The notes under the pieces were generated by a model that had not been told where the DNA came from, ran no database searches, and saw only the letters and a list, made by a program, of their open reading frames with translations. Positions 1 to 64,000 of a stretch of 64,000 nt of DNA are shown here, one piece after another (the stretch's first letter is position 1; every line of letters starts with the position of its first letter). Position numbers and translations under genes: made by a program. Location: the NCBI RefSeq assembly GCF_041381155.1, contig NC_091141.1, positions 22,216,828 to 22,280,827 of the forward strand. The letters are read 5' to 3'. This DNA is from Argopecten irradians. Taxonomy: Eukaryota; Mollusca; Bivalvia; Pectinida; Pectinidae.

Positions 1-2803
1 TAGGTTCCAGATGGAGCACAAGGACGGAATTTGATATGGTCACCATATATACAGTGTATGACCAATGTGAGGATTAGACCGGTTACGAGGTGCAACATGA
101 TAATTATTAAAGTGCACATTAACAAATATCACGTGGAATAACTAATCATTATATCCAGTTGCATAACTACTCGTTATGTCAGAAATTATATACAGATACC
201 TCTGTATAAAATTTGACTAAGTCAAATTTGACCAAACGGGATGTAAAATTTAAGAACTTTGTATCGGCAAGTTATTATCTGCTAGACATGAACAATTGAT
301 ATAGGAAAGATTACATCAGAGAGGCAGTTATAATGTTCATTGAGCCCCAACTTAAAATTATTACCACACTTCGCAACAACTTGATTGTAAGCCAGTTAAT
401 GATAATATTGCAAAAATATGTGTTTAAATACATTTTTACAGCATTAAAAATTAGGAAATTATCACTGCAATACAAATTTACTTTAGTCTGTTTGCAGCTT
501 TTAACCCGGTGATTTGACACTTAAATCATTCTGTGATTGTATGAGCGGACGGATTTGGAGGACCTCAGATACATCAAGCGCATTAAAAAACTAATTGATT
601 CTAAGTGGTTCAATCACTAATAACTTAGAAATTATCTTTTCAAGAATTTATGGTGTTAAGATTTAAATCCCATTCAAATATCACATTAAAAAGTAGTATG
701 TTTGTTAGCCTTACCAGTTTTCAGAGCAAAATTGTAATGACTGAACTTATTAAACAACCAGTGAAATGAAAGAACACATTTACGGTCAAAATGAGCTAAT
801 CGAAGGGATTCATTCTATAGCCTCTATTTGGTCGTACTGTATTCACACTACTGCATAATGCGGACTGAGATACTAGTAATAACGGAAATAGTCTTGCTTT
901 AAAAGACTTTGATTATTGAAACTGATTAACCACTGATTTTGCACTATCAGTTTCCATACAAATTTCATAGTACACCAATCAAAGTTTCAGCATGTATTAG
1001 GTAAACGAAACACCGCTATATTATCCATGTACCTGTTTATTTTAACTAATTGGTCTATTCTTGTAGGAAATATGCTCAAATTCAACTGTTCATCTTTATA
1101 TAGAATGGCCAACATTCCAATGGTACCTGTTACTGCACTTATAGTCCAACCCTGTGACTAATTCTTGACTCAGAACAAACCACTACCCCAAGGTAATCAT
1201 CCTAAAACTGACCAATCATTTTTTTTTTGAGTGTCCATTTCTTGAATCAATCAATTAAATACTTATATGTATTATTACAATGGTGAATTGATTCTAGGTA
1301 TAAACCCTTCAGTTGAAAGGTCACCCCTCACATGTCTTAAATGGCTACTGGTGACTATTCCAATTTCTCGATAGATTTAGTTTTTATGTATGCACCCCAC
1401 GCAATTAGGAGCCGCGCGATAATTTAGATGGTCCAAATTCCCCCTTAACAATGTATACTGTTTTTTGAGTCATCAACCTGTTCTCCTACGTTTTAAAAGA
1501 AGATACATGAAATAAGACATACATGTATCAACAAATATTTAATCTGACTCACATATCAATATTACCATGTCTACCACTGGTGTAAATACAAAATGTAGAA
1601 AAGTTACATTTTTTATGTTACTACCAAGACTACCTCTTTGACAATGCTTCCCCCCAAAAATCGTATATTTCTTACACTAACCACCATTTACAATGTTGAG
1701 TGGTACAATGTACAGTTTTGCACATTCCGATGACCGTCGCAATTTTCTTCATGTTGTGTGTCGGTGAGTCTGTACATCTTCCACTAACAAATCATGTATC
1801 CTAGATCATAAGAAAAAACATCCCCCTGTATTGTTAACTTCTTAATCAAAGTTGTACGCGAGATGGAGTAAGATATATCCCCATTCACATCACTTCAGTC
1901 TTTGTGTTGATAAGTTTAAATTGAACCTGACCTACACGACAAGATGCATTCATTATTGTTCTCTGGGGGTACAGACAAGTCCTGTACGTTATCTACTGTA
2001 ATCGGCGAGAGTAGGCCTTACATACGCAATGTACGTTTGGGTGTTTTTCGAAATATCAATGAAACGGAATCCTACAATTGTTAGCTTTACAATACTTGTA
2101 ATAGATATCTCTAATATTCTATTGAATGTTTGAAACAACAATATAATATAAAATCACCAACATATTTGAGAGCGGTAAAGGGTTAGAGCAGTAGTGGGCC
2201 CCTACCTGTGTTTGTGACATGTTCCTCGAAACGACGTCCAATACATTTGAAAATCTCCAAAATCCGGAAATAATGACATGGTACTATGTAAACATCCGTG
2301 TATTCAAGAAATTTCAAACGTGAACTGATTAAGTAGAACTCAAGTGATCACAAAATTGAAGAAACTCTCTGTTTGTCACACCTCCTTGACACAGGGGGTT
2401 TGAATCGGACGCCGCGTCCACAACTGAACGTTAAATATCCTGACACGTTATGAATTGTGTAAGCGTGTTGTAATCATCATACGAAGCAAAAGATTAAAAC
2501 CAATTCACTGACTGCTTGGCATCATGATGTTTTTAACAACAGGTAAATAAAACGATTTATAGATCAATTACCGGAAAACCCCAGATATATGACCCAAACA
2601 TCAGGGAAACTCACTTTTATTTGTGATAATTCATTGATAAATTGGCGGGAATTTCCGCCACTTCGAGTGGCTGTTCTCAAACAAAAAACCTTGTCGGCAC
2701 CAAACGATATAATTCAATGTTTAGTCTTATTAAATGTCCAGGTCAAACATTATTAAAGGTGAATTTTCAGCTATGAAAATAATAGTTTAAGACTGTAAAA
2801 TAT
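1..2803. other. Unannotated AT-rich DNA
   Basis: No reading frame with family character, no clear tandem array and no RNA gene could be seen on either strand. Introns or regulatory DNA of a gene outside the window remain possible. Confidence 0.5.
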
Positions 2804-2990
2804 AAGGATTAAAGTCTCTTTCATTCCTGGTGGCCTCTATCGAAGGATAAAGAGGGACACCCGAACACCTTGAGTAGGGTATCCCATATTTGTTTCAAGA
2901 CCGCTTCGCGGTCCATTCCAAATATCGATATTACCCTAGCTCAACTTTATCCTTCGATAGAACCACCAGAAAGAGACTTTAAATCCTTAA
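2804..2990. mobile_element. Hairpin MITE with about 45-bp inverted arms
   Basis: The left arm (aaggattaaagtctctttc, then ctctatcgaaggataaag) is mirrored on the right by ctttatccttcgatag and gaaagagactttaaatcct. About 95 bases separate the arms. No coding capacity, so a non-autonomous DNA element. The open frame across it is incidental. Confidence 0.65.
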
Positions 2991-5900
2991 ATAACAATCT
3001 TGACCATAGATCGTTTACCATGTCAAATTATGCTAATATTGTTCCACGATTATATCAACAACATACTCATAAGCTCTGAGTGCCGTGTTTTTCATAATAT
3101 CACTAAATCAAAAAAGAGCTTTTTTTTTATTTTATTCACCATCACATGAAACCAAACCTACTGCTGAGTTAAATGAGTACCTACGGTACATACCATGAAA
3201 GGATCACAAAGACCTTGTTGTCTACAACTTTTATTTCACATGTCTACGTACAGTAGTATTAGTAATTGTAAAACGATTTATGCAGTGTCTTATTCTATCA
3301 ATACATATGACATAAGGTATATACAAAACAAGATTATTTACATGTTCAACTAACGTCGGATCAGGCTTGCTAGGACTAACGTTTATACAAAGTGCATCGT
3401 ATAGATTGTTGAATGGATCTTTTAAGCTTAATTCAATCATAATTCAAGGGTTTTTATATCAATTGGCAAACGAAAGAAACCATATAATGACGCAAAGACA
3501 CACCGTAAAACCTTAAATACGCCTCCTAAAGTAATAACTTAATAACGTCTCACGTAAAAACTTATTGGATAGTACTATCAGTAAAAACTAACGTATTTTT
3601 TGTCCTACTTTAAAAATACAACTCACTAAAAGCTTGATTGTTTAATACATACCTTTACAAAATGTTCTACCATACTTTATATGTAAATATAACATGACTA
3701 ATTCTAGTTGGTTACAATTACTTTCATTGTTAATTCATGAATCCAAATATTAACCAAGTAACTCGTATCAAGGAATATGTGTTGAATCCCTATTAAGAAA
3801 TGGATGACCCCCCAATACTTATATAAACTTGTACTTTTCGTCCAAATAATTCTGTTGTTCTTTAGGACTCAGGAAAAACGTTTATTAAAGTTCAACAGAA
3901 CGTATAGCTCATTTAATATTGAGTAATGGTATGGAAGAGGTTACTACGAACCAATGTACTCATGTTCATCGATAATACGAGTAAATTGACACTGACTTTA
4001 CAGTGATGACATACAATGTAAAATCTATGTGTTTTAAACTCAAAGTGTTAATTGATTTGTATTTGAAAAAAACACTGTAATTGTTTTGAAACACAAATGT
4101 TTAGTTTGAATGTACTGGTGGTATTCCGAATATGAATGTATTGACGTGTCACTCAAATATTCGCAAGGTGAATTGATATGTAAGGGATGATACTTAATGG
4201 ATAACTCTGATACACACTGTACTATTTTTTTATCGAGATGTTTCCATGATAACAGTAAATGTTTAAAAAGAGTCTGTTGATTAATCGGAAGTCTATTGTA
4301 TTTTTGCAACAGTCTATTATTCTAATATATAGATTAAACCTGTGGTCAACCTCTATAGATCTTCGGCAGTTTTCTTTTTTTTTTAAGAAAAACACGCTGT
4401 TATCAATTTGCAGACGTTGTTGACATTGAGCTTCTGTATAAGTATACATTTATCTGATAATGGGGTATATGTGAATCATCTTAATGCGTATTAAATATGG
4501 TATTTATGTTAATCGGAAAATGTAGTTTTCAATGGTCGGGACACTGATGGTAATTGATAGGACAGACCTTCTGATACGAATTAGACATGATAAAATGTAA
4601 TTATAAGTTCATGGGTACCCTCATGAAAAACAAACTTCATTGTATTTACTCATGTCAGATATCGTGAAATGTCTTTGGTCATACATGCCTTTCTGCAGTA
4701 ACCGAATTGAAAACATATGTTTTTTGACATGCAATATATACTACCTGGGGATTATATTAGGAACTGATAATTGATTCGGTGTAAGAAGTTGCATGTATGG
4801 AAGCATCAAAAAAAACTTGGTTTCACTGTTGTTAAAGGGATCAGGATTTCCCAGATTTGAATAGTGCAATCTCAGGAATGGATAAATCTATAGGCCAGAT
4901 GTGATGGTATGTAATGGTATTACCCTGACCTTAAAGATTTTCTAGGAAAGGTGGTTTTAGTTTTTTTTATAACGTTTTAAGAAATGTTCATGCCTTTATG
5001 AGCTCCTTTAGGAATGATATATATTCTCCAATCCGACCATTTACAATCGTGCATAATGAATAACTTTCCGTAATTTGATATGTTCAGATTTTTGTTCATA
5101 ATTGCATTGTACCATGGAAATGGTGTCGATTGTCTATTACCATTTTCCTATCTTCGGTGTTTTCTTCTGATTTGGAATAGTCGACAGTGCCATATATTGG
5201 ATTCTAGTTAGACTGAAGAGCATGGTGGCATATGGTTCGTGGTACTCTGAGGAAAGTACTAACGTATTTTATTGATTGGATTTAGGTCTCTTTATGATTG
5301 CTCAATATTATAATTGATAAATGGATTATAACGATGAATTGCTTTGACAAGAAGTTTTTATTGATTGCTTCGATGTTCTAGCTCATTCCAACGGCGGCCA
5401 TGTTGATTTGTGGATTAATGTTTACAATCCAATCAGTATCAACTTAATTTTGTGTTGTAGTAATCTTTCATGATTGTGTAATGTAAAGTGCCACTGATAG
5501 TAAATTACAGACCTGAAATCCAATTATGTTTTGATATTAAATGGACCGTGTTACCAGTATTAATGAAAAAAAATTAATGTTATTTTGTATTTTGTCTGTG
5601 AATTTACTGATAGTAGCATTTACGGAATGGCAAGGAAAAACACCATATAGTGTACTATGGTTATCGGTTTTAATCAGTTTACAGGCTGCTAAATAGTGTA
5701 ACCTGTTAAATGAAAACCTTAAAAAAAATATGTCAGAAACTGGCTGACAATTATTATTCCCGCCTTTTTAACTGGAGGCTGGGTTAACTTGGTACAGAGA
5801 CAGCTTAAAAGTGGCTAAGTTTATGTCCGAAAACAATAATTGGGTTTAGAGCATTTCACTCATTTCAATCATCCGTCCTGGAATCAATCGCCATTGTTCG

Positions 5901-7684
5901 GTACGGTAGAGATTTTGTTGACCTCAAATCTAAGATCCTCCTCATTGCTTAACACAAACATGGATGTCAGTTGGTGCAGTCTGTGACACAGGATAATTTT
6001 ATGGATAAACTTTGAATACCAAGAGAATTTAAATTTAAACCTGTCAGGTGATATAAATTTGAATCGAGCTTTTGTATTGGAATAAGGGTATTCTATGCAT
6101 TTCCATGGTTCGAGTAATCAAGAGTTTTGTTAGAAATAGACGGTATTTAGACCAGTCGGCTAGGTATATGATAGAATACAGGTCCTATAAACTGCTATAT
6201 CCTGTTAGATATTGATTTAGGAGAGAAAAATGAAGCGAAGTAAATCAAGACATATGGATGCCAGTAATAGGAAAAGCAGTTCAACGTGTACTATAATGTT
6301 CATGGATGACTGGGCCAAATATGTGGACGCGTAAAGCAGATTACAATCCAACATTGTGGATTGTTTAAAAGCAAACTATACAGTGAGATCCTTGTCAGTG
6401 TATTCCTTTGATCACTGTCCATAAGACGCACGATGAATGAGATTCAGAACATAGACGTCAAGTATGACCATTAAAATATAGAGGAAGATCATTCCATCGT
6501 ACAGTAGATGCATGATGTTTAATCGATTCCATACTGATTCATTAAATGACTCGTCTATCCTCAGAAAGTAGGATAAACTCTGAGGATTGGGAAATATAAG
6601 AGTCGAGTACGCAGTAGTAGTATTCAGGTGTACGTCTGACAACTAAGGCAATAACGTACAAAAAACCATTTCATAACCACTTAAAACACCGTGTTGATAA
6701 TTATTTGATAAACGCTTGATCACAGACATTTAATATGTATGACATAAAGTTTTTTATTTAAATCAACTGCTACAAAACTACACAGCAGAACCACTCTGCG
6801 TGACGGCTACACACACTCAAACAAAACCAACATTTCACATTAAATGATCAGAGCCTCGTCCAGCCTAAACATCGTTGAACTGCCTATCCGTCCGTGAGGT
6901 CCGCGGAAATAGATGAACTTAAATGGTATGTCTTGTTATCAATATAGTTAGGGGCTAATAATCTCGTGAATTAGATACAAGGATAAAAGTCAAAGCATAG
7001 GACCGTAGTGAATATAGTAGTAATACACTATACCAGGTATGGAATGTTTATTGACAATTCTAGTCTAACAGAAATCACTTATTGTAACAGATTACTGTAC
7101 ATGCATTATTCGTTTAATATATGAAAAACAGTTTACCAAAATGGTAATTTGTTTCATATCGCTTGTTTGAATTGACTGATTGACTCGTATTATTTAGATA
7201 ATCTTGTATATTAAAGACGATGTGACTAACTTTCAATTTTATTAAATAGATTATTGCAAATAATAAGACATGCATATTTCAGGAAAAACAATTCTGTTGT
7301 TACTCCATTAATAAAGTGAAAAATGCTCGTAGGCACACATTTGCCAGTTGAAACCTTGTTGTAGTTATGCGACTCAATGCTAAACGATTCATGTATAAAA
7401 AAACAATGTAGTGATACTCGAAAAAACAATGATAATAATTCTCACAAACCCAACAAACAAATTCCTGCAACAGTAAATCATATTTATTTTTTCATGATGA
7501 AAGGACTTAAAGACTATGCTTAGCATGATGCTCCATATCACTTTATGTATAATTTTCAATCTACTGTCAGAGAAATGATATGCACAATCCCATAGTCGGC
7601 TATCAATCACGGTGCTGTCAACTGTATCTAGGCAGGATCAGTATTATGTAGACTGGGTTTTACCTTGTTCTCTCGCCACATTAC
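2991..7684. other. Unannotated AT-rich DNA
   Basis: No recognisable gene. Short open frames are AT-driven and lack family motifs. The one at 6412-6642 (minus) reads like a small single-pass membrane protein and is discussed in the findings. Confidence 0.45.
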
Positions 7685-7806
7685 CTGGCCCCCTATACTC
7701 TCGAAACAAAACTTAAGTCATCAAAATGACTTAATAGCCATAGGATTGTCATATAAGTTACATAGGGATGTCTGCATTATTTGTTTTCGAGAAATCGAGG
7801 CCAGTG
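7685..7806. mobile_element. Short palindromic element (MITE)
   Basis: The ends ctggccccctatactctcga and, inverted, tcgagaaatcgaggccag pair over about 25 bases, followed inward by aaacaaaa and ttgtttt. The length is about 120 bp, with no coding content. Confidence 0.5.
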
Positions 7807-10800
7807 GCCTCAGGATCATAAAATCAATCTTAAGATCCAAAACTGTCTGTTATGTTTGGACTTAGCCAATCAAAGATGACGTTAAAAAAAGTGCACCATT
7901 AATGATTTTGCAAAGTCTAAATATTTAAAGTCTAAGATTCTTTCATGTGATACTGGTTCACTGGACTTTACCTGTGCTTTCCAACGTTGCCCGGATTTCA
8001 CGTCCACCTGTCTTCAATGTAAATGATGTATGAATTAAAAATCTAATGTATATTTCCAGAGTCGGTTTTCCATGCAGAATTTGAATGGATATGAATAGTC
8101 CTCTCCTTTATTTGTAAATTAGTCCATCAAAAGAGTATTTTAGATGTATTTGACATTATCAAAATAATCAATAAAGTAATTGATTACTTAACAGCTATTG
8201 ACTTCTCGTTTGTACATTCACTTATGTTAAAAATCTTAATCAACCATTTTCTCATCAATGTCCAAAACAACTAATCTTTTGTATGTTGTAGGACAATGCA
8301 TATTTTTGAATGTAAGCAGTATATTTTCATGTATGTTTGTTTAATTAGATCATATTTTTTAGATATCTAATAAACATTTCCTATCTTGAATGAGATAGAT
8401 TTCGAAACACAATTTTGCACTTGTATTCCAGATAGAGGGAATGAAGAGTCAGATGCATTATTTGTAGATTGTAGATATGAAGATGTGTTTTTGACGAATA
8501 TCGACCCCTCCTCTGATAGTGACGAGATTAACAGCAGGGTAAAGCACCGAAATGTGTTTTTAATATTCCCCCTATTAAGTATATGGAGAAAAATTTTCCA
8601 CTGTCAAGGTGGACAGGAATATCTGAATCCAAGTGAAAAGTTCGGCTGTTAACCCAATACTGGATATTACTAGTTTCTTAAAAAATGGTTTTGTCAATAA
8701 AACGAATTATCCATTTGGACTTTACTTATTAACACAGCCAATTGGAGTAAAAAAAAAATTTTTGTGCGATGAGTTTTAAATAGCGTTGTATATGGTCCAA
8801 AACAATGCAACAGACCAGTAAAATCACAATTTGCGTCAAACTCCAATCCAACTGAACAAAAAAGCTCAAAATCCAAACACACTACCGCGGCTTATTATTC
8901 TCATTCTATTTTTCAAAATTTGATATAAGTGAATCTCCCAGATCTTTTCAAAAAATCTAGTATAAGAAAACATGCATAAACATAGAAATGTTTTGACTTT
9001 ACGCTAGAAAGATTCTTTGTGATAAGTTGTGTGAAGATATGAAAGAAAAGAATGCCGCCTGTGGATTATTTAGCTAGTTCTTGCAGAACCGGGGCCTAGA
9101 GTGGGATCTAAGGTTGTTTAATATGTTATCGACGGTGCATGCCTTAACCACAATAACGATATCTTGCTTTTTGCTATAAGTACGTAATTATCTATGGTTA
9201 CTACATTTAAAATCTGTTGTTATATAGTTGTTACATCTATTTTCAACAGAGAAACATATGGGGTTTTTAAATTATATCTGTAATTAAAAATCAATTATTG
9301 ATAGCGGATGTGTCATTACAAAAAAGTGTCAAAGTATTAGAATTCTATAGATTCTTTTTATTATTAGAATTATAAAATGACCCATTGTGGCGACATTTTG
9401 GAAAAATGTGTGGGTTTGTCAGTATCGGCCGTTGTAACTGATATAGGTCAGTAAACAATTATTTTCGAATTTTCTTTATATTTCTTCTGAAGGAAATTTC
9501 ACCGAAATTTTGACAAACCTTCTTTAGGCTTAAAGAACAAATTGTGACTTATATGTCCCAAGAAGCTGTTGAAGGGGCTCAAAATCGTTAGAATGATTAA
9601 ATTTTTATTTTTAATATAGTCTACACTTTCCTGCCAGTTTGGAATGGCAGATAAGGTAGAATCATAGTTAGAAGGGTCCTATGGGGACCACATCTCTGAG
9701 GTTTAAGTAATTTCAAGACAATCAATTTAACTCATTAACCTCTGGAGACATATTTAGACTCTTCTTAATCAAAGACTTGACCAGTCCATCATACAATTTC
9801 ATGGGTGAATGAGTTATTAATTAATACAATGTACATATAGAGTAAAGCTGCATATCAACTAAATTTAGAGAAAAATAGCAGATAAAAGTTTCACTGCTTT
9901 TAATTAATACTCAATAATCAAACTTGCAAATGAAAATAGAAATCTATAATACTTATGACATTTTCATAAGTGTAGCATTTACCAAAATGTCTTATTCAAA
10001 CCATTAAAGAATTCACATCAGAGACATGTCATGGTCACAAAATAAGTGAACAAGTGAAGATCTGACATACTATAAAAGATGAATCTTAACTTTCATATAT
10101 GATAATGGTATGTGCATGGAATACAAACGAAAGACAATCTATATTTTCTCATTTTATGCAATACACTGACAATGATACAAAAAATGATATTGATAAATAT
10201 ACAAAAATTAATGTACCACATTTGACCCAATGAGCACCCTTACAGAAATATATCCCTATCTCCTTTTTTCAGAGTGAGTCATATATTACATGATCTGAGA
10301 TATATATATAGTAATAATCAGTGCAGTGTATTTTGATCTAAAGAATTGTAGAAATGTCAATTCAGTATTGTTTTTATGCGAAAATTGGTCCCAACAGTTT
10401 GTCAACTCCTAATACAATTATCAACCTATTTTCAGGTAGAGATGGTGAGTTATCAACCTGAGGAAGAAATGTAATCTGAGACCACAGTGATTATAACATC
10501 ACATCAAAAGGGAGAGATTCCTTCTATCTATTTTTGATACAGATAACTGGACTCGCAAGAGGTATCTAGTCTGGACTGTGCTTTTTGGTGTTGATTTCGA
10601 GGTTGATATTGCATTTGATGAATACTTCTGAGAAACGTATCAGCCAATCAAGAAACAGCAAAAAACACCAGTCATATACCAGTAATAATCAATCTAAATA
10701 ACCTGGATGCTCATTCAGTCAAATACAGTATTAAGCATGAAGTTGTCTCACATCTTAATATTTTGTATGAGCTATTCTAAGAAAATATGTTCCATTTCAT

Positions 10801-10932
10801 ATATCCTCAATTGAAGGAAAGAAGTGAGTGATTCTTGAATTCTGGAATCGGAAAGATATTCTTATAGAATAGTTATTACACTGGACTCCAGAAACCTGTA
10901 TGTCTCTGTCAGAGATGTCTGTGTAAATGTTT
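7807..10932. other. Unannotated AT-rich DNA downstream of APH1
   Basis: The distal part (nearest 10932) probably includes the APH1 3' untranslated region. A fragment near 10218 (accacatttgacccaatgag) resembles the end of the MITE at 12480. Otherwise nothing recognisable is seen. Confidence 0.45.
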
Positions 10933-13900
10933 TTAGTCAATCTCGTATGCCGACTGTTTACAGGAACATGTTAAAGCTGCCCTGAGGTTTGTAAGAGAGC
11001 CCCCCGCGATTTTGAACGCCAGTCCACCAGTAAGAAACATGATGACGTAGGCTGGGAATAAACTTGCCCAATAGGTTGGTGTGTGGGTGTCACTTCTCTG
11101 GTTTAGTAAGGTCTGCAATTATAAAAGCATGCTATCATAACAAAGCATCCGATTCATAAATATAAATATTCCCATTACAGTAAACTTACTGAATTTTGTT
11201 CATGATCAGTTGAAATATACCAGGTGTGTCAAGTACACTCACACGATCATTGCCACAATGATTTATGACACTTCATGATCAATTTCGGTCTCTTATTAAA
11301 GATTGTCTTGGCTTTCTTATGTAAAATGGAAAATCTGTAATAATGACTTCAAGCCTTACTTAAGGTAATTAATTTTTCATACAACCAGGTATGTTCAACT
11401 ACATATTGACCTCATCAAAGGTCCTTAATTGATAAATTACCTGGTCACTAATAAATTCTCTAGATAACTGAACATGGATATGATAAGCAAAAATAGACAT
11501 ACCAGACAGGATACAAGCATGTGGGAACTCACAACGATGGCCACATACTGCAGCTTGCTCTTGTCCCAGGCATGGAAAAATATCACACCCCAGAAAGTGT
11601 GTAAGAATATGAAACACAGAGTCAGGAATGCTGAAATCATAAGAATGAAGTTACACACAAGGATCTCTGATAAGTCCTTTTCTGTTTTAGTAAATTTTAG
11701 TAAACTGCATTAATTTTGTGAACGTATTGATTGTCATCATCGTTAATTTTTGTGAGAAGGCGAATTGTCGCCGTCATTACATTGTCGTAAAAATGTTCAT
11801 TGCTTTTAACATGAAATATGTCCATTGTGTTTCTTTGTTTTTGTTGTTGCTATGAAACCACAGCTATAAAAATAACAAAATTCATGAAATACAAAACTGC
11901 AACACTTGCTACAAAGACTAACCACAAATATTTCTACCCACAAAAAATTAAAAGCTCTAGATCACGCAAAATAAAAGTGTCCCATTTCATGTTGTACGGT
12001 ATTTTGTAAATTAATGAGATTGTTTTAAAAAACAAATATGTATTAAGAGTATTAGAGATGAAAATATTAAAGATGCTCCATCGCTGACAAATGGCATTTT
12101 TTCACTATCAAAAACACGAGGAGACGATTTAGTATTTTTCTTCAGTTACAAAAGTTACTTACTTTACACCCATTGAAAAGTCTGAGTTTCTAATTTTACT
12201 TCAAGTTAAAAATATGAAGAATAATTAATTGCATCCCGAAAAAATTCTGTGGCACTATATCCTATATGGAATGAAGTACTGATTGAGCATGCACCAAAGG
12301 CGAAATAAATTATTTTTTGTGTTAATTAGGCATATATATATACACGATTAAACACCACTTATTGTTCATATGATGAATATCATTTATGCTCTGTCGGCGG
12401 CGGTGCATCTTTAATCAAAACATTTAGTTTAAATTGAAAAAAAAGCAATTTCCAGTCTATAGGGAAGTAAAAATATTTTAGTACCATATTCAACCCAATA
12501 AGCACCGAAGATGTTTAAAATATTGAAAAAATGAAAGTTGCTTAATAAGACAAAACTATTGAAAACCTATACAGTTTAGATAGTTTTGCTCTTATGTCCG
12601 GGCGATTGAAATAAGGCCTCAAAAAGGGGAGGGGCACATATAGGGACATGGGTGATTATTGGGTTGAATACTGTACAGTATATTACCTGTCACTACAAAG
12701 AAGTAATGTGAGTCGCCATGGATTCCCACTGTACCTGGACCAACCATATCGGCTAATACATTGACAATGGAGAAAGCACCGCTGATAATTCCATAGCCTA
12801 GCCCTGAAACTGAAGGATAAACATAAAATATATATTAGGTAATTAATATATACATGATATTAGATGGCTTGTGGCATATCAAATTATTGAACTCATTTGA
12901 TAAATTTCATAATAGATAGCCACTCTAAAGATTATATTTATCACATATCTTTTATTACCTAATAGGACTATAATTGAAATTTTTAATTTCGTCTCTATAT
13001 AAAACAGTAGAATTCTGGCTCGGATGTGACGTTTCCATCTACTGATCGAGACAATCATGGGGCATCATACATAGATTATGACATCAAAACAGGCAATAAC
13101 AGACATTAACAGGCAATTTGTGTGCCATATTATAGAAAATGTATATGATGTAGGCAATTTAATATTACTATTTAAAGGGGAGATAAATCTATCATAAACT
13201 AATAGCACAATCACTACTTTGTACACTATCCTTCCTCGGAGATGTAGTGTGAGATAACAGCATGGTGTAAAACTTTATTATATCAACTGACAAAACATTG
13301 TCGGAAACCCATGAGTCACCACTCTATTATTTGTGACAATGAGGCAGCAATGACTCCAAGGTTTCTGGCAATGTTGTCAAATGGACTTTAATATAACCTC
13401 AGAATAATTTTTACATTGGTTTTAAAATTGGTTTTAAATGTCTCTCAACTAATATATTTTGTTTGTCTCTCAACTCACTATAGGCCATAATATGTTTGTT
13501 AGTGAAATCTTTTGGTTCCACATGCATATCTTGTTCTGTTTGGCTCACCATCTTTAAACCTTCATCTGCTTTTCTGGAATAAAAATACAATGAATTGTAA
13601 GATATGCTTGTCCATATGTTTCAAAATTATTTCTTTTTCTTTTAATGTAATTAAACTGTTATAATGACAGCATTATATTTCAGCTATATCAGGATTTTGC
13701 CCGTCAAGATTTCATCAGTAATAAGGTATTTTTTGCCCTTATCAAATAGAATCTTACATGCATGACCATGTAATATAACAAATCAACTTATTCAATATTA
13801 TATATTCAATTGTGACTTTTTATGATTCATTTCCATAATTTCCCATGTAAAAGGCTATATACATGTTGTTTTTTTTTAATTCAGTTATGTTAACATAGCA

Positions 13901-14608
13901 GGAAAAACAAGCCTAAATTGATATTTAAGTTTTTTGTTTTTGTTTTTTTTTAAAATCAGACCCAAGTCTGAAACACTAATATTATCTTAATTATCTTTTC
14001 TGTGCATCACCATCTTACCTTAATAGTTTGTAGAACAGCAGTCTAAAGAGTTCCTGAAAAATTACAGAAAATACCAGTCCAAAAGCCAGCTGTTCTCGCA
14101 AGGGTACAACTGCAAACCACAGGATAGACGAGGCCAGCAATGCTAGCAACCAGAAAAACCCACTGAAACAAATAAAAACACAACATTTATACCAAAGAAC
14201 AATTTATTAAAATCTTGCATGCAAAAAAAATATGATAATGTAACTATTGCCTGCGTTTTGCACACAGCCTACAGACATTAATTTCACACAGTTTACAAAC
14301 ATAATTTCTTTCATACCCAGATGAAATTAAAAAATAGTGACATCAATGTTTAAGTGAAATCTTTTTGCTATTGCTCTAGTATATCTAATAATGTAATAAG
14401 TAATTTATACAGTTTTATATACTGGTAACTATAACAGTACAGATATATATATATACCTGGTAATCATACATTTTCTTGATATTAATGTCACTGACCTTGC
14501 AATAAGAACAATGATCCGAAGAGGGTCGCGGGCAACAGTAAACAGAAAAAGAGCAAATGGAGGACCAAATGCTATAAAAGTACAGCCAAAGAATTCCATC
14601 AGCGTCAT
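10933..14608 (-). CDS. APH1: APH-1, gamma-secretase subunit, six coding exons
   Basis: Multi-pass membrane scaffold of gamma-secretase, the intramembrane protease that cuts Notch, APP and similar stubs together with presenilin, nicastrin and PEN-2. Coding exons on the minus strand are 14608-14496, 14162-14019, 13573-13479, 12809-12687, 11630-11503 and 11112-10933. All introns are GT-AG and the phases join to one 260-residue frame; human APH1A has 265. The start MTLMEFFGCTFIAFGPPFAL matches the family N-terminus. The GxxxGxxxG helix-packing motif is at Gly120, Gly124 and Gly128. The two conserved membrane histidines are His169 (LHTFWG) and His195 (SSHML). ADEGL follows exon 3's start as in vertebrates. 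The ATG is preceded by an in-exon leader with an acceptor at 14642, so a non-coding first exon is expected upstream. Nothing looks broken. The assignment is by recalled family sequence, not a search. Confidence 0.96.
12067..12414. mobile_element. TTAA-flanked MITE, copy 1, in APH1 intron 5
   Basis: The element is bounded by TTAA at both ends with inverted termini ttaaagatgctcca-cgc-gacaaatg and, at the right, gtcggcggcggtgcatcttt. A close copy lies at 37396-37759 and an older inverted copy at 62115-62466. No open frame. The termini and TTAA target suggest mobilisation by a piggyBac-type transposase. Confidence 0.75.
12480..12682. mobile_element. Palindromic MITE touching an APH1 splice donor
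   Basis: The left end tac-catattcaacccaata is mirrored on the right by tattgggttgaatactgta. It lies in APH1 intron 4/5 and stops within a few bases of the donor at 12686/12687. Related ends occur near 10218, 47413 and 62949. Confidence 0.65.
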
Positions 14609-14689
14609 GGTGACACTAGTGGATGGTTACGTGTCCAGAAGCTGAAAAAAAGGAAAACATGTTTTAGAACAGATGGCCATGGCCATGGG

Positions 14690-14790
14690 CTATTCTGTAT
14701 TTACTTATTATATAGTTATCTGTCCTTACGTGTAGGTGTTAATTGTGACGTCATGAGTTTGCAAGCATAAAATCATTCTTTGTGGAGAAA
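14690..14790. repeat. Single arm of the GGGTAGGTGTTGATTGTGACGTCA MITE family
   Basis: The stretch gtaggtgttaattgtgacgt and flanking ctattctgtatttac match one arm of the element at 30553-30896. The opposite arm is not seen, so it is a fragment, just upstream of the first APH1 coding exon. Confidence 0.5.
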
Positions 14791-15491
14791 TAAATGTGAT
14801 TTGGTTATAATGACACCATCTTTTGCTCAGCACATGGCATGTTTGCATCATGTTCGCACAGGAAATATCTTTATGTTTTGTCTTTTATTTAATCTGACAT
14901 TGTATTCTTTGTATTCTTCCTCATTGATTGTTCAATGTTTACATATATATTAACTTATGCTGAAGAGCTCCCTTGAATGGGGGGAAAGCGCTCACTAGTC
15001 AGTCGTCATTATTTTCATTTCTTTAATATAATCGTTTAACACATGTATTTTTTATTTTTGTTGTCTGGTAGGCCGAGGCTTGAGTTGTAGTCACCCCACG
15101 GTTCAGCACCCTAGGCACAAGTTTGACCGATACATTTGCTTTACCTTTACATTGGCCAGTCATTACTGGCGGTGAATTCAGGATAAATCTTTAGCGTCAC
15201 TCCAATTCTGATTCCCGTGACGACTGCAGGTGTTTTTTAAACAGAGATTTATTTCATTTTTTTATATATACATGTATTCAGTAGTTTTTTTGTGCAATAA
15301 ATGGCATAACTTAAATCTTGTCTTTGTCATACATGTATATATATACAGGTCTTGAAAATGTGATCAGGCCTCACCTGTTTATTTACATTTGTCTACTATA
15401 CGTGCAGTAAGATTTGGCTATATAGTCAAATTTGGTTATATAGCCAGATTTAACAGTCCTACCGAATCTGATATAGGCTGAAGAGGTTAAT

Positions 15492-15946
15492 AGGTTGGGG
15501 AAAACCACCAACTTGCCTATTATACGCAAACTAGAGTATTATACCTCAATTGGAGTATAGATTTGTTACTAAAAATAGAGGAAATTGATTTAAAATTAAC
15601 TTTTCCAAACTATTTCCACAAATCACATTTATTTAACTATAAAACACAACACTTATGAAAAAAAAGATTTATTTCCATGTCGGAAAGTATTGAAAATTGA
15701 TGCAATACTTTGAGAAAAGTTGCATCAAGTTCCTAAGTAACAAACACTTCTACTGCACAAATTTCGGTTAATTGTACTTTATCTTGGCATATATCAATGC
15801 GATTTTTTATAAGGTATAGCAAAATTTGAAAATTCAGCAATTTAGGTTAATTTTTAGTTACAAATGATTTTTAATCCATACTCCAATTGAGGTATAATAC
15901 TCAAGTTTACGTATAATACACAAATTGGTGGTTTTCTCCGACCTGG
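15492..15946. mobile_element. MITE with about 65-bp terminal inverted repeats
   Basis: The left end reads aggttggggaaaaccacca then attatacctcaattggagta. The right end is its inverse (tactccaattgaggtataat, then tggtggttttctccgacct). About 320 bases of AT-rich core lie between, without coding content. It sits in the first (leader) intron of APH1. Confidence 0.75.
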
Positions 15947-16233
15947 TTAACACAACGAAACAGTTATTGTAAATATATCATAAATATAAACGGGTATACT
16001 TAGACCTCCTACACGTGTTCATACGAATAAACAGTACAATAAGAGTTATAATTGCAACTACAAAATTATACATCAATGCACTGGTCTATGAGTCTCGTGA
16101 CTCATGATGTGATGCGTTTCATTTCTAACCAGACGACTAAAATAGCTTACAATACTGTAGCTTTCGATTGATTATGAACAAGTTTCATTATTGTAAATAT
16201 ATAACAGGTATTCCTCTATTTTCTTGTACTTAC

Positions 16234-16330
16234 AATAATCTTGAATGTGCTTCTTCAACAATCACATTGCTCTTAAAACACCAAGACTTTTTATTCGCCT
16301 TCTTCCGTCTCTACTTTTGTTTCCCCTTTT
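16234..16330 (-). other. Likely non-coding first exon of APH1
   Basis: On the minus strand the sequence CAAGATTATT is followed by GTAAGTACAAG, a near-perfect splice donor whose exon ends at 16234. It lies upstream of the APH1 coding exon, whose leader begins at an acceptor at 14642/14641. The stretch up to about 16330 is less AT-rich than its surroundings. The 5' limit (transcription start) is a guess. Confidence 0.5.
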
Positions 16331-16690
16331 CGGACTGGATGTGATATGCTCCGTATTAATTCTGTGACTCATTCAATCAATTCAATATTTTATATACTGA
16401 TCAGATATTTTTTTTTAAATAGTAACACATCATTTGATTTATTTTATATTTGATGCTAATGATATGGATACAAATTATTTCAGAAAGTGGTTATTTTTTA
16501 AAAGGTTAGAAATGGGAACGTTTATGATTCATGATACTGTGTAGATTATCACACAAAATATTGGTCTTCTAAACGATTGATTTACATATAACTGCATTCC
16601 AATAGTGAAGCGCTCCTCTGACACAGACAAGCTGTCAAAGTGCTAGAAGTTGAACGAGTTGCAGCTAGGAAGAAAGAAGATTCTGTCAAA
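16331..16690. promoter_or_regulatory. Possible bidirectional promoter between APH1 and the F-box gene
   Basis: This interval separates the probable APH1 leader exon (minus) from a possible first coding exon of the F-box gene (plus, ATG at 16691). If both are right the two genes share a divergent promoter of a few hundred bases. No TATA box or CpG-dense core is evident, and part of the interval is very AT-rich. This is inference from gene layout. Confidence 0.3.
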
Positions 16691-16706
16691 ATGTCCTACA
16701 TGCCTG
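16691..16706 (+). other. Candidate first coding exon of the F-box gene
   Basis: ATG TCC TAC ATG CCT G is followed by GTTTGT. It leaves one base over, exactly the phase that the acceptor at 20352-20353 needs: joined, the reading runs MSYMPGRIVKCGLMKAS and continues in frame into the zinc-finger exon. The donor is weak (T at +3) and the match of phase alone has a one-in-three chance. If it is not used, translation starts at 20377. Confidence 0.35.
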
Positions 16707-16709
16707 GTT

Positions 16710-18870
16710 TGTATAAAATAGACACACGTTAGACCATGATAAGGACCATTTCACTGCGTCTTTAAACTTGGATTAATTTATATTTATAATTATAGTTGCA
16801 AGCAGAAAATCGACCACAGTAGCATCAATTTCGGCCAAGTCATCTCATTCAAAATCATTGTATCCTGCTGAGCACGTCCATCTCGTATTACCCCATCCAT
16901 ATACATTTACATGTATATACATATATATACGCAAATAATGAAAATAATAATATGACTGAATGTAAGCCATTAAAGGGCCCATCCCGATTAGTAACCAAAT
17001 ATAGAATTTAATTGTTTATAGTAAACTGTAATAGAATATATTTAGTACAGGGTTTATGCCAGCTATTTTGGAAAAAGGACCCTAAGTAGAAATTGGGAAA
17101 ATAACATCGTTTTTTTCTTCCAAAATTGGGTAAATATCATCAATTATGATGAAATGATATCAAAGTATGAAATACAAATAACAAAGAAGGTTTGGCTGGG
17201 TTTTTTTTTTCAATGATATTTCGATATTCTTTAACTTCTACTGTAACAGGATATCAATTTTACTTATGTCATATGTATTATGGGTTTTAATTTAATTTTA
17301 CTGCAAATACTGACTGAATTTGAGAAAATACTGTTATGTTTTTCAATTGGGAATGAGTCCTAATATAATGGACCATATAAAGGCCTTGCAAAAATATACC
17401 CTGTAGAATCTTTTGTCCTCACTACCATTTCCATTTGAGAAGCTAATTAAGGAAATGATATTCTGTTTTTGATCAGTTGATTATACTAGAATCTGATAGG
17501 GCGTGCATATGTATTATTAGAACACCACCCAAGAATATAGTTTTACTTTTAATACTTATCAAAGATTGTTAAAAAAATTCATTGTATTATCAAAAAGAAT
17601 GTTATAAATAAGTGAAGTCAAGTAAAAGAAATCAAATTACTGTGACTCTAGCCATATACATACATGTACTTCAGTCTAATTTTCTGAATATAATTTCACA
17701 AACTAGTTATAAACATACTTCTGCCAATCCACCACAATACATTACTGATGGCATTGTTTGAATCATAAGAAGAAAAAAAGGCGTCACTTTATATAATTTC
17801 TTACAGTCTGTTGTAAATATCACCAGTGTCTCTGCGATTGTTTCAGTAATAAGGGATTTCCTTTTATGGATGGAAATCCCTATTGTTATTGTTCTTGTTA
17901 TTAAGAAGAAGTCGTTTAAAGATTTTAAACTTTTTGACTCATGTGACCTTGAATGAAGGTCAATTAAATCACGGTCAATGAAATGCATAAGTTCTGTAGA
18001 CATCTGCTTATGCTATATGTCTCTACAATAAATCAAGTATGTATGTTAAGTATTAACGGCACTGAAACCTTGTACATTTTTGGTGGGAAAACAACAAAAT
18101 CGCCATTTTTAAAGGGTTATATCTCAGATCAGGATCAGTCAAATATTTTCCCGCACTTTATCAAACAAAACTTCTGAATGTATGCCTTAATTTATATTCC
18201 AAAATATTTTTGAAATATGATGTACAGATCAAAAGTTATATAATTTTAAAAGTGTAACATAATTTATGGGACACCCTGTATAATAACAACGTTATTTATC
18301 AAAAGTTACATTTTTTGTCACTCACATTTCACACATCACCGTGACCGGGTTCAGGTAATGCACCATGTATTGCTGTGGGGAGGCAGCAACATCATTAAGT
18401 TCCACTTAAAAGAAAATAGTTTTCTCTAGCTGTTTCCTTTCTTGTTTATTCCACATCCATGCTCTTTCTAATTTTAAACACACATGGTAAAAATTGTACA
18501 AGCCAAATTGTATTTTGTGTGTGGGATGTTGTGTATGTAGTTAGTGTATAAATACATTGTGTGGCCAAAGGGGAGATAATTTTAATCCTAATTAAGAGTT
18601 ATTCTCCTTTGTCTGAGATCGCCATATAAGAAAAGGAGAATGAACGAAACAAACAGATGTGTTGTGAAGAATCAAGACATTTAGAGCGAGTTCCCCAAAC
18701 AAACCTCACATCCATGAATGGACCATGATACAACTGTTGTTTGGTAAAAGGCTTCAAGTACTAGAATATAGTTTATTCGGAATACCTTTGTATAGAAGAT
18801 CAAAATTTGCCTGAGAGGCGGTGCGAAAGAGTCAAATTAAAATTCAGATTTTAAAAAAATCTTGTATTCA
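16710..18870. other. AT-rich non-coding DNA, probably F-box gene intron 1
   Basis: There is no supported exon. A short mirrored stretch (agggatttcctt / ggaaatccct) lies near 17850, and the phrase gggacaccctgta near 18268 is one often seen at transposon ends. The 98-codon minus frame at 17707-18003 has no family features. Confidence 0.4.
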
Positions 18871-18873
18871 TCA

Positions 18874-19971
18874 TTAGGTCATCTGACCGAAGGTCAGGAT
18901 GACCTATTGTGCGTAAGACTATTTATACAAAAGCCTACTCCTCCTTCATCCTTTGATGGATTTCATCCATATTTGGTTTGATACATCATTTGGGAAGGAC
19001 AATCATATTTTATATAAATGAGCCTGGTCCGACCCCTAGGGGCTGAGGGGTGGGGCACCAAAGGGGCAAATTTTCTTATTTTAAGCTTTAAAATCCTACT
19101 CCTCCTTCATCCTTGGATAGATTTCATCCATATTTGGTGTGAAACTTTATTAGGGAAGGACAATCATATTTTATATAAATGAGCTTGGTCCGACCCCTAG
19201 GGTCAGAGGGGCAGGGCCTCAAAAGGGCAAATTTTCTTAATTTTAGCTTTAAAATCCTACTCCTCCTTCATCCTTGGATGGATTTCATCCATATTTGGTG
19301 TGAAACTTCATTAGGGAAGGACAATCATATTTTATATAAATGAGTCTGGTCCGACCCCTAGGGTCAGAGGGGCGGGGCCCCAAAAGGGCAAATTTTCTTA
19401 TTTTAGCTTTAAAATCCTACTCCTCCTTCATCCTTGGATGGATTTCATCCATATTTAGTGTGAAACATCATTAGGTAAGGACATTCATATTTTATATATT
19501 TGAGATAGGTCTGACCCCTAGGGGCTGAGGGGTGGGGCCCCAAAAGGGCAAATTTTCTTAATTTAAGCTTTTAAATCCTACTCCTCCTTCATCCTTGGAT
19601 GAATTTCATTCATATTTGGTGTGAAACGTTATTGGGGAAGGACAATCATATTTTATATAAATGAGTCTGGTCCGACCCCTAGGGGCTGAGAGGTGGGGCC
19701 CCAAAAAGGGCAAATTTTCTTAATTTTAGCTTGCCCACTTCCTGTTTTCAGGTTTCGGTCTCTGTTCTCAATGAAAATTATTCTTTAGGGGTTTAAATTG
19801 ATGCCGAACAACATGCAAACATTTTCGTAAAGATTTTGGTATTCCAAGATGGCCGCTGACCCACTTCCTGTTTTCAGGTTTCAGTCTCCAATCTCAAGGA
19901 AAATTGGTCTATAGGGGTTTTAATTGATTCAGAAGGGGGAACTTCAGGTGAGGACAATCATATTTATCTTG
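18874..19971 (-). mobile_element. Tandem-core element, 161-bp units, hairpin plus CTAA end
   Basis: Read on the minus strand the 3' end is a hairpin (aggtcatcctgacc / ggtcagatgacct) closing in CTAA at 18874. The core holds five units of about 161 bp starting at 18934, 19095, 19256, 19416 and 19577, then two 127-bp half-type units from 19733 (cccacttcctgttttcaggt). The 5' end is near aacaagat at 19971. Hairpin plus CTAA resembles Helitron 3' ends, so I call it a non-autonomous Helitron-like element, by architecture only. Confidence 0.6.
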
Positions 19972-20376
19972 TTTTATTTGTCCGATCGTTCATTATTTCG
20001 TTCTTTCATTGTTCTCTTTTCTTTTGTTCGTTCGCTCATTATTCATTCACTCGACTTTAAAAAAGTGAAGGGAAAAGTATTAAAGCAATCTTCTGTTCGA
20101 TAACATTACTTATATCATTACTTGGGTGGAAATCCCGTGTTTTGATTGCGATCAAATCTAGTTCTTAATGATTTAATTTGGTTACAGCAGTAAAGTGTTG
20201 TTTATTGGTCCTTAAGCTTACGTACACACTGATAATAAATAGAAAGCTCTGTGTGAAGTGCATAATTCAACATATATATATATAGTGTGTTGACATTATA
20301 TATAATTTTCAAAGATTTAATGCAAGCATCTGGAATTTCACATCTTATTTTAGGTCGCATCGTTAAGTGTGGCCTA

Positions 20377-23300
20377 ATGAAGGCATCACCAATAGACAAA
20401 GAGCTAGCAATGTCTATACTTCATGCCCACTGTGAGGGATGCCATGACCGGCTCTGTAACGTGACTCCAGACAACATCAGTAGCTGTGCAGTTGTTGAAT
20501 GCAGTTTATCTTGTGGACAGCGACTCCACTTGTGTAAAATAGAGGACCATAAGAACATCTGTTCTCATGAAAAGGTATACTATATAATATAATAAATATT
20601 ATACATTACTTTTATATAAATGGTTATTTGACACAACCAACAAAATTATTACTTGTGATATTTCGATAACCACACAGTTATCTTCATCTGACGAAAATGA
20701 CCATTACAATATGTTTACACTGAGGAGGTCTGTTGGTACAAGATGGAAACCTCAGTGTGTAAACGTGGACGACCAGGTATTAAAGTAAGCAGAGCCGTGT
20801 CGACAGTCCCTTCGGCATACAACTCCTTATAGACATAAGTCTGTAGGATACAAATTACTCAAAGTAGTAAATATAGGGCACAGAAGTAATTCTAACTGTG
20901 AACGAAATATTGTCAATTTTTTAGGCGATCTGCCATTTTTCTTGAATATTCATATCAATTATTCAATAAATGTTGCTGTACTCTCCTGGTCATGAAAAAA
21001 GATCTACATTTAAATATTGATTAAATATGATTTAAATACAAACTGTATAATGTAATAGAATAGTAATTTTAAAATATTTCAGATTCCTTGTACCAATCAC
21101 CTCTATGGATGTCCACTGGAGATGACGAGAAATAAACTGAACGCCCACATCAGAGTATGTCCAGCTAGTGTTATACGCTGTGTTATTGAGTGGAATCGCT
21201 GGCCAATGCACTGTGCAGAGGAAAACATCAAGGCTCCACTACCTCTCGACAATCCACATGTGCGATGTGGACAGATGGATGTGGCGCTGGCCCTTAGGGA
21301 CCAGAGGATGTTGATGGAGTCTATGAAGGCCCCTCAGAGGATCAGAAAGGTCCTTCAGAATACCATCACACAGCGGTATCCTGGTGTTCCTTTTGAGAAT
21401 CGTAGTAATTCAATTGATTCAGACTTTCCGTCTGATACCGCGTCAGTGACTTTCTCCGACGATGATTTGGACACTCCATGGGAAAGTACAAGATTTCCTC
21501 CAGGCTTGAAAATGAGTGTTTGTTCGAAGCTCTATAGAACATCAAAGCATATATTGGATAATTCTAATGTAGCCTCCAATTCAACTTCTAATTACAAGTT
21601 GGGCCAGATGCAGGATCAATTATCAGATATAAGCGAGGAACACGATATCAGAACAAACACTTGTGATAGTGAAGAAAAGATCAATGCAAAAATGGAAGCT
21701 TTGTGTATAAAGCCCTCTGAATCAGATTCTGTGACTAATCAAATAGTCAACCAGGCAGACAGTTCTGGTGATAAACCAAATGAGAGTTCAATGTGCAATC
21801 TCAGTAGTGAAAGTATGGCCAACCTAACGTGTAATGTAGAATCTGTAGACAAGGCTAGCATTTGCGAGTCTGTTGACCAGTACAAGATCAGCGATGACCA
21901 ATTAGAAATATACAATAAAAACGTCAAACTCCATGAACTCTTGGGAGTGAGTCTCAACATTGAGTGTATTTCAAAATACATTGCCAAGCACCCGAAGATG
22001 TACACCTTTCTGTGTGCTCAGGATTTCCGTCGTGAGGAATACATGTGGCATTTCAAAAATGTCCACAATGATATCCACTGTGGAATAAATGGTATAGTGG
22101 AACAACGGTGTCCGCTTGCCTACCTGGGCTGTACTTACTCTTACAAGAGACTGGTTCCAGGTGAACCTCAGGGGAAAATTGTACACAGTTCTCTGCTTGA
22201 GAGCTTTGGTCTGCTTACTTGCCAAGACGAGGAAGAAAACACAGGAGAGCCCATTGACAACTCAAATCTATCTTACCAAAATGTTCAAAACTGCCATGAG
22301 GTTCATTCAGATTCCAACTGCCAAATAGCTGATGTTTGTGCCGAAATCCCGAGACACCGTCTACGAGAAGCCACACCAGAAATAGTGACCTCTCAAAAAT
22401 TTGACTCCAGAATTAAAGTGTATCCGAGATTCCGTAAACATTCTGGGGGATTTGACTTCCCAGGGCCATCATTGGTTGAGAATGGTATTGAGGATGTATC
22501 TCCGCTACTTTGTTTACCAGTAGAAGTATTGATACACTTGGCGACATTCCTGGACAGCTTTAGTCTTTGTAACTTGTCTCTCACCTGTAAACTCTTACGT
22601 CACGTCACCTGTTCTCTCCTGGTCAGTAAAGGAATGGTGACCCCTGTCTGGGAAAAGGTCAAGAATGGGTCAAAGGTCTCTTGGAAGACGTCACACAAGG
22701 TACAGTTCTTATTGACCCAGTTTATCATACATGGCATACTTTTATTATAATATTAGTTACTCAGTTTGTTAGTGACCTAATACGGAAAAATATTGGGTCT
22801 AAATAAACTTGTATCAGGCGAGACGAAGCCGAGCCTGATATATGTTTATTTTAGACCCAATATTTTTCTGTATCAGGTCACTAACAAACTGTGTAACGAA
22901 TTTATCCCGTCGAAGACCCTTTCAATGAAGTAACTGCAAAATGTATTAATATGTACTGTACTGAGTATGGAAACCAAAACGAAGACTCGAATGCGTTGTC
23001 ATGGTCCATTTCTGTTAAATAATCCTAAATAAGTGTTGCCGATTTCAGTTTGCTTTGAAAGTGGTCATCAACGCTATCATTCAAACATTTTGTCTCCATC
23101 TCGTTGAATGCCGTCGTTGCGAAGCGTTACTTGACCGCCATCTTGTTGCTAATGACGTCAGGGACAAAGAACGATAACTCTATCGTCCAAACCTGATACG
23201 GTTTCTACTAACCTGATACGACTATATATTGGATATCACGTGACATCATTTTAACAAATAGGAATACAAGATTCTTGTCTGAGGCGGGATGAATATATAT

Positions 23301-24096
23301 ATTGTTGATAAAGCATAAAACACTATTTCTTCTGAATTATCTAGATCTTTTTCTATTCTGTCTCTACTAGTTAGACACCTCTTTATACATTGTCATATAA
23401 AGCTATATAGTTAGTTTACATTATCATGTAACTAAATCACCGTTGATTTGAAATGTTATGTATTTGCACATTAAAGAGTTATCTACCCTTATGGGTAGGT
23501 GTTGATTATGACTTTCTTGTACAAATATAACATCATAGTTGTCAAAGAAAACGATGCAAGTCCTCATTAAATAATGACCTCACAATCGATACCTACATGC
23601 AAGGGAGATAACTGTTATATGCAAAGACTGAACACTTTAAGTAATATATCAACGTGTGTAATTTTTATTCTCTTTTATTATTTATGTCATGTTGGTGTTA
23701 TTTCAGTTATCTTCAAATTACACAAATAAAAAAAAAATCAACCCCAAAACACCAAATTTATACTTTTCATTAAATTGAGTTTAATATTATACCTTTGATA
23801 AATATGTTTCTGAAATTCTCTACTATATCTATTTACAGAAATGGACATTCAGTACTAGTTTCACACCAGTCCACAAATGGCAGTACCGTGATACAAGCGC
23901 CATGTCGGAACATCTCAAGGAGTGTCCTTATAACCGCTCAGAAGACAAGATAATTCCCAAAGAGATTTGGTCCTACACTTTCAACCTGGACAAAAAAGAA
24001 GTGAACGCACCCATCATAAGTACACTGCAGCAACTCAAACAGATGCATTCAGAGGTGAACTGGTATGATAGACTTGATAATATCTTGTCTAGCTGA
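20377..24096 (+). CDS. FBXO30: F-box protein of the FBXO30/FBXO40 family
   Basis: Substrate-recognition subunit of an SCF ubiquitin ligase: the F-box binds SKP1 and the zinc finger is thought to bind substrate. Coding exons are 20377-20574, 21083-22699 and 23839-24096, all GT-AG and phase 0, giving about 690 residues; the human relatives have 745 and 709. Residues 16-110 form the TRAF-type Cys/His zinc-finger region (HCEGC, then IPCTNHLYGCPLEMTRNKL) followed by the family signature CPASVIRCVIEWNRWP and the ALALRDQRMLMES helix. A long Ser/Asp-rich middle follows. The F-box starts near residue 538 (LPVEVLIHLATFLDSFSLC). The last exon gives KWTFSTSFTPVHKWQY and SMSEHLKECPYN-like residues, matching the FBXO30/40 C-terminus. 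Molluscs probably have one gene for the vertebrate pair, so FBXO30 is a family label. An extra upstream coding exon is possible at 16691. Confidence 0.93.
22757..22897. mobile_element. Hairpin MITE in intron of the F-box gene
   Basis: Arms of about 55 bases (cagtttgttagtgacctaat, aaaaatattgggtcta) are mirrored on the right. The centre holds a smaller palindrome around gcgagacgaagccgagc. Pieces of the family (cctgatacgg, cctgatacga) recur to about 23225. The element lies 57 bases past the exon 2 donor. Confidence 0.7.
23455..23645. mobile_element. MITE of the GTAGGTGTTGATT family in the F-box gene intron
   Basis: The left arm (gagttatctacccttatggg, taggtgttgatta) and the right arm (caatcgatacctacatgcaa, gggagataactgttatatgc) are inverted copies. 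It belongs to the same family as 30553-30896 and 60140-60800. Confidence 0.6.
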
Positions 24097-27000
24097 TTCA
24101 ACATTGCTGTAGGTTCACAGCAGTAATGTGTGCATGACTGATATATATATATCTGTGATGGAAAAATAATTATAGGTGGGGCCAGTGTGACCAACCGACA
24201 TATTCCCACACTGCTCTTCACCCCTGGGTTTCAAGTTTGAGTCCTAAGTGGGTCAGATGTCTGGTAACGGTTCATAGGTCAATATTTTCTCTTTGTATTT
24301 TGGATTTTCTCCTCTCTAAAATCTAACACACACAACTTAAAATTACCCTGCAGGCTATAGCCATTTATTAATTAATTGGATGTATAAATAAGCTACATAA
24401 GTAACAAAAAAGATTGAAGTTTCTTGGACAAATATGATTAGATGAACTTATTCTACTTGCATGTATAATGATAGTAATTGTACATAGTTCTTCTTGACCA
24501 TTGATACATGTACCTATTATCTAAAGCTCAAGGAGATCTTCTCAGCTTACCAAGAAAAAATCCTATGACTGGCATTTTATCTTTAAGTTAAGGAATAAAT
24601 TGAAGAACCTTTTGCATATTGTTCTTTAGTCTGCAGTTTTAACACTTTTCTTTCTAATATAGATTTTGGATATAAGTTGTTTATAAAATCTGATTAAAAT
24701 CACATCTTCATATTACTTACTAAACACTATGATGTCTGTAAGGGCAAGTGTAAAGAAGATCTCGTTTTAATCAATTTGGATGTTCATGATCATATTACCA
24801 AAGTTTAAAATGGAACATAAACAATTTTCACTTTCGTAACCATTAAAGCTTAAGTCTATTTATAAGAAATATTAACAGAGGATGAATAGCATAAATCATG
24901 CATAGAAGCTCTATCATCTGTATAAATTCATGTAACTATTCTTTTTTTTTTTATTTTTTTTTTTTTTTTTCATATAAACACCCTGAGAATATCATTTTAA
25001 ATAATGATATGAGTGCATATTTCTGTACAAATATTTCAATAGTGAAAAAAATGAAACAAAGAGAACTGTTCCATTGTGACCCCTAAATAAACTTACATTG
25101 TACATTGAATTTAATTTAAATGGTCTGTCTCTTTTCTACAGCTGTGATAATTACAATAAATACCACAAACTCTACCGATATTTAATTAGTATGATGTAGT
25201 ACGAGCATTTTAATAAATGAGGGTAATTTAATTACGGTACATTTGCTTGGCAATAATGTCGATACTAATAAGTTCAAAATTTTCATTGTATTTAAACTTA
25301 TTTAACATATGAAACTTATCCTCAAATTATAAGTTACAATTGACACTATAATACTAAATTGTTGAATTTGTACAGAATCCTTGGTGTTGATGCTCCATCT
25401 CATTTCTATTTGCTATTCACTGTCGTCTATGGGGCACTGTTGAATACTTTTAGTATCCACACTTCCGATTCCTCCATCGTACCTTCACCGACCAACCGCC
25501 CCTCAGGACGTTGGATACCTCCCCCACCCCCTTATAATACTAAATTGTGTGTCATTTTGTAGCTTATTGACTTTCTTATAGGTACATGTGTGTATAGATT
25601 TACCAATGTACATTGTATACAGTGGCTGATCCATAGAGCTGTATTTTGCCAGATTGGAATATAGGTTTTCCCAAATTCCTTGTGGTGGTTTAATGTGTGT
25701 ACAAATTTAGGAAAGTGGAAAAAAGTGTGATTTTAATTAAATTCACAAGATGGGAGGGGGTCCAGAAGCCAAAAGAGAACCCTTGGGATTGGCCAATGAT
25801 ATATGTAACAATATAGAAAATCATTCACAGTCATGTTTTAGCTCTATTTATGTTGGTTGTAGGTAGTTTTAGTGGAGGACATGAATGATAATATTCTACA
25901 GAGCAGTACGTAAATTTTCACGCAACAAGATTTTTGTAATTTTACTTTGTCAATTTATGTATTATTATTAAGGAAAAGAAGAAAAATAAGTTTCCATTGT
26001 GACATTGATCATATGCATGTTTCTATATGTATGTATTTATGTCAGTATGTGTGTGTCATTTTTATGTATTTTTAATATCAGCCATTGTTTGAATGGAATG
26101 TTTTCTTTACATATACATTTATTATGTACATGAAGTTTGCTTGAACATTGTATACTATCAGTTTATTGAGTTGTATTTTATGTGATAACATATCAATATA
26201 GAAAACGGTTAATTTGACAGCACATTGAATCTACGAATCTATTTTTTTCTGTATTTGTATATTATGTATTATTTGAGTAATCAGTTGACATGTGATGTCA
26301 TGTGTTTGTGGCCGTAGACTGCATGTATTTTGGAGAAAACAACATTAGTTTTGTACACAAATTAAATTAATTATGATCGCTCTGTAATATACATGTACAG
26401 CAAAAATGGGATTAGTGAAATAAGGTATAAGGTATTTGCAGAGACCTAAGTAGCGTACAGTGTCCTTTCAGCTGTCTTTTCTGAAAAAAAATTATTGCCC
26501 AGTATTATTTTCTTCTGTAATGAATTCAAATCAAAGTTTGCCTCAGTTGAACAGTTCATTCCCTATTAAACACCCCTCCATCTGCTGAGATAATGGAATC
26601 ATTATAAGCATCTCTAATCAAGCATGATATTGCTGATAATATTAATTTATTTCAATCATACAAATTAAGAAATAATTGTATCTATTTATGGATTGCAAAA
26701 TGTTTTGCCATTTGGTCACATATATATATTCCACTGAGTTTAAACCAACTAATTTTGTGGGGAATCATTTACAAAATAAATAATTTCTGCATGGCCATTT
26801 CAAGTACATGTCAAATAAATATTTTCAAATGTAAAACGCAAAAATAATTAAATGCGAAAATTTTGCTAGATGTGAAATTAAGTCACTACAAAAAAAATTG
26901 GTTTACAGCGTATTATGTGTTTGTTTTGTTCCTTCAAAACACATTTTTATGGCCCTGAGTCCCTATATCAATGTATTTGTATACAATGTACTTGTTTATG

Positions 27001-27950
27001 CTCTCACCATTATTATGAGAGTGGAGCATAAAATGATGTTATAACTTTATGTTCATCCTGCAGTGGGCCGTGATCACAATTTAGAACAGGGAGTCGGAGT
27101 AGTAATGTTTTACAGACAAGCTAGTGTGATAAAACAACAGTTACCAGGATATGTGCATGTTTATGTTACTAAATGGCGACAAAATTATATTATTTGGTTT
27201 TCAATAAAGATTAAAGTACAAAATGTATAGAAAAGTAAAGAACATTAGAAAATTGTTAATGGTCGACTTTTCCTAAATGTAAATGGCATCGATAGCTTGA
27301 AGTCAAATTTCCTTTGGCCATGTATGATACCAGACATATTCGTTCTGACAGATGTCTACAGATCTTTTTCTGAAAATGTCTGGTGGTAGGGTCTGAGAAA
27401 GACTCTGATATTTGCCTTAGATGCATTGTGCCTTTATTTATCTTATACTTGTACTGTGTGTTTATGGTTACTGTACCTTTATGGTATATGGAATTCATAT
27501 CAAAAGTTGTTTGCAACATGAATTTATTGATTTATTGCATTGTAATATTTATATTTATTGAATTATTTATAGAGCTAAAGTGATTTAAACACATGTATAT
27601 AGCAAAATATATTGCAAGTTTTATTAATGTGTTACAAAATTGTGAAAAAACAGTTGCTGAGATGGTTGTTTGCAGATCCTGGATCTACGGATTCAGCAGT
27701 TGGACTTTTTAACATTGATTATTAATTGATAAGAATGTCGAAGATAATACTTCCGTAAAATTTACCTAGAACCTAATTGGTATTCACTAATTTTTGTTAT
27801 AACAGTTTCACTAAGAGCAGTAACATCATTCTGTATAGAGACATAACAAAGTATGTGTTCATCATACATAGATATAGCTAGAGTAGGATAAATTAGGATA
27901 CCTGGTAAATAATTGGTACTAATCATTGATCATAAGTCCCTGTAACGTCA
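24097..27950. other. 3' flank of the F-box gene and intergenic DNA
   Basis: Possible polyadenylation signals AATAAA occur at 24594 and further on. A long T-run lies at 24941-24970. Several TA repeats are present. No other gene is recognised; the short open frames are low-complexity. Confidence 0.45.
24165..24350 (+). repeat. Degenerate tRNA-derived SINE in F-box gene 3' flank
   Basis: A B-box-like core (ggtttcaagtttgagtccta) follows a worn A-box region, and a downstream piece resembles the body shared with the SINE at 38510 (gattttctcctctctaaaat). It lies just after the stop, so it may be inside the 3' untranslated region. Confidence 0.4.
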
Positions 27951-27961
27951 TTAACTTCAAT

Positions 27962-28090
27962 GTGATCAGGCGGTGTAGTGGATAAGCTTTTCAAACAATG
28001 GTCCATAAATAAAATGGTCAAGGATCACCTACACAATCACATTGGTTTTTCTCCGGGTAGTGCAATTTCCTCCCATCCCTTTCATGCTTA
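27962..28090 (+). repeat. tRNA-derived SINE fragment
   Basis: An A-box-like start (ggtgtagtggataagc) and a later ggtttttctccgggta are typical of bivalve tRNA-SINEs. The B box is worn. A second SINE in opposite orientation follows directly. Confidence 0.4.
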
Positions 28091-28099
28091 TATGTGTAA

Positions 28100-28255
28100 C
28101 AGGGTGCAGGATTTACAATAAATTTAATACCTGCCTCTGCCAGGGATCGAACTCGGGACCTCTGGATTACTAGTCTGACGCTCAACCGATCGAGCTAAAG
28201 AGAAGTTCTCTCTAGCCGAGCGATATATTGCGGCTAGTATTGACCAGGGTTACAT
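28100..28255 (-). repeat. tRNA-derived SINE, minus strand
   Basis: On the minus strand TAGCTCGATCGGTTGAGCGT (A box) is followed by GGTCCCGAGTTCGATCCCTG (B box), the Pol III promoter of a tRNA head. The cloverleaf is imperfect and a SINE-like tail follows, so it is not a working tRNA gene. Confidence 0.65.
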
Positions 28256-30455
28256 ATGTTATGGGCCATCAAAAGTGATTGGTATGATTAGTTTCACAAT
28301 CAAATGTATACTATATATAATAATTAAGTTGATATTTTTAGCAATGAACAATTTAAAAATAATTAGTACTATACATTAATTTTAATTTAGCAATTTTGAT
28401 TTATTCCAGATATACACTTTAGCATTTTTATTTTCATTAGCTGCAGTTATAATATAAAAGGTGTCTTGATTAACATTCTGTTTAAAATCATACCTTTGTG
28501 AAGAGAGATCTCACAATGTACTGTAATTAGAACTTACTGTCCAACTTAAATTGTTTTCTATTAAATAATCATATCTAAATTAAAGAGGAATCTGGTGAAA
28601 ATTGACCACTAGCATTTCATAGATTAATACTTATGCATAGAAAGTACAGAGATGTGTATTTTTCTGCAAATTTTGATTGAGAACCCATAAACGTCCAAAA
28701 ATGACCAGAAATAAGCCTAGATATATATATAGCTACAATAATATTTGTCGACTTGAACTTGCTCTCGGAGCTGTCGGATGAGACATTATTTATTATACAT
28801 TTAAAGTGAAGCAGTTTCCTGAGTGTAGATATAGATGTAGATATACATGGTGATTAAACGTTTAAAAGTGTATGTATTATTATTATGTGCCAATACTGTT
28901 AAAATCATTTACATTGCCAATGTACCTACCATGATTTAAGTGATACGCATCCAGCAAAATTAATATTGGTTGTTTTTATTTTCTAATCAGAGCTCAGTTA
29001 AGTTGATATGTCATGTACTGTTACAAATATCATGTAGCCAGTTTTTTTCACAGGTTAATTTTTTTACGATTTGGTCTAAAAAATGAGAAAATTGTATTTC
29101 ACCAGTTTTCAATTTTTGTGACATGGCTTTATATGATATATGTGATTCATCCATTTCTTAATATTCCGTGGGTCAAATTTTCGCAATTATAGCGATTGGC
29201 AAAATTGTCAATTATATTTCCTGAGAAAATAACTGACTACGGAACATGTATTTCCTAATTGTCTCTTATTTATCAATTTTACATATAATGTATAACTTGC
29301 ATATTCAGATCAATGTGCTGGGTTTGTATCAGGCCTCAGTACAGGATTTAAATTATAGTTTGTTTTGTTTGGTAGTTAATGTATCTTTCATTCATATAAA
29401 TTAAAACCAAAAAATGTATGTTTCAGGTGCATTGTACTGCTACCTAGTCTTAAGACTAGTTTTTACGTCTAACGCTATAGCAATTTTATCTACGTTACAA
29501 AGCAATTTTATCTACGTTACAAAGTGGAACTGTTATTGAAGATTTCAACTTTGATAAATATACTCTTTTACCAGAAAAAAATAACAATGAAGCTGAATCG
29601 TAATGATGGATGACAACTGTTAAATAATGGTGATAAATCTGTTCTTATCTTACTGTAAACAAACAAAAAAAAACTGATTTTTTCCTACAAGGAATTTTTT
29701 AACTACATATGTTTTGTTCTTTGAATAAAGCTATGCAAAAACAAAAATTATGTAGTTAAGAGAAAAAAAAAATCAAATAATGTTTGCCGGGAATCTACTG
29801 TAACGAATTACACTATTTTTCTAGTCATGTAACCTGAAACATGCATCTAGAATTTATGGACCTAAAAAGTGAGTTACAATATTATTTTGTAGATCATTGA
29901 ATTATACGTGTCGTGTTTGTTGGTCATTTTGTCTGCTGGTTAGATCAATCAATGTCTTATCACTGGTGTAACTTATGAGGAAATCTATGCAAAAAAGCAT
30001 CACCAAAGCTTTAAGATCAGTACATTATGACTTAATAAAGTATGAGTTGGCTGATCTCAATGTGGATGTTGTATTTAAAGACAATTAATTTGTGCACTAG
30101 AGTTTAATTAAATTTCAACAATTTTTATTGACATTTTACAGTCAAAAGGCTAGAGTTACTAATGTCAACCCATAAACCTTGCAGTCAGATGGATTTTTTT
30201 CATTAAAGGCCCACAAAAATTTAAAATGGCAATATAATTTAGCAGAGTCGCAAAAATTATTAGTTTATAGTTTATAGTACACTTATCATCATCTTCTGAT
30301 TACTTTAATTAAAATGATTAAATGTAACAAAAAACATAATGAGTGTCATATTAAGGATCTTCCTAATAACTGTGTAATTATTGTAAAGAAACTTTTATTT
30401 AGTGAGCCTTTAACAGAATAATAAATAGGTTACAATATGACATACAAAGAATAAT
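28256..30455. other. Intergenic AT-rich DNA
   Basis: A short direct duplication (gcaattttatctacgttaca twice) lies near 29480-29523. Nothing else is recognised. Confidence 0.45.
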
Positions 30456-30456
30456 G

Positions 30457-30552
30457 TAAGAGATCCCAGAGGGTTCATGGCACCCACCATGGTAATGATG
30501 GAAGGATATTTTTGCTTTTCTCTTCTCTCCATCTTCTTTGGATTATTTAATA
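30457..30552 (+). mobile_element. Truncated 5' end of the 155-bp tandem-core element
   Basis: It starts aagagatcccagaggg and continues with cacccacca, as do the copies at 63014 and (inverted) 33446. It is cut off by the palindromic element that follows. Confidence 0.55.
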
Positions 30553-30896
30553 CATATTCCGTCTTTGCATATAACAGAGTTAGCTCCCTTGCGGGTAGGT
30601 GTCGATTGTTACGTCATTATTTTGTGAGTGGTATCAACATCGTTTTCTCCGAAAGTATGACCACAGCAGTTTGACGTTCTGTCAGTAATATATAGTATGC
30701 GTATATAAAAATACCCCTATATACTATATAAAAGCATAGTATATATAGTATATAGGGGTATTTTTATATATGTATACTATATATTATTGACAGAACGTCA
30801 AACTGCTGTGGTATGACGTTATGCTCGCAAACACCTGACGTCACAATCAATACCTACCCGCAGGGGCAGATAATGTATTATGCAAATACAGAATAG
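30553..30896. mobile_element. Long palindromic MITE, both arms intact
   Basis: The outer arms (tctttgcatataacagagtt, gcgggtaggtgtcgattg) and inner arms (agtttgacgttctgtca, then aaaatacccctatatac) are mirrored almost completely to 30896, with only a short centre near 30735-30745. Arms are about 160 bases. Other copies are at 14690, 23455, 60140 and 60500-60800. Confidence 0.75.
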
Positions 30897-31109
30897 CGAG
30901 ACTTGCAGAAAGTCTCAATATTAGCAAAACATTTTAATTTTCAAATCGAATATGGCTACGTCCACCATTGGAGTTGTTCCAATGCTGATATGCTGAGCTA
31001 AGGACCAATTAAACCCTACATAGGGGCCTCTTCGGTGTGTTCTGAGAAAATAACAAAATCAAACGTAACTGCTTGTTAGCAATGCTGTTTCCCGATTACT
31101 TAAACTATA

Positions 31110-31660
31110 GGGTGAAAAATGAACTTACACATGAAGTTTCCCTTCGGTACTTTTTGAGATATAGAGGTAACAATCTATTTTGAGATATAGAGGTAACAAT
31201 CTATTTTGAGATATAGAGGTAACAATCTATTTTGAGATATAGAGGTAACAATCTATTTTGAGATATAGAGGTAACAATCTTCGAATCCCAAGATGGCTGC
31301 TTGGCAGTCTTTTGAAATTTTCTTTTGTGATTTCTGAGGAATAGCTGAAACATGTTGAAGTTTGTTACCGCAATTTATCAGAAAATGCTATAGGGATCTG
31401 TCTCAAATTTCATATGTAGATTCCTATTGGTCCTTCATAGTGTATGTTTGTATTTTGGGAGTGATCAGACAAAAAGATGGCAGATATGCAGCCATCTTGG
31501 ATTTTGGCAAGTTCGTCACCTAATATCTCGGATAGTAGTAGAGGGCACTTTTTCACTTTCTCACAAGGTTTATTTGAGCCATAATTGTAAATACCAGTAC
31601 TTCATTTTGGGATTGACAACCAGGCACAGAAGCTGAAGGTTATTTCTGCGCTTTCTCAGA
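31110..31660. repeat. Degenerate copy of the 155-bp unit with a 26-bp minisatellite
   Basis: Stretches matching the 155-bp unit (atttcatatgtagattccta, agccatcttggattttg) are recognisable. Within it, gagatatagaggtaacaatc repeats five times with period 26 at about 31154-31282. Confidence 0.65.
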
Positions 31661-32187
31661 TATGATAAGGGGTCTTTCTCAATTTTGTATTATACATGTA
31701 TACATTGTATTCATATTGTGATGGCAAAAGCCGAAATTAGAATCGTATCCATCAGAGGTTTTAATAGAAAGATGAAAAAAGCAGAGAAAATGCTCATCTT
31801 TTATTTGACTGATAAGATTTATAAATGGTTGGCGCCAAAATACCACTGGGTGTTTAAAGTAAATTTTTCCATTTTGTATATATGCGTTCCTCCGTTTGCA
31901 TTTCGGATTGTATTGGCGCACTGACATCCCACAGTATCTAAAACCTAAGGTCTTATTATAATCTTTTTCATTTGTTCAAGAGCTTCCTTGAATGATAGTC
32001 CGTGACTCACGTGTACTCTATAACTGGCATTGTTTCTATCACTAGATTCATAGTTAAACTGAAGGTAATTTCAGGAGGAAAAACCTGAACAATAACAGTC
32101 CTAGAGATACGTTTTTGAAGATTATATAATTAGCGATGCCAAACTTCAAAGCCAATTCCGTGAACCGTTTTTCGTTCAATTGATTTT

Positions 32188-33446
32188 TTAGCCCACCATC
32201 ATCAGATGGTGGGCTATTCAAATCGCCTTTCGTCCGTGGTCCGTCCGTCCTTCCGTCCGTCCGTTAACAATTCTTGTTACCGCTATTTCTCTAAAAGTAC
32301 TGAAGGGATCTTTCTCAAATTTCATATGTAGGTTCCCCTAGGACCCTAGTTGTGCATATTGTATTTTGGGACTGATCGGTCAACAAGATGGCCGCCAGGC
32401 AGCCATCTTGGATTTTGATAGTTAAAGTTTGTTACCGCTATTTCTCAGAAAGTACTGAAGGGATCTTTCTCAAATTTCATATGTAGGTTCCCCTAGGACC
32501 CCAGTTGTGCATATTGCATTTTGGGACTGATCGGTCAACAAGATGGCCGACCAGCCGCCATCTTGGATTTTGATAGTAAAAGTTTGTTACGGCTAATTCT
32601 CAGAAAGTACTGAAGGGATCTTTCTCAAATTTCATATGTAGGTTCCCCTAGGACCCTAGTTGTGCATATTGTATTTTGGGACTGATCGGTCAACAAGATG
32701 GCCGACCAGCCGCCATCTTGGATTTTGATAGTTAAAGTTTGTTACCGCTATTTCTCAGAAAGCACTGAAGGGATCTTTCTCAAATTTCATATGTAGGTTC
32801 CCCTAGGACCCCAGTTGTGCATATTGCATTTTGGGACTGATCGGTCAACAAGATGGCCGCCAGGTAGCCATCTTGGATTTTGATAGTTAAAGTTTGTTAC
32901 CGCTATTTCTCAGAGAGCACTGAAGGGATCTTTCTCAAATTTCATATGTAGGTTCCCCTAGGACCCCAGTTGTGCATATTGCATTTTGGGACTGATCGGT
33001 CAACAAGATGGCCGACCGGTGGCCATCTTGGATTTTGATAGATAAAGTTTGTTACCGCTATTTCTCAGAAAGTATTGAAGGGATTGTTCTCAAATTTCAT
33101 ATGTAGGTTCCTCTATGACCCTAGTTCTGCATATTACATTTTGGGACTGATCGGTCAACAAGATGGCCGACCAGCAGCCATCTTGGATTTTGATAGTTAA
33201 AGTTTGTTACCGCTATTTCTCAGAAAGTATTGAAGGGATTGTTCTCAAATTTCATATGTAGGTTCCCCTAGGACCCTAGTTCTGCATATTACATTTTGAG
33301 ACCACCATCTTGGATTTTGATAGTTTAAAGTTTGAAAAGCAGAAAAAAGAAGTGTAAGTTTGAAAAGCAGAGAAAAGATCCCTCTTTCATTTGTCAGACA
33401 TAGATCAATCTTTGGTGGGCGCCAAGATCCCTCTGGGATCTCTTGT
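32188..33446 (-). mobile_element. Tandem-core element, seven 155-bp units
   Basis: Read on the minus strand, the 5' end is acaagagatcccagaggg near 33446 and the 3' end is a hairpin (agcccaccatc / gatggtgggct) followed by CTAA at 32188. Units start at 32276, 32431, 32586, 32741, 32896, 33051 and 33206, an exact 155-bp spacing. A run of ccgtccgtcc lies between hairpin and core. The architecture is shared with 18874-19971 and 46571-47234. No coding content; Helitron-like by its end. Confidence 0.7.
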
Positions 33447-33540
33447 TTATGTATTGGTTTGGACCAAAATTATACACAAGTTACGCAGACCTTTAGATTT
33501 TCTGTGAAATAGTCTAGGGATGGATATACATGTATATAGT

Positions 33541-33780
33541 TTAAGGGTGGATATAAAGATAATGATAGTAACCTCTGGAGTATCAAGGATGTTCAATGGT
33601 TTAGCTCGAATGTTGATCCCGATGGAAATGTAATGGCTGATGCCATTGCTGCATTCTAGTCTAGGGGTAGATATAACGATAATGATAGTAACCTCTGGAG
33701 TATCGAGGATGTTCCATAGTTTAGCTCGAAGGTTGATCCCGATGGAAATGTAATGGCTGATGCCATTGCTGCATTCATCA
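33541..33780. repeat. Two 120-bp direct repeats beyond the TRIM-like gene's 3' end
   Basis: Units 33541-33660 and 33661-33780 differ at only a few positions. The part gatagtaacctctggagtat also appears at 37077 and, inverted, at 36510. As 120 is divisible by three it gives a 40-residue repeat in one minus frame, which I take to be incidental. Confidence 0.7.
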
Positions 33781-33839
33781 ACCACATTGCACTAAAACCG
33801 TTTGCAACCACCAATAATTTCTGCCGCTGTATTAGTATA

Positions 33840-35237
33840 TTATGTACATTCACGATGTGAAGAAATGACGTCTAGAAGTTGAACAAAGTTGTTGCTGTGA
33901 CTATTTATAAAACGACTAGCCTGGGTCAGGATGAGAAGTTTGTTTTTCTGATCTACTGCGATTGCGCAGGGTGGCACGCTTTTGTCAATGCTCGGCAAAA
34001 GACAGCGTTCTTTGGTGTCAGTTTGATAAATAGAGACAAGTCCCGATGCAAGACCGACGATCAGCGAGTCTGACAAAATCGCCAAGGCAGGGGATTCGTC
34101 CCGAAACTGCAATCTAGTTGAGTGAAGAATATTCCCGCTTGTATCACAGCAGCAGATGAAACTACCACCAATAAACTCATTTCTGGTGACGTAAAGAAGT
34201 CCTGAAGAAGGCGAGACTTTGATATAACCCCGAATTGGCTCAGTCATGCTATCGACCAGACGGATTTTCATTAGAAACACTTTCCTATCGTCATATACTT
34301 TAATACATCTGCTGTGTTTGAACGAAGATTCACACAAGACGAAAAGTTGACCTTTTTGGTAGTCAATGCCAACGCAATTCTGTTTGGTATTTATAGAACC
34401 GGTGGCCCATGATAGATTGTAAGGTTTAATGAAGCGTACACTTCTTTCCTTGGTGATGGTGACTGCAACTACACCGTTATCCATCAGAGCCAGGTCAAAT
34501 GGAGCACTATCGGTGTCTGCTTCCTGAAGAAGGGAAGAGTCGGCAGAGAAAAGCTTCAGCTTCTTGTTATTTCTATCAGCTAGGAGCATACTGCCATTTT
34601 CTAAGATGGCGACCCCTGTAAACCAACAGTGACGTTTATCCGTTTTCGTCCGTCCATTAAAGATCGTTTTGTATTTCAGTTTTGTTTGGCCAGTCACGGC
34701 GACCTGGCCAGCGGTAACACTAGCACACTTCCCCCTTATTGTGCCCAATGCTTCTTGCAGGTCTTCAGTTTTCGTTATGACCTCGATAATCCCCGGTTGT
34801 AACGTGAAATATTCAAATGTCATTTCATGGCCTGGATCTGAAACAGGATTAAACGAAATTTTCACCGCCAGATCATCATTTGATTGGGCTAACTTACTCT
34901 CCAATCCTTCCCTGATGCTTTTCAGTTCGCTGATATCAAACTGTTTGTTGGCTTTTTGAGCAGCGTCTAAACATTTCTGATACTCCGCTTTTCTCTGTTC
35001 TAATTTTGCTATCTCTTTGCCATGCGTGTCGCGTAGGTTTCTGATCTGTTCTCTTTCTATAACCTCTATCTTGTCACGTATATCTTTGAAATATTTATAG
35101 ATATTGCCTTCGTTTTCTGGTAACTCTTGTTTCAGTCTCTCTTCACTGTTGCGTACAGATTGATAAAGCCCCTCTAAAGCATCCACCTGTTTACCAATCA
35201 CTTGTAAAACACTAGTTCTGTCGTTATATTCCATCAT
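33840..35237 (-). CDS. TRIM-like coiled-coil and beta-propeller protein without B-box
   Basis: Single-exon coding region of 465 residues. Residues about 8-130 are heptad-rich and charged (coiled coil; KYFKDIRDKIEVIEREQIRN region). Residues about 195-465 form repeated blade-like strands with WFTGVAILENGSMLLADRNN, the pattern of NHL/TRIM2-3-71-like propellers in molluscan TRIM expansions. No RING or B-box is present in this exon, and I found none in the sequence upstream. The propeller is clearly paralogous to the divergent gene at 39394 (shared W-TG--------ADR-NKK-KLFS). An acceptor (ctacccag) lies just 5' of ATG ATG, and a donor near 36169 could give a non-coding first exon. Likely role: innate-immune or ubiquitin-related scaffold, by family only. 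The full exon is open, so it looks functional. Confidence 0.85.
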   Translation of the reverse strand: MMEYNDRTSVLQVIGKQVDALEGLYQSVRNSEERLKQELPENEGNIYKYFKDIRDKIEVIEREQIRNLRDTHGKEIAKLEQRKAEYQKCLDAAQKANKQFDISELKSIREGLESKLAQSNDDLAVKISFNPVSDPGHEMTFEYFTLQPGIIEVITKTEDLQEALGTIRGKCASVTAGQVAVTGQTKLKYKTIFNGRTKTDKRHCWFTGVAILENGSMLLADRNNKKLKLFSADSSLLQEADTDSAPFDLALMDNGVVAVTITKERSVRFIKPYNLSWATGSINTKQNCVGIDYQKGQLFVLCESSFKHSRCIKVYDDRKVFLMKIRLVDSMTEPIRGYIKVSPSSGLLYVTRNEFIGGSFICCCDTSGNILHSTRLQFRDESPALAILSDSLIVGLASGLVSIYQTDTKERCLLPSIDKSVPPCAIAVDQKNKLLILTQASRFINSHSNNFVQLLDVISSHRECT

Positions 35238-36168
35238 TGAACTTGATGTGGGGTAGGACCTGGGTAGCTCTCTTTTGTTGTAATGAATGGACAGCAGTGA
35301 TCAATAGGTATTCTCTCTGAAGAAAAAAAAAAGAAATTTTCTGTATTCATCTACACCGATTTACAGTAAATATCTCAATCGAATAGCACAAAACTTAAGC
35401 AATCGGAACACATCGTCTACGTCTGAGAGTTTCGTAGAAAATTTCATTTTTCATTGCAAAATATTTATAAAGTCAAGAAGACTTACAGAATGATGTAACT
35501 TGGATCGGGCAACCGGCAAAACCTACTCCCTCCCAAAGATACACATATATATAATTGTAATAGATGGAAAATAGGTAAAACATAGCAATAATGGATCTTC
35601 CAAATTAGGAGGAATCTAAAATCTTTCTGTCAAAATTCGTATCTACCCCGCATGCGTACGTTGACCACAATAAATGAACCTGTGTTCCCAACTAAAAAGG
35701 CGTCTCTTCTTTACCTTTTTGATTTGACGAATGCGTTCAGGTATGATTATATACTATTATACCTTGAATCACAATTAAAGTGAAAGTAAAGAAAATGAAG
35801 CTAAAATATGAGGCTTACTATTCATATCAAGACCCGAAAAGGAGTTGTATCTATTTGAATATATCGTAGTGTCGAGAATTTTTTAACGTGACCTATTTTT
35901 TCCTCAATTTTTGAAATCATATTGTTATGTGCATCTTGCGTTTGTTTTTTTCTTCCCACCTCAATATTTCCTAGCAGGGACGGGTGCGATTTATTGGTTA
36001 TAAGCGTGAGCAAGTTGAACAACATTCAATTTATGGTTAACGTATGGGTATACATTGGACAAAATAGTAATTATGATGTACGATATAAATGTGATGTACA
36101 AAAAATATTTTACATTGGTGAGCTATGATGAGTAGATATATATAGTATATAAATATTGTATTCCTTAC

Positions 36169-36250
36169 CTTTATGGGCGCCAAATATCACAGACGAAAAT
36201 GAAAATGACCCGATGGCATGTGATTATATTTGGCTATTTATATGATCACA
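36169..36250 (-). other. Possible non-coding first exon of the TRIM-like gene at 33840
   Basis: On the minus strand GCGCCCATAAAG is followed by GTAAGGAATAC, a good donor, ending the exon at 36169. It would splice to the acceptor just before the ATG at 35237. Only the donor is visible; the upstream end is arbitrary. Confidence 0.3.
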
Positions 36251-36387
36251 GATAATATATAGTAGATAATGCGATTCGCGATAAAGGTCGCTGAAGGTCA
36301 AATCTTATTATTGGTGACCTCATCATCTATAATTTGGTTTCGTTGTTTTATGTGTTGAATAAGTTATTATAATTGCTGATTCCGGAC

Positions 36388-37310
36388 ATCGTTATATCAC
36401 GATATTGCGAGACGAGATCACAATACCACGAGTCGATATTGCAATACTACAACGCGAGATCCTGATACTTCTAGACGATAATACGATTGATATCACGATG
36501 CAGTACATTTTCGATACTCCAGGGGTTACTATTACTGACGTCATATCCGCCCATGGACTATCTCATAGTAAAACGGGAGGCAACAGAAGACACAAATAAT
36601 TTGATCCTTTGGTGTACATCAATAAAGGAATTGTATAAAGATACATTGTGGTTGACAGAATTGTTTTGAAGTTGGTCGTTGCTCTCTCTCTTACTGTAGT
36701 GCAACTAGTACGGCAACGATGTTTTGATCCGTTTCCGGTATCGCTTCGATATACGAGTACCGAGCAGGTATGTTCCAACTTGTAGAGTTAAATACATTGC
36801 GCATGGTGTTACAGACCGATATTTAGCTCAAGTGTTAATTAGATATCCTACCTTGTATTAAGATCGTGATTTCACGCAAAGGTCTCCTATTTATCATACA
36901 ATTGTGACACTTACATACAGCTTGATGCGAGTTCCTAGCAAAAACTTCAAGTTTTCATCTGAATTAAATGTCTGTAATCTTCAAAGGAGGTCTCGGCAGG
37001 CCTGTGGTTGAGTCAGTTGTTTTTTTCTGAACTGTCTTCAATTTTACATTGAGATAGTCCAAGGTGGATATAACATCAGTGATAGTAACCGTTGGAGTAT
37101 CGAGGATGGATGCAGTATAACTATACTGCTGGACAAAATTACAATACTGCAACGCAAGATCGCGGTATTGCTACCGATATTACGATACCATGATGTAATA
37201 TTGCGAAATTGCGATACTGCACGATAGGATTAGGGGATCGTCGTCTCACCTAGTGGTATCGTGATCTCGTAATAGCGAACTCTATTACACGACGCAATAT
37301 ATATGTTTTA
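36388..37310. mobile_element. Element with long inverted arms between the TRIM-like genes
   Basis: The left arm contains gatattgcgagacgag, atactacaacgcgagatcct and gatactccaggggttactat. The right arm holds their inverses (agtaaccgttggagtatcga, aatactgcaacgcaagatc). Arms of about 170-200 bases flank about 480 bases of unlike DNA. No transposase frame is seen. Confidence 0.55.
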
Positions 37311-37395
37311 TGGTAAAGCTGGAAAACCCAGATAAAACCCGACGAATGACGGTAAGCACGGTGAAAAATACCTGCATGGCAGCTACAATACAACG

Positions 37396-37759
37396 TTAAA
37401 GATGCTCCACCGCCGACAAATGGTGTTTTTTCACTATCAAAAACAGGAGCAGACGATTTAGTATTTTTCTTCTGTTACAAAAGTTACTTCCTTTACACCA
37501 TTATCAACATTGAAAAGTTTGAGCTTCTAATTTTACTTAAAGTTAAAAATATGAAAAATAATTAATTGCATCCCGAAGAAAATCCGTGGCACTATATCCT
37601 ATATGGAATGAAGTACTGATTGCGCATGCGCCAAAGGCAAAATAAGTTATTTTATATTATTTTTTGTTATTATTAGACTTATATATACACGATAAAACGT
37701 CAATTATTGTTCAAGTGATGAATATCATTTATGCTCTGTCGGCGGTGGAGCATCTTTAA
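37396..37759. mobile_element. TTAA-flanked MITE, copy 2
   Basis: It is the best-preserved copy: ttaaagatgctccaccgccg at the left and cggcggtggagcatctttaa at the right are perfect inverses. The body matches 12067-12414 over its length. Confidence 0.8.
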
Positions 37760-39373
37760 TGCATCGATGATACTAAGGTACATACCATTTTTGTCTATTT
37801 GCATCTCAAGGCACAATTTTTTTTTATCTTTGTTTTGGTTCATATGGTGTTATTTATTCTACACTGGTTATATAACACCATGTTGCCCTCAACAAAAGTC
37901 CATAGTTGATATACATAGTCACACTATTACTATAAATAACTGCCCTTGTCACGCGATTTCTGTCCGATAACTTACAGGGTTCTGACATCTTACAATACTA
38001 AGTAAATAAAATTAAAACTTTATCAAAATTGATGATTCCTGATATATTTTATCTGTTTTTGGTTCTGATCTCGAGTGTGTTAGTATCTATTTTTTACGAT
38101 AGTAAAAATTCTGAATCATTAACTTAGCAGAATAAGTCATAAACTTTCATAAACATAGATTTTTAGTTTCATTTTGCACCTTTAAAACAATTCCAATCCC
38201 TGTGACATATACACATGTTCACATGACCGTTATCTATACATTATCATCTATCTACACACACAACACCATGAACATAAATATTATCAATATTGTCTTAATT
38301 CATATATAGGTTGTGATGTGAACAGTTTACCTGTTGTGGTGTACAGACATACTGACTTCATCATTGAACAGAGTATGTACTAAGTGACAGAATTTGTAAG
38401 TATAGCAAAAGCTTTGGCCTTCGCCCCAATACCAGGCGGTAATGTACATCCCGTTATTTGGTTTGGTTTTACACAATGTATCGCTGGACAGCCTTCATAT
38501 TGCATATTAATTAATTTCACGTCCTATGAATAGACATGGTCATTTAAGGATGTGCCAGGCTTAGATGGCTGGGAAAGCCTTAGTATCAAGAGGAAAAACA
38601 GCGACCAGTACCTGGCAACTGCCCCGCATGGGATTCGAACTCGACAAAAAGGTGAAGGGTTTGTAGTAACATGTCAGGACATCTTAACCACTTGGTCACT
38701 GCGGTCCCTATACATATGTAGCTACCGTGCTTGAAAATTCGTGTTTTGGAAGACTGTGGAAATAAATATCCGTCCTTCAAACTATATATAAGTGGTAGGT
38801 TAAAAGTAAGACTTTGAATTCAAAGAATCGTTCATGAGCCATTCCCTTATCTTATCGCAGTCGTTTTAAATAGTCCGCTCTCTACCCTGAAAAAGCACGT
38901 GAATTGACCTTAAGCATGTTCAGTCTTGATGTTACATAGATAGGCAGCTTGCTGTTAATATTATTGTACACCTACTTACAAGTTATATGATCGACACCAC
39001 TAAAAAGAAACCCAGTTCATGCACAAGGAAAGCCAGTCACAAAAACTATGTATATTAGGAGCATGAAGCTATGTATACTCAACACAAAGTAAGTTGCTTT
39101 TTAAAGATGCAAATACTGCCTTACTATAACTCAGTCATTCATATTCATATATTGTCCGACAAAATGTTGGCATATATTCATGTAGATTCGATGTAATGAT
39201 CATTTAACAGATAATTCACGAGTTTGATTTCACATGGACGCATTTTGTTACCTATTTTCTTCTAAAATAAACAATAGAAGCTTTAATTCCTGTTCGATGG
39301 AAATACACCATATCTCTTGTTCAGTGTGTATGTAACTTTCATTTTCTATTCGTTTCGTATGTGTATGTTTCAG
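37760..39373. other. Upstream region of the B-box gene
   Basis: Apart from the SINE, it holds a good plus-strand donor (gtaagtat) at 38396 that could end a leader exon splicing to 39374. No coding exon is seen. Confidence 0.3.
38510..38715 (-). repeat. tRNA-derived SINE, minus strand
   Basis: On the minus strand an A box (GTGACCAAGTGGTTAAGAT) and a B box (GAGTTCGAATCCCATGC) form a tRNA-like head. The body reads cctggcacatccttaaatga and then aggacgtgaaatt, the tail common to molluscan SINEs. The gap between the boxes is too long for a clean tRNA. Confidence 0.7.
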
Positions 39374-39393
39374 AAACAATCCCATCAAGGAAT

Positions 39394-41187
39394 ATGTCGG
39401 CAGAACTTCCGGTGGTGACGTCATCAGAAAGCGTGGTCGGTTGCTGCCAGTGTGAACGTCATGCCAAGCGTCTGGAGTATTTGTGTGACACACATGGACA
39501 TCACGTGTGTGCGGACTGTGCCGTATTCGACCATAGAGACTGTGTCATAGTGTCAACGAAGACGACGGCAGAGCATGAGAAATTATCCAACTTCGTCTCA
39601 CCAGTTCTCATAATGGCCGCTCATCATATCCGGGACGTGAATCCGAAGTTAGGCAGACTGTTACAAAGTAGGGACACAGTGTCCCTAACACTAGACAACT
39701 ATTACCAGAAACTTAGAGACGCTATAGATGCAGCCGAGAATGAGCAATATTCACAACTGGATTTTCTCTTCAGCATAGAAGAGTCTCGACTGCTTGCCTG
39801 GAAGGAGGAGTGCCAACAACTGATAGACAGGGCCAAGACACGACTGGAGAATGTCAGGAAAGGGACTGCTACGTCTGTCGAGAAAACCACAAAGGAAGTG
39901 GAATCCATTAAAACACAACTAGAGGATATCCTGAAAGGTAACGATACTAACGTGTCCTTCACTTTTGTTGGGGACACAGACTTCGACAATAAAGTGGATA
40001 CATGTTCGCTCTTGCCAGGCAAAATTGTCGTAAAGCACGAGCCTATGGCTACATATGTGCAGGCAACTGGACTTGTTGACAGAGACTGGACGGGAATAGA
40101 CCCGGAATCATCGGCTATTCTGTCCGAAAGTGAATCCGAAAGTTTCGTTGAAATTCCGTTGGATACCGCGGCGTCAAGTTCACTAAGCGATGGAAATCAT
40201 GAAAATGTAAAATGTGGAGAGGCAGCGTCTACAGAGAGACGAGAGTCAATCTTTGATCTACCCTCACCAGAAAGTAAAGGTATTGAAAGCCCAGACCCGT
40301 CTTCTTTGTCTTTGTCTATTCGTGGACGTTCAATGTCGTCGCTCAACGTCGGATACTCAATGACCTTGAAGAGTTCGATAAATGCCCGGATGCCCGGTGA
40401 TAAGTCCCAAAGTTGGCTTACAGGTGCAACATTTCTCGTGAACAACAACATTGCACTAGCTGATAGGAAGAACAAAAAGATCAAGCTCTTTTCCAGCGCC
40501 CTTCACTGTATCGCTGAAGCCGTTGTACCATCTTACCCTTTCGACATCGCTCAGACGGGGAACTTCAACCTGGTTGTGACAATTCCAAGGACTAAACGGG
40601 CGCTTTTCTTCAGCTCGGAGGATCTGAAAATATGTTCACTATTTATAGATACTGAACAAACTTGTCTTGGCGTGTCCTGTTCGAAAGAGGCGATTGCAAT
40701 CGTATGCGAGTCGTCTTGGACGAAACACATCACCATCAAACTATACGATAATACTGGCTCCTTGTATCGTAAGATCTCACAGATAGATGGTAATCGGGAA
40801 CTGGCCTTTTCTTCAGACTACATTTCTATCTTTCCGGTATCCGGTAACTTAGCTTTCAGAAATGGCATCAATTTGTTTTATACGACCTCGGAGGGTGATC
40901 TTCTCTGGAAATCAATAATTCCAAACCAACTGATGGCTAACAGTGTTAGAGGAATTTCTACGCTAAATGGCGGTGTTCTCGTCGTGTTCGATGTTTCTGT
41001 GTACTACGTCACTTCCGATGGTCAACACTGGAAGTTGGTGACATCATTCAACAGGCAAAGCAGCCCATGCGCAGTGAGTGTTAGCAGCAGCAAGAACAGT
41101 GTGCTCATCACACATGCCGACCCGTTACGAAATCGCCCGGAAAACAATGTCGTAGACATATTCACACTCTCACAAACCTTCGAATGA
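39394..41187 (+). CDS. B-box TRIM-like protein with coiled coil and beta-propeller
   Basis: Single coding exon of 597 residues. The first ATG after a strong acceptor (tgtttcag, exon from 39374) is at 39394. An N-terminal B-box-type zinc site is seen as Cys20-x2-His23, Cys31-x2-His34, Cys39-x2-Cys42 and His47-x2-Cys50; the last ligand is Cys where His is usual. A coiled coil covers about residues 65-190, an acidic Ser-rich linker about 235-330, and a C-terminal propeller about 345-597 (SWLTGATFLVNNNIALADRK). No RING is seen, so E3 activity of its own is doubtful. It is the divergent neighbour and paralogue of the gene at 33840, which lacks the B-box. Such TRIM-like proteins are strongly expanded in bivalves. 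Function is inferred from family. Confidence 0.9.
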   Translation: MSAELPVVTSSESVVGCCQCERHAKRLEYLCDTHGHHVCADCAVFDHRDCVIVSTKTTAEHEKLSNFVSPVLIMAAHHIRDVNPKLGRLLQSRDTVSLTLDNYYQKLRDAIDAAENEQYSQLDFLFSIEESRLLAWKEECQQLIDRAKTRLENVRKGTATSVEKTTKEVESIKTQLEDILKGNDTNVSFTFVGDTDFDNKVDTCSLLPGKIVVKHEPMATYVQATGLVDRDWTGIDPESSAILSESESESFVEIPLDTAASSSLSDGNHENVKCGEAASTERRESIFDLPSPESKGIESPDPSSLSLSIRGRSMSSLNVGYSMTLKSSINARMPGDKSQSWLTGATFLVNNNIALADRKNKKIKLFSSALHCIAEAVVPSYPFDIAQTGNFNLVVTIPRTKRALFFSSEDLKICSLFIDTEQTCLGVSCSKEAIAIVCESSWTKHITIKLYDNTGSLYRKISQIDGNRELAFSSDYISIFPVSGNLAFRNGINLFYTTSEGDLLWKSIIPNQLMANSVRGISTLNGGVLVVFDVSVYYVTSDGQHWKLVTSFNRQSSPCAVSVSSSKNSVLITHADPLRNRPENNVVDIFTLSQTFE

Positions 41188-41928
41188 GAAGCTATAGATC
41201 ACCGGCTACTGCTCATTTCATTTAGAACCACGCACGAGGAAGAATGAATCAAATTCATTTGTTTTAATCTTTAATCGTTACTTTTACAATTTTGAATACT
41301 AAGGAACATCGTTTTATTCTTTTAACATATCATTTTGAATTCTGCAGAATAAGAATGTCTAGTAATGAACATTCTGTTCTATAGCAATTGATGTCAATTT
41401 TGAAAACAAAATTGTATACAATCTAGGTGATTTGATCAAGGATATTTGACGGCAGTTTCCATCACTTTTAATCTTTCATCTATTCAGCATTTCAACAATC
41501 GTGTATTCAATATTGCACAAGGGACATCCTTTTCGATTTGTGAACAGAAGATTTATAAATGAATAGGCATAGTAAAATGCAAATTCAATTTTGACATGCT
41601 ATCATTGTATTATGTGAAATTAATTGTTTTATGTTCTGCTTGATACAGAACTTTGAGATGCAAAGGCAATCCCAACAGTAATCGTCTCTAACATTTCACG
41701 TAGTAACAGTCCCCAACATTCTACACAGGACTGTTTCCAGCATTGCCTATAATTGTAATCTCTATTGTTGCCCGTGGTGACAGCTAGTCTATTCAGAGAA
41801 CTTTCTGCCCTTACCTATTATGTTCAATACTATTACATTGCCTTACAGTGGCTAAATCACCTCTAATCTTCAGAGTTCTATGGCAAAGCAATTTCTCATA
41901 GTTGTATAAAGAAACATCCTGCATTTAA

Positions 41929-42735
41929 AGTTATGTCCCCTGTCTTGCACACGATCACTCACAGTGGCTGAGTGACGTCTACTATTCAGAGTTATGTCCC
42001 CTGACATTCACACGATCACTCACAGTGGCTGAGTGACGTCTACTATTCAGAGTTATGTCCCCTGACTTCCACATGATCACTCACAGTGCCTGAGTGACGT
42101 CTACTATTCAGAGTTATGTCCCCTGACATACACATGATCACTCACAGTGCCTGAGTGACGTCTACTATTCAGGGTTATGTCCCCTGACATACACACTATC
42201 ACTCACAGTAGCTGAGTGACATCTGCTATTCAGAGTTATGTCCCCTGACTTACACATGATCACTCACAGCAGCTGAGTGCCGTCTACTATTCAGGGTTAT
42301 GTCCCTGACATACACACTATCACTCACAGCAGCTGAGTGCCGTCTACTATTCAGGGTTATGTTCCTGACATACACACTATCACTCACAGTGCCTGAGTGA
42401 TGTCTACTATTCAGGGTTATGTCCCCTGACATACACACTATCACTCACAGCAGCTGAGTGACGTCTACTATTCAGGGTTATGTCCCCTGACATACACACT
42501 ATCACTCACAGTGGCTGAGTGACGTCTACTATTCAGGGTTATGTCCCCTGACATACACATTATCACTCACAGTAGCTGAGTGACGTCTACTATTCAGGTT
42601 TATATTCCCTGACATACGCATGATCACTCACAGTAGCCGAGTAACATCTACTATTCAGAGTTATGTCCCCTGACATACACATGATCACTCACAGTAGCTG
42701 AGTAACATCTACTATTCAGAATTATATCCCTTGAA
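41929..42735. repeat. 61-bp tandem array, about 13 units
   Basis: The unit contains gatcactcacagtggctgag, tgacgtctactattcag and ttatgtcccctgaca, with period 61. Units differ by scattered substitutions and a few single-base indels. It lies between the convergent B-box gene and ZCCHC17, probably in the ZCCHC17 3' untranslated region. Confidence 0.85.
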
Positions 42736-42873
42736 TGATACACTTCCTCAATGTGGTTCTTTACAGAGAGTTTAGTTTCCTGTCCTTTACAATTTATCAC
42801 ATTGGTCGAAACCTGTAACCTCAGTTCTGCACTGTGCTGCTTCTCCCATGTAATGGTACTGGGTGTCATAACA

Positions 42874-45800
42874 TTATCCATCAGAACTGCTGGAACTATC
42901 ATGCTTCCTACTTTTATGCTTCTTATGTTTTTGTTTCTGAAATGAAAACACATTATTTAATTGCAAAGACATATCATTTGTAATTAATGTAAATTACTAT
43001 AATTAAAATGTAATTGAGATGAAAATGTTGACAATAAGAATTAGTATCAAAAAAAATAAAACTACTTCTTATTGTCTATGTGTTAACGTTTTTGAGGTCT
43101 ATGAAATCAAAAACTTAATGCCGAATGGCAGGATCATTAATTTGACAAGATATTGTTTTCCTTTTTATAAAAAGAGCTGTGAGATCAATATAAAGTTCCA
43201 AATTCTAAAGAAAATATTTTTCATAATTATATTTTGAGTCTCATTGCATCTTATCTAAACTTTCTCAATGAAGCAATCAAGCTTTTTAAATGTGTTTAAA
43301 TAGGCTGCTGATGAATGAAAGGAAGGTACCAGTAATTATCACATCAAAATGGAATAAATAATTAATTTAAGTACTTAGTTGTGATTTCTGTTCAAGTTTT
43401 GAATTATGAGTTTTCTGGATCTGTTTGACCAGACCTTAGTGACATTTGATCTTGTCGTCCTACCTTTCTGACTTTCTATTCCTTACTTAACCATACTCTA
43501 AGATACACTATTCCCACTCCGAGCAGTGCTTTACCACTTCCTAGTGACCTTTGACCCATCTCATCACATTCATTTTCTGCTCTTATAATCAACAGGCAGC
43601 AGCTATGATACAATGTAATCTAGTGACCTTTTAACCTTTTACCTTATTATGTGACCTTGCCCTATCCTAACAGATTCAATTTCTTCATGTCTACTTGCAG
43701 TGCTTTTCATCAATTCCAGTGAATTTTTGACCTGTGACCCTATTCTAGTAACTTTGACTCTATCCTACCATGCTACTATATAATTACTCCTTACATGCAA
43801 TGCTTTTCATCAAGAATAGTGACCTTTGACCCTACTAAGCTAAACTTCCATGACCTTTGACCTTTGCTGTCCTACCTTTCTATGTCTCTCCTCCTCGCTG
43901 TCGTCTGAGGATGAATATTTATGATGTTTATGTTTCTTGTGTTTTTTCTTTTCCTTCTTCTGCTTTTTCTCTTTCTGAAGACATGAAAAAAAAAGGTTAT
44001 TTTAATGCATGGAAGGATTAAATGATGTTTTATGACTCTGCGCTTCTTTCTTATTTTCAGACTATCTCTTGTTACATGAAATTCGTGGGATTGGATGTGT
44101 GGAAACTTGTTTGATACTATCATGGGAAACACATCTGTTGACCTACATATGTGTAACAATCATTTATTTATTTACTTTCTCATTGTATGCAATTTAAGAT
44201 TTCTTACAAATACAATGACATATTATTTAAATAATGAAGATAACTGAATAGTAGATTATTTATCATTTTTCATTTAATAAAAAATAGTAATAACAAAATT
44301 TGATAGTTTAATTCAAGATGGCTACATTATCAGCTATACCAGTAATTTTTGTTGTGTTTTAGAGGAAATCAGTTGCAAAATTCAGAAGGCATAACTATAG
44401 ACGAAAGTAATAAGTCAAGGAGGATGAAATTCAAAGGAAATATACCCCCTAAACCAAGGAAATCCTACATATTTCAGAAAAATCTTTTGTATATTTACTT
44501 AAAATTAGCAAAAACAAACTCTACACATTTAAACATACCTTCTTTTTCTTCTTCTGTGGTGCAATGTCGTCATCTGAAGAATTCTTGAAACCATCGTCAT
44601 CCATATCTGGTACTAACTCGTAAGATTTACCTCCCTTTGTGTGGAAACAATCCTGTGCTAAATGACCTTTGAAAGGAAGAAGGATGATATTTTCTTTTTT
44701 GTAATTATATCAAAATCTTGGCTATTGAAGGATGGCTGACCTCTGGTCTTTTTTTTTTTTTTAAATACCTTCAACCTCATGTTAACATTCACTTATCACC
44801 ATCTCATATGTTAATTTATAGTTTAGCCGTTATTTTCACTGGTATGATATTTTTAGAGATTTCTCAGGACAGCACTGGTGAAATATTTACAAAAAGTTTG
44901 AATCATATATACCCTTACAGTTAGACCATAAAAATTTAAAAGTACTAAGATATAATTTTCTTTTTTCTAAGTAAAATCGTGAAAAATGTTTATTGTTTAC
45001 CCTTGTAAATAACCATCTATAAGTTGTTATTAAATATCACTACAGGTTTAGAGTGTTGACTTGTGTGAGCAAACCTTACCATGTCCTCCACATTTGCGAC
45101 ACGTCGTGTCCAGAACTGCTCCTAATTCTATTTTTGGTCTCCCTCCTCCTTTTACCCCTTGCTTCCTTTTCCGGTCATCCAGACTTCAATATAAGAAAAT
45201 ATCATATCTCATTAAATGTAACAATCTTGCTTATATTACATTCGTATAACAGACATCATGAAATGTGCCGGTCTAACGGAAATGTCCGCAAAAAATTGAA
45301 GCAGACTGCCTATTTTAAATCCGGTCCTGACAAACCATCCGGCAATAATTGAGTACCGAAAGTCGGCATCTCTGAATATTACACAGGTGCCAAACCTGGC
45401 AAAAGGAATGTAGAATTTAAACTGCATAAGATAATCATGAAAGCAGAAATGCATTCGAGCAGTACACATCAAGGGCTATACAGTCTGAAGCACAAATCTA
45501 AATGTGCATAAGAAGGGCCCATAAGTTACTTATCTTGTTTGTTCATGATCAGGGCCTAGAAGTTACATACATTGTTTGAGAATGATCAGGGCTTAGAAGT
45601 GACATATCTTGTTTGTGCATGATCAAGGCCTAGAAATGACATACCTTGTATGTGCATGACCAGGGCCTAGAAGTGACATACCTTGCACCGGTAAGTGCAT
45701 GATCAGGGCCTAGGAGTGACTTACCCTGTATGTGCATGACCAGGGCCTACATGTGACATACAATTGTACCATGTATGTGTATGACCAGGAAGTGACATAA

Positions 45801-47938
45801 TACCTTGTATGTGCATGACCAGGGCCTAGAAGTGATACCTAGAAGTGACATACATGTACCTTGCTTGTACATGATCAGGGCCTAGAAGTGACATACATTG
45901 TACCTTGCTTGTACATTGGTTGGGTCCTCATCTTCTCCTGTTGTCTGATTAACACACTTCATAGATAATCCCACTTTGTCATCCTGTCAAAATCCATCAA
46001 TAATTTTATACAAGGTCTAGCTCTGATATAACCCACAATCAGATCTGTTAATATTAGGCTTTAATTAAAACAGATATTGACAGTTTGAGATTATAGTGAA
46101 AACATGGTCATTCATATTCAACTAATTCATACACATATCCTCAGAATATTCAGATTTTCAGCAAAATCATAAATTCATACACAGAGAATAGCCATAATAA
46201 ACAGTAAACCCATTAAAATAAAATTTCTGTTAAAATAAAATAAGTTAAAATTGGATCATTACTAACATACATTTAAAACTACTGTTATAAAGTAGGAATT
46301 TACCTCTATAGATATAACTTTACAGTATACTTTTTCTCTGACACTTAACATCTCAGAAGGATCTTCGACTCTGGCCTTCGACATCTGTGACTTGTGAACC
46401 AAACCTGTTTTTAAAAAAAAATGATCAGTAGAAAATGGTTTTGAATAATGATTTTTACACTAAATAATTATTTCAATTTTCGGGGAACTGTGCCTTTTGA
46501 ATAAGGAAAATACTCATTTTATTCCATCAAAAACATAAAAAAAAGTATCACTTGTCTACAGATTTATAAAACAAGAGGCCCAGAGGGCCTGTATCGCTCA
46601 CCTGGTTTGTAATGCCAAGTAATGTTCTGAATACAGGTTCATTGTTTCTTTTCTGAAGGAATGAGAATATATACCTCTAATTCCCCTATTGGGCCCCGCC
46701 CCTCCTGCCCCTGGGGGGTCAGAGCCAAAATTTATACAAGTTCTGTTCCCCTTTTCCCAAGGATGTTTGTGGCCAAATTTGGTTACAATCCATGCAGAAC
46801 TCTATGACTAATAGCGATTTAAAGGATTTACCTCTATTTCCCCTATTGGGCCCCACCCCTCCTGCCCCTGGGGGGTCAGAGCCAAAATTTATACAAACTC
46901 TGTTCTTATTCCCCCAAGGATGTTTGTGGCCAAATTTGGTTACATTCCATGCAGACTAGTAGTGATTTAAAGGATTTACCTCTATTTCCCCTATAGGGCC
47001 CCACCCCTCCTGCCCCCGGGGGGTCAGAGCCAAAATTTATACAAGTTCTGTTCCCCTTCCCCCAAGGATGTTTGTGGCCAAATTTGGTTACATTCCATGC
47101 AGAACTCTAGGACTAGTAGCGATTTAAAGGAAATGTTGACGGACAGACGGACGCCGACGGACGCCTACGGACGACGGACGACGGACGCCGCGCCATGACA
47201 TAAGCTCACCGGCCCTTCGGGCCAGGTGAGCTAAAAATGATCGACCATCATGTTACATTCAAATTTTGATCTTACAATTTTACCTTGTTTTCTGGAATCA
47301 GGAATCTTAATGAATGCTCCATAAGCTTGTACACTTGCTACCTATATCCAAACAGAATATCAAACAATTTTAATTTGATCATACAAATGTCAGTTGTTAT
47401 ATTTATTTATATACCCTATTTGATCCAATAAGTACCAGATAAACAGCAGGCTCTGATTTGATAGATGTAGATCTTTACATTGTACATTAATAACATTATA
47501 CGCTATCTTGATCAGCTTTTGTTTAAGCACCTACTAATGTTGAACTACTCCAACAATGTATTACAATGTAGACGTATCTCTGTAATTTGACTGAATGGTG
47601 ATTAGATGTACATGTATACCTTACTCCAACAATGTTGACCTGCAATGTTAGAGGTATAGCACGACGAGACACTTTTGGAACATTTCGTCTTGTCTAATAA
47701 ATATTAGATAACGTCCGTTAAAAAAAACTACTGACCAGTCGACTCTCATATTAGGGTAGTAATGTATACCTCTAACATTGTTGGAGTACACATGCACTTC
47801 TACTTTCATTTTGAAGAATTGAATAATTACCTCTCCTTGAAACACCGAGTAGAGATCCGGAAGGTCCTCCTTTTTAAAAAATTTGTAGCGGTCTTTACGA
47901 CCACCGTCCTCTTTATCGTCATAAATACGCTTAGACAT
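42874..47938 (-). CDS. ZCCHC17: ZCCHC17 (S1 domain and CCHC zinc-knuckle nucleolar protein)
   Basis: RNA-binding protein linked in vertebrates to the 60S ribosomal subunit, nucleolus and splicing. Coding exons on the minus strand: 47938-47831, 47341-47284, 46404-46304, 45983-45904, 45183-45080, 44666-44539, 43974-43876, 42936-42874. All are GT-AG and sum to 246 residues; human has 241. The S1 domain spans about residues 26-105 (LPDLYSVFQGE, then VASVQAYGAFIKIP, GLVHKSQMS, DDKVGLSMKCVNQTTGEDED). The zinc knuckle is Cys144, Cys147, His152, Cys157. The tail is Lys/His-rich (KKEKKKHKKHKHHKYSSS) and ends KSRKHDSSSSDG-stop, as in the family. The frame is also open upstream to 48079, but MSKRIYDD fits best as the start. 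Intron 4 begins in a minisatellite that repeats the exon end, and a tandem-core transposon sits in intron 2. Confidence 0.95.
43540..43865 (-). promoter_or_regulatory. Cluster of AGGTCA direct-repeat (DR1-like) motifs in ZCCHC17 intron 7
   Basis: TGACCTTTGACC[C/T] occurs at 43545, 43820 and 43851. On the minus strand these read [AG]GGTCAAAGGTCA, the DR1 element bound by HNF4/RXR-type nuclear receptors. They are embedded in a degenerate gaccttt-rich stretch, so they could be simple-sequence drift. Confidence 0.3.
45535..45915. repeat. Minisatellite starting at a ZCCHC17 exon-intron junction
   Basis: About nine units of 36-44 bp contain gatcagggcctagaagtgac and a piece like ataccttgcttgtacatg. 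The latter copies the end of exon 4 and its donor on the minus strand. Confidence 0.75.
46571..47234 (+). mobile_element. Tandem-core element in ZCCHC17 intron 2
   Basis: The 5' end is acaagaggcccagagggcct. About three units of 148-157 bp follow (unit starts near 46673, 46830, 46978; gggccccacccctcctgccc). Then a ggacggacg-type run, and a terminal hairpin (gctcaccggccc / gggccaggtgagc) closing in CTAA at 47231-47234. Confidence 0.7.
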
Positions 47939-48402
47939 TTGTTTAACTGTTTTCAGCTGCACATGTACATGTGTGTTTGTTGCCTGAACGGACCGCAAAT
48001 GCACATGTACACAAAAGAGTTCCGATAGTCGAGGCATCCGGAACTCCTCTAATTTGAAGGTATACATACAGGTATACATAGACTAGCGCGCGCTTACTTT
48101 TTAACTAGGCCAAAAAAACCACATATCTGTTCAGTTCAGGGTTACATTGGGGTGGGGTGGGGGGGGGGGAGGATTAGGGTCGGCCGGGTAACCCTAAACA
48201 GACATACCGATTCATGTCTGTATTTTGCGCGCGAATGTGATATGTCTCATTCAAAAAATATTTTTGATAGAGTTGGCATTTTACATAACGTGTCTAATTA
48301 TTGACAAGTTTCAATAACTATAAATGAAAAAGGAGCATACCATTTAAATTAATTGATATTACGCCGGGATACGCTGGTATCCGGATAAGCCAAGGGCCCG
48401 TT

Positions 48403-48978
48403 TTAAAGGGACAATTCAGTCTAAGAGAACATTTAAATTTGTATATATATCAGATAAAACAACTTCTAATGGAAATTACATCAGTCAGTTTTACTGTGAT
48501 ATGCTTGAAACGCCTATGGTGGTGACACGTGTGTGAATTATTCAAACTTGCTCGCTGTCCGCCATTACACACTGTGGTCGAACTTCTTGTATGCCGAACC
48601 CTGTCCCTTGCTCGTAAAGTAATGCAATTTTTTGGCTAGAACTGCTCAAATCGCTCTGACAGTAGTGTGTTTACCTTATTAGGTGAATTGTCTTGCCTAA
48701 AAATCATTTTATCACCTTCTCAGTGGTTATGTAGTTCATTTGTTTAACGTGCGTGACTTTGGCTCGGGTATGGGTACAGAGTTAATATTGTACCTGCTTA
48801 ATCGTATTGATCAACGATTTGATATTTCAACGATATTAATTAAAATACTTAACAATGTTGTGGAATTTGTCAATGTTTTACGTTATATGTTTCATAAGAA
48901 ATGTAGAACAATACATTTATGCTATAGTTTGCTTATTGGTTATGTAAAAGAATTTGCCTGAGTGAATTGTCTCTTTAA
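48403..48978. mobile_element. TTAA-flanked element of about 576 bp
   Basis: The ends TTAAAGGGACAATTCA and TGAATTGTCTCTTTAA are inverse with one or two mismatches and carry TTAA at both borders. There is no transposase frame. It is about 460 bases upstream of the ZCCHC17 start codon. Confidence 0.65.
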
Positions 48979-50240
48979 CAAGTCACATTGTTTTAACTAA
49001 TACTGATTTAAATTTCATTTTTTTGAAATAGTATAATCCCTTGATGGACATTTTTAGTCTAGTTCATGTGCATTGAATTTTCATTATTAAAGTTTCGAAC
49101 ATTACGTGCTTGAACGTTTTTAGGAAACGCATCGCGCAGCGGAAAATTTTCTGAACTGAACGAAAAATGTGTAGGAGGACCCTTTTTCTTTCTAATGTGC
49201 ATTTTAGATCATTTCACTCGGCGAAAATGGGGGAGGGGGGTTGCAAAAAGATATGGTTGCCCCCCCCCCCGTCCTAGGGAAGTGGGGGGGAGCAATGACC
49301 CCCGCTTCCTACGCCCCTGTATAGTATAACGCATTAGTTTTGTACTTACCGAAAGTTTGCTTACAATTTATTTCTTATTTTCCGCTGTTGCAAAGTGCAC
49401 ACTGGTCTGAAAAAATTCCATAGCCCGTCCGTTTTACCGTTCGTGGAAGCGGACGTCCCTAACAGCAGAAGCGACATAACAGAACTAATTTTAAACAAGC
49501 TAGAGACACAAGATCCATCAAAATCTCCTGATTTAATTATGTATATTGTTTATACCCATCAGAGTGCCCAAAAGGACCGTTTAAGAGGTTTACAGTACAT
49601 GATCTGTAAAGAAAATTTATGTTAAACACTAATATTCTAACATGGCAATATTAATATCAGATGGGCAGATATAATAGTCCCTGATATGACAATTTCTACC
49701 CGTTGGCAAAAAAATTCTCTTCAAATCACATCCTGCATACAAATATACAAAGTGCCGTTTTCTAAGGGACGAATCGAAGCTAATATTTTTTAATTCCGGG
49801 CTTTGTTATGTGTTGCAGTGGTAAGAATGCAATAACATTCGGTGTTGCAATAACATGGAGGGGTGGAGGTGTCATCCAGGGGTGGACATAAAAAGCTACG
49901 CATTCAAGAAACAATTATGTTTAATTTGTTATTTTAATCTTTACTTTAAAAGTACTATTCATCTTAATAATTTCCCGCATTTGTTATGAAAGCAATCAGC
50001 TGAAACTAGCACAGGCTTTTGCTGACATGTCGGTCAAACAATTACAGGTACATGTACATTTCAAAATACTAAATGAACCAATCTAATAAGAAAATGCCCG
50101 TTCATGACTTCGTTTACTAGTTACTGCTCCTGAGCGTTACCAGCAATTGAACTGATGATTTTAATCATATTGCTAAATGGACAGGTGAGTGCACAAGTGG
50201 GTTTTATTATTTGACATTTCCCTTACATCCCTTCAGAACA
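48979..50240. other. Intergenic DNA before the satellite
   Basis: It contains a G-rich and C-rich stretch at 49230-49315 (ctccta/cgcccctg type dispersed repeat). The 76-codon plus frame at 49395-49625 has a protein-like composition but no recognised family and no supporting splice partner. Confidence 0.4.
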
Positions 50241-53200
50241 ATGAACATCTCCTTCAGAACAACTCCCTTGATACATCTCCTTCAGAACAACTCCTTGATA
50301 CATCTCCTTCAGAACAACTCCCTTGATACATCTCCTTCAGAACAACTCCCTTGATACATCTCCTACTGTACAACTCCCTTGATACATCTTCTACTGTAAC
50401 AACTCCCTTGATACATCTCCAGCTGAACAACTCCCTTTAATTACATCTCCTACTGTACAACTCCCTTGATACATCTCCTGCTGTACAACTCCCTTGATAC
50501 ATCTCCTGCTGTACAACTCCCTTGATACATCTCCTACTGTACAACTCCCTTGATACATCTCCTACTGTACAATTCCCTTGATACATCTCCTGCTGTACAA
50601 CTCCCTTGATACATCTCCTACTGTACAACTCCCTTGATACATCTCCTACTGTACAATTCCCTTGATACATCTCCTGCTGTACAACTCCCTTGATACATCT
50701 CCTACTGTACAACTCCCTTGATACATCTCCTGCTGTACAACTCCCTTGATACATCTCCTACTGTACAACTCCCCTTGATACATCTCCTACTGTACAACTC
50801 CCTTGATAATACATCTCACTACTGTACAACTCCCTTGATACATCTCCTGCCTGTACAACTCCCTTGATACACCTCCTGATACATCTCCTACACTGTACAA
50901 CTCCCTTGATACATCTTCCTACTGCTGTACAATTCCCTTGATACATCTCCTACTGTACAACTCCCTTGATACATCTCCTACTGTACAACTCCCTTGATAC
51001 ATCTCCAGCTGTACAACTCCCTTGATACATCTCCTACTGTACAACTCCCTTGATACATCTTCTACTGTAACAATTCCCTTGATACATCTCCAGCTGTACA
51101 ACTCCCTTGATACATCTCCTACTGAACAACTCCCTTGATACATCTCCTACTGTACAACTCCCTTGATACATCTCCTACTGTACAACTCCCTTGATACACA
51201 TCTCCCTGCTGAACAACTCCCTTGATAACATCAACTCCCTTGTTCCATAAACTGCCCTTGATACATCTCCTACTGTACAACTCCCTTGATACATCTCCTT
51301 CTGTACAACTCCCTTGATACATCTCCAGCTGTACAACTCCCTTGATACCTCTCCTACTGTACAACTCCCTTGATACCTCTCCTACTGTACAACTCCCTTG
51401 ATACATCTCCTGCTGTAACAACCTCCCTTGATACATCTCCCTGCTGTACAACTCCCATTGATACATCTCCTTGCTGTACAACTCCATGATACATCTCCTA
51501 CTGTACCAACTCCCTTGATACATTCTCCTAGCTGTACAACTCCCTTGATACATCTCCTACTGTACAACTCCCTTGATACATCTCCTACTGTACAACTCCC
51601 TTGATACATCTCCTGCTGTACAACTCCCTTGATACATCTCCTACTGTACAACTCCCTTGATACATCTCCTGCTGTACAACTCCCTTGATACATCTCCTGC
51701 TGTACAACTCCCTTGATACATCTCCTACTGCTGTACAACTCCCTTGATACATCTCCAGCTGTACAACTCCCTTGATACATCTCCAGCTGTACAACTCCCT
51801 TGAATACATCTCCTTCTGTACAACTCCCTTGATACATCTCCAAGCTGTACAACTTCCTATGAGCACGATCTCCTGCTGTACAACTCCCTTGATACATCTC
51901 CAGCCTGTACAACTCCCTTGATACATCTCCAGTACTGTACAACTCCCTTGATACATCTCCTACTGTACAATTCCTTGATACATCTCCTGCTGTACAACTC
52001 CCTTGATACATCTCCTGCTGTACAACTCCCTTGATACATCTCCTACTGTACAACTCCCTTGATACATCTCCTACTGCTGTACAATCCCCTTGATACATCT
52101 CCAGCTGTACAACTCCCTTGATACATCTCCTGCTGTACAACTCCCTTGATACATCTCCTGCTGTACAACTCCCTTGATACATCTCCTACTGTACAACTCC
52201 CTTGATACATCTCCTGCTGTACAACTCCCTTGATACATCTCCTACTGTACAACTCCCTTGATACATCTCCAGCTGCATTACAACTGCCCTTGTTACATCT
52301 CCTACACTCTGTACAACTCCCTTGATACATCTCCTGCTGTACAACTCCCTTGATACATCTCCTACTGTACAACTCCCTTGATACATCTCCTACTGTACAA
52401 CTCCCTTGATACATCTCCTACTGTACAACTCCCTTGATACATCTCCTACTGTACAACTCCCTTGATACATCTCCTACTGTACAACTCCCTTGATTTATCT
52501 CCTACTGTACAACTCCCTTGATACATCTCCTACTGTACAACTCCCTTGATACATCTCCTACTGTACAACTCCCTTGATACATCTCCTGCTGTACAACTCC
52601 CTTGATACATCTCCTACTGTACAACTCCCTTGATACATCTCCTACTGTACAATTCCCTTGATACATCTCCTGCTGTACAACTCCCTTGATACATCTCCTA
52701 CTGTACAACTCCCTTGATACATCTCCTACTGTACAACTCCCTTGATACATCTCCTGCTGTACAACTCCCTTGATACATCTCCTACTGTACAACTCCCTTG
52801 ATACATCTCCTGCTGTACAACTCCCTTGATACATCTCCTACTGTACAACTCCCTTGATACATCTCCTACTGTACAACTCCCTTGATACATCTCCTACTCT
52901 ACAACTCCCTTAATGCATCTCCTTCAGTACAACTCCCTTGATACATCCCCTACTGTACAACTCCCTTGATACATCTCCTACTGTACAACTCCCTTGATAC
53001 ATCTCCTACTGTACAACTCCCTTGATACATCTCCTGCTGTACAACTCCCTTGATACATCTCCAGCTGTACAACTCCCTTGATACATCTCCAGCTGTACAA
53101 CTCCCTTGATACCTCTCCTACTGTACAACTCCCTTGATACATCTCCTACTGTACAACTCCCTTGATACATCTCCTACTGTACAATTCCCTTGATACATCT

Positions 53201-56200
53201 CCAGCTGTACAACTCCCTTGATACATCTCCAGCTGTACAACTCCCTTGATACATCTCCTACTGTACAACTCCCTTGATACATCTCCTACTGTACAACTCC
53301 CTTGATACATCTCCTTCAGTACAACTCCCTTGATACATCTCCTGCTGTACAACTCCCTTGATACATCTCCTGCTGTACAACTCCCTTGATACATCTCCAG
53401 CTGTACAACTCCCTTGATACCTCTCCTACTGTACAATTCCCTTGATACATCTCCTACTGTACAATTCCCTTGATACATCTCCTGCTGTACAACTCCCTTG
53501 ATATAACTTGAATAGCAACTTCCTTGATACACTCTGCCTACTAGTACAATTCCCTTGATACATCTCCAGCTGTACAACTCCCTTGATACATCTCCTACTG
53601 TACAACTCCCTTGATACATCTCCTTCTTACAACTCCCTTGATACATCTCCTACTGTACAATCTCCTTGATACATCTCCTGCGTAACAACTCCTTGATACA
53701 TCTCCTACTGTACAACTCCCTTGTATACATCTCCTACTGCTGTACAATCCCCTTGATACATCTCCTAGCTGGTACAACTCCCTTGATACATCTCCTAGCT
53801 GTACAACTCCCTTGATACATCTTGATAGCATCTCCAGCTGTACAACTCCCTTGATACTATCTCCTACTGTACAACTCCCTTGATACATCTCCTACTGTAC
53901 AATTCCCTTGATACATCTCCTGCTGTACAACTCCCTTGATACATCTCCTGCTGTACAACTCCCTTGATACATCTCCTACTGTACAACTCCCTTGATACAT
54001 CTCCTACTGTACAACTCCCTTGATACATCTCCTGCTGTACAACTCCCTTGATACCTCTCCTACTGTACAACTCCCTTGATACATCTCCTACTGTACAACT
54101 CCCTTGATACATCTCCTACTGTACAACTCCCTTGATACATCTCCTACTGTACAATTCCCTTGATACATCTCCAGCTGTACAACTCCCTTGATACATCTCC
54201 AACTGTACAACTCCCTTGATACATCTCCTACTGTACCCTTGATACAACTCCTCTGTACTGTACAAACTTGATACATCTCCTGGCTGTACAACTCCTTTTG
54301 ATACCATCCTAGCTGCTACAACTCCCTTTATACATCTCCTGACTGTAACAACTCCCTTGAATACATCTCCTGCTGTACAACTCCCTTGATACATCTCCAG
54401 CTGTACAACTCCCTTGATACATCTCCTACTGTACAACTTCCCTTGATACATCTCCTACTGTACAACTCCCTTGATACATCTTCTACTGTACAAATTCCCT
54501 TGATACATCTCCTGCTGTACAACTCCCTTGATACATCTCCTACTGTACAACTCCCTTGATACATCTCCTGCTGTACAACTCCCTTGATACCTCTCCTACT
54601 GTACAACTCCCTTGATACATCTCCTACTGTATCAACTCCCATCATCCCTGCTGTACAACTCCCTTGATACATCTCCTGCTGTACAACTCCCTTGATACAT
54701 CTCCTACGCTGTACAACTTCCTTGAACATCTCCTGCAGTACAACTCCCTTGATACATCTCCTACTACAAGCCTCCCTTGATACAATCTCCTGTGTGTTCA
54801 AACTCCCTTGATACATCTCCTGCTGTACAACTCCCTTGATACATCTCCCTGCTGTACAACTCCCTTGATACATCTACATACAACTCCCTTGATTCATCTC
54901 CAGCTGCTACAACTCCCTTGATACAATCTCCTACTGTACAACTCCCTTGATACATCTCCTACTGTACAACTCCCTTGATACATCTCCTGCTGTACAACTC
55001 CCTTGATACATCTCCTACTGTACAACTCCCTTGATACATCTCCTACTGTACAACTCCCTTGATACATCCCCTACTGTACAACTCCCTTGATACATCTCCT
55101 AGCTGTACAACTCCCTTGATACATCTCCTGCTGTACAACATTCCCTTGATACATCTCCTACTGTACAATTCCCTTGATACATCTCCTGCTGTACAACTCC
55201 CTTGATACATCTCCTACTGTACAACTCCCTTGATACATCTCCTACTGTACAACTCCCTTGATACCATCTCCTACTGTACAACTCCCTTGATACATCTCCT
55301 ACTGTACAACTCCCTTGATACATCTCCTACTGTACAACTCCCTTGATACATCTCCTACTGTACAATTCCCTTGATACATCATCCTACTGTACAACTCCTT
55401 GATACATTCTCCTGCTGTACAACTCCCTTGATACATCTCCTGCTGTACAACTCCCTTGATACATCTCCTACTGCTGTACAACTCCCTTGATACATCTCCA
55501 GCTGTACAACTCCCTTGATACATCTCTCCTACTGTACAACTCCCTTGATACATCTCCTACTCTGTACAACTCCCTTGATACATCTCCAGCTGTACAACTC
55601 CCTTGATACATCTCCTACTGTACAACTCCCTTGATACATCTCCTACTGTACAACTCCCTTGATACATCTCCTGCTGTACAACTCCCTTGATACATCTCCT
55701 ACTGTACAATGCCCTTGATACGTCTCCTACGGTACAACTCCCTTGAATACCTCTCCTACTGTACAACTCTCCTTGATACATCTCCTACTGTACAATCCCT
55801 CCTTGATACATCTCCAACCTGTACAACTCCCTTGATACATCTTCTACTGTACAATTCCCTTGATACATCTCCTGCTGTACAACTCCCTTGATACATCTCC
55901 TACTGTACAACTCCCTTGATACATCTCCTGCTGTACAACTCCCTTGATACATCTCCTACTGTACAATTCCCTTGATACATCTCCTGCTGTACAACTCCCT
56001 TGATACATCTCCTGCTGTACAACTCCCTTGATACATCTCCTGCTGTACAATTCCCTTGATACATCTCCAACTGTACAACTCCCTTGATACATCTCCTACT
56101 GTACAACTCCCTTGATACATCTCCTACTGTACAACTCCCTTGAAACATCTCCTGCTGTACAAACTCCCTTGATACATCTCCTACTGTACAACTCCCTTGA

Positions 56201-59200
56201 TACATCTCCTACTGTACAACTCCCTTGATACATCTCCTACTGTACAACTCCCTTGATACATCTCCTACTGTACAATTCCCTTGATACATCTCCTGCTGTA
56301 CAACTCCCTTGATATACATCTCCTACTGTACAACTCCCTTGATACATCTCCTGCATGTACAACTACCCTTGATACACTCCCCTTGCATACATCTCCTTCA
56401 GTACAACTCCCTTGATACATCTCCTACTGTACAACTCCCTTGATACATCTCCTACTGTACAACTCCCTTGATACATCTCCTACTGTACAACTCCCTTGAT
56501 ACATCTCCTACTGTACAACTCCCTTGATACATCTCCTGCTGTACAACTCCCTTGATACATCTCCTGCTGTACAACTCCCTTGATACATCTCCTGCTGTAC
56601 AACTCCCTTGATACATCTCCTACTGTACAACTCCCTTGATACATCTCCTGCTGTACAACTCCCTTGATACATCTCCTTCAGAACAACTCCCTGATACATC
56701 TCCTTCTGTACAACTCCCTTGATACATCTCAAGCTATACAACTCCCTTGATACATCTCCTGCTGTACAACTCCCATGATACATCTCCAGCTGTACAACTC
56801 CCTTGATACCTCTCCTACTGTACAACTCCCTTGATACCTCTTCTACTGTACAATTTCCTTGATACATCTCCTTCAGTACAACTCCCTTGATACATCCTTG
56901 TACAATATACATCTCCTGCTGTGCAACTTCCCCTGATACATCTCCTGGCTGTACAACTCCCTTGATACATCTCCTGCCTGTACAACTCCCATTGATACAT
57001 CTCCTGCTGTACAACTCCCTTGATACCTCTCCTACTGTACAACTCCCTTGATACATCTTCTAACTGTACAACTCCCTTGATACATCTCCTTCAGTACAAC
57101 TCCCTTGATACATCTCCTGCTGTACAACTCCCTTGATACATCTCCAGCTGTACAACTCCCTTGATACATCTCCTACTGTGTTCCCAATTCTCCCCTTGAC
57201 AATTCCCTTGATACATCTCCTGCTGTACAACTCCCTTGATACATCTCCTGCTGTACAACTCCCTTGATACATCTCCTAGCTATACAACTCCCTTGATACA
57301 TCTCCAGCTGTACAACTCCCTTGATACATCTCCTACTGTACAACTCCCTTGATACATCTCCAGCTGTACAACTCCCTTGATACATCTCCTACTGTACAAC
57401 TCCCTTGATACCTCTCCTACTGTACAACTCCCTTGATACATCTCCTACTGTACAACTCCCTTGATACATCTCCTACTGTACAACTCCCTTGATACATCTC
57501 CAGCTGTACAACTCCCTTGATACATCTCCTACTGTACAACTCCCTTGATACCTCTCCTACTGTACAATGCCCTTGATACATCTCCTACTGTACAATTACC
57601 TTGATTTATCTCCTACTGTACAACTCCCTTGATACATCTCCTACTCTACAACTCCCTTAATGCATCTCCTTCAGTACAACTCCCTTGATACATCCCTACT
57701 GTACAACTCCCTTGATACATCTCCTACTGTACAACTCCCTTGATACATCTTCTACTGTACAATTCCCTTGATACATCTCCAGCTGAACAACTCCCTTGAT
57801 ACATCTCCTACTGTACAACTCCCTTGATACATCTTCTACTGTACAATTCCCTTGATACATCTCCTGCTGTACAACTCCCTTGATACATCTCCTCAGTACA
57901 ACTCCTGATAACAACTCCCTTGATACAACTCCCTTGATACCATCTCCTACTGTACAACTCCCTTGATACATCTTCGCTACTGTACAACTCCCTTGATACA
58001 TCTCCTGCTGTACAACTCCCTTGATACATCTCCTGCTGTACAACTCCCTTGATACATCTCCTACTGTACAACTCCCTTGATACATCTCCTACTGTACAAC
58101 TCCCTTGATACATCTCCTACTGTACAACTCCCTTGATACATCTCCTACTGTACAACTCCCTTGATACATCTACCTACTGTACAACTCCCTTGATACATCT
58201 CCTACTGTACAACTCCTTGATACATCTCCTGCTGTACAACTCCCTTGATACATCTCCTACTGTACAACTCCCTTGATACATCTCCTACTGTACAACTCCC
58301 TTGATACCATCTCCTACTGTACAACTCCTTGATACATCTCCTACTGTACAACTCCCTTGATACATCTCCAGCTGTACAACTCCCTTGATACATCTCCCTA
58401 CTGTACAACTCCCTTGATACATCTCCTTCAGTACAACTCCCTTGATACATCTCCTGACTGTACAACTCCCTTGATACATCTCCTACTGTACAACTCCCTT
58501 GATACATCTCCTCCCTGCTGTACAATTCCCTTGATACATCTCCTGCTGTACAACTCCCTTGATACATCTCCACTGTACAACTCCCTTGATACATCTCCTA
58601 CTGTACAACTCCCTTGATACATCTCCTACTGTACAACTCCCTTGATACATCTCCTACTGTACAACTCCCTTGATACATCTCCTACTGTACAACTCCCTTG
58701 ATACATCTCCTACTGTACAACTCCCTTGATACATCTCCTGCTGTACAACTCCCTTGATACATCTCCTGCTGTACAACTCCTTGATACATCTCCTGCTGTA
58801 CAACTCCCTTGATACATCTCCTGCTTGTACAACTCCCTTGATACATCTCCTGCTGTACAACTCCCTTGATACATCTCCTACTGTACAACTCCCTTGATAC
58901 ATCTCCTGCTGTACAACTCCCTTGATACATCTCCTGCTGTACAACTCCCTTGATACATCTCCTGCTGTACAACCCTTAACTTGATAACATCTCCTGCTGT
59001 ACACTCCCTGATAATACAACTCCTACTGTACAACTCCCTTGATACGTCTCTGCTGTACAACTCCCTTGATACATCTCCTGCTGTACAACTCCCTTGATAC
59101 ATCTCCTGCTGTACAACTCCCTTGATACATCTCCTACTGTACAACTCCCTTGATACATCTCCTGCTGTACAACTCCCTTGATACATCTCCTGCTGTACAA

Positions 59201-59590
59201 CTCCCTTGATACATCTCCTGCTGTACAACTCCCTTAATACATCTCCTACTGTACAACTCCCTTGATACGTCTCCTGCTGTACAACTCCTTTGATACATCT
59301 CCTGCTGTACAACTCCCTTGATACATCTCCTACTGTACAACTCCCTTGATACATCTCCTGCTGTACAACTCCCTTGATACATCTCCTACTGTACAACTCC
59401 ATTGATACATCTCCTACTGTACAACTCCATTGATACATCTCCTACTGTACAACTCCCGTGATACATCTCCTACTGTACAACTCCATTGATACATCTCCAA
59501 CTGTACAACTCCATTGATACATCTCCAACTGTACAACTCCATTGATGCATCTCCTACTGTTCAACTCCTTTGATAATCTCCTGCTACATA
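50241..59590. repeat. 28-bp satellite, about 330 units over 9.3 kb
   Basis: The unit is acaactcccttgatacatct followed by cctactgt. Main variants change the third block: tactgt, tgctgt, agctgt, ttcagt, aactgt; a second site alternates acaactcc and acaattcc. Divergence is highest at both ends and in patches near 50780-51520, 53490-53830, 54230-54930, where single-base insertions and deletions cluster. In other stretches units are nearly identical. The minus strand gives many Met-Tyr-Gln-Gly type frames, only because 28 units of three bases return to phase every three repeats. No gene is supported. Confidence 0.95.
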
Positions 59591-60139
59591 AACCAACCCT
59601 TCAATACATTTGCTATGCAAATTGATTTTTTGCATCTATTGTTCTTTATTTTAAAGAGGAATGTTGATTGTTAACAAAGTTCTTTGAAGCTGTATACCTC
59701 CAATCAATTATTTTTTTCATTTATCCTTAATACGTGCATTTTCTGTAGCTACCACTGCAGAAATCTCCCGAGTTAAAATCTTATCTATGTCTTTTTTATT
59801 AATTAATGACAACATAACAAGTAAGTAGTGTAACTGTAATTTATTTTTGTAAATATAGAAATACTATATTAAGTGTACATAGCTTTGATCTGTCGTAACA
59901 ATAATATGATGCAGGCACAGAAACAAAGAAATCAAATGTGGTGACACATACAACCATTAATCTCAATTGTTGTCAACCAATATATTAGGCACAATATATA
60001 TATATGTAATGGAATGATAATGCATGTTCATTACTCATACATTTAAATTACTCCACTCCTTCAGTTGGTAGATAAATACTCGTGAGGTGAACTATACTTT
60101 TGATATTATCAATCTTCATACTATTATAATGTATACTAT
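59591..60139. other. AT-rich DNA after the satellite
   Basis: No gene or clear repeat was seen besides short TA runs. Confidence 0.45.
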
Positions 60140-60800
60140 GGATATTCCGCCTTTGTATATTACAGAGTTATATGCCCTTGTTAGTAGGTGTCAATTTTGA
60201 CTTCATCACGTTATTTCGTGAGCAAAACTTACATGAAAAATTTGACGTTGCGCTCTTCAATACATGATGTTACAATCAATACATTGTCTACCCGTAATAT
60301 GCAATCATCAATAGTTAGGATACATGTATCGTGAATCCTAAACTGATAAGCCTGGCTGTTGTATGGACATTAAACAAAATAGACTTAAACTACAGCCATT
60401 AGAAGTAAAATCATCACATCCTCGTTATACTGATCTACAAGGGGAGACAATCACACGAAACTTTCATTGAACATACCTAACAAAACTCAAAAAGACATAT
60501 TTCTTCTTTGCATACATGTAATACAGAGTTATCTCCCTTGCATGTAGGTATCAGTTGATTTCATTACTAATATAAGTTATTACTAACATATTTGACATAA
60601 CATATTCCTTCTTTGTATGTTACAGTTATATCCCATGCATGTAAATATTGATTGTGATGTGATTACTTTGTGATCAAATATTATGTTGTATTCTTTGAAA
60701 AATAGGACTTCACGCTCACAAAAACATGATTTAACAATCAGTACTTACCCGCAAGTGCAGATAACTCTGTAATATGCAAATGCAGTTATTGTGTATATCA
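60140..60800. mobile_element. Cluster of copies of the GTAGGTGTTGATT palindromic MITE
   Basis: Left-arm pieces occur near 60150 (cagagttatatgcccttg), 60523 (cagagttatctcccttgc) and 60625, and right-arm pieces near 60270 (caatcaatacattgtctacc) and 60738 (cagtacttacccgcaagt, gcagataactctgtaatatg). Two or three diverged insertions, one possibly inside another. Confidence 0.55.
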
Positions 60801-61965
60801 TTTTACAATCGTATTTCAAAAGAAAAGGACAACCTCTATGATATACATTGCTCAAACCTGTTTAAAAAACAAACCATATAAAGTTTGCCATCTACTGTAT
60901 TATCTACAAATATATTTACAATGCATAGAATTCAAGCAGTTGTTTTAGGAAAGAAACACATTAGAAATATATATATATTTTTTAAACTAAAGCCATCTTT
61001 GCTTTTTGAAAATATGAAGGTGTTAATGAATGCCAAAGTACATGTATTACATAAGTGATTGAAGGAGCAATGATTTTTAAATCTTCATAGTTACTTTTGT
61101 AACAATATTTGTTTTCTAGGAATATCAAATTACAAATTGTAAACACAAGCAACATAGAGCGAGTCATTTAAATATTGAAAGCACTACACAACATCTTCTT
61201 ATCAAAGACTTTTTACAAAGTGCTTCATAAATGGCACAAAATTGTATAAATACATGTACAATCTTATCACAGAGGGTACATACCATACATATAATTTCAA
61301 CTGAGCCTGCTCTGAAAAATTAAATGCATAAAAAATGATCCACAATGATACACTATAATGTTAGGAATTCTCAATATCCCACTGGGTGAACTGTTAACCA
61401 ACTTATTTCTGTGGTGACATAATTTTGTGATGTCAAAAATAAATTGGGGTGTGTAATTATCAATCATGTTATTTTATCTGTATACATGTTTAACAGGACA
61501 ATTACTGTATAGTTGATTATTTTAGCGGATTAAGATTTTTGTATCATGGACCTTATACCAGAAAATTAAATTTTCAGTCTACATTTGTATAATATATATA
61601 CATGTACCACCTTGAACAAATTTTAATATTTCATGGATTGAAATTTTACAACCCCCGAAAATATCATCTCTGCAAAAATAACCAACCATACGCCAGTATA
61701 CAGTATATTAATAGGCCATATAGTACATCTGATATTAAATCTATAAAGTTTGAATTTCCTCTGAACCTTTACCAGATAAAGAAATCCCTGTGGCCATAAA
61801 TAGGTATAAAATAAACAAAAAATTAAATCAACATTTAATTTGCCGCCTAAAACATGTACAATGAAAATGATAATTTACAATATACAAGAAGAATGTTGAT
61901 AACATATATAATTTTCATGTACATGACATCGTGTACCATATTTATCTTGTTATAAGCCCATGAAC
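60801..61965. other. Unannotated AT-rich DNA
   Basis: No supported coding exon, RNA gene or array. Confidence 0.45.
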
Positions 61966-62482
61966 CAGGGCCCAGTTTCATGAACTTTCCTTAACCTAAA
62001 ATTCCTCATAGGGAAGCATAACAGATTTTAAATAACTTCAAGACTCCTTAAGATATTTTCCTTAACTTCTGTATTACTTTCCTACGTGGAAGTTTAAGTT
62101 AAGGAATTTCAAATTTAAAGATTCTCCACTGCAGATATGCAGAGCGTAAACGACACCCATCATTTGAACAACTGCTGTTTACTCATGTATGTCTAATTAA
62201 CAAAAAAATACATATAAAATAATTTATTTTACTTTTGGTAAATGCACATTCAGTATATAGGCCATAGTGACATGGATTTTTTTAGAACGCAATCAATTAT
62301 ATCAAGTTAAATAAGAAGCTAAAACTTTTCAATGCTTTTAATGGGGTAATGCAAGTAATTTTTGGTGTGAAGTAAGAACATTTGTAACTGAAGAAAAATA
62401 AATATTCGTCTGCTTCTGTTTTTTATTGAGAAAAAATACAATTTGTCAGCAGTGAAGCATCTTTAAGAAACTGGGCCCAGGT
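61966..62482. mobile_element. Short palindromic element (gggcccagtttca ends) split by an insertion
   Basis: The left end cagggcccagtttcatgaac and the right end gaaactgggcccagg are inverse. About 168 bases remain if the TTAA element at 62115-62466 is discounted. Confidence 0.65.
62115..62466. mobile_element. TTAA-flanked MITE, copy 3, inverted and diverged
   Basis: Read on the minus strand it matches 37396-37759 throughout (ttaaagatgcttcactgctg; cttcagttacaaatgt; aaaagttttagcttctt) but with many substitutions. TTAA borders are kept. It is nested in the element above. Confidence 0.7.
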
Positions 62483-63013
62483 GTTTTCCAAGGGGCAGCA
62501 TATATATCATGATCAATACAAATGTATCAACTTGACTATTACAAGGCATGGGCATATGACAGATACCTCTGGTGTTACATTGTAACCCAAAACTTGTGTC
62601 CAATCCCTGTTGTCAATTATTTATGACAATAAAAATGTTTCAAATCGCTATAACATAGCACAATAGGTGTGGTCACACAATGAAAGGACACTTTGTTTTC
62701 GCAGATGGAATGATTACGAGATGAATATATTTGTCTGTTTCCTGGTCAAGTTTCCATTTAATATATTAATTATCATATTAATGTTATTTCTTATAATAAA
62801 ATATATTTTCATTGATAAATACATGAAAAGCACAAAGCCATTAAATCTTTTTTGATTTCATGCTCTTATTGTTTTCTTATTTGGATTTAGTAAATAAAGT
62901 ATCCAAGGTATTATCCAAGTAGACAAGTTACCTTGAAAAATAGATACCATATTCACCTTAATTAGCGCCCAGGGTTCTTATAAAAATAACACAAAAGGGG
63001 CTCTTATTAAGTA
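62483..63013. other. AT-rich DNA, no gene seen
   Basis: A fragment near 62949 (accatattcaccttaattag) resembles the ends of the MITE at 12480. Confidence 0.4.
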
Positions 63014-64000
63014 ACAAGAGATCCCAGAGGGATCTTGGCGTCCACCAAAGAATGATCTATATCTGACAATGGAAAGATGGATCTTTTCTCTACTTTTTAA
63101 ACTTTTTCAAACATACTACACATAAAATTTCAGACAGATCACTTCAGTACCTTTTGAGAAATAGTAGTAACAAACTTCAACTATCAAAATCCAAGATGCT
63201 TCCTTGACGGCCATCTTGTAGATCAATCGGTCCCAAATCACAAAATGCACAACTAGGGCCCTAGGGGAACCTACATGTGAAATTTGAGAAAGATCCATTC
63301 AATACTTTCTGAGAAATAGCGATAACAAACTTTGAATAGGTATCAAAATCCAAGATGGCTGCCTGGCATATGAATTTTGAGAAAGATCCCTTCAGTACTT
63401 CTGAGAAATAGCGATAACAAACTTTGAATGACAAAATCCGAGATGGCTGCCTGGCTGCCATATATGCATCTTGTTGACCGATCGGTCCCAAAATGCAATA
63501 TGCACAACTACGTCCCTAGGGGAACTTACATATGAAATTTGAGACAGATCCCTTCAGTACTATCCCAGAAATAGCGATAACAATTTTTAACTATAAAAAT
63601 CCAAGATGGCGGCCTGGTCCAAAAATGCAATATGCACAACAAGGGCCCTAGTGGAACCTACAGTTAAATTTGAGAAAGATCCCTTCAGCACTTTTTGAGA
63701 AATAGTGATATCAAACCTTAACTATCAAAATCCAAGATGGCCGCCTGGCCGATCAGCCTCAAAATCTGTATTGCACAACTAGGGACCGAGGGTACCCTCC
63801 ATGTGAAGTTTGAACAAAATCCCTTTAGTAGTTCTCAAGAAATATCGATAACAAACTTCAACTGCCAAAATCAAAGATGGCTGTCTGGCTGCCATCTTGT
63901 TTTTCTGATCAGCCACAAAATCTGTATGGCACAACTATGGACCAAGGGGACCCTCCATGTCAAGTTTGAACAAAATCCCTGCAGTAGTTTTAAGAAATAG
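63014..64000 (+). mobile_element. Tandem-core element, 155-bp family, cut by the window end
   Basis: The 5' end acaagagatcccagaggga is the same as that of 32188-33446 but in the opposite orientation. Diverged units follow (aaatccaagatggctgcc, gagaaatagcgataacaaac). Its 3' hairpin end would lie beyond 64000. Confidence 0.65.

Follow-up and report, generated by a model that had tools for sequence, protein, structure and literature searches.

Satellite-bearing elements of Argopecten irradians are very probably several families of HINEs

The tandem-repeat elements of the window (the whole analysed stretch of 64,000 nucleotides of Argopecten irradians contig NC_091141.1) are, very probably, several families of HINEs, non-autonomous rolling-circle transposons of the Helentron class, with satellite-type tandem repeats as their internal filling. 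The elements at 32188, 46571 and 63014 have the anatomy of HINEs, the former two being complete and the third cut by the window edge. The window elements contain, in this order, a T-run, TAG, a subTIR hairpin, a GTCC microsatellite, tandem repeats, a 3' subTIR, a palindrome, CTTGT and T, and other genomic copies have the same layout. The structural descriptions in PMC7492417 and PMC4067079 give HINEs a 5' subTIR with an inverted repeat, a GTCC microsatellite, repeats, a 3' subTIR, a palindrome and a T-rich target. Such elements would offer a route by which satellite-like repeats get to thousands of dispersed places in the genome. Family A is represented in the window by the following features.

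32188..33446, plus strand (HINE 5' to 3'): complete family A HINE, 1259 bp, with both ends and matching subTIRs
32189..32216, plus strand: 5' subTIR hairpin (fold -14.1 kcal/mol, z -8.7), the same hairpin being present in family copies
32230..32264, plus strand: GTCC-type microsatellite, recognised by sequence and fitting the Cg_HINE description
32274..33302, plus strand: 155-bp tandem core A, 6.6 copies (repeat finder), present behind all sampled A ends
33413..33420, plus strand: 3' subTIR TGGTGGGC, reverse complement of the 5'-end GCCCACCA
33425..33446, plus strand: 3' palindrome AGATCCC(TCT)GGGATCT, then terminal CTTGT (sequence, fold and genome copies)
63014..64000, minus strand: family A HINE with its 3' end at 63014 and a decayed core, running off the window
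30456..30476, minus strand: diverged family A 3' end (fragment), 3 mismatches

The family A 3' end occurs at 3358 exact places in the genome (searched as the reversed string) and that of family B at 5069, while the reversed-pattern controls gave 0 in both cases. The 148–161-bp tandem units claimed in an earlier note on this DNA are present at 18874, 32188 and 46571; at 63014 the array is decayed, with 92 bp (63274–63455) and 131 bp (63484–63748) as the periods given by the repeat finder. The units at 63014 do match those at 32188, as the note stated, with 86% identity to the 155-bp core A over 155 bp. A palindrome followed by CTTGTT inside core A was considered as a mimic of the 3' end and dropped, since in the element's own orientation GATTTT comes after the palindrome. 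The features of family B are listed below.

46571..47234, minus strand (HINE 5' to 3'): complete family B HINE, by ends and subTIRs
46576..46590, minus strand: 3' palindrome AGGCCC(TCT)GGGCCT, then CTTGT at 46571–46575
46596..46605, minus strand: 3' subTIR CCAGGTGAGC, reverse complement of the 5'-end GCTCACCTGG
46806..47103, minus strand: 148-bp tandem core B1, 2.0 copies (repeat finder), homologous to core C
47203..47234, minus strand: 5' subTIR hairpin (fold z -6.3)

The element at 18874 belongs to a further family, C, for which no 3' palindrome was seen. The border at 19971 drawn for it earlier does not hold, the last 26 bases before it occurring once in 846 Mb (up to 2 mismatches), at the window's own place. 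The GTCC microsatellite is reduced in this copy and present in three other C copies (L024, L095, L096).

18875..18906, plus strand: 5' hairpin (fold z -6.0; hairpin pattern at 530 places in the genome)
18929..19732, plus strand: 161-bp tandem core C, 5.0 copies (repeat finder), related to core B1
19733..19972, plus strand: tail of the family C element, with no confirmed 3' end; part of it recurs in C copy L096

The direction of the elements is the reverse of that proposed in the earlier note, where the hairpin followed by CTAA was taken for the classic Helitron 3' end. The hairpins at that end are real, folding as DNA with z-scores of -8.7, -6.3 and -6.0, and a GTCC-type run adjoins the hairpin at 32188 and 46571 as described; in HINE terms, though, this is the 5' end, and the argument from CTRR fails because CTAA is the reverse of the 5'-end TTAG, its outer A's belonging largely to the target T-run. 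Likewise, the start "ACAAGAG..CCCAGAGGG" is indeed shared, being present as ACAAGAGATCCCAGAGGGATC at 63014 (reversed at 33446) and as ACAAGAGGCCCAGAGGGCC at 46571, but it is the 3' end, hairpin and CTTGT, read backwards. The corrected direction matters for any hunt for an autonomous partner, which can be searched for directly with the exact signatures of the two ends (5' TTAG-hairpin, 3' hairpin-CTTGT).

The note was right that rolling-circle, Helitron-like elements with satellite cargo are present and that one terminal plan extends across unlike cores; the shared plan is real, since two further 3' ends, D and E, also carry the hairpin and (C)TTGT that A and B have. The palindrome near the 3' end is evident for A from sequence and fold and for B and D from sequence, and is weak for E; as DNA, the 3' hairpins of B (z -0.84) and E (z +0.85) fold no better than shuffled sequences. 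The 5' subTIR lies 2–4 nt from the end, with the hairpin or inverted repeat beside it and the microsatellite next. Among the 27 distinct complete elements, 23 (13/17 A, 10/10 B) have a second, inverted copy of their own subTIR with at least 7 of 10 bases matching. When 5' subTIRs were taken from the other family, a match of 7 was attained in 2 of 340 comparisons; subTIRs are family-specific. In the four remaining A elements (L007, L010, L029, L030) the match to the own subTIR is 6/10, a level often reached by letter-shuffled subTIRs. Within families, single-sided changes in the hairpins numbered 38 and 28, and there was 1 both-sided change against about 0.3 expected, assuming about 4000 intact copies, which is an estimate.

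Insertion was studied on the flanks of the sampled copies. For A and for B, the sample consisted of the first 30 places in the list, all of them exact matches on contig C1, taken as loci of about 3 kb, so that long or diverged elements are under-represented; two loci (L003 and L064) overlap. For the 3' flanks, 34 and 37 rows were reduced to 33 and 35 by dropping identical or too short flanks; for the 5' flanks, 49 readings became 37 after removal of wrong-strand hairpin readings, identical flanks and those with fewer than 20 flanking bases (L002, L025, L095 and L096). The first base past CTTGT is T in 26/33 (A) and 32/35 (B) flanks, and T stands at position -2 ahead of TTAG in 19/20 (A) and 13/14 (B). 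Thirty end pairings were made; 3 repeat another element, leaving 27 distinct, and 28 had flanks long enough for an empty-site search. The 28 joined flanks yielded two usable empty sites, one of them with five paralogous copies, and neither insertion had produced a duplication; the target-site duplications that the note had named as grounds for refuting its reading are absent at both. Insertion into T-runs and, at these two insertions, the lack of duplication are observed directly, as is the anatomy. Three empty copies of the repeat that hosts one A element (L008) lie in the window itself.

37563..37760, plus strand: empty paralogous copy of the host repeat, 85% over the joined flanks
12226..12415, plus strand: second empty paralogous copy, 84%
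62115..62293, minus strand: third, more diverged empty copy, 72%

C-in-C and A-in-A junctions were also seen (L095, L096, L029), where the 5' end starts in a T-run inside another copy; in these the view is of the left junction only.

The fitting class is Helentron/HINE and not canonical Helitron. Canonical Helitrons, as outlined in published descriptions, have 5' TC and 3' CTRR and insert between A and T; although the hairpin does adjoin CTAA when the elements are read in the earlier direction, their ends are TTAG.. and ..CTTGT, insertion is into T-runs, and the microsatellite stands beside the hairpin and CTAA, the 5' side of HINEs as PMC7492417 describes them, so this assignment is very unlikely. 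It is scarcely credible that the elements are MITEs or other cut-and-paste DNA transposons with inverted-repeat ends: they are short, have inverted subterminal repeats and contain no recognised gene (of 55 open frames listed for 60 loci with about 1.5 kb of interior each, the 40 longest were inspected by eye, and no Rep/helicase frame was recognised inside an element), but the two insertions with empty sites lack target-site duplications and the two ends are unlike except for the subTIR.

The earlier note also suggested a single replication system whose satellite cargo is exchangeable; the hairpin and (C)TTGT common to A, B, D and E and the pairing of B 3' ends with two core types could speak for it. 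The linkage between ends and cores is tight: core A lies behind 30/30 sampled A ends, and the 30 sampled B ends divide between two related cores (21 B1, 9 B2); the best-matching core has one orientation relative to the end at 60/60 loci. The homology of the two B cores lets them be explained by divergence from a single core, with no need for a swap; subTIRs, moreover, differ by family. Cargo is mostly not exchanged, and free exchange seems unlikely. The cores are also less unlike than was thought, since those at 18874 (C) and 46571 (B) share 70% identity over 122 bp (E 5e-8; 0/200 shuffles reach the score), while core A, as the note had it, is no closer to B or C than shuffles are (closest, A vs B2, a score reached by 15/200 shuffles). 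The 3' ends of A, B, D and E have a small terminus in common but stems of their own, and own subTIRs were seen for A, B and E; this therefore looks like several parallel families within one class and not like a single element that swaps its cargo.

HINEs of this plan have precedents, compared here by published description. Oyster Cg_HINEs already show the end plan, so the plan itself is not new: the account in PMC7492417 gives the Pacific oyster elements the same part order, GTCC-type microsatellite, 3' palindrome, central tandem repeats in fixed orientation and TT insertion without duplication, and describes a Cg_HINE group 2 with related flanks and completely unrelated repeats; its authors report no autonomous Helentron of the oyster that they could link to Cg_HINEs. 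HINE-Mo and DINE-1, as characterised in PMC4067079, share the subTIRs, 3' palindrome, T-rich insertion without duplication and optional tandem repeats; the HINE-Mo palindrome is placed there about 8–35 bp from the 3' end, against about 5 here, and autonomous Helentron partners are known, unlike here. Bivalve Pearl-type elements CvA, CvE, CvG and DTC84 (PMC11136912, PMC5139131) are likewise described as modular, with short satellite-like arrays, and tandem arrays of truncated Helitrons have been described in print. The element end strings matched no literature text, which has little weight, as sequences are rarely printed in running text. Two published BIV160 primer strings were compared with the five cores on both strands, and 7 of 20 comparisons were reached by no more than 15/300 shuffles, on mixed strands, which is no convincing sign of kinship between the cores and the BIV160/Cg170 satellite family.

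By analogy with the known family, a trans-acting Helentron Rep/helicase would introduce a nick in the T-run next to the 5' subTIR hairpin, one strand would be peeled off through the tandem repeats up to a stop at the 3' palindrome and CTTGT, and the copy would join another T-run without target-site duplication. It is conceivable, but rather doubtful, that one Helentron enzyme set recognises the common 3' terminus only (hairpin, (C)TTGT, T), while the self-matching subTIR pair of each family serves in cis as a code for matching the two ends. Unrelated satellite cores of several kinds (A, the B1/B2/C group, E) would then ride one machine, which would also supply the partner missing from the oyster study.

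The genome contains at least 104 Rep-domain matches; the comparison of places near Rep used 100/112 E places and 89/104 Rep rows, second pieces of one gene being left out. A 43-aa C-terminal tail of the Rep frames is presumably the Helentron endonuclease, judging by an SDH motif and the place at the frame end; a Pfam search with this tail gave no endonuclease call. The sequence that follows three Helentron frames, covered for some 2 kb in L091 and in L093 and for some 100 bases in L100, contains no hairpin with CTTGT, and a B 3' end beside a Rep fragment (L057) was rejected as the end of that fragment, being a B element that adjoins a short Rep frame. Two near-identical (99.75%) Helentron copies (C193, C184) have a B-type 3' end in the same orientation, at distances of 6331 and 6332 bp downstream from where Rep starts, a lead by place only; a near-identical copy on C13 has no such end among nearby exact matches. 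Likewise a lead by place only, contig C25 has a weak Helentron C-terminal match (E 0.33) with a D 3' end 4755 bp further on.

The complete elements at 32188-33446 (family A) and 46571-47234 (family B) are built alike: inwards of the hairpin that the earlier note took for the 3' end come a GTCC/GACG-type microsatellite and, beyond it, the array, and on the ACAAGAG side the hairpin arm recurs as a short reversed copy, together with a palindrome separate from it. PMC7492417 describes the layout of Cg_HINE, a non-autonomous Helentron (HINE), as a 5' subterminal inverted repeat (subTIR) with an inverted repeat and microsatellite, repeats, and a 3' subTIR with a palindrome; a comparable layout is outlined for DINE-1/HINE-Mo (PMC4067079), and the order of parts is the same as in both window elements. 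Since the complete elements match this published layout, the putative direction is 5' TTAG-hairpin ... hairpin-CTTGT 3'; the elements are HINE-class. Hairpin plus CTAA is consequently abandoned as a 3' end, CTAA being TTAG reversed and the order of microsatellite and array placing the hairpin at the 5' side. HINEs with the same modular plan are already described from oysters in PMC7492417; new here are the corrected direction, one corrected border and a short common 3' signature.

That signature was seen in four end types, of which D and E came up within sampled loci:

A 3' end: AGATCCC(TCT)GGGATCT-CTTGT
B 3' end: AGGCCC(TCT)GGGCCT-CTTGT
D 3' end: GAGGCC(AWT)GGCCTC-TTGT, found inside locus L023, 67 genome places, known from the 3' side only
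E 3' end: GGTCCATGGGCC-TCTTGT, with the end string at 112 genome places

Judged by sequence, the common terminus on differing stems is real in these four types, and the suggestion that unlike cores share an end plan is borne out. The E element, complete in one locus (L080), has its own 160-bp array and its own 5' hairpin. Folded as DNA, the 5' hairpins gave good z scores, as did the 3' hairpin of A (-2.4 to -8.7 overall); the B and E 3' hairpins were no better than shuffles. At a threshold of at least 7/10 bases, an element's own subTIR was present in the 3' end of 23 of 27 distinct complete elements (A 13/17, B 10/10), counts that are not independent, copies within each family being related; 5' subTIRs of the other family reached this level in 2 of 340 comparisons and letter-shuffled subTIRs in 152 of 1350. 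The A-form and B-form ACAAGAG-side strings occur exactly at 3358 and 5069 places, respectively, in the 846-Mb genome, and their reversed controls at none.

The ends might alternatively belong to one diverged family. Cores B1, B2 and C are homologous, scoring above all 200 shuffles (z 11.1, 6.5 and 4.5), which favours this reading for B and C, but cores A and E showed no clear match to other cores, the closest comparison (A vs B2) being equalled by 15 of 200 shuffles. With cores assigned by best match at most 700 bases from the end, core A lay behind all 30 A ends, and the 30 B ends had B1 (21) or B2 (9); core orientation relative to the end was constant throughout the sampled A and B ends. In the core A monomers (32274-33302), CAAGATGGC and GCCATCTTG stand face to face, an arrangement that may resemble paired YY1-type sites.

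The base next to CTTGT is T in 26/33 A and 32/35 B ends, and position -2 ahead of TTAG is T in 19/20 and 13/14. Uninterrupted sequence spanning the junction matched 3 of 28 joined flanks; the third match (L029) extends just 10 bases beyond the junction and was left out of the count. The A element at L008 has five empty paralogues (72-86% identity), three of them in the window:

37563-37760, empty paralogue of the L008 target
12226-12415, empty paralogue of the L008 target
62115-62293, empty paralogue of the L008 target

The L007 element has empty sites in L079 and L012 (76-82%). No target-site duplication was found at L008 against its five empty paralogues or at L007 against its two, in agreement with the expectation that such duplications would be absent. 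The three window intervals are copies of a ~200-bp dispersed repeat that serves as a HINE target elsewhere. In L023 (1260-2560), an A element lies in a T-run directly after the D 3' end, with D tail on both sides; contig C575 holds a similar D-tail pair at near-equal spacing (1278 vs 1275 bp).

The border of the 18874 element (family C) at 19971 had to be given up: the end string has no second genome place at up to 2 mismatches and is therefore not a family end. Its other end is repeated:

18875-18906, family C 5' hairpin, 530 genome places

Copies at L024 and L095-L097, whose sequence stops short of the C 3' ends, share its 5' hairpin and have a fuller GTCC-type run. Inside the C copy of L095, and likewise of L096, another C copy begins in a T-run, either by nesting or as a tandem of truncated copies, the left junction alone being visible; both arrangements are on record for Helitrons.

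The genome contains at least 104 Rep-domain matches, with a PIF1 helicase match besides Rep at L041. The hairpin-CTTGT signature was absent after three Helentron frames (L091, L093 and, over only ~100 bases, L100). On contigs C193 and C184, a B-type 3' end of a rare form follows the Rep start in the same orientation, at a distance of 6331 and 6332 bp downstream, an association by place only; with 99.75% identity between the two Rep loci, this lead represents one event at most. None of the 28 exact matches to this B-type end, a complete list, falls by the near-identical Rep copy on C13, and B ends are estimated to be dense enough for chance neighbours near Rep. On C25, a D end, likewise linked by place only, lies 4755 bp past a C-terminal match that is itself weak (E 0.33).

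Of the four arrays in the earlier note, the repeat finder placed three as described, with periods of 161, 155 and 148 bp; for that at 63014 it gave 92 and 131 bp, and this is the 155-bp array in decayed form. At L010, the family A 5' end with host flank is present twice, at 369 and 705, 336 bp apart. The window also holds a 120-bp direct repeat in two copies just past the A element (33537-33776), a 61-bp tandem array of 13.2 copies (41929-42734) and a ~9.3-kb, 28-bp minisatellite (50243-59582), made up of two adjacent arrays with 22.3 and 307.5 copies.
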